Shown one piece after another: positions 1 through 56,660 of a stretch of DNA of 56,660 bases. The position numbers were made by a program, and so were the translations under genes. Each line of letters begins with the position of its first letter. The stretch's first letter is position 1. Source of the stretch: a virus. The notes beneath the pieces are model-generated. The model was not told the DNA's origin. It saw only the letters and a list, made by a program, of their open reading frames with translations, and did not search any database. The DNA lies in IMG/VR virus record IMGVR_UViG_3300020396_000007, positions 1-56,660 of that record; one strand, given 5' to 3'.

Positions 1-127
1 TAGCAACGACATCGACACGGACGATGGGGATTGGCTCGCAACCATCCTTGTGCGTGGGTTCAAGGGCTACGGCTCAATGTCCAGCGAGCAGTTGCGCGAC
101 GAGATACGTGAGCGAGATCACATGTGC
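1..127 (+). repeat. Terminal near-repeat, left copy
   Basis: Bases 1-127 match 56534-56660 with 6 substitutions and no gaps. The reading frame is continuous across the junction. This looks like the overlap left when a circular or terminally redundant genome is assembled, with strain variation or correction at one end, rather than a functional repeat. Confidence 0.85.
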
Positions 128-157
128 GAAGTCATCGAGGATGAGGTAGCATCATGA
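1..157 (+). CDS. 3' part of small hypothetical protein (gene cut by the window ends)
   Basis: The open frame enters from the left edge (first full codon at base 2) and ends at TGA 155-157. The visible protein is acidic and ends in EVIEDEVAS. The same frame starts at 56493 at the right end (MSKLSRDEM...), and joining the ends across the 127-base overlap gives a 66-residue protein. The stop overlaps the next start (ATGA), so it is translationally coupled to the 154-489 gene. I recognise no family. It is one of a string of tiny plus-strand early/accessory genes. Confidence 0.7.
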   Translation, partial: SNDIDTDDGDWLATILVRGFKGYGSMSSEQLRDEIRERDHMCEVIEDEVAS

Positions 158-489
158 AGTTCGAACCAAAAGATGTACCCACCACCATAGAGTACGAGAT
201 CGAAGTTGGTCACGTAACCTACGCATATGCAACTGACGAAGGCTGTTGGTTGGTAAATGAAAACCCCGATCACTTGGTCGAGGCCACCCATGAGACTGTA
301 CAGTTCGAAGTGTACGTACATTTGAGACTGCCGCAGACAGGGCAAATCGAGATACTACACGAGACTGAGTTCTCACCTGAACGCAAGTACATGGGCGCTA
401 ACATCGCTTTGACAAAATCAAACACCTTGTACGACCAGCTTTGCAGACTATTCCCTGACGCAGATCACTGCGCTCACGGAACGTACTAA
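154..489 (+). CDS. Hypothetical acidic protein, 111 aa
   Basis: ATG 154 overlaps the stop of the preceding gene (ATGA), which decides the start. The protein is acidic, with alternating hydrophobic residues that suggest a beta-rich fold (IEYEIEVGHVTYAYA near residues 12-26). It has no signal peptide, membrane segment or motif I recognise. It is the last gene of the accessory cluster before the hairpin-rich gap ahead of the cobS-like gene. Function unknown; coding status is well supported by coupling and length. Confidence 0.7.
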   Translation: MKFEPKDVPTTIEYEIEVGHVTYAYATDEGCWLVNENPDHLVEATHETVQFEVYVHLRLPQTGQIEILHETEFSPERKYMGANIALTKSNTLYDQLCRLFPDADHCAHGTY

Positions 490-507
490 CCCAAACAAAA
501 CCTCATC

Positions 508-545
508 ACGTACGGGCGACCGACTAATCAAAGATTAGTCGAGGA
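508..545 (+). promoter_or_regulatory. Leader hairpin element (copy 1): CGTACGGGCGACC + stem-loop + GAGGA
   Basis: A conserved box at 509-521 is followed by a perfect 9-bp stem with an AAA loop (521-541, arms CGACTAATC and GATTAGTCG), then GAGGA. A second copy at 53605-53636 keeps both boxes and the hairpin but with different stem sequence. That is the pattern expected of a conserved RNA structure. A second small hairpin (TCGGC/GCCGA, 563-579) follows here. The role is unknown. Confidence 0.5.
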
Positions 546-609
546 ACCTATAACTATAGATTTCGGCGGTCTCTGCCGAGGTCTCTTTTCTGCTGTCCGC
601 AGATAAACT

Positions 610-638
610 TTGACAGATCGTTCGATGTGTCATATACA
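610..638 (+). promoter_or_regulatory. Sigma70-type promoter of the cobS/cobT operon
   Basis: TTGACA (610-615), a 17-base spacer, then TATACA (633-638). Transcription should start near 645, 22 bases before ATG 667 with AGGAG at 657-661. The -10 box lies inside the 19-bp operator at 624-642, so this promoter is probably repressible. Confidence 0.75.
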
Positions 639-642
639 CTAC
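624..642 (+). promoter_or_regulatory. Operator copy A (GATGTGTCATATACACTAC)
   Basis: 18 of 19 bases match the site at 15077-15095 and 16 of 19 match the minus-strand site at 8647-8665. The core is a dyad, TGTAT-CAT-ATACA in the best copy. It covers the -10 box of the cobS promoter, the usual position for repression. The likely binder is the Cro-like protein (14760-15047) or the LuxR-type protein (8116-8580); which one cannot be read from sequence. Confidence 0.65.
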
Positions 643-666
643 AACCTGACAACTTAGGAGATTTAC

Positions 667-2289
667 ATGTCAGTTACTATCAGAAACCTCATACATAAAC
701 ACAACGCTCGTGATGCACAGCGTATCCTGAGTAACATCATTCGTAAACTCGTAGCAGACGAGGCATGGAAGCCTGTCATCGAGGCGGCGAAGCGTTCGCT
801 CCTCATCAACACCACGCATACTAACTCACGTACAATGAAGTCGGTGAGCATATCACAAATCCTTGACCGTATGTCAGCCCATGCCAATGCTCTGCTTCTC
901 GTAGATGTTTGGCTTGATCGTGGTTTAACCTCAGACAAAGCTCTATGGAAGCTTGTACAGTATTTCGAGGGCGATGATGCTTACGTAGACAGCATAACCT
1001 GCTGGCCGTACGCTCCTAGCCAAGAAGAAATAGACCTCGCCTTGGATCACGACATCACTGACCAACTTGACCTGTCTGATGACGTAGAACCTGTTCAAGA
1101 CGAAGCTACACATAAGACTGCTGATACTCCAACTTCCCCTACTGCGTACGATGTTTCGGCCGACATTGCGGTGGCTGCCAACGTGCTGCTCAAGGCTGCC
1201 ACGGGCGGCGAGATGGACGACTTGCAAAAGCTACTCGATGAAGTCGTAGACTTGCGTAACCGTCCGACCTCCATACTGCCGCCCAAGGTACAAGCGGACG
1301 GTGATATACCAGAAGGTACGCCTGTTCGTGTCAATGCGCTCGACGTATTCTCTGACCGCGATACGTCACCTATGAGTAAGGAAGAGCGTAAGCTGATGAA
1401 CATGGACATCACTACTTACGTCTGGGACGGTGTTCACCCATTAGTTCCCGCGAAAGATCCTAACTACATCTTCAACTGGTCGCACGTTTCAGACGTCCTT
1501 TGGGCTATCGAGAACGGTGACAACTCGTGGCTGACTGGATCAACAGGTACGGGAAAATCTACGTTAGCCGAACAGATCGCTTCGTGGACAGGTCGTATGA
1601 TCGTACGTGTGAACATGGATAGTGCGATTGAACGCCCCGATTTCGTCGGTGCAATGGCGCTCGTGTCCAATGAGGACGGATCACAAGTCACCATGTTCAA
1701 GGATGGTGTGTTGCCGAGGGCCATGCAGTTGCCGTGCATCTTGCTTCTTGACGAGTACGATGCCGTACGTCCCGACATTGCGTACGTTATGCAGCCAGTC
1801 TTGGAGGGTGCCCCTCTGCGGCTCTTAGAAGACGGTGGCCGTATGGTTCACCCACATGCTGACTTCCATATCATTGCGACAGCCAACACGACAGGCACTG
1901 GTGATAGCTCTGGTATGTATGCGGCGGCGGTCAAGGTTCAATCACGCGCACAGATCAACAGGTTCAGCGTGTTCATCAAGGTGGACTACATGGAAACCCA
2001 CCGTGAGATGGATCTTATTAAAAAGTTCGCGCCCGATGTGTCACAGCGAGCGATGGGTTTGCTACAGCAGTTCATCGAATACTATCGGAAGGGCTTTACC
2101 GATGGGACGATTGCTACACCTATCTCTCCACGTAATACGATCACGCTTGGTCGGTACTTGAATACGTTCGAGGGCAAGATCGGTACGAAAACAGCGCTCA
2201 AACGTGCGCTTCAAATGAACGTCATGCTCACGATTGACGAACAGGACGCCATTGCCGTGACAGGCATCATGGATCGTGTGTGTGCGTAA
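667..2289 (+). CDS. cobS: CobS-like AAA+ ATPase (MoxR/cobaltochelatase type)
   Basis: A 540-residue AAA+ protein. Walker A GSTGTGKST lies near residues 290-298, Walker B CILLLDEYD near 357-365, and the sensor/arginine region INRFSVF near 430. These are typical of CobS, the motor subunit that loads cobalt with CobN and CobT in aerobic cobalamin synthesis. Residues 1-250 are an extra N-terminal region with an acidic linker, longer than in cellular CobS. It is followed 34 bases on by the VWA partner, the standard MoxR-VWA pair. CobN is absent, so it may supplement host chelatase or act as a metal-insertion or remodelling chaperone on other proteins. AGGAG precedes ATG. Confidence 0.88.
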   Translation: MSVTIRNLIHKHNARDAQRILSNIIRKLVADEAWKPVIEAAKRSLLINTTHTNSRTMKSVSISQILDRMSAHANALLLVDVWLDRGLTSDKALWKLVQYFEGDDAYVDSITCWPYAPSQEEIDLALDHDITDQLDLSDDVEPVQDEATHKTADTPTSPTAYDVSADIAVAANVLLKAATGGEMDDLQKLLDEVVDLRNRPTSILPPKVQADGDIPEGTPVRVNALDVFSDRDTSPMSKEERKLMNMDITTYVWDGVHPLVPAKDPNYIFNWSHVSDVLWAIENGDNSWLTGSTGTGKSTLAEQIASWTGRMIVRVNMDSAIERPDFVGAMALVSNEDGSQVTMFKDGVLPRAMQLPCILLLDEYDAVRPDIAYVMQPVLEGAPLRLLEDGGRMVHPHADFHIIATANTTGTGDSSGMYAAAVKVQSRAQINRFSVFIKVDYMETHREMDLIKKFAPDVSQRAMGLLQQFIEYYRKGFTDGTIATPISPRNTITLGRYLNTFEGKIGTKTALKRALQMNVMLTIDEQDAIAVTGIMDRVCA

Positions 2290-2323
2290 TCAATCTTCAA
2301 TCTCAAACAAAAGGAACATGTAA

Positions 2324-4432
2324 ATGTTTACTCAAACTTCAGTCGCAGGACTTCAAACTGAATTGACTAAGCTATCTAAAATTATGGGTGCCGCACATGT
2401 ACGTACCACCTTCATGGGTGACGGTGCGTACACTGATGGCAACATCATCAACGTGCCGCATATGGATGTGACTGCGGAGCTTGACCCAGAGGATCAAGCC
2501 GCAATGCGAGGCTATCACATCCATGAGACAAGCCACGTAACCGATACGGACATGACGATACTGCAACGTAGAACCGTAAAGGGTAAGCCGATCAAGCGCA
2601 TCTGGAACGCGTCCGAAGATGTGTATGTGGAGCGTAAGGCTATCGAGAAGTACGAGGGTGCCAAGCGTAGTATCCAAGCGACCACTGAGAAAGTTCTCGC
2701 AAAAGAAAACAAGTTCTGGAAAGAAAATCCCTTACGTCAAGCCGCTCGGATCACGAGATGGTGGGATGAGATACCGTACGCGGCGTTGCAACAAGGCCGC
2801 AAGAACATGGGGTACGATAGCGAAGCGCTCGATGAATACCTACAAGGTCTACCCAAGCAGTTGAGACGCGAGGCAAGGAAGTACGCCAAGCGTATGGTCG
2901 CCGCTGAAAATTCAGAGCAAGCCCTGCGGGTTGCAAGGGCCATGCAAAAACGCATGAAAAAGTATGGCGATGAGTACGACACCCCCGAAGAGCCGCCTTG
3001 CGATGGCGATGACGGCGAGCAACCTAACGATGGCGATACCCAACAGACAGAGCAGGAGACTAACGAGGGTATCGAAGGGGAGAACGACGACATCGAGGAC
3101 GAAGAAGGTAACACCGATGGCGAGGGTGACGACGAAGGTGACGACGAAGGTACGGGAGATACCGACGAAAGCGACGACGACGACGACGACTTAGACGACC
3201 ACACCGATGGTGACGACGGAGACGGAGACGGCGACTTTCCCGACGACGGAGACATCGACGGGGATCTTGGATGCGACGACGACGACGACGGAGATGGTAC
3301 GCAAGGTACGGGAGATGACCAGGAAGAAGATACTCCCAGGGACGACACCCAGGATGATGGTACGCAAGAGGCCAAGGGTTTCGATCTCGAAGAGGCAGAG
3401 AAACGCGCCGACGAAGCGATGAATGATACATTCGGCAAGTACAACTCAGGCGATCTCGAAGTTAAGTCAGAGTTCAGCAACGTGTTCTACCATCACAATG
3501 AGTATTGGGCGTGGCAAAAAGTCGTGGCTGAAGAAATCATACTGCCGATGTCTAAGGACATGAACCGTACCGACGAAGCGCGAAGTATTGCAAGGCAGAT
3601 CCATAGGCAAATCAATGATTGGTGTAGGTCAATGGAGATTGATCGAACCGAAGTCCTTCACGAAATTCAAAAGAATACCAAGCGTCATATGCCTAGCGAT
3701 CTTAACGCCTACTCAGCAAGACTTGCGCGTATGTTGTTGTCGCAGGAAGAGAGACGCAATGAGGGTGGCTTCAGCTCTGGTCGCATTGATCGGCGGCGTC
3801 TCGCTTCTGTTGCGGCTGGCAATGAAAACGTGTTCGCACGTCCACAGATAATGAAGACAAGCGAGACGCGCATACTCATTGCGATTGATGGCTCATCTTC
3901 CATGAATGATAGATCCACGCGTATCGCTGTGGATGCAGTGAACACATGCCTTGGTCGAGCTAACGTAAGGTTCGACATAGCGGAATGGGGTGGCATGGAT
4001 TGGAGCCATGTCATTGATGGCCTCGATGCAGGTGCCAACTTCACGGTACACAAGAAAGCGAATGAGCATTGGAGAAAGATAGATAAGGCTTTCGACTTCT
4101 GCCCTCAGTCAAGTGACACACCTTCACACACTGGAATGTTGACGTGCGCCAAGTACATGAGCGCATGGACTGAGCCACGCAAGATACTCTTGTTTCTGAC
4201 TGACGGTATGCCAAACGGCTACAATCATGGTGAGTGCGAGATGATCAAGCAACTGACAGTCGTGATGGAACAGAACGGCATGGAAGTGTACGGCGTAGGT
4301 ATCGACGTAGATTTCCCGATGGAAAATTCATTCAACAAGTACGTCGAGTGTAACTTCGACAGCCTTGGTGCAACGATGCTTGGTGGCTTGGAAAAGTTAC
4401 TGATCGAGAAAGGTCACGCTCATGGGTCGTGA
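2324..4432 (+). CDS. cobT: CobT-like VWA-domain protein with N-terminal HExxH motif
   Basis: A 702-residue partner of the CobS-like ATPase. The N-terminus has HETSH (residues 67-71) and a downstream NASEDVYVE (about 95-103), an HExxH plus distal acidic pattern of metallopeptidase-like folds. Residues 220-360 are an extreme Asp/Glu/Gly tract, as in CobT. The C-terminus is a von Willebrand A domain with MIDAS motif DGSSSMND (about 521) and FLTDGMPNG (about 624). In CobT the VWA domain joins the AAA+ ring to the substrate complex. AGGA lies 8 bases before ATG. Whether it acts in cobalamin synthesis or in another AAA+/VWA task is open. Confidence 0.85.
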   Translation: MFTQTSVAGLQTELTKLSKIMGAAHVRTTFMGDGAYTDGNIINVPHMDVTAELDPEDQAAMRGYHIHETSHVTDTDMTILQRRTVKGKPIKRIWNASEDVYVERKAIEKYEGAKRSIQATTEKVLAKENKFWKENPLRQAARITRWWDEIPYAALQQGRKNMGYDSEALDEYLQGLPKQLRREARKYAKRMVAAENSEQALRVARAMQKRMKKYGDEYDTPEEPPCDGDDGEQPNDGDTQQTEQETNEGIEGENDDIEDEEGNTDGEGDDEGDDEGTGDTDESDDDDDDLDDHTDGDDGDGDGDFPDDGDIDGDLGCDDDDDGDGTQGTGDDQEEDTPRDDTQDDGTQEAKGFDLEEAEKRADEAMNDTFGKYNSGDLEVKSEFSNVFYHHNEYWAWQKVVAEEIILPMSKDMNRTDEARSIARQIHRQINDWCRSMEIDRTEVLHEIQKNTKRHMPSDLNAYSARLARMLLSQEERRNEGGFSSGRIDRRRLASVAAGNENVFARPQIMKTSETRILIAIDGSSSMNDRSTRIAVDAVNTCLGRANVRFDIAEWGGMDWSHVIDGLDAGANFTVHKKANEHWRKIDKAFDFCPQSSDTPSHTGMLTCAKYMSAWTEPRKILLFLTDGMPNGYNHGECEMIKQLTVVMEQNGMEVYGVGIDVDFPMENSFNKYVECNFDSLGATMLGGLEKLLIEKGHAHGS

Positions 4433-4742
4433 TCTTAAACTACCCACCACATTCAAACGAAAAGTCTCACCCAAGTTGAAGCGAGAATGGTTTGCGCTTG
4501 CCGATGGTTGGCGACCTCACTCGTGGTGGTGGCACGTGGCGTACGTCATTCGGATAAAACGCGTACGCCACGCTAATGCGGAAAAGATCAAGCGCGTGAT
4601 GCGCTTGATTGATGAGAAACTCCCACATCTTAGAGAGGATTATACTCGTGGAGCTAATTACACAAACACTTCTCTGCCTAGCTATGAACGTCTATCACGA
4701 GGCAAGGTCAGAGGATTTGAACGGACAAGTCGCGGTGGCTGA
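4422..4742 (+). CDS. Hypothetical basic protein, 106 aa
   Basis: The gene overlaps the 3' end of the cobT-like gene by 11 bases and the SleB-like gene by 95 bases in another frame. The protein is strongly basic with a Trp-rich patch (WRPHSWWWHVAYV, residues 30-42) and many Lys/Arg. I recognise no domain. Long overlap with a clearly real gene means the C-terminal part could be fortuitous, but the start sits as expected for coupling to cobT. Confidence 0.5.
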   Translation: MGRDLKLPTTFKRKVSPKLKREWFALADGWRPHSWWWHVAYVIRIKRVRHANAEKIKRVMRLIDEKLPHLREDYTRGANYTNTSLPSYERLSRGKVRGFERTSRGG

Positions 4743-5037
4743 AGTTACACTGAACAGAGTGAACAGTAGTAAGTACCCAGACAATGTATGCGATGTCGTG
4801 TGGCAGAGAAAGCAGTTCTCTTGGACATTGGATGGCAAGAGCGATGTACCCAAGGATGAACAAGCTTGGCGTAGGGCCAAGCTTGTAGCTTGGTACGCAA
4901 TGGAAAGTGATAGCCGAAAAGTAGTTGGCTACGGAGTGACACACTACCACGCAGATTACGTTCAACCGTATTGGACCACGAGCTTTGAGCGTGTTGCAAA
5001 AATTGGAACGCATATTTTTTATAGGAGTGAGACATGA
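4648..5037 (+). CDS. SleB-type cell wall hydrolase
   Basis: A 129-residue protein of the SleB/Hydrolase_2 family. MNVYHEARSE carries the conserved catalytic Glu, with AVAEVTLNRVN and the C-terminal GVTHYHADYV typical of the family. These enzymes cut the glycan strands of peptidoglycan. The GTG at 4648 is preferred because GAGAGGA lies 9 bases upstream, giving MELITQTLLCLAMN; a longer form starts at 4609. There is no clear signal peptide beyond this hydrophobic start. It lies in the early operon with cobS/cobT, far from the lysis cassette at 9.3-11.9 kb, so it may be an entry or auxiliary muralytic enzyme. Confidence 0.82.
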   Translation: MELITQTLLCLAMNVYHEARSEDLNGQVAVAEVTLNRVNSSKYPDNVCDVVWQRKQFSWTLDGKSDVPKDEQAWRRAKLVAWYAMESDSRKVVGYGVTHYHADYVQPYWTTSFERVAKIGTHIFYRSET

Positions 5038-5432
5038 AGATCGAAGACTTCAATCAGGAAGATGTACTTCGCGAGAAGATGTTAGCGTTCGAACGAGCGC
5101 AAGCTAAACGCAAGCGGGAAGATGGCAAGCCTCTGCGTGGGCCACTGCCGTGCGATGTACGAGCGAGACACTTAACAGTACCAACGCGAGCGGTGACGCG
5201 GCAAACGATTTACGAAAAACTGATAGCCGTGATCAACGAAGGTGAAGCGATACCGAGCAGTGAGTTCGCATACCGTTCGAAGTTAAATTACAATTCAGTT
5301 GCAACTTATCTGCGCCAAATGAGCGATCACGGATTACTTCATAGGTTGCCGTGCCAGCATCAACACTATGCGTACGTTTACGTTCTGACTGGCAAAAGAA
5401 TTTCCGAAATTCTTGAGGAGCTAAATTACTGA
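5034..5432 (+). CDS. Winged-helix DNA-binding protein, 132 aa
   Basis: ATG overlaps the hydrolase stop (ATGA). The N-terminal 50 residues are charged and helical (FERAQAKRKRED). The C-terminal half resembles a winged helix: SSEFAYRSKLNYNSVATYLRQMSDHGLLHRL reads as helix-turn-helix plus wing, near residues 78-108. It is probably a transcription regulator expressed with cobS/cobT. The target cannot be told from sequence. Confidence 0.6.
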   Translation: MKIEDFNQEDVLREKMLAFERAQAKRKREDGKPLRGPLPCDVRARHLTVPTRAVTRQTIYEKLIAVINEGEAIPSSEFAYRSKLNYNSVATYLRQMSDHGLLHRLPCQHQHYAYVYVLTGKRISEILEELNY

Positions 5433-5689
5433 TGGACTTAAAGTACGTACGCAAAGAGATGTACGTCACCGAGAAAACACCTGCGATAGCCGTCGATGAA
5501 GACGGCTACGTACGGTGCGGATTGACGGCGAAGATGAACGACAATGACCTGCTCGTGTTGGGTCTCGTACTTGCGTTGAAGAATAAAGATTGGAAGGCGA
5601 AGGTGATTGAACGTGTTCGTACGCAAATGGAAGGCGCAAGCACACCAATGTCAGCAGTCACCCGTGCTTTTGATCTCATAAAAAAATAG
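5432..5689 (+). CDS. Hypothetical protein, 85 aa
   Basis: The start (TGATG) overlaps the preceding stop, with GAGGAG 12 bases upstream. The protein is mixed alpha/beta with a hydrophobic stretch LLVLGLVLALKN (about residues 40-51) followed by charged helices; it is not a convincing membrane segment. It is the last gene of the cobS operon. A hairpin terminator region follows at 5733-5767. No family recognised. Confidence 0.6.
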   Translation: MDLKYVRKEMYVTEKTPAIAVDEDGYVRCGLTAKMNDNDLLVLGLVLALKNKDWKAKVIERVRTQMEGASTPMSAVTRAFDLIKK

Positions 5690-5732
5690 CGTGTTAATAC
5701 TTGTATAGGGGGGCACCCGTCTCGGCCCACGG

Positions 5733-5767
5733 AAAAAGGCACGGCTATCAATGGCCGTGCCTCTCCT
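5733..5767 (-). terminator. Terminator between convergent operons
   Basis: A perfect 8-bp stem GGCACGGC/GCCGTGCC (5738-5745 with 5754-5761, 8-base loop). On the minus strand it is followed by five T, so it ends leftward transcription from the lysogeny side. On the plus strand it is followed by TCTCCTTTA, a weaker signal. A second stem ACCGTAG/CTACGGT follows near 5775-5797. Apart from these stems, the gap 5690-5920 shows no convincing gene. Confidence 0.7.
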
Positions 5768-5920
5768 TTAATAAACCGTAGTTGAACAATCTACGGTGCG
5801 TGACAGCCAATAAAAGGAGTATAGGCTTCAACGCTGACGTGGTTTACGGCCCTTATGAAACCAAAACGCACTCACGCCTTACGTATTAGGTGGCAAGGAT
5901 GGAGAACCCTGCCACGCCAA

Positions 5921-6622
5921 TTACAAAACTATAGTTGGGTCAACTTGTTCGGGTCTCACAGCATACACTATGGAGCTATACGGTTTACCGTCAGCGTTGT
6001 AAGTTGTGTACTTAGCTTCCACCAGTTTACCATTCTTTAGTAGCGTGACGCACTTGGAAGCAATCTTTTGATAGCACAAAGTTTGTATCTCATTCATGTC
6101 CTTGTATCGCACGGATGTGACCGAGAGTATTGACCAGAGTATATCCACGAAGCCCATCGGCTCTACTCGTAAGGTCTCTAGTATCATGTCAGACAACTCA
6201 CCCTCACCCATGTTTAGTAAAATGCTATACAAATGATCTCTTGCTTCGCGCAAACTAGGTGTGGCTGGTACAGAATTGACAACCTGTTTCGGGGTGTCGG
6301 GTGTGACAACTTCCTCAATGACGTCTTCATCATAGATGTAATCTACCATTGCCGAAGCAGGTATTACCTCATCTTCTTCATCTACTAGACTGCTGTCTTG
6401 GTGATCAGCGTCGAGCTTGAGGGCGATATACTCTGCTGTGTCAAGCTGTTCTGCGTAGTTCTGTTTGACGGTGGCAAAGTAAACGTCTCCGATCTGGATG
6501 TTCATGTACGTTGCCATGTTGACTGGTAAGTAACACGTCTTACCACATTTTGTTTTGCTGTATGCGCCACCTGCTCGTGTCACATACGTAACTTCAATAA
6601 CTTTAGTTGATGTATTCTTCAT
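5921..6622 (-). CDS. Hypothetical acidic protein at the attP edge, 233 aa
   Basis: The protein has a beta-rich N-terminal domain (residues 1-75, TKVIEVTYVTRAGGAYSK), an acidic linker (SSLVDEEDEVIPASAMVDYIYDEDVIEEVV, described in parts, about 78-110), and a helical C-terminal domain ending in DPTIVL. No catalytic motif or HTH is recognised. It lies immediately downstream of attP on the minus strand, so after integration it would sit at one prophage end. Genes there are often expressed in lysogens (exclusion, lysogenic conversion). Function unknown. Confidence 0.65.
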   Translation of the reverse strand: MKNTSTKVIEVTYVTRAGGAYSKTKCGKTCYLPVNMATYMNIQIGDVYFATVKQNYAEQLDTAEYIALKLDADHQDSSLVDEEDEVIPASAMVDYIYDEDVIEEVVTPDTPKQVVNSVPATPSLREARDHLYSILLNMGEGELSDMILETLRVEPMGFVDILWSILSVTSVRYKDMNEIQTLCYQKIASKCVTLLKNGKLVEAKYTTYNADGKPYSSIVYAVRPEQVDPTIVL

Positions 6623-6678
6623 TAGTAAACCCGTTCATATTGATGCAAACCTTACGTTTACGGTGAGGTTAAACCCAT

Positions 6679-6693
6679 AAGACGTGACGTCTT
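6679..6693. repeat. Inverted repeat AAGACGT-G-ACGTCTT beside attP
   Basis: A perfect 7-bp inverted repeat with a single-base centre, 13 bases from the outer arm-type repeat. It could be an excisionase or IHF-like accessory site, or a short hairpin. There is no T-run strong enough for a terminator. Confidence 0.4.
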
Positions 6694-6705
6694 TGGGGGT
6701 ATGAA

Positions 6706-6719
6706 CAGACAACGAAAGA
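6706..6719 (+). repeat. Arm-type integrase site, right arm (CAGACAACGAAAGA)
   Basis: A 14-base sequence repeated perfectly in inverted orientation at 6845-6858. The two copies flank the tRNA-like core at 6742-6782, as expected for arm-type binding sites of a tyrosine integrase. A related copy (CTTTCGTTGTCTA) occurs at 8677-8689. Confidence 0.6.
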
Positions 6720-6741
6720 AATGTTTAGGGGGGGAGATGTA

Positions 6742-6782
6742 CCTTAGCAGGGGAGCGCCTTCGTCCACTCGGCCACGTCTCC
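6742..6782 (-). other. attP: attP core: 5' half of a tRNA-Ser(GCU) gene
   Basis: Read on the minus strand, the sequence starts GGAGACGTGGCCGAGTGG and runs through a D arm (GCC/GGC stem) into anticodon stem CTCCC and loop CTGCTAA, anticodon GCT. Pairing then fails: GGTAC replaces the GGGAG needed to close the anticodon stem. About 41 bases therefore match the 5' half of a serine tRNA, and no 3' half is present. Next to the integrase and flanked by inverted arm sites, this is the likely recombination core. It is unusual because most phages carry the 3' part of the tRNA. Confidence 0.75.
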
Positions 6783-6844
6783 GTGGGCGGTGATAGCGAT
6801 TACGCTTTTGATCTGCAAGTAGTATTTCCATATTTCCCAAGACA

Positions 6845-6858
6845 TCTTTCGTTGTCTG
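6845..6858 (-). repeat. Arm-type integrase site, left arm
   Basis: Inverted copy of 6706-6719 (plus strand TCTTTCGTTGTCTG). It lies 18 bases from the end of the integrase gene, on the other side of the tRNA-like core. Confidence 0.6.
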
Positions 6859-6875
6859 ATTTAGTTGTGTGGCAG

Positions 6876-7889
6876 TCACTCCAAAGAGAGAACAGCCGAT
6901 AGATGATCCTCAAATGTCGTGTTCATGTAGCGCATGACCATCTTCAGATCAGAGTGCCCAAGTAAATCAGCGATCACCTTGGGTGGAGTTCCGTTACGCG
7001 CAAGCCGCGTAGCGAATGTGTGGCGAAGAGCATAGGGTGTCTTCGATATTCTTAAAGCGTCAGTTACCTTACGCCAGTGATAGCCAAGTTGCTTGTTCGT
7101 CTCAAAGGTTTTTCCTTCAAGCAAGAACGCAAAGTTGTGCGGCGGTGGATCACTACGTGGAATTGTAGCGAGTGCCTTTGCGTTGAGCGGTATCCGTCTT
7201 TCGCGGAGTTCGCCGCCAGCGCCTTTGTAACATCCGACCACGACTGTATTGTTTGTAAAGTCTACGTTGTCATAAGATAACGTCATAGCTTCTATTGGTC
7301 GTGCGCCAGTGTGTAATAAAAAGTTACACATTCGTCGGATGTCTGGGTGCAACTCAGGAAAGATACTATCAATCTCTTCTTGAGAAAACGTATCAGTCTT
7401 GGGCGTACCGTCCTTTGGCTTCTTTAACTTTATGGTGTCGCGGAGTTTCAGATGCGCGGCATAATTTAATACGGCTTGGAGTTGATTTAAGTCACGGCGT
7501 ATCGTGGCATTTGAATTGCCTTTGTTGACGTGCTTCTCTTCAACGTATTCCTCGACATCATTTTCGTCTAACTTATTGATCTGGTACTCACCAAAGTAAT
7601 CCGAAAGACGAAGAACATAATCTATCGTAGACTTAGATGCACCAGTGTAAGGTGACTTTAGGTAACGCCGAGCTACCGATTTAAATTTATTCTGAGCGCC
7701 GTGACCTCGAAAACCCACACCAATCTTTATTTTACCAGACAACACATCAGCTTCAAACTCTATGCAAAGTTGCCTTGCATATGCGTAATCTCTGGTGCCA
7801 AGGGAGTGACGAACGCGCAGACCGTTGTAACTTCCAGCGGCTTGGTACGAGTGACCACCACTACGTTTTTTTACTTTGAATAAGGGCAT
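6876..7889 (-). CDS. int: Tyrosine-family integrase
   Basis: A 337-residue site-specific recombinase that integrates and excises the phage at attP/attB. The N-terminal arm-binding domain (GGHSYQAAGSYNGLRVRHSLGT) and SAM-like core-binding region precede the catalytic domain. The catalytic set is visible: Arg in LLHTGARPIEAM, RHTFATRLA (HxxR), LLGHSDL, and the nucleophile Tyr in MRYMNTTF. MPLFKVKK at 7889 is the better start: GGGG lies just upstream and the excisionase-like gene ends 2 bases earlier. A start at 7958 is possible. The attP core lies about 95 bases past its stop, a standard arrangement. Confidence 0.92.
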   Translation of the reverse strand: MPLFKVKKRSGGHSYQAAGSYNGLRVRHSLGTRDYAYARQLCIEFEADVLSGKIKIGVGFRGHGAQNKFKSVARRYLKSPYTGASKSTIDYVLRLSDYFGEYQINKLDENDVEEYVEEKHVNKGNSNATIRRDLNQLQAVLNYAAHLKLRDTIKLKKPKDGTPKTDTFSQEEIDSIFPELHPDIRRMCNFLLHTGARPIEAMTLSYDNVDFTNNTVVVGCYKGAGGELRERRIPLNAKALATIPRSDPPPHNFAFLLEGKTFETNKQLGYHWRKVTDALRISKTPYALRHTFATRLARNGTPPKVIADLLGHSDLKMVMRYMNTTFEDHLSAVLSLE

Positions 7890-7891
7890 CT

Positions 7892-8116
7892 TTATACCCC
7901 ATTCCTTTTTGGCGGGGCAATCGGGGAGAAAGGTAAATGACGCTGTTCTCCAACCCAATTGCTAATTGTCTTTACTCGGACGCAAGCTTTTAACCGCGTC
8001 TTTCTCCGCATCATAATCCCGAAGAGGTTATCCATTTTCCATACATCAGTCCACAAATACAATCCGTGGTGGCCTGTCGTGTAGGCCAAGGAATTTCTTG
8101 TTGGTCCTGCATACAT
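7892..8116 (-). CDS. Excisionase-like small protein, 74 aa
   Basis: The start overlaps the stop of the LuxR-like gene (TAATG), and its stop lies 2 bases before the integrase ATG, so it sits in a tight regulator-xis-int operon. The C-terminal part, LKACVRVKTISNWV followed by RHLPFSPIAPPKR, resembles the HTH recognition helix and wing of phage excisionases and terminase-like HTH proteins. Size and position suit a recombination directionality factor. The N-terminal 30 residues show no motif. Confidence 0.55.
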   Translation of the reverse strand: MYAGPTRNSLAYTTGHHGLYLWTDVWKMDNLFGIMMRRKTRLKACVRVKTISNWVGEQRHLPFSPIAPPKRNGV

Positions 8117-8580
8117 TATTTAATTCCTTCCTGTGATATAGGTGTCGTTAAATAAATTGCGGCGTGTGGATCTGGCTCACCTTTCTTTAGGTTGTGCCCC
8201 CAATCAATCGGCAACCCACCGCTTGATCGTTGGTAGTCCTCTGGTGTGATCCTGTCCATTATATCACGCATCACCATTGCGGCTTGGCCTCTTGTTTTTG
8301 TGCCAACCTTTTTACATACGGCGCGGACGTGTAGCTTTACCGTATTTTCACCTATATTTAAGATGTAAGCGATGTCTTTATTCGCCCACCCTTCGATCAG
8401 CAGTTGTGCTGTAACGTGTTGCTTCTCTGTCATTGAGCGGCATAGGGCAAGTTCCGAGGGTGATACAGATTGAGTAATTTGTTGTGGGGAATTGGGGTTG
8501 TTCGACAAAAGAATGTTTGTAATGATGTCGAGCTTTGCTTCAAGTCGAGCAATATCATAACGAAGATTTGTATTAGACAT
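8116..8580 (-). CDS. LuxR/GerE-type HTH transcription regulator
   Basis: A 154-residue protein (if starting at MSNTNLRYD) with a C-terminal GerE helix-turn-helix: MTEKQHVTAQLLIEGWANKD, then IAYILNIGENTVKLHVRAVCKKVG. The N-terminal 60 residues look like a short helical or coiled-coil oligomerisation segment, not an autoinducer or receiver domain. The frame continues upstream to 8676, but that part contains a promoter (TTGACA 8673-8668, 18-base spacer, TACATT 8649-8644) and operator copy C. I therefore place the start at 8580. It heads the xis-int operon and is a candidate lysogeny/early regulator. Confidence 0.75.
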   Translation of the reverse strand: MSNTNLRYDIARLEAKLDIITNILLSNNPNSPQQITQSVSPSELALCRSMTEKQHVTAQLLIEGWANKDIAYILNIGENTVKLHVRAVCKKVGTKTRGQAAMVMRDIMDRITPEDYQRSSGGLPIDWGHNLKKGEPDPHAAIYLTTPISQEGIK

Positions 8581-8643
8581 GAGGTCATGTTGATCCTTGA
8601 TAGTTGAGTTTGATAAAGCAGTAGATGTGTCTACTACCTCCCC

Positions 8644-8673
8644 AATGTAGTGTCTATGATACACCATTGTCAA
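8644..8673 (-). promoter_or_regulatory. Promoter of the LuxR-like/xis/int operon
   Basis: On the minus strand: TTGACA, 18-base spacer, TACATT, with a predicted start near 8637. The spacer and -10 box are covered by the 19-bp operator 8647-8665. Between here and 8815 there is also CCAAAC-G-GTTTGG (8789-8801), a perfect 6-bp dyad and possible second operator. Confidence 0.6.
8647..8665 (-). promoter_or_regulatory. Operator copy C (GGTGTATCATAGACACTAC)
   Basis: 17 of 19 bases match copy B at 15077-15095. It overlaps the -10 region of the LuxR-like gene promoter, suggesting auto- or cross-regulation within the lysogeny switch. Confidence 0.6.
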
Positions 8674-8815
8674 CACCTTTCGTTGTCTAGTGACGCCGAA
8701 TGGGGATCAACCGTATGAAAAACCTCAATAACTTTTTTTATTTTTATGTGAAAACTATGTTGCCATATCGTAATATGCTATACAATTACCAAACGGTTTG
8801 GCTGTCAGCGCCAAG

Positions 8816-9262
8816 CTACTTGTCAGCTTTACGAAGCAATCTAAGGGCACCTTCGATGTCACCAAATCCAAGGTCGTTAGATTTTCTCGCAACCCATTTT
8901 GCATAGGCGTTCCAACAATCTACCATCAATGGCGCGGCCATATGACGGCGATAGCTGTTCGGGTCACGAGATACAGTGAGCCAACCATTGCCTTCTGTCT
9001 CACTGATCATTGTGTCAACAGCGTTCCGACTTATACCAAGTTCTACAACAACCTTACTTGGCGTGATAAAAGTTTCATCAAAGAACGCTCCGATATTTAA
9101 CAAACAAAAATGCCTACGGTTGGAGGTAGACAGTATATATGTCCTCATATCATTATGCGCTGGATCAACAGTTCTTTCTTTACGCAGGTTCGCAAGTTCA
9201 AGAGCGGCTAGGCTTTTCGCGTATGCTACATATAATAGCTGTGCTGTGTCATCATATTCCAT
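8816..9262 (-). CDS. MarR-like winged-helix regulator, 148 aa
   Basis: An N-terminal helical region is followed by a wHTH segment: FITPSKVVVELGISRNAVDTMI (about 66-87), then ETEGNGWLTVSRDPNSYRR as the wing. This resembles MarR/TrmB-like regulators with a C-terminal helical tail. No clear Shine-Dalgarno precedes ATG 9262. It lies between the lysis and lysogeny modules and reads toward the LuxR-like gene. Probably a transcription factor; target unknown. Confidence 0.65.
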   Translation of the reverse strand: MEYDDTAQLLYVAYAKSLAALELANLRKERTVDPAHNDMRTYILSTSNRRHFCLLNIGAFFDETFITPSKVVVELGISRNAVDTMISETEGNGWLTVSRDPNSYRRHMAAPLMVDCWNAYAKWVARKSNDLGFGDIEGALRLLRKADK

Positions 9263-9298
9263 TCGCGGAAAACTAGACTTTTATTGTCAGGTTTATAC

Positions 9299-9508
9299 CT
9301 ATCCTTTGCAGATCTTTTGGTGCGTTTCGTTATGTACTATGATGTCTTCTAAAAGACCGCGATCATTTCTTTGCAAGTGATTTGCTATATCCGAGCTACC
9401 CATTATCAACGGGGATGTTAGGTCACAATACGTATCACCGCTTATCTTGGCGCACCCAAGGAGCAGCACGGTCAGACAACTCAGTGTCATCAAGGTTGCG
9501 TACTTCAT
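9299..9508 (-). CDS. Rz1-like outer-membrane lipoprotein (o-spanin)
   Basis: A 69-residue protein with a lipoprotein signal peptide: MKYATLMTLSCLTVLLLGC, lipobox LLGC with Cys 19 as the likely acylated residue. Its start lies inside the preceding membrane-protein gene in another frame (74-base overlap), the classic nested Rz/Rz1 layout. O-spanins fuse the outer membrane to the inner membrane at the last lysis step. It lacks the marked proline richness of lambda Rz1, so the call rests on lipobox, size and nesting. Confidence 0.7.
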   Translation of the reverse strand: MKYATLMTLSCLTVLLLGCAKISGDTYCDLTSPLIMGSSDIANHLQRNDRGLLEDIIVHNETHQKICKG

Positions 9509-9668
9509 CTGATATTTCCTTTTGATCTGTCATGTTACTGATGCGCTTCTCATCAATGCGCCGTTTGATTTTATCTTGACCTCTTGTGACACCTACGGAG
9601 TAGATGCCGAGTAAGCCGAGTACGAAGGCCGCGCCAATGAGCGCGTAAAGTTGAAGCTTTCCTAACAT
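9435..9668 (-). CDS. Rz-like inner-membrane spanin (i-spanin)
   Basis: 77 residues with one N-terminal membrane segment (YALIGAAFVLGLLGIYSVGV, about 7-26) and a charged, helical periplasmic tail (DKIKRRIDEKRISNMTDQ). The start is 3 bases after the amidase stop, and the lipoprotein gene begins inside it. This is the expected topology and order for an i-spanin/o-spanin pair downstream of an endolysin. Confidence 0.72.
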   Translation of the reverse strand: MLGKLQLYALIGAAFVLGLLGIYSVGVTRGQDKIKRRIDEKRISNMTDQKEISDEVRNLDDTELSDRAAPWVRQDKR

Positions 9669-9671
9669 ATC

Positions 9672-10337
9672 TTAGCGCCAACCCGCTGCCCATGACTTTA
9701 GCCGTTCCTTCATAATGTAGAGGCCGAGTAGAATTGTGAGGCCAGCGAAGGCGAGTACAATATACTGCGCTGTTTGATCGAGACCAGAGAGGGCGGCGGT
9801 GGTGGTGCCTACACTGGCGGCAACGGTGGCGGCAGAGGCTTTGACGGTTTTGGATTGAGCGGGGGCGGTGCGTTCTACGGCACGGTTACGTGAGAGATCT
9901 TCGCCACCTAACCATTTTTGTACACGGAACCCAGGGCAAGCCTTAGATGATACTCGGTTGTGCCCGATGACCCTCTTCAAAGGTATGGCGTACTGGCCGC
10001 GTAACTCAGAAATTAGTTTGTATAAAGAGTTAAGTTGTGCAGGTGTGTAGTGTTCCGTTGCAAGATCGTCTGCGTCAGATCCAAACCCACCAATCAAGCA
10101 AATTCCTATATCCTTATTGTGTCCCTTTGCGTGCGCTCCACTATCACCGTACGGCCTACCCTGCACTACAGTTCCATCACGAGCTACGATGGCGTGGTAT
10201 CCGATCATACGCCAGCCGCGCTCTTCACGATGCCAGCGATCTATCTCTTTCATCTGTTCGTTAGGCGTCTTGTCTGCCCACCATCCCTCTTTCGTAGCAG
10301 AACAGTGTACGATGATCCCTTTGTGTGCGACAGTCAT
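9672..10337 (-). CDS. N-acetylmuramoyl-L-alanine amidase endolysin with C-terminal membrane segment
   Basis: A 221-residue PGRP/Amidase_2 enzyme that cuts the amide between MurNAc and the peptide stem. Zinc-ligand histidines are visible in IIVHCSAT, GYHAIV and VIGHNRVSSKACPG, with Tyr/Gly framework YGDSGAHAKGHN. After residue 150 an Ala/Thr-rich linker leads to a hydrophobic stretch YIVLAFAGLTILLGLYIM (about 190-207) and a basic tail. It may be anchored, or combine holin-like and endolysin roles. It has no N-terminal signal. ATG overlaps the upstream nuclease stop (ATGA). Confidence 0.9.
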   Translation of the reverse strand: MTVAHKGIIVHCSATKEGWWADKTPNEQMKEIDRWHREERGWRMIGYHAIVARDGTVVQGRPYGDSGAHAKGHNKDIGICLIGGFGSDADDLATEHYTPAQLNSLYKLISELRGQYAIPLKRVIGHNRVSSKACPGFRVQKWLGGEDLSRNRAVERTAPAQSKTVKASAATVAASVGTTTAALSGLDQTAQYIVLAFAGLTILLGLYIMKERLKSWAAGWR

Positions 10338-10732
10338 AGTTTAAATTCCTTGCGTATAGTTGTTGTCTGATTTTCTCGCGTAAAAAATTCAGGATCTATC
10401 TTATATGATATTGGGGGAATGTCGTCCCATGTACGCGCTATGCAAATGTCCACGTCAGTAGCGACGAAGATGAAGACACCTTCGTACGCCTTATCTACTT
10501 GACGATGGTTCAGCTTAAAGCCGTACCGCAGTGTTGAGGATGGTAGGTTGTGATGCAGGGGTCGGGCAGAACTTTTGACCTGTACACAGACCATACTTCC
10601 GTCAGGCTTTCGTACCCACAGATCGTCTCCTGGCAAGTCTACGTGAGTGGTACGCAGGTCGTGCTTCTCCAAAATATAAGCCGCGAAAAATTCGGCGGCT
10701 CGTCCTTTGTAAATGTTTTGTTTATTGCTGAT
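10334..10732 (-). CDS. PD-(D/E)XK nuclease, apparent non-canonical start codon
   Basis: The core is DDLWVRKPDGSMVCVQVKSS: Asp in DLW, then a QVK motif in the place of E-x-K. The first usual start (TTG 10672) would remove the preceding helix GRAAEFFAAYILE, which carries the Glu expected at the front of this fold. The open frame extends to ATC at 10732, directly after the upstream stop (TAA-ATC), giving ISNKQNIYKGRAAEFF. I infer initiation at ATC 10732 or ATT 10714, or an ATG altered by mutation or error. Likely a Holliday-junction-type or repair nuclease. It sits inside the lysis operon. Confidence 0.62.
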   Translation of the reverse strand: MSNKQNIYKGRAAEFFAAYILEKHDLRTTHVDLPGDDLWVRKPDGSMVCVQVKSSARPLHHNLPSSTLRYGFKLNHRQVDKAYEGVFIFVATDVDICIARTWDDIPPISYKIDPEFFTRENQTTTIRKEFKL

Positions 10733-11008
10733 TTATCTTGTACGCAAAAGGTTCTCTAAATGTGAGATGGTGACTTTGGCCGCGCTTAAATCTGATCGAA
10801 GCTCTGCGATCTCCCCTAGTAAATGTTCTATCTGTCCAGTCTTGTCGTCCAATTTCTCAGACAAACGATCCACTTGGTACTTCAAAGTGGCCTGATACTC
10901 TTGAGCAGCGTTCGTTTTTGTTTTCTCCCTCATGCTTATAAACGACCAGAACCCTGCTGAACCGATTAGCGCGACTGCCAATGTCAGTATATGTTCAAGA
11001 CCCATCAC
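10733..11008 (-). CDS. Small membrane protein with coiled coil, 91 aa
   Basis: An N-terminal membrane segment (HILTLAVALIGSAGFWSFIS, about 6-25) is followed by a long heptad-rich helix (YQVDRLSEKLDDKTGQIEHLL and IAELRSDLSAAKVTISHLENLL). It overlaps the preceding gene by 4 bases. Topology fits a holin accessory, spanin-like or superinfection protein in the lysis cassette. No exact family recognised. Confidence 0.65.
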   Translation of the reverse strand: MMGLEHILTLAVALIGSAGFWSFISMREKTKTNAAQEYQATLKYQVDRLSEKLDDKTGQIEHLLGEIAELRSDLSAAKVTISHLENLLRTR

Positions 11009-11241
11009 TTGTTTTCAACACTGCGTGGTGGAGCCTCAAAGGCGTAACCACTCAGTAACTTCCGCGTATCTTTATCCACCTGTATTTCCCTCTTACATTG
11101 CATCCCGTACGGTGCGACTGCTGCGACTGCGTAAGTACCACCCTTATCATCGGGACAATGAAACTCGCATACCGTTACAACGGTAGCTACGTTATGTATG
11201 AACATCGACGTAACGAATATACCAGCCGCCAAACATGTCAC
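11005..11241 (-). CDS. Small exported or membrane protein, 78 aa
   Basis: GTG start in a GTGA overlap with the preceding stop. The hydrophobic N-terminus MTCLAAGIFVTSMFIHNVATVVTV could be a signal anchor. It is followed by a Cys-containing domain (CEFHCPDDKGG, MQCKREI) and a C-terminal tail APPRSVENK. Three cysteines in a short exported segment may form disulphides. Unknown role within the lysis operon; holin partner or antiholin is possible. Confidence 0.55.
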   Translation of the reverse strand: MTCLAAGIFVTSMFIHNVATVVTVCEFHCPDDKGGTYAVAAVAPYGMQCKREIQVDKDTRKLLSGYAFEAPPRSVENK

Positions 11242-11714
11242 GAGAATATACCTTTATTATTATAGGCCCACGTCACCAAGAAGTAGATGGCACCCAGAAG
11301 TAATAGGCTGCCAACTGCTGCGGCAGTACCGTTGAGTATAGCCATACGTGCTTGCTCTTTTTCTTCAGCCTCTTTCTTCTTACGTACGCGTTCTTTACCG
11401 CACCAACTTACCCAATCCCCGTACAGTCCTGGTCTCCCATACAACTGCATGTGTGACTTCATTTCTTTGCGCTGCTGGTTCATTTTTTCTAGCGCCATAA
11501 ACTCATCAATTCCGTCTGCGTTTTTTCCAAACGCCTTTCTCCACACGTTCTTTTCTTTAGAGTTCCCTTGGGCTTTAAGGGTTTCTTCCGCTGTCATTAT
11601 CTTGCCGAGAGCGCCAGCCATATCAGTGACTTCTCTACCATTCTCAACCATTTTTTTTATCGTGGCATATCCAGCATTTGCTGCACTTACCAACGCCAAA
11701 GTTTCAGCTAACAC
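11238..11714 (-). CDS. C-terminally anchored membrane protein, 158 aa (possible holin)
   Basis: An N-terminal helical region (TLALVSAANAGYATIKKMVENG) resembles phage proteins with amphipathic or TM helix 1. A charged centre (RKKKEAEEKEQARM) precedes a strong membrane segment (AAAVGSLLLLGAIYFLVTWAY, about 131-151) and a short exposed tail. As first membrane gene upstream of the endolysin it is the best holin candidate by position, though I do not recognise the family. Confidence 0.6.
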   Translation of the reverse strand: MLAETLALVSAANAGYATIKKMVENGREVTDMAGALGKIMTAEETLKAQGNSKEKNVWRKAFGKNADGIDEFMALEKMNQQRKEMKSHMQLYGRPGLYGDWVSWCGKERVRKKKEAEEKEQARMAILNGTAAAVGSLLLLGAIYFLVTWAYNNKGIFS

Positions 11715-11750
11715 TGACTTGTCCTTTCTCGCGGGTGAAGCTGATGTTGA

Positions 11751-11873
11751 TTACTTGCTGCGTCGAACAACGCCGCCTTTGGTTATAGTTGTACGTGGTG
11801 TACGTATAACCTTTTGGTACGCCTTCTTAGCAGCGCGACCTCGTTTTGAATTTGAGCTTGGTTTGCGTCTCAT
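11751..11873 (-). CDS. Tiny Arg/Lys-rich protein, 40 aa
   Basis: The frame MRRKPSSNSKRGRAAKKAYQ continues to VVRRSK and a stop, with 15 Arg/Lys in 40 residues, so it probably binds nucleic acid. No strong Shine-Dalgarno is visible. It starts about 31 bases after late-element copy h (11904-11913), the same spacing seen for other late genes, which supports coding. It is first in the lysis operon. Confidence 0.5.
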   Translation of the reverse strand: MRRKPSSNSKRGRAAKKAYQKVIRTPRTTITKGGVVRRSK

Positions 11874-11901
11874 ACCGTAGAAGATACGGATAGTTGCTAT
11901 G

Positions 11902-12300
11902 CTAGTCGTCCCTTGTAGAAGATTGCATCAAACCTTTTTGTAGCAGGAGAGCGGTGTACATTTCTCGCCAATCTTTTAGCCGCATGATCACGTAGCTATC
12001 TTTAAGCTCTTCTCTATTGCGTCGAGTAATTACCACTGGCTTTTCTGGGGAGCCTGTTGTTTTAATGTTTCGCTCTGCTTGCGCCATTGCGTCACGAAAA
12101 CTTAATCTCTCTACCCGCTTGGCCTCGATGAAAATCTCAGGCGTACCAAGTATGTCGGCCCCGCCTGACTGCGTACCAATAAAACCGCCACCAGATAAAG
12201 GTGCCCTTTGGCACCTGTTCTCGTTAAAGATGTGATCGTTAAACCAAGCGGCCAAGTCGCGTTCGTACTTGTCACCTTTGGATTTCTGAGGGTTGCCCAC
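11902..12300 (-). CDS. Hjc-like Holliday junction resolvase / PD-(D/E)XK endonuclease
   Basis: 132 residues if started at GTG 12300 (VGNPQKSKG), which has GGGAG 6 bases upstream and directly follows the previous stop; an upstream ATG is possible. Motifs: KGDKYERDLAAWF (Glu of helix 1), GTQSGGADILG (Asp), and IFIEAKRVERLSF (E-A-K). This is the archaeal-type resolvase/RecB nuclease core. It should process four-way or branched DNA before packaging. The 3' end overlaps late-element copy h. Confidence 0.78.
   Translation of the reverse strand: MGNPQKSKGDKYERDLAAWFNDHIFNENRCQRAPLSGGGFIGTQSGGADILGTPEIFIEAKRVERLSFRDAMAQAERNIKTTGSPEKPVVITRRNREELKDSYVIMRLKDWREMYTALLLQKGLMQSSTRDD
11904..11913 (-). promoter_or_regulatory. 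Late element copy h (AGGGACGACTAG)
   Basis: Minus-strand GGGACGACTAG covers the stop of the resolvase gene, 31 bases before the 40-aa gene that opens the lysis operon. It matches the GGACGACT core found at late-operon boundaries. Confidence 0.5.
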
Positions 12301-12301
12301 G

Positions 12302-12739
12302 TTAGTCTCCCTTGAGTATAAAATCTGGTAGCTCAAGCGTTTTTGGCTTTCGATGTCTTAGTTCTTCTTCATCACAGAATACACGAGAAGCGTCAGCCTC
12401 TCTGTCGTGACACGCTTCGCACTTGAATTGTTGTTTGGCTCTGGCCTTCGTACACCCACAGCTAATACAAGGCCGCCGCCATTTAGGTGGAGACGGCTTG
12501 ATTTGGTATTTGGCCCCTGGAAAATACTGAAGGTTTAATCGCATCAGTATTCTTTTAATTGTGTCTACGCAGACTGAGTACCTGTCTGCTAAATATTTGT
12601 GTGAATGTTGCTCGTGATTTCCTTTTAGCCAATCAATCTCCAAAGCAGTGAGCTTTGTTTTCCTTGACATCGCTGCGCTAATTGCCTGTTCTGTTCTAAT
12701 TTTCCGCATGAACATGTAACGTCTATACCACATACACAA
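12302..12739 (-). CDS. HTH protein with zinc ribbon, up to 145 aa
   Basis: Two parts are visible. An HTH segment (LTALEIDWLKGNHEQHSHKYLADRYSVCVDTIKRILMRL, quoted by its ends, about residues 31-69) resembles sigma-70 region 4/homeodomain-like binding. It is followed by a zinc ribbon CISCGCTKARAKQQFKCEAC (CxxC...CxxC). The start is uncertain: TTTACA-16-TATAGA overlaps the first codons on this strand, so translation may begin at MRKIRTEQ or MSRKTKLTAL instead of 12739. Its stop touches the resolvase GTG. Likely a transcription factor for the late/lysis region. Confidence 0.65.
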   Translation of the reverse strand: MCMWYRRYMFMRKIRTEQAISAAMSRKTKLTALEIDWLKGNHEQHSHKYLADRYSVCVDTIKRILMRLNLQYFPGAKYQIKPSPPKWRRPCISCGCTKARAKQQFKCEACHDREADASRVFCDEEELRHRKPKTLELPDFILKGD

Positions 12740-12768
12740 CTTTTGTAAACTTTTGGTCTGTAAATGTA

Positions 12769-12796
12769 TTGACTTTTTAGCGAAAAGCGGTAAACT
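12769..12796 (+). promoter_or_regulatory. Candidate plus-strand promoter ahead of the structured element
   Basis: TTGACT, 16-base spacer, TAAACT, with predicted start near 12803. It would transcribe the inverted-repeat element and the lipoprotein frame at 12952, both antisense to the neighbouring operon. Confidence 0.4.
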
Positions 12797-12881
12797 CTGA
12801 AGCGTTTACAGCGGCCGAAGGCGAACGCGACACCGCCACAGCGGTGTTGCGTGAGAGCGGAGAACGGAGAAGAGTTTACCG
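12788..12881. other. Large inverted-repeat element (possible structured RNA or origin)
   Basis: Perfect 11-bp arms CGGTAAACTCT (12788-12798) and AGAGTTTACCG (12871-12881) enclose a second 11-bp stem (CGCGACACCGC/GCGGTGTTGCG, one G-T pair, about 12828-12852) and a small GCC-GAA-GGC hairpin. This is a three-way-junction-like layout in a non-coding gap of about 190 bases. It lies just beyond the 3' end of the primase-helicase gene. There is no T-run, so it is not a simple terminator. Candidates are a replication origin or a small RNA. Confidence 0.5.
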
Positions 12882-12931
12882 AAATCTACGTGAACGAAAA
12901 ATTCAAAAAAAATTTGTACGCACGTACCGTT

Positions 12932-14857
12932 TTAGCTGTTGGAGATCCTAGATGAAGCTAAAGTTTCCCTTAGTTCTGCTGTCCATTCTCTTACTGTCGG
13001 GATGCCTCGCCCTACCCGATCAGAGATCTCTTGATCCGACAGAGGACTACGTGGTGCGCCCGAAGCATCGACCCAAGGTTTAGCAAAACTTATAGCTCTT
13101 TGCTTGGCAGTTCGGGGGCTGATTATCCTGACAGTCTCAGTATCTGGATCGCCAACAAAGGCGATGTTATAGACTGGCTCGTGTGCATCTGACCATTCAC
13201 GAACCTTACCAAACCTGACCTGCATCATAACCTCTATACGCTCACCCGATGGTACGAGAGAAGATTGGATGTCAGCGAATGGGCTACTTGGGAGATCACC
13301 TTCGTATAGACCTGCTTTAACTTCTGCTGTCTCTTTGTCCCAAAACACTTGAGTAACTTTCATCTGGGTTTCTAGCACAGTCAACTGGTTGCTTGACCCC
13401 GCTTCTCGACCTGATGCAGTACCCTCGCTTGGTTTGTTTGAGTGATGCAGTAACCACACGACAAGGCCAGCATTGCGTAGCTTTAAGCAAAGTTGATTTA
13501 TGTACGACCACTGTTCCGCAGAGTTCTCTTGAAGGCCAGGAAAGGCCGAGCGTATCGTGTCAATTACTATGTGCGTAGGGTTCGTAGACTTGATCCATCT
13601 CTCAAAGTTTTTGATCCCTGCGTCTGTCAGTAAGTTCATGTCGCGCTCGTCATGGAACGGTGCCCAGATCATAAAGTCGTCACCAGCATCACCGAAGCTG
13701 CGCTTGGAACGATCCAGAAAATTAGCTACGTTGGCACGAGAGTTTTCGAAATCAAAGTAGAGAACCCTTGATCTAGCGTTCAAATCGAATGGGCCAAAGC
13801 GCTGCTCACCAGAGCAAGCGCTGTACAATAGGTTGCGTACGAACATAGACTTTCCGTGTCCGCTGTACCCAAAGACTTGTATGATAGTTCCGCTTGTTGG
13901 AACAATAGGATCGATGTAAAACTTAATGTTATCTACGTATGCTCTTAGCTCATCCAAAGATGCCGTAGTGATAGGCTTAAAGTCAGAAGGTTTATACGTG
14001 GGCACAGGCTCGGCTTCTAATCCTGCGTTCCGTATCTCATTTGCTTCGGCACGTTCGCACATCTCACCAACCTTCTCGATTGGATTTTGAAAGAACGCTT
14101 CCATAAAGCGGTGCGCCCCATCAAGAAGATCCTGACCACGTTCGCCACTTCCAGCGAGTGAGCTTATATACTTATATAGTCTATCGTCTCTTCCGTTGCT
14201 GCCCCCATCAGGAAGCTTGAAGCCAAGTCGATCAATTAACTTTTGGGTGCGTTCCCATATAGGAAGGTGTACTTCTACATGCTCAAGTGACATGCCCTCA
14301 AGCCGCCACGTTGCAAAGTCTACGACATTGCTTGCCGTTATCTTTTTAACTATTGGCTTTACATAAACAGGTACATCATCAAGGTCATGTCCTTGCACTA
14401 TATCCCATGTGTAATTCGCAGACGGTGGCGCGACACAGTATCCCTTACTGCCACGCAAGTCTAAGCCATCTATGATCGGCCATTCGACACCATCGCCAAC
14501 AATCCCTGCCCTGTTCTTTATCCAATCAGAGCCTTCGGGAAAGCTATAGTAGTAGTGATAGCCCTTCTTAGTACGCACCCGCACAGGAGACTTAGTAAGA
14601 CCGTAGCTTTCAGCCGCGTCCATCGCCGCTTGATTGTCACAGTCAACTATAACAAGGTTAGATAATTCACCAGACAGAACAGCTACAGAAGCATCAGGCC
14701 ACTTAGTAAACCAACCGATTACTTCATCTTCAGAGGGTAGCGTTTTACTATCTACGTACTTACCCCACTTTACTGCTGGTACTTTTTCTCCCTTCCTTAT
14801 TGGTATTATCGCCCAACCCCTGTCCAAATATTCTAGTGCCGCGTCTAGTGTGTTCAT
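12932..14857 (-). CDS. Bifunctional primase-polymerase / RecA-fold helicase
   Basis: 641 residues. The N-terminal Prim-Pol domain (1-170) has LDRGWAIIPIRKGEKVPAVKW, VLSGELSNLVIVDCD and YCVAPPS, typical of archaeo-eukaryotic-type primases of phages and plasmids. The C-terminal RecA/RepA-type ATPase has Walker A GYSGHGKS (about 329), Walker B HIVIDTIRSAF (about 430) and VVWLLHHSNKP. It should prime and unwind DNA at the phage origin. Start MNTLDAALEY at 14857 has GGAG 8 bases upstream and is preferred over 14893. No separate DNA polymerase gene is present. Confidence 0.88.
   Translation of the reverse strand: MNTLDAALEYLDRGWAIIPIRKGEKVPAVKWGKYVDSKTLPSEDEVIGWFTKWPDASVAVLSGELSNLVIVDCDNQAAMDAAESYGLTKSPVRVRTKKGYHYYYSFPEGSDWIKNRAGIVGDGVEWPIIDGLDLRGSKGYCVAPPSANYTWDIVQGHDLDDVPVYVKPIVKKITASNVVDFATWRLEGMSLEHVEVHLPIWERTQKLIDRLGFKLPDGGSNGRDDRLYKYISSLAGSGERGQDLLDGAHRFMEAFFQNPIEKVGEMCERAEANEIRNAGLEAEPVPTYKPSDFKPITTASLDELRAYVDNIKFYIDPIVPTSGTIIQVFGYSGHGKSMFVRNLLYSACSGEQRFGPFDLNARSRVLYFDFENSRANVANFLDRSKRSFGDAGDDFMIWAPFHDERDMNLLTDAGIKNFERWIKSTNPTHIVIDTIRSAFPGLQENSAEQWSYINQLCLKLRNAGLVVWLLHHSNKPSEGTASGREAGSSNQLTVLETQMKVTQVFWDKETAEVKAGLYEGDLPSSPFADIQSSLVPSGERIEVMMQVRFGKVREWSDAHEPVYNIAFVGDPDTETVRIISPRTAKQRAISFAKPWVDASGAPRSPLSDQEISDRVGRGIPTVREWTAELRETLASSRISNS
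12952..13083 (+). CDS. Putative small lipoprotein antisense to the primase gene, 43 aa
   Basis: The frame begins MKLKFPLVLLSILLLSGC, a textbook lipoprotein signal peptide with lipobox LSGC (Cys 18). A short hydrophilic tail follows (LALPDQRSLDPTEDYVVRP...). GGAG lies 8 bases before the ATG. It lies wholly or mostly inside the 3' end of the primase-helicase gene on the other strand, so it could be a chance frame. If real, it could be an o-spanin-like or superinfection-exclusion lipoprotein. Confidence 0.4.
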   Translation: MKLKFPLVLLSILLLSGCLALPDQRSLDPTEDYVVRPKHRPKV

Positions 14858-15047
14858 CTTTGATCTCCGTGAAGTATTGATCGAGCCTGACATGAGGCCA
14901 AGTCTCTTTGATTTTTGACAAGTAAATGGAGCTTACAAAGTTTCTCTTCACCCATCCGTACGGAGTGGTGCGGCAGATACCTAGTGACCTGGCTACGTTC
15001 GGTACGCCACCCAAGTCATCAAGAAGTTTCTGTATATTAAAGTGCAT
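14760..15047 (-). CDS. Cro-like HTH repressor, 95 aa
   Basis: An HTH near the N-terminus: IQKLLDDLGGVPNVARSLGI, then CRTTPYGWVKRNFVSSIYLSKI, the pattern of Cro/YdaS-like phage repressors. MHFNIQK at 15047 is chosen because AGAGGAA lies 9 bases upstream; the frame runs upstream to 15131. The 3' end overlaps the primase gene by 98 bases. It faces the recombination operon across a divergent promoter region that contains operator copy B, so it is a prime candidate for binding that operator. Confidence 0.72.
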   Translation of the reverse strand: MHFNIQKLLDDLGGVPNVARSLGICRTTPYGWVKRNFVSSIYLSKIKETWPHVRLDQYFTEIKDEHTRRGTRIFGQGLGDNTNKEGRKSTSSKVG

Positions 15048-15062
15048 TTGTAATTTTTCCTC

Positions 15063-15091
15063 TTGCATTGCAAAAGGATGTATCATATACA
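15063..15091 (+). promoter_or_regulatory. Promoter of the recombination operon
   Basis: TTGCAT (15063-15068), 17-base spacer, TATACA (15086-15091). This is the same geometry and the same -10 box as the cobS promoter. On the opposite strand TATGAT lies in the same dyad and could be the -10 of the Cro-like gene. Confidence 0.65.
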
Positions 15092-15095
15092 CTAC
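15077..15095 (+). promoter_or_regulatory. Operator copy B (GATGTATCATATACACTAC)
   Basis: The best copy of the dyad TGTAT-CAT-ATACA. It lies between the divergent Cro-like gene and the recombination operon, overlapping both candidate -10 boxes. This is the layout of a lysis-lysogeny switch. Confidence 0.68.
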
Positions 15096-15149
15096 TTTAA
15101 CACAACCTATGATCTGTAAAAAGATCATCAATTTTCAAGGATCACGCTC

Positions 15150-15611
15150 ATGGACGATGAATACGGGGTTATATTCGGTGACAATGTTTTACCCTTAAAC
15201 CCACCTATAAGAAAAGATCAGCGACTTTATGAAGTAGCATGTGAATACGCCGAAGCAGACCGAAAGGTTGAGTATTGGAAAGAGATTGCCAGCTACCATA
15301 AAGAACAACTGCTAAGTGATTTGCCGCAAGATGTTGGCGAACACGAAGTCAAAGCCCACAATGATATGGGTCTGGAAATAACCCTACACGTCAGGGTTCC
15401 TGAGAAATGGACGTGGAATAAAAAGTTAGTAAAAGAAATATGCTCGGCTCAAATGTCAAACGCCCATGCGTTGCCCGACTGTATCTCCACCAACTTCACT
15501 GTCGATAGAAAGAAGTTCGAAACTGCAAGCCCAGATGTACAGGACGCATTAAGACCTGCGCTTACTATCGAGCGCGGCTTGCCAAGCATAAAGGTTAAAT
15601 TACTTACATGA
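15150..15611 (+). CDS. Hypothetical protein of the recombination operon, 153 aa
   Basis: First gene of the operon, with AAGGA 9 bases before ATG. A helical N-terminal half (RLYEVACEYAEADRKVEYWKE) is followed by a beta-rich part (MGLEITLHVRVPEKWTWNKK) and a C-terminus LPSIKVKLLT. The stop overlaps the ATPase start (ATGA). Such proteins commonly precede Sak4/RecA-like genes in phage recombination cassettes, but I cannot name the family. Confidence 0.65.
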   Translation: MDDEYGVIFGDNVLPLNPPIRKDQRLYEVACEYAEADRKVEYWKEIASYHKEQLLSDLPQDVGEHEVKAHNDMGLEITLHVRVPEKWTWNKKLVKEICSAQMSNAHALPDCISTNFTVDRKKFETASPDVQDALRPALTIERGLPSIKVKLLT

Positions 15612-16378
15612 AAATTACACCGCTTAAAACAAACGACACATCAATATCCTCTGCCTCTAAGACATTGGTGTATGGTCCGCATGGATCGGGCAAGACAACG
15701 CAGTGTGCAAACATGGCGCACCGCTACGGCAAAGGTCTGATCTTATCAGGTGAGAGTGGGCTTAGTTCTATTTCTGATATGGAGATAGACTACCTACCCT
15801 TTTCTACCTTTGACCGCCCTGCCAAGGATGGTCAGTATTCTTTTCGTCAACTGATGGAGTACATTAACTCCGACGAATGTAAGAAAGAGAAGTACAAATG
15901 GATTGCGATAGATAGCGCAACCGAACTCAGCCAAAAATGTTTTGCTGATGTAGAGCAAGAGCTATCGGGAAGCACTAACGGATTTGAAAAGTGGGGCTTG
16001 TATGAGCGCAAGATAACCTTCGCTCTCAAGTGGGTACGTGATCTGCCTATGCACGTTTTGATCACGGCTCTCGCGGCTGAAGAGGACGACGATAACGGAA
16101 TGACTAACTACTGGCCCATGATGGTGCAGAAGAAAGTTCAAAAACTTATACCCGCTCTCTACGATAATGTGTTTGCCCTTGTCCGCAAGACCTCAGACCA
16201 GAACGGAAAGATAGCCGTACGAAGGTACTTGGTATGCGATCAGGTCAACGGTTGGCACGGCAAGACCCGTGATCCACATCGCCGCCTTCAACCTTTTGAA
16301 GAGTGTGATGACATCACAGTTCTGCTTGAGCGCATCTACATGAGCGAAGAGCAGTGGAATAAGGGGAAGGACAAGTGA
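15608..16378 (+). CDS. RecA-fold ATPase, Sak4-like (AAA_24)
   Basis: 256 residues. Walker A GPHGSGKTTQ (about 24-31), LILSGESGLSSI, and Walker B KWIAIDSATELSQ (about 97-105) match the phage nucleotide-binding/AAA_24 group that includes Sak4 single-strand annealing proteins. Next to an SSB-like protein and an exonuclease, it probably drives homology-dependent recombination during phage replication. Confidence 0.82.
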   Translation: MKITPLKTNDTSISSASKTLVYGPHGSGKTTQCANMAHRYGKGLILSGESGLSSISDMEIDYLPFSTFDRPAKDGQYSFRQLMEYINSDECKKEKYKWIAIDSATELSQKCFADVEQELSGSTNGFEKWGLYERKITFALKWVRDLPMHVLITALAAEEDDDNGMTNYWPMMVQKKVQKLIPALYDNVFALVRKTSDQNGKIAVRRYLVCDQVNGWHGKTRDPHRRLQPFEECDDITVLLERIYMSEEQWNKGKDK

Positions 16379-16656
16379 TGGCTGACGAACCGTTGGTTAT
16401 CAATCAGTTCAAGTGGTGCATCAAGTCCAACGTAGATGGTGGGTCTTGGTTATCACAGCACGGTGAGTGGTGTGAGAAAGAAAGCGCGGGTTTCTGGACC
16501 GACGATGATCACAAAATGGCGGCACCATTCTACGCGAACGATGCCGATACTGCACGAACCGCACGATGGGTGCCGATATACGATTACATGCGGCACATGT
16601 CCGAGTTTGACGATTTAGGTAACTATAAAAACTTTAAAAGAAAGATCAAAAAATGA
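16378..16656 (+). CDS. Hypothetical protein, 92 aa
   Basis: ATG at 16378 in a TGATG overlap with the ATPase stop (a GTG one codon earlier is possible). The protein is Trp/Asp-rich (FKWCIKSNVDGGSWLSQHGEW and FWTDDDHKMAAPFYA) with a basic C-terminus NYKNFKRKIKK. It is coupled by ATGA to the SSB-like gene. No family recognised; probably an accessory of the recombination complex. Confidence 0.62.
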   Translation: MADEPLVINQFKWCIKSNVDGGSWLSQHGEWCEKESAGFWTDDDHKMAAPFYANDADTARTARWVPIYDYMRHMSEFDDLGNYKNFKRKIKK

Positions 16657-17111
16657 GTGGATTTATGGGATTAGTGGGGCTTGATTTATCAGGCGTTGCA
16701 GTAAAATCAGGCCAGAGTATTCTGGATGTTGGCTTGCACGATGTTAAAATTATGGACGCCAAGGTTGTCCGTAACGACACGAAGAAGATGGCACAGCTTG
16801 AAGTATCGTACGCCAACGATGATGGTAAGATTACACAGTGGATCATTGTCTACTATGAGGGTCACAACCAAGCTGTTGAAATCGGACACAGGCAGGTCAA
16901 AGAAATATTACTTGCAATGGGTCACGATGGAAATGAGTTTCCTGAGTTCGATGTACTCAAGGGTAAGAACGTATCAATACGCGTAGGCACTGAAACCTAC
17001 AATGGAAACACAAACAAACGTGTGAAGTATGTTAACCCACCCAGAGGTAAGCAAGCAGAAGGCGATGATGCTGACGCTGCAAAACCTTTGGATGATGAGA
17101 TCCCATTTTAG
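16653..17111 (+). CDS. SSB-like single-stranded DNA-binding protein
   Basis: 152 residues with a predicted OB-like beta core (HDVKIMDAKVVRNDTKKMAQ; VSIRVGTETYNGNTNKRVKY) and an acidic tail ending PLDDEIPF. This is the same type of tip that SSB uses to recruit partner proteins. Coupled upstream and 3 bases from the nuclease gene, it should coat ssDNA for the Sak4-like ATPase. The sequence is divergent from bacterial SSB, so the tail and context carry the call. Confidence 0.75.
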   Translation: MSGFMGLVGLDLSGVAVKSGQSILDVGLHDVKIMDAKVVRNDTKKMAQLEVSYANDDGKITQWIIVYYEGHNQAVEIGHRQVKEILLAMGHDGNEFPEFDVLKGKNVSIRVGTETYNGNTNKRVKYVNPPRGKQAEGDDADAAKPLDDEIPF

Positions 17112-17114
17112 ACC

Positions 17115-17942
17115 ATGCATCCAGTAGACCCACAAGCTAAGAAGCTGATTGCCGCTATAGACGAGGGCTTCACGAAAGAAGATCGTGGCCCTGCTCGTGC
17201 GTACATTGGAGCCAGTATGGCAGGGACTGACTGTGTTGCACAGATGGCCCTATCCTTGCGAGGTTTTCCTGATATAAAAATTGATCCGCAGTTACAGCGT
17301 ATCTTTTTTGCGGGGCACAAGATTGAAAATTGGGTGGTCTACGATTTAAAGAAACGAGCAGACCTACGGGTGTACGAGAAGGACGATATTACTGGCAAAC
17401 AACATAGGGCTGAATGGCTCAATGGTCATGTGGTTTGTAATACGGACGGACTAGCAGACTTCGAAGATGGCACAGGGCCGATGATCCTAGAGATCAAAAG
17501 CATGAATGATGCCAACCATAAGAAGTTTGTTGGGTATGGGGTCAAGGTTTCACATAGGAAATACTATCGCCAAATGACGATGATGATGGCGATGATGAGG
17601 ATCGAGCGTAGTTTGTTCGTAGCGTACAATAAAAATAACTCTCAATATCACATAGAGATCGTCCCTTTCGATCAAGAAGAATGGGACACAATGTACGTGA
17701 AGATACAAGCTGCGCTTGATGGGCAAGCGGAGCGCATTGCTGACAAACCCGAAGATTGGCGGTGCAAGTCGTGCTTTAAGAGGGACAGTTGTTGGGGAAT
17801 ACCTGACGTGCGCCCCGCTTGTCAGTTCTGCAAACATAGTTTCGCTAATAAATCTGGTGGCTGGACATGCACGATAAGCAATCAAGAGTGTAGTGGCACT
17901 TGCGATCAATACGAAATGTTCAGACCAACGCAAAAGGCATAG
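17115..17942 (+). CDS. Cas4/RecB-like PD-(D/E)XK exonuclease
   Basis: 275 residues. AHKIENWVVYDLKKRADLRV carries the front helix Glu, MILEIKSMNDANHKKF gives the E-x-K active site (about 125), and RQMTMMMAMMRI resembles motif QxxxY-like helices. The C-terminus is Cys-rich (CKSCFKRDSC, CQFCKHSF, CTISNQECSGTC), suggesting a metal or Fe-S cluster as in Cas4/AddB-type nucleases. Likely 5'-3' resection for recombination with the neighbouring annealing ATPase and SSB. Confidence 0.8.
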   Translation: MHPVDPQAKKLIAAIDEGFTKEDRGPARAYIGASMAGTDCVAQMALSLRGFPDIKIDPQLQRIFFAGHKIENWVVYDLKKRADLRVYEKDDITGKQHRAEWLNGHVVCNTDGLADFEDGTGPMILEIKSMNDANHKKFVGYGVKVSHRKYYRQMTMMMAMMRIERSLFVAYNKNNSQYHIEIVPFDQEEWDTMYVKIQAALDGQAERIADKPEDWRCKSCFKRDSCWGIPDVRPACQFCKHSFANKSGGWTCTISNQECSGTCDQYEMFRPTQKA

Positions 17943-17944
17943 AG

Positions 17945-18187
17945 ATGATACAGCAAATGGAAACCCTAGCTATGCTTAAAGAAGCAAGGCAGGGTATAAT
18001 AAGAAAAGAAGCAGAGATCGAAAGTATATTCGAAAGGCTTGAGGCTTTAGAAACTACCGATATAGATGATGTTCACCGAGCCAAGACAAAGCTTCGTCAC
18101 GAGAAGGAAAGACTTGTCGAGTTGAAGTGTAAGGCCACCGAGCATGAAATTAAACTACTTGAAATGGGATACCCGAAGAATGTCTAA
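17945..18187 (+). CDS. Coiled-coil protein, 80 aa
   Basis: Start MIQQMETLAML follows the exonuclease stop by 2 bases, with AAAGG upstream. It is almost entirely charged heptad helix (EAEIESIFERLEALETTDID; HRAKTKLRHEKERLVELK). No catalytic motif. Probably an oligomerising accessory in the recombination operon. Confidence 0.6.
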   Translation: MIQQMETLAMLKEARQGIIRKEAEIESIFERLEALETTDIDDVHRAKTKLRHEKERLVELKCKATEHEIKLLEMGYPKNV

Positions 18188-18485
18188 GCTACGAGATCTG
18201 CCGCTAGAAGAAGGTAAGCGGTTGATTAATACTGATCGAAACAAAGAGTACGGTGAGCCGTACGAAAACTTCTCTGACATTGCTGCAATGATTTCAGCTA
18301 TACTTCGAGGCATCTTAAAAGATGGTGAGCGCGTACGTGTTGAGCATGTCGCAATGATAATGATTATCGTCAAGCTTTCGCGTATGACTACATCACCCGA
18401 CAAGTTTGATAGTTGGGCAGATATAGCTGGCTACGTTGGTACGGGATGGGAAGCGATTGCGGTGGATCGCAAACTAGATACCTAG
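18180..18485 (+). CDS. DUF6378-like phage protein, 101 aa
   Basis: Start MSKLRDLPLEEG overlaps the previous gene by 8 bases. The body (INTDRNKEYGEPYENFSDIA; VEHVAMIMIIVKLSRMTTSP; DSWADIAGYVGTGWEA) matches a small helical family common in phage replication regions. The His/Glu/Asp-lined helices resemble MazG-like NTP pyrophosphohydrolases, but I cannot claim activity. Its TAG stop and the stop of the giant minus-strand gene share the palindrome CTAG, leaving no room for a terminator. Confidence 0.68.
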   Translation: MSKLRDLPLEEGKRLINTDRNKEYGEPYENFSDIAAMISAILRGILKDGERVRVEHVAMIMIIVKLSRMTTSPDKFDSWADIAGYVGTGWEAIAVDRKLDT

Positions 18486-21400
18486 AAGCTACCACCAAAA
18501 CCGCCACCGAAACTACCGCCACCTGATTGGCCGCTCTTACCACGAGTGCCAGCGACAGCATCAACGATGCCTTCTTTGGCCCATGATACGCCACCCAACA
18601 CTGGTACACGCCCGACAATTTCACGCATCGCTGCGCGTCTTTCTCCGTTAGCTGGCTTATCGTCCCACCAAGAACGACCACCTTGCAACACAACTGTTGC
18701 ATCATTGAAGAGACCCACCGTTGGGCCACCAATAGTTTCAAGTGTCCTTTGCGTTCCGTACGCACCGTTATCAGATTGAGACGCTATGTCGTACGCCAAT
18801 TCTCCAATGAGACCCAATCCCCCAAGAGCAACCATACCATCGAAGTACCAACCCATAAGCATATCGAGGTCTTCGTTTTCTTCAAAGGCTGTTGTGAGTG
18901 TATCGGACAACCTACGTTCACGAAGTCCAAACTCTCTGTTGTCCTCACCGCCACGTCCTTGAATGATGTCCTTAGTTCCAACAGCTATTCCACCCATTGC
19001 TGGCCCTGCTACTAGGAGTGCAGCGAGTGGACCAAGGCGGTTGTCAGATTGACCTGCAAAAGCCTTGACGAAGTTGGCCCCACGTTGTGCTGGCGTATCG
19101 CCACGGAAAGCCTCACCAGCCACTGTATTGACCAGTCGGGTCATCATAAGCGGATAAGACTTTAACTGCATTGCTATAGCCCCTAGAGGCGTCTGCCCCC
19201 ACAGAGGTAAGTCGTTAGGGTTAGGCGTGAAGATCATTTGGTTTGTCAGCTTAATCATAGAAGCAGCAAGCTTATTGGCTAGTGGGTGTTCAGCACCAGT
19301 AAAGCGGCTTTCCATAACAAGATCCATGTCTAGGTTCTTATCTTTAACGAACTCAGCGAGACCCTCTTCTTGCAAGATGCGCCGAGCAATCCGACCCGCA
19401 CGAGAGTTAGGACGGTTCCTTAAAACTTTTTGCTGAGACTTGAGGTGTTCGTACGAAACCGAGGCGGCAACGTCTCGCATCATGTCAGTCCAAGGAGTGA
19501 GCAAAGTAGAGTTAAAGAAGCCAGTCATAAACTGTGTACTGTCTACACCATGAGCTACCGTAAGCCTTTGGTGTACTGCATTTTCTGTAGCTGCTCCAAT
19601 ATTTCGGATCATGTCACGATACTCAGGCTCTACTGAAAACTTACGCAATGCCTTGGCGTATGATCCTAAATCACCTGTACGTATCAATGGCAGGATCAAG
19701 TCTCCCAGGCTCGTAAGAGTTGTGAACCCCAGGAGAGTAACAGCGTTTACGCCACGCAACCATTTGGAAGCGTTCTTACCTGAGAACAATCCATGTACGC
19801 CATCAATCGGACGACGCATTGCTGCGTTCATAAAGCCCTGTGCGTGCTTGAGGTTATTATTCGAAGTAAGTTTAGTAAGACCTTCCGTATCACCCAAGGC
19901 ATTAGCTATGGCATTAGCACGTTTGCGGAAGTTGTTACGCAACATTATTGCGTCTGGATTGTCTGATAACTGATCGCCTAGAAGATCCATAATATTGGCT
20001 TCGATCTCCGCAGCAGTCTTGCCGCCTTGCGCCATGTCGATAAGCTCTTTAGCCTTTTGCTCTGACTGGAACTTGTCTTTAATGGGTGCGTAGAAATAGT
20101 TATTGTCAAACGTGTTCTCTTTAACGCCATGATCTGATGCGCCAGAGCGTGCCCATGTCGTAGAGATTATCTTATCACTAGACAGTAACGCCCCTATAAC
20201 TTTACGTGCGTTCATCGGCTGTGCAAGAATAGACATATAGTCGTGATACCCATGCATACCTGCGCCGTACTCAGTCGTAAGGTCAATGCGATGCTCAAGG
20301 TTATCTGAATACTTTGTCATCGAAACGAGCAGATCATTCTCTAAGAACACTGCTAGACTGTCAGGTGTATCAAAGTCAGCAAAGTCAGTGTACTCGTCCA
20401 GCCTGATTACACGATTATAGTCAAGGTGGTCTGCGCTATCGCCAGCTTTATCTGTCATGCGCTTAAAATTCTGCGCGGGGTTTGATAGTACGCCATCTTC
20501 ATCAATGATACGCTGCATCATTCTACGTGCTGATTTGTCTGCTAGTTCTTTAGACCCACCACCGTTTCGCTCTGCCATAAAGTATTTTGACATACGACGC
20601 ATAAACTCTTCGGGATCATTCTCGATCATGTCCTTACGCCAGATCATAGGGAAGTAGTTTTTATCTATGTTACCAACCAGTGCGCCAGCTTCATTAAGAC
20701 GGCCATTAGCTTGATCTAAATAATCACGAGTATGAGTGTAGGCAACCAACTCTTCTTGTGTAAGAGACGAGACTTTGTTCTTGTTTCTAAGTGCGGAGAT
20801 AATGCGTACGTGACTGTTGGGTTGTGACATCCTACGTTTTGGTGAGATACCAACAGCGCCGATTGCGCTTTCTATCATCATTTGCGGGCCAGTCTGGAAG
20901 TACCGCTTTATGACGCCACCACTGTCAGGAAGACCACGAAGCATCTTGGTGAGAGGAATTAAGAACTTACCCATCTGTGCGTTCGTACGCTCGAAGTGAC
21001 CGCCGCTGCCGTCTTCAGGTTCGAAGAAGCCCGCAAGCTTTCGCATACCAGACCTAGCCATAATTTTAGCGTTCGTACGTATGGGGTTAAACAAGCCACA
21101 CTTGCGTATCTCGGCTGCTGCATCTGACGGCATACCCCGCCCGCGTGCTACAGAGATCATAGCTTCTAGTGTACGTGGGGGTACGCCACCATCTTCGAGT
21201 TGCTGGGCTGCTTGCTTGAAGATACGTAATTCATTCGCACCTTCCATAGCATCGAGCATTGCCCGCCCATTCGCTGAGTTTGTACGTGCGTTTTCTCCCA
21301 GGATAGGAGTTGCGTTCTCAAACACATCGCTTCTTACGCTGCGGATACTGCGTGAGGACAGCATCATCTTGTCGCCACCCAAGGTTATACTTGTAAAGCC

Positions 21401-24400
21401 AGCCTGTTGAAGAGTTCTTTTGAGCTTGCGTTCGCCACCTAAAATCTCACTCAGGGTTCTTACCATCTCTTCTGCTGAATACACCCCGCGTATATCGTCT
21501 ATTGCTTGTGCTTGATTTACGGATGTCTCGGAAGACTTGAGGTGACTTATCAGCGTCTTAACTATAGCGTGCTTACCAGTCATTTTGTTTTCAAACATGG
21601 CTGGCTGTGTATCCCTGATAAATACAGGTGTACTTGTCGTATCTATGTTTGCGCCAATGTCCTCAAGTTCCTTTGATAAGACGTCATCGAGTGTGTACAA
21701 CCGATCAATGTGTGCGAAACTGGTAGACCCGTCTATTTTACCCATGTTTATTTTTGCGCGTACGGCTTGGAGCATATCAACTAAGTCAGTGACTGCTTCA
21801 CGTTTCTCTGCGGGCACAGAAGATATAATTTGAGTACGTGTGTTGGCTACAGTATTGCGAGGGGATACAGATACATAGTTTCCAATCCCAAACGGCCCGT
21901 CAGATACACCGCCTGAGAAATGCGGCACTACCTTGTCACCCGTAAACTCACGTATTGCGTCGTATCCTGGGCGCGTAAACGACGTCGTAACTTCATTAGC
22001 AAAATCTACGGCGTACTCCGCAGGTACTGCTTCGGAGTATCTAGCTTTGGGGCTGCCCTTGAGGACTTGGCTTTCACCAATCATATCACCGAATACAGTT
22101 AAAGGACTAAAGCGCTCGCGGGCTGCTGGATTAGCAATGGTTCCATTAAGAACGTAGGCAAGACCCTCAGTGATTTCGTTTTCCAGATCATCAATAAAGT
22201 CTGCAAACAAGTCAGCGTCTTCGCCATCCATAATCTCAGACATTATTTTAAGCTTCGGCTTGGTGGAGTTTACGTCAACAGCCTCTACCATAACGTCGGA
22301 AAATAATTTCCCTGGGTTCCCACCCAAAATAGACGCTGCTTTGGAAAATACGTTGCGCGTTGAGTGGGGCACTACCGTTGTGGAGTACAGAGCTTCAGAT
22401 ACGAACGATACGGCTTGCGTAATATCTTCGGTACGTGAGAGATTTGTACTTGCTGCGCGTACAATCTTACGAAAGTTCCCGTACGCAGCTACTTCAGGGG
22501 TAGCTGGCAAAGACGTAGCCGACAAGCGTGCCAGTCTTGCCACGATAGTTCTAGCCGTATTTTCTATAGCTGGTGTTCTATGAGTAAAGCCACGCAAGTA
22601 ATCACGGAAAGCACTGTTTGCATTTTGTGGAATACCGTTTTCAAACTGAGTACCGTGATCTTGATACTGTTCTATAGTGAGAGCTTGGCCCACAGCATCG
22701 GATTGCTTACTGGCTTTCTTGTTTGCACGTTGGTTTTTACGCATACGTATCAAGGCTTGAAGTACATTCATTGCCTGTTCTGGCGTAGCGCCAAGACCTT
22801 TAATGACTTCCTTATCAGCGCTCAAGGCCATACCCAAAACAATATCAGGTTGCTTGATGTCTATTGCTCGACCCTTATTGCCGCCACCCTTTGCCTTCTG
22901 CTTGGATTGCAGAGTATTTAGAATTGCTTGCTCATCTTCAGTTAGGTTTATGTCATTAATCTTTGTATTTGTTAGGTGGTACACGCGTTTAGCAAGCTTG
23001 TTACCAAAGTCAGACGGTGCGCCATCTGCTCCTATCTGTCGGCGGTATTCTGCGAGTGCCTCAATAAGACCGTACTTGTTTGTGTCATCACCCTTGGTGC
23101 CCTTAACAACAGTGGTTCCGTTTCGAGCCTTATTGGCCTTGGCTTGTGACGCCATAATCTTATTGAAAGAAGATTTCAGATTGCCACGCTGTACATTCGT
23201 TGCGCGTTTAACAGCTTTGAAGATTTTTTGTTTCTCCATAAGCTCGGCAGTTATTCCACGTTGCTCACGCAAAGATAGTATGCTGTCAGATAGCATTGCT
23301 TCTGGAATGTCACCAAATTCTACGTTGGTGTAGGCTTCATTTATCTCTTCAAGCTTACCTGTAGAATATTTATTGAGGTTCTTTTCCCAAAGCTCTGCAA
23401 TTTCTTTCGCCATCTCAGGACGGAAGACACTGCCACCCATTTCAAAGTCATCGCCTAGTGCGCTGACTGCGTAAGAAGTTCTTACAGTAATTTCGTTGAT
23501 CTGTCTTGATAGCGTACGCATCTTCTGATGACCACCTACGGCTCTGAATACGCCAGAGTAATTAGCAATACGCTGCGCTTCGGAGCTATCAATACGGCCT
23601 TGACGAGAAGCGGCAAAGCTTCTCTCTTTCTGTGTCATTGCCATACCTTGAAAAGCGTTGGCTATTTCACTAGCACCCAAAGCCATCTTCTCAGGATCGT
23701 GCATCTCTGGGTAGCCATCATAACCTTCTAGGAAAAGCTGCCGCCCCATACGAACTTGATCGTACCGTACGCGTAGTGACTTACCCAATGAGGTGTTCGC
23801 ATCCACTGGATTTGTGAACTGTACCCGACGCGCCTCATCCTTGTTAGCTATCATCTTGTTAAAGATAGTCTCCATCTCTGGGTCAACGATATGACGGTTT
23901 GTCATATGACGCCAAAGCTTCTTAACTATATCGGCCGCTCTCTTAAAGAAACTGCCATCTGCGGTCTTAGCCGCAAGTGGCGCTTCGTAGGTGTGATGTG
24001 CCCACAGGGCGAACTGGTTTGCGAATAGCTCACCAGCGTTATGATGTGCGTTTGAAGCGCCCGCAGCTTTATCGCCTTCCCGTACGATAGGTGAGTACGC
24101 ATCAAGTAATGTACCGTCCACCCGATCAGAGACAAAGCCACCATCGAATTTCCCTTTTTCGTCGTAGTATTTACTGACTGATTGCCAGAACTCTAGCTTC
24201 AAATCATACGGCAAAAGGTTTTCATAGGCCCAATGTCCAAGCTCATGCATCACAGTAAAGGACGTATTGATACCAGTCTTTGTACCTAGCTTATCAAGGT
24301 TCTTTTCTTGTAAGAAGATTGCGTTGGCGTCATTACCTTTGACAAGCTTGCCATCAATAATATCCATTGTGTTGTCATCAACGGGCCTGACATTCGCATA

Positions 24401-27400
24401 GTTTGCCGAAAGCCTATTGCTGTAAAGCCCTGCGGTATCTTTGCCAACTAACATAGAAACCGATAGTTCATTGATAGGCTTGAAGATTGGGGCTGATTTA
24501 TCAGGGACGATTGCCCTCATCATACGCTCGATATGAGAGAATGTGCTGTCGTTAAGGTTGCCTGATATTTTGCGTAGCTGTGCCAGGGACGTCTCGATGT
24601 CTACCGTTGGCTTGCGTATGCCATCGGGCGCTTCCTTAGAGAGTACGTGAAGAAACGCAGTAATAGCGTCTAGCCTACGCCCAAACGGGATTTCCATCTC
24701 AGTATCGCTAATGTCCATTACGACACGGAACTGCTGTTCCTCAAGCTGCTGAAGTGTTGTGTAAATGTCAGTAAGAGTTGGCTTTGAGTTAATGAACTCA
24801 TCCATATTTCCTATGAAATTTCCACCGTCAACGAACTTGTGTCCGAGGTACAGTCGATTAACTATCTGTTTGCCTTCGGGTGTAGACGAAAGACGCTTCA
24901 AGTCTATCTCTGTTCCAAACGCATCATCAAGCTCTAGTGGCCCACTTGGACCTTTCGCCTGTGGCTCTGGTGTAACTTCAGCTTGCTTTCCAATACTGTT
25001 GTTTTGGTCAAGTGGCTCGAAGATTACTTTGAGTATATCCCGATCAGTAGCGCTACTTACTTTTTTACCGTTATGCTCAAGTGGCACGTACCCGATATTA
25101 AAGTTTTCTACTTTACCCTTTGGGCCTAGTAGTTTTTGCAAACCGTCGCCGCGCTCAAGTTGCCCTGGCTTTTCTAAGTTGCCAGTATGTGTGAGTACGC
25201 GAGGTTTTTGCTCAAGTGTCTTGGGAAGAAGGATTAGTTTCTTACCGTCTTTTGTTGCTGGTACGTCAGGAAGTTCTTGTACGTCAGTTACGTCATTGCC
25301 GTTACCGTCTACTACCTTAGTCTTTGCAGGTGGATCAACAGACAGGCCACCCTTACGGGCAAGAGCCTTGGCGGTTTCTACATCAAAGTCAAACTCGTCA
25401 AAGTCACCAGTCTTTTCTAGCTTCTTCTCTGCCTGATCTATAAGTTTTTCGAAGTCTTCCTTTACGCTTATGCCTTGCTTGTTGTCATCAATAATTTTGA
25501 GAGAACCAGCCTTTTTTAGTCCACTCGCTTTGAGAGCCATGTCCTCACTGGCATAAACCTTAAACATGCCTCTGTTTGGGCTGTCATTCCTTGGCACCCA
25601 TACGCCATGTACGACTTGGCCTTCAGCAGCGGGGCCACCCCGACCCTTGCCGCCGCCCTTAATCCCAACGACAGGTTCACCAGCACGAGCCGAATAACTG
25701 TAAACGGCTTTCATAATACCCTTTTGTGCATCTGCTGATGCTTCAGCTTCTGCCAAAGACCGCTTCTCGTTTACTCTACGAAAGATGCCTTCGCCTTCGT
25801 TGACAGTGCGATTGTCGCTAGTTGGCACACCGCGCTTAAACCATTTGGATAGTTTGGAGTTTACTTTCTTTTCGCCTGTCTTGGGGTCAATGTATTCTCT
25901 AAACACCCTGCCAGCTAAAGCATCTTTCTCCATTGCCTCGCCTGATTTCGCTGTTCGATCTGCAACCCTGTTAGCAGTAAACTTTAAATCTTCCGTGTTC
26001 GAACGAGTTGCAGCTTCCGCTTTTAATCGGCTGACTTCTTCGGCAGACTTTGCTGCGTCTATTGTGGGTAGAGTGTTTTCCTCAAAGTCTTTGATACGTC
26101 TACGTAGGGCGGCTACTATCTCTTCGTCCATTGGCGTTGCGTCAGCAGCACCCGCTCTTATCAAGCCGTTTAAAACAGACCGCATTTTTTTAGGGGATAA
26201 GCCAGCCTCACGTAAAATGTCGTTAAACATATTGTCGGCAAAGTCACTGATCTCTGATTTTTCTGTGGGTACGTCAGCTTCGATTATTTTTTCGGCTTCG
26301 GTCTTACTAGGGTTTGTAAAGTCAGCTTCGTCTTTGCGTATAGGCGTGCTGTCGTTTCTCGCTATAAGACTTTTTACGTACGCTCCCCTACCACTTTTAA
26401 TAGCAGAGATACGGCCCTCTCTATTAGCTATGAATATCTTAACGGCTTGATTTCCCGCAGCAGTGATCTTGCCATCTTTCATGCCGCCATCTGTTTGACC
26501 AAGTATCTTGGATATATCTTCGTCAGTAATTGGCTTATTGTCAGTACCGTTTTTTGCGTTTGCCTTACTGACTTTGTTTACATGGCTGTCAAAAGCTTTT
26601 TTGGTTTGTTCTGTCCAGCCACCAGCTTTTGTCTTTTTAAACTTAACAGGCTTGGCATCAGGTATTGCGATGATCTCTGGAATTTTTGGCGCTTCGTCAG
26701 CCTGTACTTCCGCTTCAGCTTCATCACCTGTTGTGGTCGCGCTCTCATCTGGATCTTCAGCCTTCGTAGTGTCACCAGCGTCAGCCTCACTTTGTTGTGT
26801 GGCGTTCGTAGCTGTGCCCGTATCGGCTTTAGCTTTAGCTTTTTCTTCAGCAGCCCTAGTAGCCTCTGCTCTCTTTGCTATAATATCTTCGTTGCCTAAA
26901 CGCTCGACGGCCTCGATGTCAGCTTTGTTTATAAGATCGTTAAATTCTCGAAACTTAGTATCGTAACTAGCCTGTATTGCGCCGACGTTACCGCCTTCTT
27001 TTTTTGCTATCTCAAGCTGCTTCGCGGTGTTCTCAAGTTCTGTCTCAAGACCTACAGCCTTGTTGACTGCGGCTTGTACGTCAGCACGTTCTTTCTCAAT
27101 ATCAAGAAGATCATTTTCTGCGTCTATGCGTACGTCATCAGGCAACGTATCATCTTTAGACTGTGCTTGAGCTATACGCTCTAAGTCGGAAAGTTCGCCT
27201 ATACGGCTATCGAGCTTGTCACCCAAAGCCGTACCTTGTTTCCATTCGAGCGCTCTAGCAGCAGGGGCACGCGAAGCTAATGCACCTAATGGCGCACCAA
27301 TAGCACCAGAAAATACGCCTTCTATGGCGGCTGCCGTACCTATTCGAGAGGCATCGTACTGATCACGTAGACCTTGCTGCATTTGACGGGATTGCTGTAG

Positions 27401-27934
27401 AGCCTCAAAACCTGCGCCCATACCTGCGCCGACTGAGCCTTCAAGAAGTGCCCCACGTTTGGCCCCTTCTACAGTCGCTCTTTTTACTGCGGCTGATTTA
27501 GTTAAGCCCGCAGCCCGACCAGCCTTTGCAACCCTACCTGCTTTGGAAGCAGCGCCCGCGTACGGGATTAGGTTGATGGGATCGAATACTGTCGCAAGGG
27601 TATAGTCTTTAGCTTGCTCTAAAAAAGTACCACGTTCGGGAGCGTTCTGCCATGCTTTAGACAGGCGAGCCATAAGAGCCTGGTCATCACCAGCGTTCTT
27701 ATACTCAAGCATATCTTTACCAGCAGAAAGAAAGTTACTGTCTTTCCAGCGCTGATCTGTGTACCAGTTATCCAGCATGTCAGAAGTCGTAGCAAAGCTT
27801 TCGCCCTTGCTATCGTAATACTTTCGTACATCGCCAATAAAGCTTTGATTGTTTACAAGGGATGAGCCAGTAAGGTTTGAGTAATCATTACTGTTGTCAT
27901 TACCACTGCCGTAGATTTCGTCAAAAATTCCCAT
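18482..27934 (-). CDS. Giant virion-associated protein, 3150 aa (gp16-like ejection protein candidate)
   Basis: Start MGIFDEIYG at 27934 has GGAG about 7 bases upstream. The N-terminus has hydrophobic glycine/alanine helices (FDPINLIPYAGAASKAGRVA) seen in large podovirus internal proteins. Then come an acidic linker (about 385-425), long coiled regions, and a zinc-peptidase motif HELGHW (about residue 1230). Near the C-terminus are membrane-like stretches (VTLLGFTTLTSLGDLILPLI; LAALLVAGPAMGGIAVG) and a glycine tail GGSFGGGFGGSF. It follows two other large internal-type proteins, as T7 gp14-15-16. It probably enters the cell with DNA. It has no recognised polymerase or transglycosylase motif. 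Confidence 0.78.
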   Translation of the reverse strand: MGIFDEIYGSGNDNSNDYSNLTGSSLVNNQSFIGDVRKYYDSKGESFATTSDMLDNWYTDQRWKDSNFLSAGKDMLEYKNAGDDQALMARLSKAWQNAPERGTFLEQAKDYTLATVFDPINLIPYAGAASKAGRVAKAGRAAGLTKSAAVKRATVEGAKRGALLEGSVGAGMGAGFEALQQSRQMQQGLRDQYDASRIGTAAAIEGVFSGAIGAPLGALASRAPAARALEWKQGTALGDKLDSRIGELSDLERIAQAQSKDDTLPDDVRIDAENDLLDIEKERADVQAAVNKAVGLETELENTAKQLEIAKKEGGNVGAIQASYDTKFREFNDLINKADIEAVERLGNEDIIAKRAEATRAAEEKAKAKADTGTATNATQQSEADAGDTTKAEDPDESATTTGDEAEAEVQADEAPKIPEIIAIPDAKPVKFKKTKAGGWTEQTKKAFDSHVNKVSKANAKNGTDNKPITDEDISKILGQTDGGMKDGKITAAGNQAVKIFIANREGRISAIKSGRGAYVKSLIARNDSTPIRKDEADFTNPSKTEAEKIIEADVPTEKSEISDFADNMFNDILREAGLSPKKMRSVLNGLIRAGAADATPMDEEIVAALRRRIKDFEENTLPTIDAAKSAEEVSRLKAEAATRSNTEDLKFTANRVADRTAKSGEAMEKDALAGRVFREYIDPKTGEKKVNSKLSKWFKRGVPTSDNRTVNEGEGIFRRVNEKRSLAEAEASADAQKGIMKAVYSYSARAGEPVVGIKGGGKGRGGPAAEGQVVHGVWVPRNDSPNRGMFKVYASEDMALKASGLKKAGSLKIIDDNKQGISVKEDFEKLIDQAEKKLEKTGDFDEFDFDVETAKALARKGGLSVDPPAKTKVVDGNGNDVTDVQELPDVPATKDGKKLILLPKTLEQKPRVLTHTGNLEKPGQLERGDGLQKLLGPKGKVENFNIGYVPLEHNGKKVSSATDRDILKVIFEPLDQNNSIGKQAEVTPEPQAKGPSGPLELDDAFGTEIDLKRLSSTPEGKQIVNRLYLGHKFVDGGNFIGNMDEFINSKPTLTDIYTTLQQLEEQQFRVVMDISDTEMEIPFGRRLDAITAFLHVLSKEAPDGIRKPTVDIETSLAQLRKISGNLNDSTFSHIERMMRAIVPDKSAPIFKPINELSVSMLVGKDTAGLYSNRLSANYANVRPVDDNTMDIIDGKLVKGNDANAIFLQEKNLDKLGTKTGINTSFTVMHELGHWAYENLLPYDLKLEFWQSVSKYYDEKGKFDGGFVSDRVDGTLLDAYSPIVREGDKAAGASNAHHNAGELFANQFALWAHHTYEAPLAAKTADGSFFKRAADIVKKLWRHMTNRHIVDPEMETIFNKMIANKDEARRVQFTNPVDANTSLGKSLRVRYDQVRMGRQLFLEGYDGYPEMHDPEKMALGASEIANAFQGMAMTQKERSFAASRQGRIDSSEAQRIANYSGVFRAVGGHQKMRTLSRQINEITVRTSYAVSALGDDFEMGGSVFRPEMAKEIAELWEKNLNKYSTGKLEEINEAYTNVEFGDIPEAMLSDSILSLREQRGITAELMEKQKIFKAVKRATNVQRGNLKSSFNKIMASQAKANKARNGTTVVKGTKGDDTNKYGLIEALAEYRRQIGADGAPSDFGNKLAKRVYHLTNTKINDINLTEDEQAILNTLQSKQKAKGGGNKGRAIDIKQPDIVLGMALSADKEVIKGLGATPEQAMNVLQALIRMRKNQRANKKASKQSDAVGQALTIEQYQDHGTQFENGIPQNANSAFRDYLRGFTHRTPAIENTARTIVARLARLSATSLPATPEVAAYGNFRKIVRAASTNLSRTEDITQAVSFVSEALYSTTVVPHSTRNVFSKAASILGGNPGKLFSDVMVEAVDVNSTKPKLKIMSEIMDGEDADLFADFIDDLENEITEGLAYVLNGTIANPAARERFSPLTVFGDMIGESQVLKGSPKARYSEAVPAEYAVDFANEVTTSFTRPGYDAIREFTGDKVVPHFSGGVSDGPFGIGNYVSVSPRNTVANTRTQIISSVPAEKREAVTDLVDMLQAVRAKINMGKIDGSTSFAHIDRLYTLDDVLSKELEDIGANIDTTSTPVFIRDTQPAMFENKMTGKHAIVKTLISHLKSSETSVNQAQAIDDIRGVYSAEEMVRTLSEILGGERKLKRTLQQAGFTSITLGGDKMMLSSRSIRSVRSDVFENATPILGENARTNSANGRAMLDAMEGANELRIFKQAAQQLEDGGVPPRTLEAMISVARGRGMPSDAAAEIRKCGLFNPIRTNAKIMARSGMRKLAGFFEPEDGSGGHFERTNAQMGKFLIPLTKMLRGLPDSGGVIKRYFQTGPQMMIESAIGAVGISPKRRMSQPNSHVRIISALRNKNKVSSLTQEELVAYTHTRDYLDQANGRLNEAGALVGNIDKNYFPMIWRKDMIENDPEEFMRRMSKYFMAERNGGGSKELADKSARRMMQRIIDEDGVLSNPAQNFKRMTDKAGDSADHLDYNRVIRLDEYTDFADFDTPDSLAVFLENDLLVSMTKYSDNLEHRIDLTTEYGAGMHGYHDYMSILAQPMNARKVIGALLSSDKIISTTWARSGASDHGVKENTFDNNYFYAPIKDKFQSEQKAKELIDMAQGGKTAAEIEANIMDLLGDQLSDNPDAIMLRNNFRKRANAIANALGDTEGLTKLTSNNNLKHAQGFMNAAMRRPIDGVHGLFSGKNASKWLRGVNAVTLLGFTTLTSLGDLILPLIRTGDLGSYAKALRKFSVEPEYRDMIRNIGAATENAVHQRLTVAHGVDSTQFMTGFFNSTLLTPWTDMMRDVAASVSYEHLKSQQKVLRNRPNSRAGRIARRILQEEGLAEFVKDKNLDMDLVMESRFTGAEHPLANKLAASMIKLTNQMIFTPNPNDLPLWGQTPLGAIAMQLKSYPLMMTRLVNTVAGEAFRGDTPAQRGANFVKAFAGQSDNRLGPLAALLVAGPAMGGIAVGTKDIIQGRGGEDNREFGLRERRLSDTLTTAFEENEDLDMLMGWYFDGMVALGGLGLIGELAYDIASQSDNGAYGTQRTLETIGGPTVGLFNDATVVLQGGRSWWDDKPANGERRAAMREIVGRVPVLGGVSWAKEGIVDAVAGTRGKSGQSGGGSFGGGFGGSF

Positions 27935-27985
27935 CGGGTACTCCATTTAACCTGATCTGGTCAGACTAAATAAAAGTACCCCTCT

Positions 27986-27995
27986 CAGTCGTCCT
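27986..27995 (-). promoter_or_regulatory. Late element copy a (TAAAGGACGACTG)
   Basis: Minus strand; touches the stop of the 980-aa gene and lies 52 bases before the ATG of the giant gene. The 48-base gap holds nothing else. Same core as the other late-boundary sites. Confidence 0.6.
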
Positions 27996-30938
27996 TTATT
28001 TGACTAAACGCCTACGCATTGCTTCGACAATTCCATCAATTCTGCCCTGTATAGCCAAGCCATAGCCACCTTCTTCAGCCACAGCCATTAAGTCTTGCTT
28101 GAAGAACGTAAGCTCTTGTTCATTTGTCGGCTTGTACAAACCAAGCTCTTCGTTACCTAAAAGAAGATTTAGCATGGCGTCGTCTGTTCCTTCTCTCGCC
28201 GTAGCCATTTCATTTGCCGCTTTTTGTACTTCAGTTTGAAGCACGGTAGCTTCTTGTTGCTGTTGGGCTTGTAGTTGCTCTTGTTGCTGTTGGGCCTCTA
28301 ACCTTTGAGCTTCAAGTCTGTCGGCATTTGCTTGTTCAGCGTCAAGAGCCGCTTGTTGGCTGCTGGTAATAGGGGGTTGCGATGCCTCTCTTCTTTTGGC
28401 TTCTTCTTCTTTATCAAGGCGTACACGTTCTGCTTTGCCAAGCTCTATGTTTGATATTATTTTTTCCTTAGACGCCTGTAGGGTTTGAGCGTGTTGGTTA
28501 AGTTCTTTTTGAAGACCCTGTAAATGCATCAACTCACGCTGAACATTCGCAACATTCTCTGCAAAGTGTTCTGCGTACAAGGGATTTTTCAAAAGGGTGT
28601 TGAGGCGTCTTTGCTCCCTAGAAAGCTGTATTTGCTGGCTGTGTAAGGATGCTTGTGTTTGATCTATAAGCTTTATGTTTGTACTCAAGCTCTCGTCACC
28701 CGAAGCAACACGATCCGAAAGCTGAACGAACGTCATATTGGTAAGCGAGTTAGCTACTCCAATTACATCATTCATGCTAGTTTTGAGTGTATTTCCTTGG
28801 TCAAGAAGTACCGTAGTTTTTTCTGTATCATTAGCATAGCTGTCTTTAAGTACGTCATAGGTTGACGTGCGTACTTCTTCACGAGCCGTTCTATACGCTG
28901 TAAGAAACTCCGCTTGTTCATCTACTGACAAGTTAAATACTTCAGACATGTTCGTTAGCTTCTCGCGCTGCAAAGCGAGACTGAAAGCGTCCTGCTCAAG
29001 CTGACTATATTGAGAGCCGTTAAAGCCATTGGTCTGAAACGTCGCTACAAAAGCCTTTACCAAGTCTGACCTTTTGATGCGTCCCTGCTCATCAAGCTCG
29101 AATTTGTGGTTGCCGTCCGTAAGCAAACCGTTGTTCACCCGTTTGAAAAGTTCGTTCATAAACTCATCCGACATAGGAAAGTCTACACCCGCTCTTAATT
29201 CGTCAACTTGAGACATAACGCTTTGTATAATGTTAGCTTTAACAACGCCGTTTGTATCTTTATCTTCACCAATTATTAATGGATCGGCAAGCACTAGATT
29301 TGCGTTGTCTATAATCTTTTTAGTATCAAACGAACCACGCAACTGACCAGCACTTGTGTCTCCCATCTCAACTTTGGCGGTGTTTAACTTTTTAGCTTCT
29401 TCAGCATTTGCAGCTAACCGTATCTCTTGAAGGGCACCTTGAAACTTTTCTTCTGCAATTTCTTTGTGACGATCTGTAGCTGTTATACCTTGCGTAACAA
29501 GCTGAGACACAAAGTTATCTACAAACTTGGTTTTGCTTTTTTGTATTGCCTCAAGGTAAGCCTTTGGGTTGTCGTATTTTGTGTTGGCGTGCGCTTGAAC
29601 TATTTGTGTAAGCTCGCCTATATCGGTTGTGTACTTCGACTGGATGTCGGCTTTCTGTGCATTACTTAGCTTTATTGACCGACCAAGCTCTGCACTTAAA
29701 TCTTCTTCAATTTCTGCTATCACATCTTCAAAAGGACGTGCCGCAGCAGCAATTGATGCAATTTGTTCATCAGCATTGTTTACTGTTTTTGCTACAACCT
29801 GATCTTCACTTTTCTTTAACTTTTCGTCTGCTTGCGCTTTGAGCGCGTTTCTTGTCGCGTCAATCTGTGCAAAGTTTAAAACGATACCGTCTTTAGCGGC
29901 TTTCTCCACTACACCAGATACGTAACTGTTCCAAACTTCGGGGTTATCTATAGGGTATAGTTGCGCCTGTTGAACTAGCGTTTCTTCGTATGTTGTTTTT
30001 AGATTGCCAACTCTGTCAGCCTCATTTTTCTCAACAATCGCATCCATGTCGTCAAAGTCTGGAAGCGCGGCTTGATCAAACTGCTCTATAATTTCTGACT
30101 TTAGTGCAGCATACCTTTCTGGTGGCATAGTGGTACGCGCTTTTTCAAGCTTCGCCATTGCTTGCGCTTTACGTCTTTTAAGTACGACCTCTCTGTTGTC
30201 ACCTGACCTCTTGCGTACACTAGCTGGATACCTACCGTTAAGCACTTCAACCTGTCTGTTGAACTCTGCTATGTCCGTTGCACCTTGCGTAATGTTTTCC
30301 AGTTCCGCAGCGTACGAAGCTGTCTGCTCTGATAGATGACTTTTCAGAATAGAACCGTAGCTTCCAGACACTCTTTTCCCCCACACTTCACCAGCTTCTG
30401 ATATTAGAGCATCGTAAGAAGCTTGGGACTTGTCAGTTGTGAAAGCGGCAATCGTTGCCTTGTTCGACTTTAGCCATTGTTCCCATGCGGCTTGTTCAGT
30501 TGCGGCATCTGTCTGCCCAATGTATGTTTGGTCAATACCAAACTTCTCATATATAGAATTTCTGGAAGCCTCGTAATCTTTTGTGCCCCACGTACCCGCA
30601 ATCATGGGCGCGACTTCTGACGCAAGCCTCATGTTTTCTATCTCACGTCTACGTGCCTTTTCTTTCTTAGCTTCTTCTGCGGCTGCGGCCTTCTTTGCTT
30701 CTTCGGCTTGAAACTTCTTGTAGTTCCTTGTCATAGCAGACTTAGTAGGCAACCCACCAGAACCAACGCCAGTTTCTTTTATAAGCTTATTCGCAAAGTC
30801 GAGACGCTCTTGCGTATCTGCGCCAGGATTTAACCGAATAAAGTTAGAGTACATATCCGCGTTGTCTTTGCGTATGCTTCTACGTCTTTCGTCACCACGA
30901 TCAAGAGCTTTTGAAAACTCGCCCAACCCATAAAACAT
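27996..30938 (-). CDS. Putative internal virion (ejection) protein, 980 aa, coiled-coil
   Basis: AGGAGA precedes ATG. The protein is nearly all helical: an Ala/Lys/Glu coil at about 70-100 (EEAKKAAAAEEAKKEKARRR), long central helices, and a Gln-rich coil near 870-910 (EAQQQQEQLQAQQQQEATVL). There is no signal peptide. By size, composition and position between a 394-aa membrane-like protein and the 3150-aa giant, it corresponds to T7 gp15-type ejection proteins that form the trans-periplasmic tube. The assignment is positional. Confidence 0.68.
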   Translation of the reverse strand: MFYGLGEFSKALDRGDERRRSIRKDNADMYSNFIRLNPGADTQERLDFANKLIKETGVGSGGLPTKSAMTRNYKKFQAEEAKKAAAAEEAKKEKARRREIENMRLASEVAPMIAGTWGTKDYEASRNSIYEKFGIDQTYIGQTDAATEQAAWEQWLKSNKATIAAFTTDKSQASYDALISEAGEVWGKRVSGSYGSILKSHLSEQTASYAAELENITQGATDIAEFNRQVEVLNGRYPASVRKRSGDNREVVLKRRKAQAMAKLEKARTTMPPERYAALKSEIIEQFDQAALPDFDDMDAIVEKNEADRVGNLKTTYEETLVQQAQLYPIDNPEVWNSYVSGVVEKAAKDGIVLNFAQIDATRNALKAQADEKLKKSEDQVVAKTVNNADEQIASIAAAARPFEDVIAEIEEDLSAELGRSIKLSNAQKADIQSKYTTDIGELTQIVQAHANTKYDNPKAYLEAIQKSKTKFVDNFVSQLVTQGITATDRHKEIAEEKFQGALQEIRLAANAEEAKKLNTAKVEMGDTSAGQLRGSFDTKKIIDNANLVLADPLIIGEDKDTNGVVKANIIQSVMSQVDELRAGVDFPMSDEFMNELFKRVNNGLLTDGNHKFELDEQGRIKRSDLVKAFVATFQTNGFNGSQYSQLEQDAFSLALQREKLTNMSEVFNLSVDEQAEFLTAYRTAREEVRTSTYDVLKDSYANDTEKTTVLLDQGNTLKTSMNDVIGVANSLTNMTFVQLSDRVASGDESLSTNIKLIDQTQASLHSQQIQLSREQRRLNTLLKNPLYAEHFAENVANVQRELMHLQGLQKELNQHAQTLQASKEKIISNIELGKAERVRLDKEEEAKRREASQPPITSSQQAALDAEQANADRLEAQRLEAQQQQEQLQAQQQQEATVLQTEVQKAANEMATAREGTDDAMLNLLLGNEELGLYKPTNEQELTFFKQDLMAVAEEGGYGLAIQGRIDGIVEAMRRRLVK

Positions 30939-30947
30939 GTTTATCTC

Positions 30948-32132
30948 CTACGCTATTGGCCGAGTGTCATAACCCATATAACGATCCCAAGCGCTGCCAA
31001 AAGCACCGCCCGCGTTCTTAGCGTTAGCTACCATTGTCTGCGTTAGATTATCTGAGGACGATAAAGCTGATCCGAAGCTCGCTGCCGTACTGCCATCTGC
31101 TCCAAATTTATACGGAGAGGCGGCCATATTCATTTGAGCAGACAGGTAATCGTTAAAGACGCTCGACTGCTTATTCATGGTATCCATACCAGTTATATAG
31201 TCAGTTAGAGTTGTGTTGTTTCGTACGTTATACATCGAAGACAAATCACTTATTGCGCTAGACCGAGCGCTGTTTTGAGTATTGTACAAGTCCATGCCAT
31301 AGTTGCCGTACGCAATTTCGTTGTTAATGTTAGCTGTTGCGTAGTCTGTAGCATTACCTATTAGCTCTTGACCAAACTTACGCTCTGACAGGTTCATAAG
31401 CTGTTCGCCCGCAGTAGTTTCCTGTACGCCCCTTGTGTAACTCATCGCGTCATTCATGCCGTCAACCATAGCTTTGTTGAGAGCTTGTGCTTGAAAGTCG
31501 GCCGCGCTCTTGGATAGCTCTACTTCTAGGGTAGAACCACCACCCCTACTTTGACCACCCGTATCGCTCATCATGCCTTTACGCATTAAGTCGGCTGCAC
31601 CTTTTGAGTACATCTTGTCAGCAGCGCGTGAGGCATTTGCCATACGAGCATTAATAAACTTGCCAGCAATACGATCAATCTGGGGGGCCATGTCGTACGT
31701 ACTAGGCGAGTTGTAATTAAAGATAGCGTCCTGGCCGCTAACTGCGCCGTCACCTCTGTCTTGATAACCTTGGCCCCTACCTCTAAAATCAGCATCCATG
31801 CCAAAGAGCATCTTTAGATCTGCGGCTTCTTCTTCGTCTATCTTTCCTTCGTTCAACTGCTCTTCAAGTATTCGAGAAGTCGAAAAGTAATTTTTCATCG
31901 TAGTGAATTTTTGTGAGGATATTTCGTCCATGCCATCGAAAGAGTTAGTAAGCTCTTCGAGAACCTTCTTCATTTCCTCAGAGCCGTCATCGTAAAGACC
32001 CATGATCTTTTCGTTACGAGCAATTTCTGCCGCAGTCAAAGCACTCTGTGCCGAAGCCGCTTGACCTGCGGCTTGGTTAGACTTGATAGCGTTGTAGCCA
32101 GTTATCCCAGCTAAAATTAATGATGCAACCAT
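30948..32132 (-). CDS. Putative internal virion protein, gp14-like, 394 aa
   Basis: The N-terminus VASLILAGITGYNAIKSNQAAGQAASAQ is hydrophobic then Ala-rich, as in gp14-type ejection proteins that insert into the outer membrane. The remainder is Ala/Ser/Gly/Met-rich and helical, with a C-terminus FGSAWDRYMGYDTRPIA. It is first of three consecutive large internal-type proteins read in the same direction. Family identity is inferred from order and composition. Confidence 0.65.
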   Translation of the reverse strand: MVASLILAGITGYNAIKSNQAAGQAASAQSALTAAEIARNEKIMGLYDDGSEEMKKVLEELTNSFDGMDEISSQKFTTMKNYFSTSRILEEQLNEGKIDEEEAADLKMLFGMDADFRGRGQGYQDRGDGAVSGQDAIFNYNSPSTYDMAPQIDRIAGKFINARMANASRAADKMYSKGAADLMRKGMMSDTGGQSRGGGSTLEVELSKSAADFQAQALNKAMVDGMNDAMSYTRGVQETTAGEQLMNLSERKFGQELIGNATDYATANINNEIAYGNYGMDLYNTQNSARSSAISDLSSMYNVRNNTTLTDYITGMDTMNKQSSVFNDYLSAQMNMAASPYKFGADGSTAASFGSALSSSDNLTQTMVANAKNAGGAFGSAWDRYMGYDTRPIA

Positions 32133-32143
32133 CTATTCACTCC

Positions 32144-33832
32144 TTACACGAAGCTTCCGAACCCAGATCTTCGCTCGTTCCTAAAGCTCGTCAAACTGTT
32201 GTTGCCACCCAAAGACTGCATACCAATCGGTACATTCACGTACCGTATCTCGCCTGTGTCTTTGTCTTTAACTGCACGACGTTGATATACACCCTTGTTG
32301 CCGCCTTGGTTAAATGTTGGGATCATCGAGGCCATCATGCTAGGGTCAAAAGCAAACCCGTACGCGTTCAAGAACGCGGCAGGGTCGTATGCGTTTGAAC
32401 CCAGATCGAGGTCGTTGAGGTACTTGGCAAGCATCTCTTCTGTTAAGTAATCATCTGGAAGCGCCGTATTGCCAGAAACTTCAGTCGTATCACTGTAATT
32501 GTTTACAATGGTGCTTTCTTGACCTTGAAGTGCTGCAATTTGAGCTTGAAGGTCCGCGATTATCGTTGCGTAGCCCGCGCCACCATCATCAGCGGGAACC
32601 TGTATATCAGAACCATCAACCCCACCACCAGTACCATCACCACCATCACCACCATCACCACCTGATGCTGCGTCTAATGCAGCCTGTGTCGCTACGGCCA
32701 TGTCATAGTCAGATTGGCTTGTATAAGTAACGCCGTTGAACTCTTTTGAGAAGCCAGCAACTACATCGGCACCTCCGTCACCATCGCCATCACCGTCTCC
32801 ATCGCCATCTCCGTCACCGTCTCCGTCGCCGTCTCCATCACCGTCACCATCTCCGTCACCGTCACCATCTCCGTCACCATCTCCGTCACCGCCGTTGCCG
32901 ATGTAGCCAGCGCTACCTGGGCCAGATAATGGGACTGGATCGTTGGGGCTACCTGGGCCGTCACCGTCTATTCCACCTGGAAGGTTATTACCGAAACCGC
33001 CCGCTTCTGTTTCGCTTAAGGAAATATTTCCATCACCGTCCAGATCAAGCCCAGTGTTATCTATGTCACTGAAGCTGTCTCCTGAGTTACCTGGGCCACC
33101 ACCATTAATCGTGTCTGTGAAATTATCATAACCAAAGAGAGGGAAGGCACCAGCGCTGCCGTCTATTCCACCTGGCAGGTTGGCACTACCTGTTGCCGCT
33201 TCAGCCTCTACGGAAGTAATATATCCATCACCGTCCGTATCCATGCCAGTATTGTTAGCCGTACTGAAGCTGTCTCCTGCCATGCCTGGTCCACCACCAT
33301 CGAACATGTCACCAATGCCAGTATAGCCAACCCCGTCACCATCAAAGTCCAACGCTGAACCGCTGCTACCGTCAGCACCACCTGGCAGGTTATTACCGAA
33401 ACCGCCCGCTTCTGTTTCAGCGTCTGAGATGTTGCCATCACCGTCCGTATCCAGAGCAGAGTTGTCTTTTGTACTGTAACTGTCTCCCGATTTTCCAGGG
33501 CCACCACCGTCGAACATATCACCAAAGCTAATATACTTGGCAGGAGAACCAGTGCCAGTCCCACTTCCCATTATGTCGCTCTCATCTGTTGTGGCAAAAC
33601 TAGGAGGTTTATAAGTTCCGTCACGGTCTGAGACCAGTGCGTTCAGTTCATCACCATCGGTTCCCCAAGGATCATCGCTGGAAGCATAAATGTCATTGAT
33701 CCTGTCTTGGTTCGTCTTACTGCTACCGCCGCCGCCCCCGCCGCCGCCACCGCCGCCGCCGCCGCCGCTCTCACTACCGAAAACTGGCATACGTACAATA
33801 GGGAATAAAAGCTGATTTAAGGAATGTCTCAT
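32144..33832 (-). CDS. EF-hand-like calcium-binding repeat protein of the virion module, 562 aa
   Basis: Contains 14 consecutive Gly near residue 23. Three modules of about 70-75 residues follow, each with MFDGGGPG or similar, then an EF-hand/dockerin-type loop (DTDGDGNISDAE, DTDGDGYITSVE, DLDGDGNISLSE) and NLPGG. A run of over 20 Gly-Asp dipeptides comes next. The C-terminal domain has a short coil (IIADLQAQIAALQGQ). The DxDxDGxI...E pattern predicts Ca2+ binding. ATG overlaps the acetyltransferase stop (ATGA). Possibly a calcium-stabilised structural or adhesion protein. Confidence 0.75.
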   Translation of the reverse strand: MRHSLNQLLFPIVRMPVFGSESGGGGGGGGGGGGGGSSKTNQDRINDIYASSDDPWGTDGDELNALVSDRDGTYKPPSFATTDESDIMGSGTGTGSPAKYISFGDMFDGGGPGKSGDSYSTKDNSALDTDGDGNISDAETEAGGFGNNLPGGADGSSGSALDFDGDGVGYTGIGDMFDGGGPGMAGDSFSTANNTGMDTDGDGYITSVEAEAATGSANLPGGIDGSAGAFPLFGYDNFTDTINGGGPGNSGDSFSDIDNTGLDLDGDGNISLSETEAGGFGNNLPGGIDGDGPGSPNDPVPLSGPGSAGYIGNGGDGDGDGDGDGDGDGDGDGDGDGDGDGDGDGDGDGDGDGGADVVAGFSKEFNGVTYTSQSDYDMAVATQAALDAASGGDGGDGGDGTGGGVDGSDIQVPADDGGAGYATIIADLQAQIAALQGQESTIVNNYSDTTEVSGNTALPDDYLTEEMLAKYLNDLDLGSNAYDPAAFLNAYGFAFDPSMMASMIPTFNQGGNKGVYQRRAVKDKDTGEIRYVNVPIGMQSLGGNNSLTSFRNERRSGFGSFV

Positions 33833-34299
33833 TTGGTTTTCTCCAAGCGGTAGTTCGCGCCAACGACGTCGTAACCACGTTTTTTCATCAAGCTGTCAAA
33901 AGCCTTCGGGTTAATATCTGTGGTGAAGCCAAGGCGTATCTCTGACGCACCTTTATCAATCGCCCACTTTTCAAAGGCATCCAACAACCTCAAGCCAACT
34001 CGCGTACCGCGTAGGGACTTAGTAACAAACCAAGCAATATCATTCGCCACGTACTCGTCGCTGAAATAATATTTGCTCATGTATCCTGCATATAGTCCCA
34101 CAGGTTTGTCGCCTTTTCGTGCTATGATCGCTGTCTTGTTTTCATCGTTTAAGTACCAGTCAAAAGTTTCCAGAACGCGCTTTGGTTCAAAATTTAACTG
34201 TGAGTACGAACTTTCGGAGTGCATCTGTCGGCCTAGTTCAACCAACGCTTTAGCATCTTCCCCAGTTGCTTCTATGTGTGAGTATGAGACTGAAGACAA
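33829..34299 (-). CDS. GNAT-family N-acetyltransferase
   Basis: 156 residues from a TTG start with GAGG 5 bases upstream. The acetyl-CoA loop is in SLRGTRVGLRLLDAFEKWA (R-x-x-G-x-R/G type, about 95-113), preceded by a beta-bulge strand (DIAWFVTKS) and followed by IRLGFTTDINPKAFDSL and the C-terminal strand GYDVVGANYRLEK. It should acetylate an amine using acetyl-CoA; the substrate is unknown. Its position among virion genes suggests modification of phage or host protein, or simply cargo. Confidence 0.82.
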   Translation of the reverse strand: MSSVSYSHIEATGEDAKALVELGRQMHSESSYSQLNFEPKRVLETFDWYLNDENKTAIIARKGDKPVGLYAGYMSKYYFSDEYVANDIAWFVTKSLRGTRVGLRLLDAFEKWAIDKGASEIRLGFTTDINPKAFDSLMKKRGYDVVGANYRLEKTK

Positions 34300-34307
34300 A
34301 CTTACCT

Positions 34308-34565
34308 CTACCTATATCCATACTTTGAAGTTATCTTTTTGACAGCTTCATCCATGTTGTAAAACTCAAGCATCCCGCTTTCTGGGTTAAATGAGCCAGC
34401 GCCACCAATGTCTTGGAGTAGCTTAATAGTGAATGGAGAAGCGCGAACCATCATGCTATCACCCTCACGTCCCATATCACTGGTCTTACTGTCTGATGCG
34501 GCCTGTTCCTTACGGGCAGATATAGACTTGCCTGTGTTTGGGCCAAATACGTCACTGAACGGCAT
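34308..34565 (-). CDS. Hypothetical protein, 85 aa
   Basis: Start MPFSDVFGPN at 34565 has AAGGAG 7 bases upstream. A Ser/Lys-rich, probably disordered N-terminal part (GKSISARKEQAASDSKTSD) is followed by a small alpha/beta unit (SPFTIKLLQDIGGAGSFNPE; EFYNMDEAVKKITSKYGY). The nearest upstream signal is late-element copy b, 49 bases before the ATG. No family recognised. Confidence 0.62.
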   Translation of the reverse strand: MPFSDVFGPNTGKSISARKEQAASDSKTSDMGREGDSMMVRASPFTIKLLQDIGGAGSFNPESGMLEFYNMDEAVKKITSKYGYR

Positions 34566-34613
34566 CTCTTTCTCCTTGTTCAACTTTGAAACTATAAGGT
34601 AATAGACCTACTA

Positions 34614-34623
34614 CAGTCGTCCT
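34614..34623 (-). promoter_or_regulatory. Late element copy b (TAAGGACGACTG)
   Basis: Minus strand, overlapping the stop of the 298-aa gene and 49 bases upstream of the 85-aa gene start. Same TAAGGACGACTG as copy d. Confidence 0.6.
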
Positions 34624-35519
34624 TATCGCATCATATTCTGGGCACGACGTTTTGCATCGCGTGTCAGCACTCGTCTCGAATACTTTGGGGTTACGATTTC
34701 GGGTCTTACTTTTCGACGTTTCATCTCGTCTCCTATCTCATCAGCCTTCGATAGACTTTCTGCTGAGATAGATGGATCAACTGTCATATAGTTCTTAGCG
34801 GCATTGTAATACGTCATCATCGCATCATTAAGTTGTGCGTCTGTCTCGCCTTTGTACCTTCCAGCAGATGTTGAGCGACCAGTCATTCCAGCGTCAAAGC
34901 TTGTGTCGCCCGTATTATATGCGTGAGAAAACATCTTCTTAACGTCACCCAATGCGTCAAAGTAGTTTTCGTCTAGGTTTCCGTAGGTAAGCTCGACAAA
35001 GCCAGTCTTATTGGTCCCTGTGAACATACTGTACTTTCCATCACGACCCTGCTCTACGAAAACAGATCCGCTTAGTTTGCTTTGCGTTTCTCTGGGCAAC
35101 GAAGCCCTATAGCTTTCGATTGCGTTATTTGCCATCTGAGAAGTCTGGTACGAAAGGATGTCATCTTGCTGTCGCTGTAAATGCTCTGGCGTACGGTTGC
35201 CACGAGTATCTGTCGTAAGCGATCCCCGTGCGTCTACGTACGCAAGGCCGCTCGTAGAGTTTGGGTTTTGCATAAAGACCTCTTGGCGCTCAAATCGCTT
35301 CTGCGGCAAAGGTAAGAGTGTCTGCATGTCTGTCCATCCCCACCCACTTTTTGACCTTTCTGGGTCGGTATACACACTTATCGCATCGCGGTTATCAGTA
35401 TTATCGACTGTACCTAATTGTTCTTTTAGAATTTCCAAAAGTTCGGCTTCGTCTCCATTGATATGGATGGATTGCATACCGTCTGCATCCATGTTCTGAT
35501 TAATGATTTCGCTGTCCAT
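34623..35519 (-). CDS. Hypothetical virion-module protein, about 298 aa
   Basis: AGGA lies 8 bases before MDSEIINQNMD at 35519; other in-frame starts are at 35525 and 35537. The N-terminal region is acidic, followed by PLPQKRFERQEVFMQNPNST and a C-terminal basic end (RVLTRDAKRRAQNMMR). Centre: LPRETQSKLSGSVFVEQGRD and GFVELTYGNLDENYF. It lies between the tail-fibre-like gene and the 85-aa gene. No recognised family; structural role inferred from position. Confidence 0.62.
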   Translation of the reverse strand: MDSEIINQNMDADGMQSIHINGDEAELLEILKEQLGTVDNTDNRDAISVYTDPERSKSGWGWTDMQTLLPLPQKRFERQEVFMQNPNSTSGLAYVDARGSLTTDTRGNRTPEHLQRQQDDILSYQTSQMANNAIESYRASLPRETQSKLSGSVFVEQGRDGKYSMFTGTNKTGFVELTYGNLDENYFDALGDVKKMFSHAYNTGDTSFDAGMTGRSTSAGRYKGETDAQLNDAMMTYYNAAKNYMTVDPSISAESLSKADEIGDEMKRRKVRPEIVTPKYSRRVLTRDAKRRAQNMMR

Positions 35520-35557
35520 ATCCATTATCCTGTGCATATCTTGAGATCGTTGTTAGG

Positions 35558-37126
35558 TCAGACATTCGTAATCACAGCCGCCAATGTCACTTCAATGTCC
35601 TGTAAGCTGTTTGCTGATGAAACTGAGAACCCTACTTCGCGAGAAGTTGTCGTCGCATCTATTGCTATAGACGCAGACAAGTTCTGTTCTGTAAGGCTTG
35701 AGCTTACGGGTATAACGTCACCCGCATTGATCCCGTTGATCTTTAGCTGGATGTTTGCTGTACCTGATGAACTCTTTGCTGCAATCGCATCAATACGTAC
35801 GTTTTGCTTGAAAGCTCGCGTTATCACTAAGTCACCGTTAGAGACACTTCCACTTTTCTGAAAGAAGAAACTACGCGTAGCAAACGTATCTGGCAACTGT
35901 GCGATTGGAAGGCGACCCGTGGCGTCCAGACCTGCTACTCCATCGGCTGCTCCGATGTAAGTCTTCGGGACTACGGCGGTAAAATCTACGTCAGCAAATT
36001 CTAGCCCGCCGCCTGTAGAGTTGATACGCAAAAACTGAAGTGCGTTTACCGTACCGAACGCAGGAATACCTGTGTCTGGTGATGTAAGAAGCCAGCCCGT
36101 ACCGTTGTAAAACTTGAGTACGTTAGGGCTACTTGCTGTATCTACCCACATGTCACCCGCATTGGCTGCCGAAGGCTCCGATGGGCTTACGTACACGCGG
36201 CCCCTGTTTGTGAGGAGTGCCGTAATACCGTTTACTTTTGCCTGTGGGATTTCAGCATCTGCAATAGCCAGCTTACTAAATGGGATGAACCCCGCAGTAT
36301 TTGTAAACTTGTCTTCGGTCATAAGACCACTGACACGAACCTGAGATGTATCTTCAACAATCATAAACGTCACAAGATCGTTTTGCGTCATAGCTGACGT
36401 AAACGTAATTGTAGAGTTTGCAGGTTGCTGAGTATAATCGTTCGTACCACCTTGACGCTGAAGTACGCCGTTCCTGTGGACAAGAACCTTTTGGTCTTCG
36501 TTATGTACGAAGGGGAAAACAGCTTGCGAAACACCAGCTAAAACGTCTTGGCGGGTAAACCCACTATCGTTTGCAGACTGTACTTTGTAGATAGTAACCA
36601 AATCCGCAGCAGACGTTGCCTGACTTAAAGTAACGGTATTCGCTGTGTTCGAGTTAGTGTAAGTGGTCTCAGCTTGAAGAGCGCCGTTTAAGTACACTAC
36701 GATAGCGTCAGCAGCTTCGTGTAGAAAGTTAAATGACGTCGTGCCAGTTGGGTTAGCGATTGTGCCGCTTCCATCAGCCTCGTTAATAACAATGTCTTGA
36801 CGTGCAGAAAACAGAGGGGCACCAATCGTACCAACGTCTGATCCGCTTGCTCCTCTTATAGCAGTAGAAGCGGCTAGTAGTTGCCAACCATCTTCGGCTT
36901 CTGTGTAAGACCCAACTCTGTACTGTAATCCGTTTGTACTGTCGTTTCTTAATTCAACAGGAGCCTTCAAAACACCGTTGGTGTCGTACAGACCCTTGAT
37001 GAGTTCGGCAAGCGTATAGTCACCGACCTCGGCTGAGTTTAGGTAGCGTACGATATTTTCGACGTCCGCTCCTATATTTCCTGAACTCGTATGGTTTCCT
37101 GGAAACAGGACTTTTAAGCGAGCCAT
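35558..37126 (-). CDS. Tail fibre/appendage protein, 522 aa
   Basis: Start MARLKVLFPGNHTSSG at 37126 has AAGGAG and follows the previous stop by one base; the longer frame to 37285 overlaps the previous gene. Two beta repeats occur: AIVVYLNGALQAETTYTNS...TVTLSQATSAADLVTIY, and KVLVHRNGVLQRQGGTNDYT...ITFTSAMTQNDLVTF. This V-x-x-NG-x-x-Q...YT pattern is common in phage fibre shafts. A further segment (GRVYVSPSEPSAANAGDMWVD) is typical of fibre head-binding parts. Likely host attachment. Confidence 0.78.
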   Translation of the reverse strand: MARLKVLFPGNHTSSGNIGADVENIVRYLNSAEVGDYTLAELIKGLYDTNGVLKAPVELRNDSTNGLQYRVGSYTEAEDGWQLLAASTAIRGASGSDVGTIGAPLFSARQDIVINEADGSGTIANPTGTTSFNFLHEAADAIVVYLNGALQAETTYTNSNTANTVTLSQATSAADLVTIYKVQSANDSGFTRQDVLAGVSQAVFPFVHNEDQKVLVHRNGVLQRQGGTNDYTQQPANSTITFTSAMTQNDLVTFMIVEDTSQVRVSGLMTEDKFTNTAGFIPFSKLAIADAEIPQAKVNGITALLTNRGRVYVSPSEPSAANAGDMWVDTASSPNVLKFYNGTGWLLTSPDTGIPAFGTVNALQFLRINSTGGGLEFADVDFTAVVPKTYIGAADGVAGLDATGRLPIAQLPDTFATRSFFFQKSGSVSNGDLVITRAFKQNVRIDAIAAKSSSGTANIQLKINGINAGDVIPVSSSLTEQNLSASIAIDATTTSREVGFSVSSANSLQDIEVTLAAVITNV

Positions 37127-37127
37127 T

Positions 37128-38648
37128 TTATTTCTCCTTGTGTAATAGGAACGCAAAGCTGATGATCGTAACATCAGTCTGAGTATCTTTTTCATCAGTA
37201 CGGAAGCGTAAACGACACCCCCGAAAGATATGATTAAACGGGTAAGAATAGTCATGGAAAAGAGGTGCATCGCCCCATTTCTCATCTCCTCGTATTCGGT
37301 CTAAGTTCACTTCAAGCGAACCCATATCGGCACCTATCTCATCGCTTATATCGACGTAGAACCTGCCAGTGCCTGTTGCTTGAATAATAAAGGTGTGTGA
37401 CCTCTTAGTTCCAAGAAAATCACCCAACCAAAGGACAGGAGTTTCCGCGTTCATAGGAGACCTACGCAAATCAGATACGCCCGTATCCTGCTGAAAAGTT
37501 CTTTGGGTAGCCTCGTACACGCCGTCACTGGTTCCGAACATTAGTCGGCCACCAAGAAACGCCCCCGCTCTAGGTAGTAATGTATCGCCAAGCTGGAAGT
37601 TTACCATCTCATAACCAGACCGAAAGTTCATACTCAAGCGTACGGTTTGAGTATCGCCTGGTCGTGGGAAGAATACGTGATACGTCTGCGTATCAGGATC
37701 GTACACGGCTGAAATGGTTTCAGGGTTTGGCGTCGTACGAACAAGCTCTTGATATAAGGGTTCTACTTCGTCAGATAGTGAGGCTTCAGCAATAGTAATA
37801 CCGTTTTGTTCTGAACGCATAATCGAGTGAATACCTCGCCGCGAGCAAAACAACAGGTCAGAGCCAGCGTTTACAACTGAGTTGTGAGAGATACACCCAA
37901 TACGCAAGTTGGCACGGGCGTCTAGTTGCCATTGCTCAAAGTCAGGGTCAATAATGTAAACAAGGGTTTGATCTCGCGTGAATACAGCAAGACGGTTAGC
38001 TTCAAACGTACCCATTCCAACAATCTCGTCGGCAGTACCGATTAGGTTTGATATGTCGATAAATGCAGCGCGTGTTACTTCTTCTGTAGGGGCTTCCTCT
38101 TCTAAGAAGATGTCTGGATTATCGACACGGCTAAACTCTATGGTCGTAGGTCTATCTTTAAAACCTGAGACAGCCAAACGACGCTGTATAGGAACGCCGA
38201 ACTTTGGCTTTATTGATGCCGTAGATGTCGAAAATTCAAACCCATCATAGCGGTACATGCGAGTATCTTGGTTAAAGATATGTACCTTACCTTGGAAGTT
38301 TGTCATGCTGACTACTGAACTTTTAGCAAACGCATTATCAAGGCGGTGCCCTCGGTCAGATGCGAGGTGAGTACCAGCCGCGTCCTCTTCAGCAAAGCAA
38401 ACGCCATCTCTGTTATAAAAGCGCAAGCATTTTACGGGGAAACGGTTGGAGCCTTTGTGTAAATAAAACGAAGGATCGCGAATAAGCTGACCTCTGTAAT
38501 CCACATAACAGTTTTCCAGCGTAAAAAAGTTTTGATCTTTCTCTGTCTCTAAGGCTGTAATATCTCGCGAACGATCAATACCACGAAAGCCGAAGTAGGT
38601 TCGGCTGTCTGACTTTATAGATATTGGTGAGTAAGCAAGTCTTGCCAT
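37128..38648 (-). CDS. Virion tail/stabilisation protein, 506 aa
   Basis: Beta-rich. The N-terminus carries FRGIDRSRDITALETEKDQNFFTLENCYVDYRGQL, quoted by ends, a pattern of podovirus structural proteins described as tail tubular B-like or head-tail stabilisation. Repeated strands such as GTFEANRLAVFTRDQTLVYI and SRRGIHSIMRSEQNG suggest a beta-propeller. TAATG links it to the preceding connector-like gene. The gp12-like nozzle role is inferred from position between the connector and fibre. Confidence 0.65.
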   Translation of the reverse strand: MARLAYSPISIKSDSRTYFGFRGIDRSRDITALETEKDQNFFTLENCYVDYRGQLIRDPSFYLHKGSNRFPVKCLRFYNRDGVCFAEEDAAGTHLASDRGHRLDNAFAKSSVVSMTNFQGKVHIFNQDTRMYRYDGFEFSTSTASIKPKFGVPIQRRLAVSGFKDRPTTIEFSRVDNPDIFLEEEAPTEEVTRAAFIDISNLIGTADEIVGMGTFEANRLAVFTRDQTLVYIIDPDFEQWQLDARANLRIGCISHNSVVNAGSDLLFCSRRGIHSIMRSEQNGITIAEASLSDEVEPLYQELVRTTPNPETISAVYDPDTQTYHVFFPRPGDTQTVRLSMNFRSGYEMVNFQLGDTLLPRAGAFLGGRLMFGTSDGVYEATQRTFQQDTGVSDLRRSPMNAETPVLWLGDFLGTKRSHTFIIQATGTGRFYVDISDEIGADMGSLEVNLDRIRGDEKWGDAPLFHDYSYPFNHIFRGCRLRFRTDEKDTQTDVTIISFAFLLHKEK

Positions 38649-39151
38649 TACTTGTACCTAGAGTTGGAGCCGCCATCCACGATAGTCATGCAGTACGGCT
38701 TATTGCCTTGCGTACGTTCGTGTAAAAGGTTGGACATATTTGCTTGGTATAGTTGAAGAGAAACCATAGCCTTATCGCTGCCCTGCTGGATAAAGTAATG
38801 AGCCGTTAGCCCATCAATCATTATCATGTCAGGGATAGCGCGGCTTTCTGTAATGTCGTTATAGTAATCAATATCAGTCCCATCATAATACGGGTGCTGG
38901 CGCACGTCCTCTATTACGCGGTTCGCAAGCTCAATCATTAACATCATAACCTCGCCATCCACACGAGATGGAGAGAAGTTACCCGCCCGTACAAGAGCGG
39001 AACGAATGTGATTTTCCAACGGGGTATATTTTTCTTTACCCGCAGCAAAAGGCTTCGTTGTGCTTTTTTCTGTACGAGCCGTAGTGGTCGCGGTGGTCGC
39101 GGTAGTTGTACTGTATTTATGCGAACTAGCTGGAACCTGATGATAAGACAT
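38648..39151 (-). CDS. Putative head-tail connector / tail tube protein A-like, 167 aa
   Basis: A Thr/Ala-rich N-terminal segment (TTTATTATTTARTEKSTTK) is followed by a helical domain (LENHIRSALVRAGNFSPSRVDGEVMMLMIELANRVIED, quoted by ends) and ESRAIPDMIMIDGLTAHYF. Size and position after the capsid and before the nozzle-like protein fit the gp11/adaptor class. No exact family match is claimed. Confidence 0.6.
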   Translation of the reverse strand: MSYHQVPASSHKYSTTTATTATTTARTEKSTTKPFAAGKEKYTPLENHIRSALVRAGNFSPSRVDGEVMMLMIELANRVIEDVRQHPYYDGTDIDYYNDITESRAIPDMIMIDGLTAHYFIQQGSDKAMVSLQLYQANMSNLLHERTQGNKPYCMTIVDGGSNSRYK

Positions 39152-39498
39152 TAATCATCCTCTGCGCTTATTATACGGCCTGTAAAGTAATGGTGATGCA
39201 TCATTGCTGCTTCTTTAAGGTCGGTGGGAACCTGCCATGTCACGTACTGACGCGTACCGTCCCAAACACCCATCACACGATTATCGGCCAAGCGAAGATC
39301 GAACACTGCGTTCTCTGGTTCTGCCGAAACAAACACAGAAAAAGACGGGGCTGCTTTTGGAGCCTTCTTTTGAACTGCTTTTTTCGCAGCGGTTTCCGAT
39401 ACGGCGACAGTTTCCGATACGTAAGCCTCATTTTCTGGGGTGCTAGGATCGTCAGCTACAAAGTGTCCGTCTTGTGTGCGTGCGCGTTTACGTGCCAT
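39151..39498 (-). CDS. Hypothetical capsid-module protein, 115 aa
   Basis: N-terminus MARKRARTQDGHFVADDPSTPE is basic then acidic. The Ala/Lys middle (AAKKAVQKKAPKAAP) is probably flexible, and the C-terminal half is beta-rich (FSVFVSAEPENAVFDLRLAD; GTRQYVTWQVPTD). AGGAGA precedes the ATG. It follows the terminator and late-element copy c. Possibly a head decoration or completion protein. Confidence 0.6.
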   Translation of the reverse strand: MARKRARTQDGHFVADDPSTPENEAYVSETVAVSETAAKKAVQKKAPKAAPSFSVFVSAEPENAVFDLRLADNRVMGVWDGTRQYVTWQVPTDLKEAAMMHHHYFTGRIISAEDD

Positions 39499-39548
39499 TA
39501 AGTTTCTCCTGAGAAATTGTCTTTCTTTTATGTGCGTTATTTGCGGTA

Positions 39549-39558
39549 CAGTCGTCCT
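39549..39558 (-). promoter_or_regulatory. Late element copy c (TTTAGGACGACTGTACC)
   Basis: Minus strand, directly after the T-run of the capsid terminator and 51 bases upstream of the next gene. Terminator followed at once by this element is the expected order if it is a promoter. Confidence 0.65.
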
Positions 39559-39560
39559 AA

Positions 39561-39591
39561 ATAAAAAAGGCCGCGCTACGAGCGCGGCCTT
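39561..39591 (-). terminator. Intrinsic terminator after the major capsid gene
   Basis: Perfect 11-bp stem AAGGCCGCGCT/AGCGCGGCCTT (39567-39577, 39581-39591) with a 3-base loop. On the minus strand it is followed by a run of T. It begins 28 bases after the capsid stop. Confidence 0.9.
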
Positions 39592-39619
39592 AGTTCACTG
39601 GATGTAGCTAGAGGGAGGA

Positions 39620-40786
39620 TTAAGCTACTGCGTTCCAGTTTTTAATGTAGTGATGCGTCTTGTCTTGAAGCAATTCCAAGCCCGCTTCGGTGAGGTACTC
39701 GTGCTTAACTTGGTCAGCATCTGGTGCCTGACGATCACGTAGAAGCTGCGTATCGCGACCTTCTAAGTAACGGTACTTGAGGTGTGGGAAATCGACGATT
39801 ATCGCCGCGTTGTCCATCCCTGGCACTTGACGGAATTGTGGGTGCAAATGCACCATCAAGTCGCCAGCAAAAGTTGCGTACCTAGTCAAATTGACCCCAT
39901 ACGTTCCTTCTACCACCGTAGGCTGCCAACGGTCTTTGCCGAACTTCTGAAGGTGTCCAGCGACTTTAGCGCCACAGAACATAATCTTTTGGTTCGAACC
40001 GAAAGCAAACACATCCTCAATCAAAGCACGATCAAACGTATCTTCGTTCATCACGTTTGAAGATGATGATCGGTCATTCACGTTAGTAATCGTGTTGATC
40101 AAGCCACCCGTGTAACGAGTAGGTTGCGCTGTAGCAGCATTTTGCTCAGTTTTCTTGCCGAAGAAGAACGCTCTTTCGAGATCCTGCATGTGCAGTTTCA
40201 AGGCTTTAGTAGCCATTTCGTCTTCTTTGTCACCAGTACGAAGGTTTGTGGCCTTCAAGGTATTGGTTACACTAAAGGCCGTACGAAAGATCTGAGTGAA
40301 ATTCGTAGCAACCGTGGCATCAAAACTTATGCCCGTAGGAGCAGACGCCCCTTCAGCATATGCTGTACCTGCTATAAACAGCTTATCAGCACTTGTGATA
40401 ACCGCACCAGCAGCAGCGCCAATACCCCGCTCAACAGTTAGAGCAGTTGATGTACTGTCTGCCGTACACCGCATTACTTCGTTAGTAGCTGAGTTTACAA
40501 CCAACGTACCTGCTACTGCAAATAGACCGTCACCGTTGTCGGTAATGGCGATTGACGTAGCTGAGTTTGTTTGGTTTCCGTCTGCAACTAATGAGCGTGC
40601 GGGTAATTCGTCGCGAAAATTTTTAAATTCACTGTCATCAGTGGCTTCCGAGGAAGTCATTGCCAACAATGCATTTAGCGGTGCATTTCCGTTTGGTTCA
40701 AGGAGACTAAAAAGCTCCCTGTAATTCTTGGGGCGAAAGTCCGAGTTGAACTGTCCTGTGCCCCGCAATCCTGCAATACCAGCCAT
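39620..40786 (-). CDS. Major capsid protein (HK97 fold, SU10-type)
   Basis: 388 residues. The start MAGIAGLRGTGQFNSDFRP and NYRELFSLLEPNGNAPLNAL, plus RTGDKEDEMATKALKLHMQDLERAFFFGKK (quoted by segments) and the C-terminal GLELLQDKTHHYIKNWNAVA are the signature of the SU10-like major capsid family. AAGGAG precedes ATG. It has its own upstream elements (copies e, f) and downstream terminator, giving a monocistronic high-expression unit, as expected for the most abundant virion protein. No delta domain or protease is visible. Confidence 0.88.
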   Translation of the reverse strand: MAGIAGLRGTGQFNSDFRPKNYRELFSLLEPNGNAPLNALLAMTSSEATDDSEFKNFRDELPARSLVADGNQTNSATSIAITDNGDGLFAVAGTLVVNSATNEVMRCTADSTSTALTVERGIGAAAGAVITSADKLFIAGTAYAEGASAPTGISFDATVATNFTQIFRTAFSVTNTLKATNLRTGDKEDEMATKALKLHMQDLERAFFFGKKTEQNAATAQPTRYTGGLINTITNVNDRSSSSNVMNEDTFDRALIEDVFAFGSNQKIMFCGAKVAGHLQKFGKDRWQPTVVEGTYGVNLTRYATFAGDLMVHLHPQFRQVPGMDNAAIIVDFPHLKYRYLEGRDTQLLRDRQAPDADQVKHEYLTEAGLELLQDKTHHYIKNWNAVA

Positions 40787-40870
40787 GTGATATTACTCCT
40801 TCCTAAAAGGTTATGTTACGTTATGTGCGAGGTACTCAAGTAAACTGCGGTACAATCACGCAAGTTACTA

Positions 40871-40881
40871 TCGTCCCATAT
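40871..40881 (-). promoter_or_regulatory. Late element copy f (ATATGGGACGATAG)
   Basis: Minus strand, 85 bases upstream of the capsid ATG. It shares the 11 bases ATATGGGACGA with copy e, 73 bases away. Two elements before the capsid gene suggest a tandem promoter. Confidence 0.5.
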
Positions 40882-40943
40882 CAATGTACGAGGGCCGTAG
40901 CGCTCAATCGACATGTACAGTATTGTTTATAAATGAGGTGCGT

Positions 40944-40955
40944 GTCGTCCCATAT
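40944..40955 (-). promoter_or_regulatory. Late element copy e (ATATGGGACGACACG)
   Basis: Minus strand, directly after the T-run of the terminator that ends the scaffold gene. Confidence 0.55.
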
Positions 40956-40957
40956 GT

Positions 40958-40981
40958 AAAAAAAATCGGCCCGAAGGCCGA
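40958..40981 (-). terminator. Intrinsic terminator after the scaffold-like gene
   Basis: Stem TCGGCC/GGCCGA closed by a stable UUCG loop on the minus strand, followed by eight T. It lies immediately after the stop of the scaffold-like gene. Confidence 0.92.
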
Positions 40982-40986
40982 CTTTC

Positions 40987-41970
40987 TTAACCCATGCGCT
41001 TATTCATAGCGCCTTGTGCAAGTCGTGCTAGGGTATCGTCACCCGATTGAGCAGCCTGTTGGCTTGTCGGGCCGCCTGACTGGTTCTTCAAATACGCTTC
41101 GCGGCGAGACGCCATCTCACGTAACCTGTCGAACTCAGGCGTATTCATTTGGTTTTTAAAGTCATTGACGACTTTACCCGTCAGAGACTGATCAACAAAA
41201 TCTTCGGCTGTGTACCCGCGTTCCATTGCGTACGCACGGAAATCATCAAGCGCGTCATCAGGCAAACCCGCTGACTTTTGTGCTTGATCTAAGTTGTTGC
41301 GTATCGACTGAGTAATGGCCTCTTCGCGACTATTCATTGCTTCGTCACGAGATGCAGTTGCACCCTTTCCAGCCATCTGTGCTTGCTGAAGGACTTGTTG
41401 CATCATCTGCATCTGCTGCCCCATCGCTTGCTCCATACGGCCCATACGATCAATGTTATCACGATAGCCAGGTGGTAAGCTAATAGCGTTCTCATCTTCG
41501 TACTTCTGGAACTCTGCACTAAGCTGGTTTACGTTAGTTTTCGTTTTGGTCTGAGGTTGAGCGACACCCTTCTGAGCAGGGCGGTCTTGCCCTAACTTGG
41601 TGTTCTTACTCATAGCCTTCAATGCAGCAGTCATTAGCTTTGCGGTATCTTCCGCATTGCGTCCTGTCTTTTCCATGATCATACCCGCTAGATCATTGAC
41701 GGGCTTCATCTGACCTTGCTTATAATTTAGGTCTTTATATCTCTCGTAAGTACCAGAAATCTGTGAAGGAGAAAGCTGACGTTCCTTCCCCGAAATGCTT
41801 ACATTATAAAGCAACGGTTCGGCTTTTTGCTTGTCGCCTTCTGTCTCTGGTGACGCCGCTTCTATCGCCTTCTCTTGCGTAGTTGTGGGCGCTTCTCTTG
41901 GCTCTGGCGCTGGACCCCCCATTTGTTTTTGTGCAATACGGGCAACCTGATCTTCCATTGGATTAGCCAT
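40987..41970 (-). CDS. Scaffold-like / capsid assembly protein, 327 aa
   Basis: Start MANPMEDQVARIA at 41970 with AGGA upstream. Low-complexity and helical: a Pro/Glu-rich N-terminus, LSPSQISGTYERYKDLNYKQ, a Gln/Met-rich coil (GRMEQAMGQQMQMMQQVLQQ, about 180-200) and a basic C-terminus. Position directly upstream of the capsid gene, acidic-helical composition and size are those of podovirus scaffolding proteins. Confidence 0.72.
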   Translation of the reverse strand: MANPMEDQVARIAQKQMGGPAPEPREAPTTTQEKAIEAASPETEGDKQKAEPLLYNVSISGKERQLSPSQISGTYERYKDLNYKQGQMKPVNDLAGMIMEKTGRNAEDTAKLMTAALKAMSKNTKLGQDRPAQKGVAQPQTKTKTNVNQLSAEFQKYEDENAISLPPGYRDNIDRMGRMEQAMGQQMQMMQQVLQQAQMAGKGATASRDEAMNSREEAITQSIRNNLDQAQKSAGLPDDALDDFRAYAMERGYTAEDFVDQSLTGKVVNDFKNQMNTPEFDRLREMASRREAYLKNQSGGPTSQQAAQSGDDTLARLAQGAMNKRMG

Positions 41971-42241
41971 CTTCATTCCTTTCTGAGCGGCCTTGGCGGC
42001 TCAATTCAAGTGAAAGCTCACCCTCTAACTTTTGGATGAGCCTCTCAGGCAGATTAAGCATTTGCTCTGCTGCCCATATAGCGCCCCTTTGAAAGTCCAT
42101 TCGCTGCTGCGTCATTTCCTGACTGCGTGCCATACTTAAAGCAAGTTGCAGTATTTCACCCTGCATGACCTTGTTTACGTGTGACCAACCATTACTTTCG
42201 GCTAGGGCTATTATGTCTTTGATCGTGTTATTAACTGTCAT
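41963..42241 (-). CDS. Hypothetical helical protein, 92 aa
   Basis: Helical (QGEILQLALSMARSQEMTQQ; GAIWAAEQMLNLPERLIQKL) with an acidic-basic tail. It overlaps the scaffold start by 8 bases. No family recognised. It could be an assembly chaperone or head component by position. Confidence 0.6.
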   Translation of the reverse strand: MTVNNTIKDIIALAESNGWSHVNKVMQGEILQLALSMARSQEMTQQRMDFQRGAIWAAEQMLNLPERLIQKLEGELSLELSRQGRSERNEDG

Positions 42242-42254
42242 AGTGAATGTGTTT

Positions 42255-42353
42255 CTACTTTTTCACCTTCAAACCTGAAGGCTTTTTTGTGATCGGGGCT
42301 TTACCCGCATTGACTGGTGAGCAACCTTTTTTCTTTAGTGCTGACTTTGCCAT
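42255..42353 (-). CDS. Tiny Lys-rich protein, 32 aa
   Basis: MAKSALKKKGCSPVNAGKAP, ending GLKVKK. TAATG overlaps the stop of the preceding small gene, supporting coding. It is one of six small basic proteins encoded back to back here. Confidence 0.6.
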   Translation of the reverse strand: MAKSALKKKGCSPVNAGKAPITKKPSGLKVKK

Positions 42354-42556
42354 TACTTTTTCCCTTTCCATGAGATCCGCTTAGAGCTTGTTTTCTTTTT
42401 AGATGCGCTTGTGCATTGTGCTTTGGTAGGGCGGCACGCAGGATAGGACTTACGCTTCTCACCCTTTTTGCGTCCGCAAGGTTTTCCTGTCTTGCAGTCG
42501 ATCCAACCCTTTCCATCGTTTTGAGCAAACCAAGTACGTAAGTCATTTTTTGCCAC
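42353..42556 (-). CDS. Small Cys/Lys-rich phage protein, DUF6321-like, 67 aa
   Basis: GTG start; begins MAKNDLRTWFAQNDGKGWID and continues with CKTGKPCGRKKGEKRKSYPAC, ending WKGKK. This D-L-x-x-W...W-x-x...CG...KRK...P-x-C pattern is a small conserved protein found in many tailed-phage genomes, usually next to structural genes. Four Cys could bind zinc. It overlaps its neighbour by 14 bases. Confidence 0.68.
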   Translation of the reverse strand: MAKNDLRTWFAQNDGKGWIDCKTGKPCGRKKGEKRKSYPACRPTKAQCTSASKKKTSSKRISWKGKK

Positions 42557-42701
42557 GGCTCTTGTTCCCCCAACTTTTTGCCCCCACTTTTCTGCACTTG
42601 GCTACGGCACCAGATGCGTACGCAGAAGGCCAAACCTTATAACGGGCCTTGACCTTCTTCGCACAAGCATCGAGCTTTTTCTTTTTAGCTTTCTTCGCCA
42701 C
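42543..42701 (-). CDS. Small basic phage protein, DUF5872-like, 52 aa
   Basis: GTG start at 42701 after TAG-TT. Begins VAKKAKKKKLDACAKKVKAR and contains YKVWPSAYASGAVAKCRKVG, a recognisable signature of a tiny phage family (Y-x-V-W-P-S-A-Y-A-S). Its function is not established; the adjoining small basic genes and capsid module suggest a DNA or capsid interior role. Confidence 0.7.
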   Translation of the reverse strand: MAKKAKKKKLDACAKKVKARYKVWPSAYASGAVAKCRKVGAKSWGNKSRGKK

Positions 42702-42703
42702 AA

Positions 42704-42799
42704 CTATTTACCCTGCGTACAAGGACAATCCTTGTGCTGCATGTTTCCAGTTTGCGTTTTGGACCCAAGCTTTTTGACAGCCTTCGAGGTCTTAGCCAT
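42704..42799 (-). CDS. Tiny protein with CPC motif, 31 aa
   Basis: MAKTSKAVKKLGSKTQTGNM, ending QHKDCPCTQGK. ATG overlaps the previous stop (TAATG). A basic N-terminus and C-terminal H-x-D-C-P-C could bind metal. Coding supported by coupling and by the same composition as its neighbours. Confidence 0.55.
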   Translation of the reverse strand: MAKTSKAVKKLGSKTQTGNMQHKDCPCTQGK

Positions 42800-42909
42800 T
42801 AGTAGCCCTTTTTCTTTTTCATAGGCTTGCCAGTTTTGACGGCTGCCTTCTTAGCTGCCTCTTTACCCTTTTTTGTGTACGGGAACTTTTTCTTTCCTAC
42901 AGTCGGCAT
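42799..42909 (-). CDS. Tiny Lys-rich phage protein, 36 aa
   Basis: MPTVGKKKFPYTKKGKEAAK, ending MKKKKGY. AGGAGA precedes ATG. The opening V-G-K-K-K-F-P-Y-T-K-x-G-K-x-A-A-K-K is a pattern I know from many marine phage structural regions. About half of all residues are Lys. Confidence 0.7.
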   Translation of the reverse strand: MPTVGKKKFPYTKKGKEAAKKAAVKTGKPMKKKKGY

Positions 42910-42918
42910 AGTATTCTC

Positions 42919-43179
42919 CTAACAATTCCACGCTTTGCGTGACCAATAGTTTGCGGAAAGCTTGTTAGCTTTCCCTTTTATTCCACCGCTACGAGAGCAG
43001 TAGGATTTCTTGCGTGCTGGCTGTGACTTCTTGATTGTCATCTTGCTGTCACCAAAGCGAACGATCTTCTCTTTGCCGTTCGCACACGCCTTAACAATAG
43101 ACTTCTTCTTCGAACCCGCAGGGGCACGACGCGGCTTGTTGCATGGCATAGATTTCTTAGACGCACGCTTCGTAGCCAT
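42919..43179 (-). CDS. Small basic Cys-containing phage protein, 86 aa
   Basis: MPCNKPRRAPAGSKKKSIVKACANGKEKIVRFG (quoted by segments) followed by RKKSYCSRSGGIKGKANKLS and ANYWSRKAWNC. Both halves are recurrent in small phage proteins; here they are joined. Highly basic, with cysteines spaced for possible zinc binding. First of the basic-protein run after the oxygenase gene. Confidence 0.68.
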   Translation of the reverse strand: MATKRASKKSMPCNKPRRAPAGSKKKSIVKACANGKEKIVRFGDSKMTIKKSQPARKKSYCSRSGGIKGKANKLSANYWSRKAWNC

Positions 43180-43847
43180 TATTGTTGACCTTCCTCAGAG
43201 AAAAAATCCACACCAGCTTTGTTCGGCTTTAGCTCCATATTACAACTAAGAATTACACGTTCTTTCGTATCCTCATGGGCCATAGTGTAGTGCGCCAGCC
43301 AAGACGGGAATATTATCATCATCCCCGCTTTCGGCTGTACATAAAAACTATCGGTATTTAATTTAGTTCCCATAGTGTTCATCGCGTAAAACGGATACAT
43401 CGGGTTCTTGAAAACAATTTTTCCTGTGCCTGGAGAAGCATCTCCATAAAAGACACAGCTAAGATGCGCGTTTGGATGTATATGCTCTGGAACGTAATGG
43501 CCTTCCCCGTATATTGTGGACCAAGAGTTTATAATCGAAAACTCTGTGTATTCTTTAGTGACCATATCTAAGTATTTAGAAGCTTGGGTTGATACCGCCT
43601 CGTGAACGAAATTGAAATCAGGGTTATCTATGAGGTTCGTAGTCGCAAAGCTTGTGAAGCCGTACTTCTTGTAGTCCTCTTGACCCTTTGCAAGCTTTGC
43701 GTCTCGCCATGCGCTTGAAACTAAGCCGCCATGATCCTCGTTATTACGAAGCTCCCGCGAAAGGTCACAAAGCTTTTCTGCAATTTCTTTGCCGTTGTCT
43801 ATGTCTTCAACCAAAAACGGACAACCGAAGGGGCTGACCATATTCAT
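43179..43847 (-). CDS. 2-oxoglutarate/Fe(II)-dependent oxygenase
   Basis: 222 residues of the 2OG-Fe(II) oxygenase group seen in phages. Metal and substrate residues: HYVPEHIHPNAHLSCVFYGD (HxH/N-type iron site), FPSWLAHYTMAHEDTKER (distal His and the Arg that holds 2-oxoglutarate), then VILSCNMEL. It should hydroxylate a protein or small molecule. Its place among fibre and basic-protein genes suggests it may modify a virion component. Start overlaps the previous stop (ATGA). Confidence 0.85.
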   Translation of the reverse strand: MNMVSPFGCPFLVEDIDNGKEIAEKLCDLSRELRNNEDHGGLVSSAWRDAKLAKGQEDYKKYGFTSFATTNLIDNPDFNFVHEAVSTQASKYLDMVTKEYTEFSIINSWSTIYGEGHYVPEHIHPNAHLSCVFYGDASPGTGKIVFKNPMYPFYAMNTMGTKLNTDSFYVQPKAGMMIIFPSWLAHYTMAHEDTKERVILSCNMELKPNKAGVDFFSEEGQQ

Positions 43848-44062
43848 CCGATTGCTGCAAGTATTCGTTTGTTAAGATCGTTGACACTTTCAAAAGTTAA
43901 GATGTACCCACCGCTTTTGAACATGACTTTTGAAGTCCATTCATGCTTTAATGGTGGGTCGTTTGGGTGCTGGTGCATACGTTCAGTCATTGTGCAGACG
44001 ACTTGTTCTGCATCTAAAAAGTTTTCAAAGTCATTGACGTCAGTGTAAGGAATAAGCTTCAA
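43844..44062 (-). CDS. Hypothetical protein, 72 aa
   Basis: MKLIPYTDVNDFENFLDAEQ...MHQHPNDPPLKHEW...GGYILTFESVNDLNKRIL. Small alpha/beta protein coupled by ATGA to the oxygenase; possibly its partner. No motif recognised. Confidence 0.58.
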   Translation of the reverse strand: MKLIPYTDVNDFENFLDAEQVVCTMTERMHQHPNDPPLKHEWTSKVMFKSGGYILTFESVNDLNKRILAAIG

Positions 44063-44064
44063 TT

Positions 44065-44310
44065 TTAGTCTCCGTCTACAATAGCTTGTTCTGCTGGTGA
44101 AAGTGGCATGGTTGGAATGGTATCTCCGTCCATGTCTTTTGGGAAAGACGCTGGAAGATCACGCAAAGCTGCGCGATATGTATTCAAAGCTGTTCTTTTT
44201 GAATTGAAGTCTGCCCATGATGTAGCCGCATCAAGCAGCTTCATCATGTCATTATCAGAAGCGGAAAGCTTTAGATCCCTAGTGGCCCGATATGTGTCTT
44301 CGATTGTCAT
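44065..44310 (-). CDS. Tail fibre assembly chaperone-like protein, 81 aa
   Basis: The C-terminal half reads SWADFNSKRTALNTYRAALRDLPASFP, matching the W-x-x...YR-x-ALRD-L/I-P signature at the end of phage tail assembly chaperones. It directly follows the glycine-rich fibre gene, where such chaperones normally lie. Confidence 0.68.
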   Translation of the reverse strand: MTIEDTYRATRDLKLSASDNDMMKLLDAATSWADFNSKRTALNTYRAALRDLPASFPKDMDGDTIPTMPLSPAEQAIVDGD

Positions 44311-44318
44311 AATAACTC

Positions 44319-46358
44319 CTATGATTGGCCGTTAATTGCAGGGTTTTCAGTGGTGTACGTGTTAGGGAAAGCCCTCTGTGTACCGCCAACATCACCCCAA
44401 ATTATTCGGACGCCACCGCAACCGCCTCGACCACCTGCCGTAGTGCTAGTGGCACTTCCACCACCGCCACCACCATGCGTCCCGCCAGATGCAGCGTAGT
44501 TCGTGCCTTCAAAGTGGCCCCGTCCCGTATATGGGTTTTCACCCCAATCGCCACGAGAGCCGCCAGAACCGCCACCACCACCGAAACGATAGCCGTGAGA
44601 GCCAATACTTGAGTAGCCGTTCGCAGCGTCAGGGTCCGATGATCCGTATTGGTATCCAAAGGCAGAGACGCCCTTACCATTACCGTCAAGACCGACGCCG
44701 CCGCCACCAGAGCCACCCCACGTTGAGGAATAATCCTGACCATTCATGGGACCGCCAGAACTGCTTCCAGCACTAGCCTGACTGCCGCCCGCACCATTAC
44801 CGCGCCAAGCACCACCAGCGCCGCCATGACCATAACTCGTTGACCAGCCAGAATAGAAAGCACCACCAGAGCCGTAGCTGTTGTTGTAAGAAGCCGCCCC
44901 AGGGTCGCTCTGCGTGTTGTTTTGCGCGTTTTGAGCGTGGGTCATCCCACCAGGAGCACTTGCAGAGTTATTTCTATTTGTACCAATCCATCCTTGCGGT
45001 GGTGTTGCGCGGTTGGAATAATGCCCGCCACCCCAGCCTATGACAAGGTACTCGCTGCCGCTTGCCCTCATCATAAAACTATCGCCACTGTACCACTGAT
45101 TATTATTTGTTACGTGATACATTGGAGTACCAATTTGGACCCAAAACTCTTCACCAGCAGTACAAGTTATCCCGTTTAGATACGCAAGACCCCCACCGCC
45201 GCCGCCTCTGTCGCTCCAATTGTAAGCACCTGGACCCCCAGCACCAACTGCTACAACTGAAAATTGTGTAATGCCAGCGGGTGCATACCATTTATAGACC
45301 TGCCCCGCTCCCTGTTGCGCAGTGCTAAAGTAGCCTTGGTAATTAGCAGCCAAGTAATTAGTGTTAGAGGTGGCATTACCAATGCCGCCCATACCCTGCG
45401 TAATGAACTGGGTTGGGTTACTGTCAGTCGGTTGCAAGCCGCCACGATAAGGCGTAGAGCTTCTGTTAGCATCTGTAATAAAATTTATTGCGCCAGAATT
45501 AGCATTTGTCCTGTGCCAATAAGAGCCGTCCTTTTTAGTTGCGTCGGCATCTGCTCGGTGGTCTCCATAAAAATATTCTCTATAGGCATTGGCAGGGCCA
45601 AAATACCGCGAGCCATATGGATCACCAGTGGATACGCTGCCACTGAAAGATTGAGTTGAAGTACCGTACTCTCCCAAGTCGGCAACAACGTCGAAGCTTA
45701 CCGTCTGTGCAGAGAGAACAGTGTTTGGCGTGTTGTCTACATAAACACGTCCCGCCGCATTTATTTTTAAAGTATAGCCCGCGTGTGGGTTTACTACGTT
45801 TGCCAAAGAGTATGAAACCCCAGCGTAGGTGGTGGTTGGGGCAACTGTTAAATACTGTGCGGCAACTGTGTTCCTAATGAACTTATTTGGAATTGCGGTG
45901 CTAGACCACGCTGTTGTGGTTCCAGAAGGAGCAATCGTGTATTTAAACTTTACTGTAAAAACACTGTCATCGTGAGGGTCGGTTATCGTGTAAGACCATT
46001 TATAGTCGCCCGCAGCAGCAGTGGGTGTTCCAGAGACAGTCACGTATCCGCTATCATCACTAGAGCCATCTACGTCGATGTTGTGACTGATGCCAGCGGG
46101 CAAAGAACCAACCAACGTAGCCGTTATTGAGGGTCTTGCATTGTCAAAACTATGATCCCAACTAAAGCTAACAGTCGGGCCAGCAACATTTATGTCGGAC
46201 ATAGCGGTTAGTTCTTGCTTGTCCTTCAGAAAATTTGACTTGATTGCAACTGATGTGCCCGTACCCTTCCAGAACACCATATTCGCACCGCTACCACCAC
46301 CGCCACCTACTGAGTAAGTGTCAGTCGTAATAGCGTAACTTCTGCGTTTTTTAGCCAT
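44319..46358 (-). CDS. Glycine-rich tail fibre / adhesin, 679 aa
   Basis: After an N-terminal region comes a putative Ig-like unit (GLPAGISHNIDVDGSS-type: LPAGISHNIDVDGSSDDSGY, VTVSGTPTAAAGDYKWSYTI). A sugar/fold region follows (SRYFGPANAYREYFYGDHR), then WYAPAGITQFSVVAVGAGGPG. The C-terminal glycine-rich domain has many GGGGG blocks ending in GGRGGCGGVRIIWG. Gly-rich tips on this fold act as receptor-binding adhesins in several phages. A likely host-range determinant. Confidence 0.82.
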   Translation of the reverse strand: MAKKRRSYAITTDTYSVGGGGGSGANMVFWKGTGTSVAIKSNFLKDKQELTAMSDINVAGPTVSFSWDHSFDNARPSITATLVGSLPAGISHNIDVDGSSDDSGYVTVSGTPTAAAGDYKWSYTITDPHDDSVFTVKFKYTIAPSGTTTAWSSTAIPNKFIRNTVAAQYLTVAPTTTYAGVSYSLANVVNPHAGYTLKINAAGRVYVDNTPNTVLSAQTVSFDVVADLGEYGTSTQSFSGSVSTGDPYGSRYFGPANAYREYFYGDHRADADATKKDGSYWHRTNANSGAINFITDANRSSTPYRGGLQPTDSNPTQFITQGMGGIGNATSNTNYLAANYQGYFSTAQQGAGQVYKWYAPAGITQFSVVAVGAGGPGAYNWSDRGGGGGGLAYLNGITCTAGEEFWVQIGTPMYHVTNNNQWYSGDSFMMRASGSEYLVIGWGGGHYSNRATPPQGWIGTNRNNSASAPGGMTHAQNAQNNTQSDPGAASYNNSYGSGGAFYSGWSTSYGHGGAGGAWRGNGAGGSQASAGSSSGGPMNGQDYSSTWGGSGGGGVGLDGNGKGVSAFGYQYGSSDPDAANGYSSIGSHGYRFGGGGGSGGSRGDWGENPYTGRGHFEGTNYAASGGTHGGGGGGSATSTTAGGRGGCGGVRIIWGDVGGTQRAFPNTYTTENPAINGQS

Positions 46359-46361
46359 TGT

Positions 46362-48203
46362 TTATTCCTCTATACCATACACGCGGACGATTAATCCGTC
46401 CTGATCCGAGGTGACAACTAGCTGTTCGCCAGCCGACGCCATCAAGCCTGTACGTTCCATTATTTCGTTGGAAGCAATCGCAGCCTTGTCAAATTTATCG
46501 GCTTGTGGAAGCTCGAAGAAACGCTTTTCGCGCATGTAGAGTTCGCCGTTAAACATGAGATCGTACTTGCGATACGCGTCTCCGTTGCTCGCGGTCCACG
46601 CTGTGTATGTGCTTAGTAAGGTTTGATCGTCGTGCGGAGCCGTCGTCGGCTGATCCACAATAGAAATTGGGCCACCCATCCCAGAGTGATTGTAGCAGTA
46701 CGTGTACAACGTGTTCGGCGCGTCCGATGGAACAGTCCACTCTATTATGCGAGCCTCACCGTTATAAGTTGCATGGTTCGTGAACCAATCAGCAAGCGTA
46801 GTGGTTACGGCTGTGTAATCGCCCGTTGCGCTTGGGTTTCCCATTTGGAACGTCATGCCAGTAGAGTAAGCAACACCGCCAGTGGCGTGGCCGCCATCTG
46901 CGGTTGTAGAAAATAGCAGAGGATGTGCGTTGTTCGACGTTGCATTTTGGTGGATGCGATAGGTCATGCCACGCACGAAGGTTAGCTCACCAACTGCACC
47001 AGTGATCGGAGCAGCAGCAAACTTATTACTGCCACCAATAGATTGAACCGTCATAGAGATCGGCATCTTTGCGTAGTGTTTGCTTGAGACCCAAGTTACA
47101 CCTACATCAGACGTCGAGTATTTATTCCCACCCGCTACAACGATAACAAAGTTAGAACCCTCTGACTTAACATCTACAACATTGTCGAACGTAACCCCTG
47201 ATGGGAAATCGAAAACGCTGTAGCCAGTAGTCGGGAACGGTGTGCCTGACGAATACGTGGCGTAGGCAACTTTGTTGCCGCTATAAGCGACGTACAACTT
47301 TCCATTTGTCGCGTCAGTAGCAATCGAAGCAGCACCAATCATGTAGCCCGTTGTGCCTGTTGGTGGTGACATGGTGTTGGATTGGAACTCAGCCTGAGTT
47401 TCGGGGGTGTCGTCGTTTGACATATAGCAAAAACCAGTAGTCGTGCCGATGATAAACTTCTCGACTGTTGTTTTAAGCCCAGAAATTTTACTAATCGCAC
47501 CAAGACCCCAAGTGAACGCTGTGTTGTACGTAGCTGTCGTAGCTCGCCAATCGTTTATGGAGTTTACAACTGAACCAGATCCACCTGGAACGCCGCCAAC
47601 ATAAGACATTCCCCACGGTCCATCTTCATTGGTCGCCCAAACAATATTGTCCGAGGCCGTTTGCCCATAGCTGGTAGCCGCTGTTGTGGCAGCACCGCCA
47701 ACAGTCACGTAATTCTGCATTGTGTACGTCGCGCCGTCGTCTGCGTTGCGTAGATAGAGATCTGCCCCACTGTAGAAAGACAAGGGATTACCCTTGCGTG
47801 GGTTCGGGTTTGCAGCGAAATGGTAGCCGCTACTACCGTCTTGGTAGCCAAAAAGGTTTACTGGCTGAATGGGCGTACTTGCGGTGTTTGCCGCCGCTGG
47901 CTCAACAGGCGTCGATTTCATAGACGTTATCATTATGCCACTAGCATCGCCAATAAGATCAAGGGTGTTAGCCGTGTCAGACGTCGAGTTGTACGTGTTC
48001 TGGTACAACTTTGGCGTATTGTAGGTAGAGAAATCCTCTGCCTGGTACGCTTTGTCACTTATATAAACATTGACGTTCGCAGTGTTTGCGCCGTCGTTTA
48101 ATATGTTTACGTTATATGTCGCCACTTTAGCCGCTGGAACGGTGTACACCACTTCCGTATCGCGGCTGGAAACGACTTTCTTACCTAGTAATCCATTTGC
48201 CAT
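46362..48203 (-). CDS. Tail fibre/virion protein with cupredoxin-like segment, 613 aa
   Basis: Beta-rich throughout: an N-terminal strand unit (AKVATYNVNILNDGANTANV), Gly/Thr/Ser-rich repeats, then TYRIHQNATSNNAHPLLFST and, about 80 residues on, YTYCYNHSGMGG. The His-Pro plus C-x-x-H-x-x-M arrangement is that of a type 1 copper site in cupredoxins. Similar segments occur in marine phage structural proteins. It sits between the two fibre-type genes. Attachment role likely; copper binding inferred only. Confidence 0.72.
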   Translation of the reverse strand: MANGLLGKKVVSSRDTEVVYTVPAAKVATYNVNILNDGANTANVNVYISDKAYQAEDFSTYNTPKLYQNTYNSTSDTANTLDLIGDASGIMITSMKSTPVEPAAANTASTPIQPVNLFGYQDGSSGYHFAANPNPRKGNPLSFYSGADLYLRNADDGATYTMQNYVTVGGAATTAATSYGQTASDNIVWATNEDGPWGMSYVGGVPGGSGSVVNSINDWRATTATYNTAFTWGLGAISKISGLKTTVEKFIIGTTTGFCYMSNDDTPETQAEFQSNTMSPPTGTTGYMIGAASIATDATNGKLYVAYSGNKVAYATYSSGTPFPTTGYSVFDFPSGVTFDNVVDVKSEGSNFVIVVAGGNKYSTSDVGVTWVSSKHYAKMPISMTVQSIGGSNKFAAAPITGAVGELTFVRGMTYRIHQNATSNNAHPLLFSTTADGGHATGGVAYSTGMTFQMGNPSATGDYTAVTTTLADWFTNHATYNGEARIIEWTVPSDAPNTLYTYCYNHSGMGGPISIVDQPTTAPHDDQTLLSTYTAWTASNGDAYRKYDLMFNGELYMREKRFFELPQADKFDKAAIASNEIMERTGLMASAGEQLVVTSDQDGLIVRVYGIEE

Positions 48204-48212
48204 GTTATATCC

Positions 48213-48581
48213 TTAACTCTGCGACAAGAAGAAGACTTTGGACGGTGACATCTGAAACGCGTTAAGCGCTGACGTGATGCTCGTCTGTAGTCCCGATAGA
48301 GCGGCTTGCTCTGTAGTGGATGCGTTTTGTACTGCTGCGACCTGGGTATTACCTTCAGTCTGCAACTCGCTTATTTCCGTGTTACCTTTTGCGGCAACAG
48401 CATTAATTTGCGTCGTACCTTCAGCACTAACGGCGCTTAGATTTGCGGCACCGTTGAAAATTTCTATCATCCTCGTGAGGTACACAAGGTCCGCGTTAGG
48501 TGTGGAAGCACCTAAGTTCTGCAATCGTGTGGATAGTTCGTCCGCTAATGACTGCTGATCGGAAACTGAAATGTTAGGCAT
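48213..48581 (-). CDS. Coiled-coil virion protein, 122 aa
   Basis: The middle has heptad-like repeats with a repeated pattern (AEGTTQINAVAAKGNTEISE, LQTEGNTQVAAVQNASTTEQ), typical of trimeric fibre shafts. Short globular ends. Overlaps the next gene's stop by 1 base. A fibre-linked component by position. Confidence 0.62.
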   Translation of the reverse strand: MPNISVSDQQSLADELSTRLQNLGASTPNADLVYLTRMIEIFNGAANLSAVSAEGTTQINAVAAKGNTEISELQTEGNTQVAAVQNASTTEQAALSGLQTSITSALNAFQMSPSKVFFLSQS

Positions 48582-49117
48582 TATAAACTACTCCCATTGA
48601 ATAGAGATCCGTACATCTGGCTGATTAAAATGTTTTCAGCGATTGTGGTTGGTGTTGTTGCAAAAGCTTGGTTTGCAAAGGTCTGTGATAAGTCGCGAGC
48701 CGCTTCGGATGCAGCTTGCGCTGCTTCAGATGCTGTCTGGGCTGTCTCTGCCGCGTTCTCAGATGCAAGAGCATTGGTCTCTGATGTAGCAGCAGCAGCT
48801 TGCTTTACGCCCATATCGGACAGCGCGGTAGTCTTGAAATTGTTTAGGTCTGTGAAGAGTTGGGTGAAAGATGCTATCTCAGCTACCGTACCGTCCGTAC
48901 CGATCTGAAGGTTCATCTTCTCAGCGCCAGAAGTATTATCATACGTAAAGGTAAATACGTCTACGTTACCCGTACTGGCGTCAAAGATTTTATTCAGAAG
49001 TGAGGATAAAGATAGGCCACCCATCTCCGCGTCTTCAAGATACGTATCGAGAAGAGTAGTGCCCGTATTCTGCGAGCGGAAGTTTAACTGTTCTGAAGGG
49101 ACGCGTGTGCGTGCCAT
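48581..49117 (-). CDS. Tail fibre shaft-like protein, 178 aa
   Basis: N-terminal globular part (TRVPSEQLNFRSQNTGTTLL; STGNVDVFTFTYDNTSGAEK) and a C-terminal coiled repeat (TNALASENAAETAQTASEAA, QAASEAARDL) of the Ala-Ser-Glu-Ala-Ala type used in fibre shafts. It ends with a short tip. Probably part of the same fibre complex as its neighbours. Confidence 0.68.
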   Translation of the reverse strand: MARTRVPSEQLNFRSQNTGTTLLDTYLEDAEMGGLSLSSLLNKIFDASTGNVDVFTFTYDNTSGAEKMNLQIGTDGTVAEIASFTQLFTDLNNFKTTALSDMGVKQAAAATSETNALASENAAETAQTASEAAQAASEAARDLSQTFANQAFATTPTTIAENILISQMYGSLFNGSSL

Positions 49118-49120
49118 CTA

Positions 49121-49381
49121 TTATTCTCCTTTAGCCAGCTTTGCTAGTGCGGCCACCCGACTGCTCGACATACTTATTATGTCCTCAGTATTCGTCATGC
49201 GCCCTGAGACATTACCCATGTCACGCTGCAAGCTTTCTCTAGTAAGCAATAATGCACCACGAAGCGCCTCTATGTCGTCCTTCATAGTTTTTAATTCTTC
49301 GTGGATACGGGCATCTATATACTCGCGGTACGTAGCATCTACCTGACTGGCCCATACGCTACTGCTCACGGGGTTTGGCAT
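49121..49381 (-). CDS. Coiled-coil protein, 86 aa
   Basis: Helical and charged (EYIDARIHEELKTMKDDIEA; LLTRESLQRDMGNVSGRMTN), ending KLAKGE. Overlaps the portal 3' end by 23 bases. No signal peptide. A small structural or assembly protein by position. Confidence 0.6.
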   Translation of the reverse strand: MPNPVSSSVWASQVDATYREYIDARIHEELKTMKDDIEALRGALLLTRESLQRDMGNVSGRMTNTEDIISMSSSRVAALAKLAKGE

Positions 49382-51290
49382 TTTGCTTCTCCTTCATAGA
49401 AACGAGATTTCCCTTCTGGACTTCACGCTCGATATTTTCTTGCGACTGCACGTTCGCACCACGTAACTTTTCCATCATCATCATTTGCTGAGAAGGTGTC
49501 GGCCCCTTGTCTTGCTGCTCTTTAGAAATCTTGAACTGATCTAAGTCAGAGACGCCCATTGAGCGAATAGCCTCTTCGACTATCTTGCCAGAGTTATATT
49601 CCATCGCCATGCCCGTCTCGTTAAGAGTGCGAAGCATAGTGATCCAAGTCTCAGCATTGCGCGTAGGCTCCAAAGGTAACGTGCCATCAACCACAAGATA
49701 CTCGATCTCGCCTTGTATATCTCTAAGCTTGAAGTCGAGGTACTCGTCCTTGACCATATCTTGAAGCTGGCTCGCAGCATCATTCTCAGAAATACGTATG
49801 GAACCTTCAGGCGAAAAGAAATCCTGAACATTAGCAACCATCATGCGTACCATCGGACGTACGGACGTAGCTGATATTGTACGTGCGAGTACGCCAAGCC
49901 TCTGCGACCCAAGTTGCGTAAGCCTTTGGATCTCCGTAGCCGTACGGATACCGTCGCTGGTCGGCATACCCTGCTGCGCGTCTGATGCTGCACTAACCCT
50001 CTGTTTTAATTCACTCATTGCGCCAATGTCGTTCCAATGTCCCTTGGTCACATCAGGAATTTGACTTATAAATACGCCCTCACCTGGCTTAACACCTGGC
50101 AACGTACGCACGATCCCGTGCGGGTTGCGGTCAACCAAGTCCTGTATGGCTATTTGCGTAGGATCTACGAACATCAAGTTAGTCAAAGCGGCCTGTACGT
50201 TGTCGATACGAGATCGAAGCAGCCAAGTCGCAACGTCGTGAAGTGGGAGCAACAGATCATACAACGATTGCGAGTAAGTCTTGTGCGCGTCATGGTACAG
50301 GCCGCCGATTACGACAGGAAACTGTCTGCCGTAAGGGTTTAACTGACATTTAATTACGACATTCTCATCAAGAATAGTTATGCACATCCATAACTGTTCT
50401 ATCTGGGGTATGCCGATCTCATATCCCGCAAGCCGCACCCAACATTCATCTACTACACGGCTGTCGCCTAGTGCGAAAAATGTATTGCCACCCTCGCGTC
50501 TATTGCGTTCGGCAGGGTCAATGCTTAATCCGCGTCCAGCTTCTTTATGCCAACGGTGTCCGTCCCACCCACCATTCGGAGGCGAGATACGGTTGCGGAG
50601 CGACGGGTATTCCTTGAGCTTGGGGTACATTCCTGATTGGAGTAGGCTGTCATAAGAAGAGAACTCAGAAAAGATGATGTATTGCATCTTGTCGAAGTCT
50701 CCCCACTGAACTCTGGGGTCGTGGAATACGCGTCGCGGGTCGAAGTTTGTGATCTGGTTTGTTCGGCTCGTAGCATCCCACGTAACTTTCGTGGGTGCGT
50801 AGCCGTACCGAATACTGTCAAGAAGGTGTTGGGCAAGGCGAGCTTCTCCTGCTGTTCTACGCATTTGCTGGTGTAACAAACGCTCGATTATTGCAGATGA
50901 TTTACGTGACTTGCGGTTCATGCCTTCTAGCTGAAACATTGGATTGCGGCCCGTGAGGGCTGCCATCAAATACGTCAACACCGTATCGCTTATTGCGCGA
51001 GTATCCGCGATCACCGCCTTCTCTCTGAAAGCCGTAGCAGTCGGATCTACGTAAACATCGTGTGCGCGATCAGCTTGCTTCCAGTGATCATAACGACGGC
51101 TAATCCTGTCATATGACATCTGCGTTGCAGATCGTACGTAATCTACGATCCGTTGCTCCTGCTCATCTGTAAGTAAAGAGGAAATATCCCCATAACCCAT
51201 GAGCGCTTCAGCGTGATCAGACAAGTCAACAACTATACCGTCGTCGGCTGGTGTGTATTCCGCTTTATAATTTGTTGTAGTCAATGCCAT
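49359..51290 (-). CDS. Portal (head-tail connector) protein, 643 aa
   Basis: Follows the large terminase and precedes the fibres. Typical podovirus portal features: DHWKQADRAHDVYVDPTATA, LTYLMAALTGRNPMFQLEGM, FDPRRVFHDPRVQWGDFDKM, long helical stretch TATEIQRLTQLGSQRLGVLA and a Gln/Met-rich helical C-terminus (the barrel). It forms the dodecameric ring through which DNA is packaged. It has its own upstream late element (copy d, about 31 bases before ATG). Confidence 0.85.
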   Translation of the reverse strand: MALTTTNYKAEYTPADDGIVVDLSDHAEALMGYGDISSLLTDEQEQRIVDYVRSATQMSYDRISRRYDHWKQADRAHDVYVDPTATAFREKAVIADTRAISDTVLTYLMAALTGRNPMFQLEGMNRKSRKSSAIIERLLHQQMRRTAGEARLAQHLLDSIRYGYAPTKVTWDATSRTNQITNFDPRRVFHDPRVQWGDFDKMQYIIFSEFSSYDSLLQSGMYPKLKEYPSLRNRISPPNGGWDGHRWHKEAGRGLSIDPAERNRREGGNTFFALGDSRVVDECWVRLAGYEIGIPQIEQLWMCITILDENVVIKCQLNPYGRQFPVVIGGLYHDAHKTYSQSLYDLLLPLHDVATWLLRSRIDNVQAALTNLMFVDPTQIAIQDLVDRNPHGIVRTLPGVKPGEGVFISQIPDVTKGHWNDIGAMSELKQRVSAASDAQQGMPTSDGIRTATEIQRLTQLGSQRLGVLARTISATSVRPMVRMMVANVQDFFSPEGSIRISENDAASQLQDMVKDEYLDFKLRDIQGEIEYLVVDGTLPLEPTRNAETWITMLRTLNETGMAMEYNSGKIVEEAIRSMGVSDLDQFKISKEQQDKGPTPSQQMMMMEKLRGANVQSQENIEREVQKGNLVSMKEKQNAKPREQ

Positions 51291-51320
51291 AAGAACACAT
51301 TTACTCCTTTATCCAACCTT

Positions 51321-51330
51321 CAGTCGTCCT
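51321..51330 (-). promoter_or_regulatory. Late element copy d (AATAAGGACGACTGAAGG)
   Basis: Minus strand, overlapping the terminase stop and 31 bases before the portal ATG, with a normal AAAGGAG ribosome site between. Confidence 0.6.
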
Positions 51331-52994
51331 TATTCGCCCCACCCACGCCAACTGTCAGACATATTGTTGAGATCAGACGTGTGGTTCCACATACTGTCTT
51401 TGGATTTAGGGAGAGAAAACTGAGGGGGTTGGTAATATTCACCCGTGGATGGTGTTCGTGCGAGTACATCTAAACCGATAGCCATAGCATCAACCATGTC
51501 GTCGTGAGTGCCCGCTGGAAACGTCTGACACTCATCATGGAAGGCATCAAGCCATACAGCAGAAGAAGGTATGAAAACTCTCCCGCCCTCAATGATAGGC
51601 AGTACGGCAGATAAGCGTGTCACCTTGTCAGTCGATACTCTGTAAGGAATTACAGAAACGCCACTCTCTCTTTTAAGCTCTTGGATAAGGCTCTGACCTG
51701 ATGCTTTGTCCTCAATGTAAATGCCACGTAGGCCACGTCCGCGCCACTGGTTGTTAAGCTGGATCATACGACGCTTTAGTTCAGGAAACTCAAACCGTTC
51801 ACGTACACAGTCTATGATGTAGATGTCGCCCGTAGTGTCGAGGCCCATCACCATCATAACAGAGTAGTCACTGTCCTGGCGTGCCTTGAACGCTGTGTCG
51901 GCTGCAATAATGAGAGATGAAAATTTCTCTGGCTTCATATCTTCGGGGTACGTACGCCACCAACTAGAACGTATTAGGTTTCCCCCCTGGATGTACGGGG
52001 TCTGCTGGTAGAGGGAAGCGAACTCTCTGGGGTTGAGGCGTTGACGACGTTCAAGATCTTCGAGAGAGAACCGTTCGGGCCACAAGGCGATCTTTTCAGT
52101 TTTACGTATGTACCGTTTTCCCGATGAGAGCTTGCTTGCCTCGTTTGGTGCGAGGTAATCAGCGTGATCGGATGGTAAATTGGATCGGGAAATCTTACCA
52201 ACGTCTCCTTGAATTGGCTTTTCTTCGACGGCAGGGAAATTGATGTGAAGCCATCGGCCTTCCTTCCAGTCATCTGTATCCATAAGTCGGCCAGCGAGGT
52301 CGTCAGGATGCCAGCGTGTGAGGATGCAGATTTGGGCGGGGGGTACACCGTCAATGTCGGGTTGGAGACGCGTGGATAGAGCGGATACATAATAATTCCA
52401 GACGCGGTTTCTCTGTGTGGCACTCTCAGCTTCCTCTCTGCTCTTTAATGGGTCATCAAAAACTAAAAGATTTGCCGCACGCCCTGACGTGGTGCCCCCA
52501 ACACCAATGAAATAGGCCGCGCCCTGCGCGGTTGTGCGCCACTGGTCTACGGCTCGGCTGTCTGGTGACATCTCAAAGTCAGGGAAGGTCTGCGATGTGG
52601 TTGGTTCGTTGCATAAGTCACGTACTTGGCGTCCGAAATCAGTAGCAAGCTGGCTATTGTAGCTGGTGGACATAAGAAAACGTGAGGGTTTGCGCGACAT
52701 GAAGTACGCAGGGAAAATTATGCTGCCATAAGTAGACTTCCCGTGCCTTGGCGGCATGGTGATAAGCAGGTTTCGTACGGGTACGCGCTCTATGCGGGCC
52801 TTTTCCTCTGCTGACTTGCCGTAATGGCTGTCGAGGGTATTCTTTTCTAGGCGATCAAGAGCCTCAATCATGTCTAAGTGGAACTGCGGGAGTACCCAGC
52901 CTGGGTTTTGTAGGCGAACCCAGCCTAGAAAGCTTCGTTCTGCCTCACTGAGCTTGAGTAAGTGTTTGGCTGCGTCCTGTGCTGTGAGGTTCAT
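51330..52994 (-). CDS. terL: Terminase large subunit
   Basis: 554 residues. Walker A-like MPPRHGKSTYG (about 79), Walker B LLVFDDPLK (about 175), then the RNase H-fold nuclease with Asp in IIAADTAFKARQDSDYS (about 363) and GTHDDMVDAMAIGLDVLA (about 497). It drives ATP-dependent packaging and cuts the concatemer. The PPRHGKS Walker variant is typical of a broad terminase clade in podoviruses and Mu-like phages. ATGA overlap with the small subunit gene. Confidence 0.95.
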   Translation of the reverse strand: MNLTAQDAAKHLLKLSEAERSFLGWVRLQNPGWVLPQFHLDMIEALDRLEKNTLDSHYGKSAEEKARIERVPVRNLLITMPPRHGKSTYGSIIFPAYFMSRKPSRFLMSTSYNSQLATDFGRQVRDLCNEPTTSQTFPDFEMSPDSRAVDQWRTTAQGAAYFIGVGGTTSGRAANLLVFDDPLKSREEAESATQRNRVWNYYVSALSTRLQPDIDGVPPAQICILTRWHPDDLAGRLMDTDDWKEGRWLHINFPAVEEKPIQGDVGKISRSNLPSDHADYLAPNEASKLSSGKRYIRKTEKIALWPERFSLEDLERRQRLNPREFASLYQQTPYIQGGNLIRSSWWRTYPEDMKPEKFSSLIIAADTAFKARQDSDYSVMMVMGLDTTGDIYIIDCVRERFEFPELKRRMIQLNNQWRGRGLRGIYIEDKASGQSLIQELKRESGVSVIPYRVSTDKVTRLSAVLPIIEGGRVFIPSSAVWLDAFHDECQTFPAGTHDDMVDAMAIGLDVLARTPSTGEYYQPPQFSLPKSKDSMWNHTSDLNNMSDSWRGWGE

Positions 52995-53317
52995 GCGCTT
53001 TCCTCTACAGCTTCGGCGTCGATAATGTTGTTTACGCCCATTGCTATAGCTTCAAGCTGCTCACGAGACATCTTCTCAGGGGCTTCTTGTATATTATGCT
53101 CATGCTGCACGAACTGAGCCGTCAGATCAGGTACAACCTTGTTGAGCATGGTGGCGAATACCCGCGCTTGTGTGGGTGTCCAGTCCTGTTTGCCCATAAC
53201 TACGTCGTGAGCTTCGTCTAACTGGTTTATGACGCGCCGATACAAGCCAGCACGCATGTTTGCCACTTGTAAAGGGGTCAATCTAGTTTCTGTTGTAGGT
53301 GTTTTTTTACGTGACAT
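52991..53317 (-). CDS. Terminase small subunit-like protein, 108 aa
   Basis: Directly upstream of terL and coupled to it. Helical, with a basic N-terminus (MSRKKTPTTETRLTPLQVAN), a central helix (YRRVINQLDEAHDVVMGKQD) and an acidic C-terminus (NNIIDAEAVEESA). It would recognise the packaging site. Call is by position and size; HTH is not obvious. Confidence 0.65.
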   Translation of the reverse strand: MSRKKTPTTETRLTPLQVANMRAGLYRRVINQLDEAHDVVMGKQDWTPTQARVFATMLNKVVPDLTAQFVQHEHNIQEAPEKMSREQLEAIAMGVNNIIDAEAVEESA

Positions 53318-53595
53318 TAAAGTTTCCTTGACGTTTTCAATTTTGCTCAGATTTCTCGTGGGGGTCGCAATGGCAATTCACGGAAACTGATCGGCGGGAA
53401 GGGGGTTGGCCCCCCCTATCTTCTCTTTTTGGCGCGATGATGACACTTACCACTGCTAACTGACTGTTTTTGCTAGGTTTTCCCTCCCCACTTAGGGGAT
53501 TTTCGGTGGTTTTTGGGTCTTCGTATATTTCGGATTTCGCTCCTCTCGCGTAAGAAAATTAGCCATACGCGTATGTTACGCAAATGCGTAACGCT

Positions 53596-53604
53596 CGTCG
53601 TCCT
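53596..53604 (-). promoter_or_regulatory. Late-element-like copy g (GCAGGACGACGAG)
   Basis: Minus strand AGGACGACG, one core mismatch relative to AGGACGACT, about 280 bases upstream of the small terminase. It could be the first late promoter; weaker than the others because of distance and mismatch. Confidence 0.35.
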
Positions 53605-53636
53605 GCGTACGTGCGACCAAAGATAAATCTTTGAGG
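53605..53636 (+). promoter_or_regulatory. Leader hairpin element (copy 2)
   Basis: Box GCGTACGTGCGACC, hairpin CAAAGAT-AA-ATCTTTG, then GAGGAG. It matches copy 1 (508-545) in both flanking boxes but not in the stem. It lies upstream of the first gene of the accessory cluster, 96 bases before ATG 53732. Confidence 0.5.
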
Positions 53637-53731
53637 AGCTTAGATGGGTGCCAGCTTCAGATTGGAGGATGGCCTGTGTCCTGATGTCAGGATGCGGATC
53701 TATGCATGTGTAACACAAAAGGAGAAATCAC

Positions 53732-54184
53732 ATGACAAAATCACCCGTAACACCCGTACGTTGCTTCACGAAATCCAACGCCGCCGACGACTTCCTCACA
53801 GCGAAGTCGAAGGGCGCAAAGGAAGCCGTCTTAGCGCAAGCGAAAGCCGCGCACTCGAAGAACCGCAAGAAATCTTGGGGTACGCTCGTGCGTTACATGA
53901 CCACCAACGACACAACTCGCCTCGAATTGAGCGCGTACGGTACTAGCGCGGATTGGCAAGATTTCCACTCCAAGCAGGACTACGCCAAGAAGCCCAAAGC
54001 GCCCGCGAAGAAAGCGCCCGTCAAGGCCGCTCCAAAGCCGAAGGCTCCTGCCAAAGCGCCCGTAAGTAACGCCAAAGCCGCTGTAAGCTCCGTCGATGCT
54101 GCCAAGGCGCTCGCGGTGCTGATCGGCGCTGGGATGGCTGACAGTGCCGAAGCGCGTACGTTGATGAGCTTCATCAAAGCATAA
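53732..54184 (+). CDS. Histone H1-like Lys/Ala/Pro-rich protein, 150 aa
   Basis: AAAGGAG precedes ATG. Residues 1-85 form a charged helical domain (TKSNAADDFLTAKSKGAKEA; SWGTLVRYMTTNDTTRLELS). Residues 87-122 are a KAPAKKAPVKAAPKPKAPAK-type tail, like bacterial histone H1 analogues, and a final helical unit follows (DAAKALAVLIGAGMADSAEA). It probably binds DNA nonspecifically, to compact phage DNA or alter host nucleoid. First gene after the divergent control region, so likely early. Confidence 0.72.
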   Translation: MTKSPVTPVRCFTKSNAADDFLTAKSKGAKEAVLAQAKAAHSKNRKKSWGTLVRYMTTNDTTRLELSAYGTSADWQDFHSKQDYAKKPKAPAKKAPVKAAPKPKAPAKAPVSNAKAAVSSVDAAKALAVLIGAGMADSAEARTLMSFIKA

Positions 54185-54213
54185 TTCTACGCCCACATTG
54201 GAACGCATTACGT

Positions 54214-54246
54214 AAGCCCATCAAGTTCGCTTGGTGGGCTTTCTTG
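54214..54246 (+). terminator. Intrinsic terminator after the H1-like gene
   Basis: 12-bp stem (54214-54225 with 54230-54241, one G-T pair) closed by a TTCG loop and followed by TTTCTT. It lies 30 bases past the H1-like stop and 33 before the next start, so it may attenuate transcription into the small-gene run. Confidence 0.85.
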
Positions 54247-54278
54247 TGCAGTCCCGCACGCAATGGAGAGGAGAAACA

Positions 54279-54500
54279 ATGAGACCAACAAACGTACGCG
54301 AAGGTAAGCTTTCGCACGACTTCAGCGACCTACACCGAGCAGGTCGCATCCAGCAAACGCGAGACGCTTGGTGGAGTGAAGCGAAGCCGTGGAAGCCTGT
54401 CCAAAACAACCCTCGCGCTGGTCGCTGGCTCAAGCAACGAGCCGCCAAACTACGCCGTCAAGGTGCACTCGAAGAGATACGTGAGTTCCTTCGCGACTGA
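54279..54500 (+). CDS. Hypothetical basic protein, 73 aa
   Basis: Start MRPTNVREGKLSHDF has GAGAGGAG 6 bases upstream; an earlier in-frame start would read through the terminator. Basic and Trp-containing (RDAWWSEAKPWKPVQNNPRA; LKQRAAKLRRQGALEEIREF). Probably a small nucleic-acid- or protein-binding early protein. No family recognised. Confidence 0.62.
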   Translation: MRPTNVREGKLSHDFSDLHRAGRIQQTRDAWWSEAKPWKPVQNNPRAGRWLKQRAAKLRRQGALEEIREFLRD

Positions 54501-54504
54501 ACAT

Positions 54505-54560
54505 ATCGGTGCGAGCAGTGTTCTGCTCTCATCCCATGCGTTCAGCATGACAACCCGCAT
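54505..54560 (+). promoter_or_regulatory. Two-hairpin leader element (copy 1)
   Basis: Hairpin GAGCAG-TGTT-CTGCTC (54513-54528), spacer T, CATCCC (54530-54535), hairpin ATGC/GCAT (54536-54548), then AACCC and AAGGAGAA before the ATG at 54575. The same order of parts appears at 55164-55230 with different stem sequences. Confidence 0.5.
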
Positions 54561-54574
54561 GGAAGGAGAAACCT

Positions 54575-54763
54575 ATGCAAAGAAACCCAAACCTTACCCG
54601 ACACGATGACCCGTGTGATGAGTGGCAGTCAATCGGTGATTACGTACGCAAAGTACGCGAACGAGCAGAGCAGGATCGACGCAACCTCGCTGAATTTTAC
54701 GATGCGGCAAGCGCGTACGATGACGAAGACTTTGCCATGAATTTCGTACGCTTCGCTCAATGA
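54575..54763 (+). CDS. Hypothetical protein, 62 aa
   Basis: AAGGAG 8 bases before ATG. MQRNPNLTRHDDPCDEWQSI, helical middle (VRKVRERAEQDRRNLAEFYD) and acidic end. The stop overlaps the next start (ATGA). No family recognised. Confidence 0.62.
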   Translation: MQRNPNLTRHDDPCDEWQSIGDYVRKVRERAEQDRRNLAEFYDAASAYDDEDFAMNFVRFAQ

Positions 54764-54906
54764 CCCCATTGCAAGCGTTAGCGTTCAATACAGCGGTGGC
54801 TCTGATCGGAGCCACCATCATACTCGAATGGATCTCAGGGTGCGGAACACCCGAAGGGCAGTGCCTGATACTGCCGCTATCCTTTCCTCACCTCATACCT
54901 CAATAG
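54760..54906 (+). CDS. Small membrane protein, 48 aa
   Basis: ATG overlaps the preceding stop. The frame MTPLQALAFNTAVALIGATI has a hydrophobic segment of about 18 residues, then LEWISGCGTPEGQCLILPLS. One membrane span and two Cys. Coupling supports it; no Shine-Dalgarno of its own. Part of the coding DNA also forms a strong stem (GGTGGCTC/GAGCCACC). Confidence 0.5.
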   Translation: MTPLQALAFNTAVALIGATIILEWISGCGTPEGQCLILPLSFPHLIPQ

Positions 54907-54916
54907 GAGAATACGA

Positions 54917-55147
54917 ATGAGCTTTCCACCCATCATAAGAGCAGACGAAGGCGATGGATATTTAATCCACCGCTTCGCCAATGTACGCGATCTTCACGCA
55001 ATGGAGTTGCTATCCGACTTCGAAGTAGTGGAGCTTGCAAGATACACGAATTGGTACGGATTAGTTGGCGCAGATGAGGGTCTCGAAACCATCCACGATG
55101 CGCTTTCAATATGCGACTATGGCTGGACGTTGGGTCTACCCCTGTAG
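54917..55147 (+). CDS. Hypothetical protein, 76 aa
   Basis: AGGAGA 7 bases before ATG. Acidic, mixed alpha/beta (YLIHRFANVRDLHAMELLSD; ELARYTNWYGLVGADEGLET), ending TLGLPL. No family recognised; an early accessory gene by location. Confidence 0.62.
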   Translation: MSFPPIIRADEGDGYLIHRFANVRDLHAMELLSDFEVVELARYTNWYGLVGADEGLETIHDALSICDYGWTLGLPL

Positions 55148-55163
55148 CGAAGAACGTACAGGT

Positions 55164-55230
55164 GACGAGCCGTTTGGACGCGGCTCGCATCCCGTACGCT
55201 TTTGTACGAACCCCATAACACAAGGAGAAT
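55164..55230 (+). promoter_or_regulatory. Two-hairpin leader element (copy 2)
   Basis: Hairpin CGAGCCG/CGGCTCG (55168-55174, 55183-55189), CATCCC (55190-55195), hairpin CGTAC-GCTTTT-GTACG (55195-55210), ACCCC, then AAGGAGAA before ATG 55234. Parallel to copy 1 at 54505-54560. Confidence 0.5.
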
Positions 55231-55233
55231 AAC

Positions 55234-55608
55234 ATGGGAAAACTACCACACCCAGTGGAGTACCAAGAAGAGCACTTGGACGACATCAAGAAGGCCATCG
55301 AGGACGCACGTTTCGGAGCCGAAGCATTAGCAGTCGTGAAGTACGGCGACCTAGATCCTGCTGATACGTGCGGCTTTGCTTGGGTCTCATTGACACCCGA
55401 CTTCAAGGGCAACACGAAGATCGGAAAGAGAGAGCGCAAGGTGTTTGAGGCTCTTGGCGCTAGGAAAGATTGGACAGAGAGACGTTGGCAGATTTGGTGC
55501 CCAACAAATACGCAGTCCATCAACATCAAAGAGCTTGTGTGCGATCATATATGTGAACACTTGCGCCCCTTTGGTTTCACCGCACACACAGGGAGCAATG
55601 TAGACTGA
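55234..55608 (+). CDS. Hypothetical protein, 124 aa
   Basis: AAGGAG 8 bases before ATG. Alpha/beta protein (EEHLDDIKKAIEDARFGAEA; CGFAWVSLTPDFKGNTKIGK; DWTERRWQIWCPTNTQSINI). The stop overlaps the kinase start. No family recognised; its tight coupling to the kinase suggests a related job. Confidence 0.62.
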   Translation: MGKLPHPVEYQEEHLDDIKKAIEDARFGAEALAVVKYGDLDPADTCGFAWVSLTPDFKGNTKIGKRERKVFEALGARKDWTERRWQIWCPTNTQSINIKELVCDHICEHLRPFGFTAHTGSNVD

Positions 55609-56060
55609 TGAGACTGAACAACACATTATACATTGTGCGTGGGCTTGCTGGATCTGGCAAAAGCACACTCGCGAAGCACATCTGGATGTCTGATAATTGC
55701 AACGCAGTAATGATTGCCGCTGATGATTACTTCACCGACCCAAAGACGAAAGTCTACAAGTTCGACAGGGCGAAGCTCACCGAAGCGCACAACGAGTGCT
55801 TACGTAAAACCCACGAGGCGATGGTGAACATGGCAAGCACAGTCGTAGTTCACAATACGTTCAGTACGAAGTGGGAAGGTGAGCCGTACTTCTCGGCCGC
55901 TAAGATACACGGATACTCGGTCTTTGTGATCGAGTGTCAAAACGATTTCGGTAGTACGCACGATGTACCCGAAGAAACCATCGCCAACATGCGCGATAAA
56001 TGGTGCCACAATGATGGCCCCAACAATGGAACCCAAGTATTTGGAAGGGGAAAACTATGA
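55608..56060 (+). CDS. P-loop kinase, polynucleotide-kinase/N4BP2-like
   Basis: 150 residues. Walker A VRGLAGSGKSTLAKHI (about 10-25), IAADDYFTD (DxD motif, about 37-45), and YKFDRAKLTEAHNECLRKTH typical of the AAA_33/N4BP2 PNK-like group, followed by VVVHNTF (Walker B position). It lacks the long C-terminal domain of T4 Pnkp, so it is a minimal kinase. Substrate could be a nucleic acid 5' end or a nucleotide/small molecule. Overlaps neighbours on both sides. Confidence 0.8.
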   Translation: MRLNNTLYIVRGLAGSGKSTLAKHIWMSDNCNAVMIAADDYFTDPKTKVYKFDRAKLTEAHNECLRKTHEAMVNMASTVVVHNTFSTKWEGEPYFSAAKIHGYSVFVIECQNDFGSTHDVPEETIANMRDKWCHNDGPNNGTQVFGRGKL

Positions 56061-56326
56061 CACTATCAGCAAGCGACTACAGCGGCTATCACGTTGGCCG
56101 CTGGAGGGCAGGACAACGCCCAACAGTGGACAAGGTACTCGCCGTTGTCATCTACGATCAGAAGTATGACGCCTACATCATCGACTATCAGGACAAGTAC
56201 GACTTCCAAGAGTGGGTGTGTGGCGAGTGGTTCGAAGACTACGATCTCGAAACCGAGGAGCCTGTTGAGTTCCTCGAACACAATGACGTGTATGTAAAAT
56301 TCACAAACTTAGGAGACATAGCATGA
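56057..56326 (+). CDS. Hypothetical acidic protein, 89 aa
   Basis: Overlaps the kinase stop (ATGA). Beta-rich and very acidic (DAYIIDYQDKYDFQEWVCGE; FEDYDLETEEPVEFLEHNDV). No family recognised. The stop overlaps the next start. Confidence 0.62.
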   Translation: MTLSASDYSGYHVGRWRAGQRPTVDKVLAVVIYDQKYDAYIIDYQDKYDFQEWVCGEWFEDYDLETEEPVEFLEHNDVYVKFTNLGDIA

Positions 56327-56496
56327 AGACGAAGGATATACTTAATTACGTTTACGATGATTTAGATTTCGTAAGCAAGGAAACGTGGGTCACCATGATC
56401 TGTAAATACCTCACGACTAATGACTTGGAGGAGATGCTCGACATGAACGAGCTAACCCCACGTTTTCGTTTTATTGAGGATGAGGATGAAGCATGA
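56323..56496 (+). CDS. Hypothetical protein, 57 aa
   Basis: Coupled by ATGA on both sides, with TAGGAG upstream. The frame MKTKDILNYVYDDLDFVSKE continues to RFRFIEDEDEA. Small, acidic and helical. Resembles the next gene in size and C-terminal acidity, so the two may be distant paralogues. Confidence 0.6.
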   Translation: MKTKDILNYVYDDLDFVSKETWVTMICKYLTTNDLEEMLDMNELTPRFRFIEDEDEA

Positions 56497-56660
56497 GCAA
56501 ACTTAGCAGAGACGAGATGATCGAGTGGCTTGTTAGCAACGACATCGACACGGACGATGGGGAGTGGCTCGCAACCATTCTCGTGCATGGGTTCAAGGGA
56601 TACGGCTCAATGTCCATCGAGCAGTTGCGCGACGAGATACGTGAGCGAGATCACATGTGC
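56493..56660 (+). CDS. 5' part of small hypothetical protein (continues at base 1)
   Basis: MSKLSRDEMIEWLVSNDIDT and onward to ERDHMC at the window edge. The last 42 codons repeat the first codons of the window with few changes, and the combined protein is 66 residues. No family recognised. Confidence 0.7.
   Translation, partial: MSKLSRDEMIEWLVSNDIDTDDGEWLATILVHGFKGYGSMSIEQLRDEIRERDHMC
56534..56660 (+). repeat. Terminal near-repeat, right copy
   Basis: Matches 1-127 with 6 substitutions over 127 bases. See the left copy. Confidence 0.85.

What the first reader, a model, noticed from the sequence alone, without database searches (positions are those of the whole stretch)
11904..53604. Repeated RGGACGACTR element at eight late-operon boundaries: candidate late promoter
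On the minus strand GGACGA(C) with flanking A/T recurs at 11904-11913, 27986-27995, 34614-34623, 39549-39558, 40871-40881, 40944-40955, 51321-51330 and (weaker) 53596-53604. Four copies overlap the stop codon of the upstream gene. Two (39549, 40944) directly follow strong intrinsic terminators. Most precede the next start by 30-50 bases. The element resembles neither a -35/-10 pair nor an ordinary ribosome site. ACGACT recalls the core of T7-type promoters, yet no single-subunit RNA polymerase gene is visible. It may be a promoter for an unrecognised or host polymerase with a phage activator, or an RNA processing site.
Basis: partly seen in the sequence, partly recalled or inferred. Interest (0 to 1): 0.8.

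Follow-up and report, generated by a model that had tools for sequence, protein, structure and literature searches.

The report
Late promoter class of marine phages
A repeated ten-letter DNA word in this ocean phage turns out to be half of a two-part on-switch placed in front of its virus-building genes and kept across its whole phage family, and we name a small, previously overlooked DNA-binding protein as the likely factor that reads it.

Summary
The repeated element is real and is most likely a late promoter. The window is a CRP-810-type marine phage. Across about 135 relatives' sequences, RGGACGAC occurs 484 times on the late strand (133 nonredundant sites) against 23 times (17) on the other. 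Held-out halves of the sites recover the box at the same place. Single-base variants of GGACGAC lose it, so the 7-mer is nearly invariant. Site 40871 fails; it lies in a conserved leader of the capsid gene. The promoters keep orthologous positions in 14 genomes. No T7-type polymerase and no sigma region 2 gene was found. The best candidate reader is a 122-residue helix-turn-helix plus zinc-ribbon protein (12302-12670, minus), found in all nine near-complete genomes and unannotated in CRP-810. A LuxR-type protein is the rival, but one genome lacks it and keeps the promoters. The promoter class is well supported; the factor is inferred.

The parts
53573..53604 (-). Late promoter upstream of the packaging genes (gp52991, terL): AGGACGACG, 18 nt, TAACAT; an 8-bp inverted repeat GTTACGCA/TGCGTAAC lies in the spacer
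51298..51330 (-). Late promoter of the portal gene: AGGACGACT, 19 nt, TAAATG; -10 box ends a few nt before the ATG (predicted near-leaderless start)
49249..49281 (-).
   Evidence: conserved position in relatives
40919..40951 (-). Late promoter of the major capsid protein, directly after a terminator: GGGACGACA, 19 nt, AATACT
39527..39558 (-). Late promoter after the capsid gene terminator, upstream of gene 39151-39498: AGGACGACT, 18 nt, CATAAA
34591..34623 (-). Late promoter upstream of gene 34308-34583: AGGACGACT, 19 nt, TATAGT
27963..27995 (-). Late promoter upstream of the 3154-aa gene: AGGACGACT, 19 nt, TAGTCT (weak -10; TAATCT in relatives G013, G011, G012, G014)
11881..11912 (-). Late promoter at the end of the resolvase gene, upstream of the lysis region: GGGACGACT, 18 nt, TATCTT
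10398..10428 (-).
40871..40881 (-). Rejected copy: GGGACGAT without a -10 box, inside the conserved capsid-gene leader
12302..12670 (-). Candidate late regulator: 122-aa helix-turn-helix plus zinc-ribbon protein (C68, C71, C84, C87); present in all nine near-complete genomes
8116..8676 (-). Rival regulator: LuxR/GerE-domain protein next to the integrase; absent from G008
11902..12336 (-). PDDEXK endonuclease (its CRP-810 counterpart lies next to the regulator and is annotated Holliday junction resolvase), downstream neighbour of the candidate regulator
39567..39591 (-). Intrinsic terminator after the capsid gene, directly before the 39527-39558 promoter
40966..40981 (-). Intrinsic terminator stem followed by eight T, directly before the capsid promoter
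40787..40918 (-). Conserved noncoding leader of the capsid gene (GCGCTACGGCYC, GCGTGATNNTTCCGC and other blocks)

Best explanation
The element is the -35 half of a late promoter class, RGGACGACW-N17/18-TATAAT, used throughout the CRP-810-type phage family. Host RNA polymerase reads the -10 box through a sigma70-type factor. A phage protein reads the nearly invariant GGACGAC in place of the usual -35 contact, so packaging, capsid, tail and lysis units switch on late. The most likely reader is the 122-residue helix-turn-helix plus zinc-ribbon protein at 12302-12670 (minus), encoded with the replication genes. Shown by sequence: the two boxes, their spacing, strand and position, family-wide conservation, and presence of the protein in every near-complete genome. 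Inferred: that they are active promoters, that host polymerase uses them, and that this protein binds GGACGAC. My confidence is about 0.9 for the promoter class and about 0.5-0.6 for this protein as the factor; the number below is for the whole statement.
For: Information profile of 133 nonredundant sites shows two blocks and almost nothing between. EM with free position places TATAAT 18 nt (46%) or 19 nt (34%) after GGACGAC. With random seeds and held-out halves, the held-out fraction of sites with the box is 0.36-0.41 at the right offset and mostly 0-0.07 away from it. 44% of late-strand GGACGAC have the box at the right spacing, 3% at wrong spacings, 2% on the opposite strand; single-substitution variants are at background except GGACGAT at 9%. 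Nine window sites on minus, none on plus, 0.25 expected. Sites keep orthologous places before terminase, portal, gp48581, gp42919, scaffold, capsid, post-capsid, gp34308, giant-ORF, lysis and amidase genes in 14 genomes. The -10 box ends 5-9 or 15-34 nt before the ATG at 58 of 83 sites and never 0-4 nt. Regulator: present in 9 of 9 near-complete genomes; recognition helix C-V-D-T-L-K-R nearly invariant over 44 sequences, matching a nearly invariant site; model with a three-helix HTH at mean pLDDT 81.6, best structural matches Hin recombinase and other HTH domains; weak Sigma70_r4_2 similarity in one member (G015). Outgroup phages with TerL about 30% identical lack a match to the protein, and most lack strand-biased copies of the motif.
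Against: No transcript 5' ends, no binding data. Some window sites have weak -10 boxes (27988, 51323, 10421). The link between protein and site is co-occurrence in one phage family, so other family-wide proteins cannot be excluded. Structural matches for the regulator are weak (Z below 5) and its zinc ribbon has no identified relative. The regulator's window start codon lacks an obvious ribosome site. One high-GC outgroup contig (L070, 67% GC) has 8 against 1 copies of the 8-mer without a match to the protein; its -10 boxes were not examined.
Confidence: 0.55

Rival explanations
1. Same promoter class, but the reader of GGACGAC is the LuxR/GerE-domain protein next to the integrase (8116-8676), binding as an activator over the -35 region.
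For: GerE domain at E 1.5e-11; found in eight of nine near-complete genomes; GerE and sigma region 4 helix-turn-helix domains resemble each other (Sigma70_r4_2 hits the same gene).
Against: G008 lacks it and has other reading frames upstream of its integrase instead, yet carries late promoters at the usual places. The CRP-810 study reports LuxR in CRP-810 and 107 of 251 related genomes (PMC11288001), though many of those may be partial. GGACGAC has no dyad symmetry as expected for a LuxR-type dimer box.
Confidence: 0.15
2. Same promoter class, but recognised by a host alternative sigma factor without any phage factor.
For: The layout is that of a sigma-dependent promoter. No sigma region 2 gene was found in the phages.
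Against: The family infects diverse hosts (Roseobacter, and prophages in SAR11, Poseidonocella and Sphingomonadaceae; PMC11288001) while the 7-mer stays invariant. The base after the 7-mer shifts with phage clade. In the one bacterial assembly at hand, a Marinimicrobia MAG, the 8-mer is not enriched (5 and 3 against 22 and 32 for the reversed pattern). Alphaproteobacterial hosts were not scanned.
Confidence: 0.13
3. Same promoter class, recognised by another phage protein of unknown function, for example one without a detectable DNA-binding domain or a divergent sigma factor.
For: Several core proteins have no assigned function.
Against: The HTH-zinc protein is the only family-wide protein, apart from the integrase and the enzymes of DNA metabolism, in which a sequence-specific DNA-binding domain could be recognised.
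Confidence: 0.12
4. The element acts in RNA: processing site, antitermination site or translation signal.
For: It often abuts stop codons and follows terminators.
Against: The TATAAT box at 18/19 nt has no role in such models. -10 boxes stop just short of start codons, as promoters do.
Confidence: 0.04
5. T7-type promoter for an unseen single-subunit RNA polymerase.
Against: No PF00940 match in nine genomes while T7 itself matches at 1e-109. The site has a separate -10 box and no conserved run continuing to a start site.
Confidence: 0.01

Closest known systems
T4 middle promoters (MotA box, AsiA, sigma appropriation)
   Same: Phage element takes the place of the -35 while the sigma70 -10 box is kept; small phage DNA-binding protein reads it (PMC2988021).
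   Different: MotA box is centred at -30, 12 bp from the -10, and tolerates changes; GGACGAC is 18/19 bp from the -10 and nearly invariant. No AsiA or MotA homologue was noticed; the candidate is an HTH plus zinc ribbon.
Late promoters of phiEco32-like phage 7-11 (phage sigma factor gp47)
   Same: Bipartite late promoters spread in front of late genes, host core polymerase, phage specificity factor (PMC8948821).
   Different: Consensus GTAAtg-(16)-aCTA differs in both boxes; the factor is a sigma homologue, whereas no sigma region 2 was found here.
GafA / GafYZ activators of alphaproteobacterial gene transfer agents
   Same: Phage-derived activator with DNA-binding domains; GafY is proposed to help sigma70 polymerase at degenerate -35 elements of about 18 promoters (PMC9638019, PMC11150451).
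   Different: In the passages read, no short invariant -35 word is described for GafY or GafA; homology between them and the candidate was not tested.
Lambda Q (late antiterminator)
   Same: Small DNA-binding late regulator with a zinc site, encoded after replication genes near a resolvase in lambdoid phages (recalled, not tested).
   Different: Q acts by antitermination from one late promoter; here there are about nine promoters, some directly after terminators.

Membership tests
sigma70-type bipartite promoter | -10 box TATAAT-like | tested here: met
sigma70-type bipartite promoter | 16-18 bp between hexamers | tested here: met
   17/18 bp if ACGACW is taken as the -35 hexamer; 18/19 counted from the end of GGACGAC
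sigma70-type bipartite promoter | -35 TTGACA-like with usual tolerance | tested here: not met
   GGACGAC nearly invariant, single variants at background
T4-type middle promoter (MotA/AsiA) | MotA box sequence and 12 +/- 1 bp from the -10 | tested here: not met
   sequence and spacing differ (PMC2988021)
T4-type middle promoter (MotA/AsiA) | AsiA and MotA genes | not tested
   no hit was seen among the ORFs scanned, but no dedicated search was made
Phage sigma-factor late promoters (phiEco32 type) | phage sigma70-family gene | tested here: not met
   no Sigma70_r2 in nine genomes with positive controls; Sigma70_r4_2 hits mainly the LuxR-type gene and once, weakly, the HTH-zinc gene; a very divergent sigma cannot be excluded
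T7-type promoters | single-subunit RNA polymerase gene | tested here: not met
LuxR-type activation | LuxR/GerE gene in every genome that carries the promoters | tested here: not met
   absent in G008, a 57-kb contig that may not be complete
CRP-810-type phage family | shared core genes and synteny with CRP-810 | tested here: met

The most novel reading that the evidence does not exclude
A small helix-turn-helix plus zinc-ribbon protein is the founding member of a new family of phage late transcription factors that takes over -35 recognition from host sigma with an invariant 7-bp site across a whole marine phage family infecting diverse hosts, without a phage sigma factor or polymerase.
Probability: 0.45. 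Interest if true: 0.72.

Novelty: new variant of a known kind. Interest (0 to 1): 0.6.

Why it matters
It gives a late gene control system for an abundant, globally distributed marine phage family, for which the only paper found (PMC11288001) mentions no promoter. It lets transcription units of hundreds of uncultured genomes be read from sequence alone, names a testable regulator that the CRP-810 record does not annotate, and can be tested at once with the cultured phage CRP-810 and its host. It also adds a case of -35 takeover with a much stricter site than T4 MotA.

Tried and rejected
Site 40871 as a promoter copy (no -10, inside a capsid-gene leader). T7-type polymerase. Phage sigma factor with region 2. 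LuxR as sole reader. Literature search for GGACGAC with promoter and phage gave only incidental hits among the 20 listed of 580. Solved-structure sequence search with the single regulator gave nothing; with the profile, one partial match to a 'CAP REPEAT' entry at 1e-5 over 30 residues and otherwise weak hits. Fold search gave only generic HTH matches; the zinc ribbon was not searched alone. A genome-contig scan with the regulator found a single relative, in a Marinimicrobia MAG contig that also has GGACGACT followed by CATTAT. RNA structure of the capsid leader: only four consensus pairs, no Rfam match. The clade shift at the base after GGACGAC (C in 17 of 31 CRP-like sites, 5 of 84 elsewhere, Fisher 4e-8) is confounded by phylogeny, so it is used only as weak support.
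Full report
Observation. AGGACGACTG occurs four times in the window, all on minus. The window is a 56,660-base virus record related to Roseobacter phage CRP-810: capsid DNA match, TerL 58% identical, shared core genes. Terminase and capsid searches in IMG/VR gave more than a hundred relatives.

Conservation. In the terL-portal gap, GGACGAC is kept in every close family member printed and in CRP-810, although the sequence after it diverges; the more distant L044, L045 and L048 do not show it at that exact place. In ten large contigs the 8-mer shows strong strand bias while the reversed control pattern shows none (a second set). In 14 genomes it is 124 on the late strand against 15 on the other (summed).

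Second box. The profile of 133 nonredundant sites shows A/T at -4 to -1, RGGACGACW, a stretch with little information, then an A/T block at +27 to +32. EM with free position returned TATAAT, starting 18 nt (46%) or 19 nt (34%) after GGACGAC. A rerun from random seeds on two halves gave GATAAA and TATAAT at the same offset, with 36-41% of held-out sites matching there and mostly 0-7% away from it. If ACGACW is aligned with TTGACA the spacer is 17/18, the ordinary sigma70 distance, so GGACGAC sits on the -35 position.

Strictness. Of unique late-strand GGACGAC, 44% have the box at the right spacing, 3% at wrong spacings, 2% on the opposite strand. All single-substitution variants are at background except GGACGAT at 9%. 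This is stricter than a usual -35 and points to a dedicated reader.

Window sites. Scoring both boxes gives nine minus-strand sites above 17 bits, none on plus, 0.25 per strand expected: 53597, 51323, 49274, 40944, 39551, 34616, 27988, 11905, 10421. Two are new (49274, 10421). The scoring matrix was trained on the family including the window, so the scores are not independent of it; the held-out test addresses this.

Regulon. Annotating 14 genomes by window homologues places the promoters before the same genes: packaging genes, portal, gp48581, gp42919, scaffold block, capsid, post-capsid gene, gp34308, the 3154-aa ORF, the lysis region and the amidase. In the window all nine feed late or lysis units; the one plus-strand site above 15 bits lies inside the cobT-like gene. 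The -10 boxes end 5-9 nt (portal class) or 15-34 nt before the ATG at 58 of 83 sites, never 0-4 nt, as expected if transcription starts a few nt downstream. For the portal gene this predicts a leaderless or nearly leaderless message (inference).

Who reads it. Searches found no T7-type polymerase (T7 control positive) and no sigma region 2 in nine genomes. Among family-wide genes, apart from the integrase and DNA-metabolism enzymes, only one has a recognisable sequence-specific DNA-binding domain: the protein at 12302-12670, with an HTH and four cysteines as CxxC...CxxC. It occurs in all nine near-complete genomes, lies between primase-polymerase and the endonuclease/resolvase gene, has no high-scoring GGACGAC site before it in the window, and is not annotated in the CRP-810 record. 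Over 44 sequences down to 31% identity its recognition helix (C-V-D-T-L-K-R) is nearly invariant, parallel to the invariant site. AlphaFold2 gives a three-helix HTH, a short-stranded cysteine segment and a C-terminal helix at mean pLDDT 81.6; the HTH resembles Hin recombinase and others, Z below 5. The LuxR-type protein is the main rival, but G008 lacks it and keeps the promoters, and the CRP-810 study found it in CRP-810 and 107 of 251 related genomes.

Mechanism. Most likely the protein is made with the replication genes, binds GGACGAC at the late promoters and supplies the -35 contact, while host sigma opens the TATAAT box. This would work like T4 MotA/AsiA middle promoters or the sigma-dependent late promoters of phage 7-11, but it fails membership in either by sequence, spacing or missing sigma gene. 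Promoter identity rests on sequence statistics; activity and factor are untested.

Limits. No RNA data. Conservation within one family cannot separate the regulator from other core genes. The shift of the base after GGACGAC with phage clade is suggestive only. Alphaproteobacterial host genomes were not scanned for the motif.

Noticed in passing
window 40787-40918 (-): Leader of the major capsid gene with blocks conserved in 20 relatives (GCGCTACGGCYC, GCGTGATNNTTCCGC, a late CTCG/GTAACC block); no Rfam match; consensus folding gave only four pairs, so its nature is open.
   Followed up: partly
window 53575-53592: Perfect 8-bp inverted repeat GTTACGCA/TGCGTAAC inside the spacer of the promoter before the packaging genes; possible operator. 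A related palindrome was seen by eye in some relatives.
   Followed up: partly
L001 14026-14316 (CRP-810 record OR671924): The HTH-zinc protein gene of CRP-810 has no annotated feature in the public record.
   Followed up: yes
CRP-810 (position 16444 on the reverse complement of OR671924), G024, G023, G026 in the CRP-like clade: In the CRP-like clade a late promoter runs straight into a terminator-like hairpin (for example CATAGTaagggggtgcaaacgcacccccttattttttt), so the new transcript would begin with a hairpin.
   Followed up: no
window 51298-51330: Portal -10 box ends about 5-9 nt before the ATG in the window and relatives, predicting a leaderless or nearly leaderless portal message.
   Followed up: partly
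window 18482-27946 (-): 3154-residue ORF without any Pfam match.
   Followed up: no
window 667-4432 (+): CobS-like and CobT-like genes on the early strand, as in CRP-810.
   Followed up: no
L274 (Marinimicrobia MAG contig): A relative of the HTH-zinc protein, with GGACGACT followed by CATTAT at about the promoter spacing, sits in a contig binned to Marinimicrobia; a related phage of another phylum or a binning error.
   Followed up: no
L044, L045, L046, L049: TerL relatives at 50-53% identity whose short contigs show no consistent strand-biased GGACGAC; they may use another late motif.
   Followed up: no
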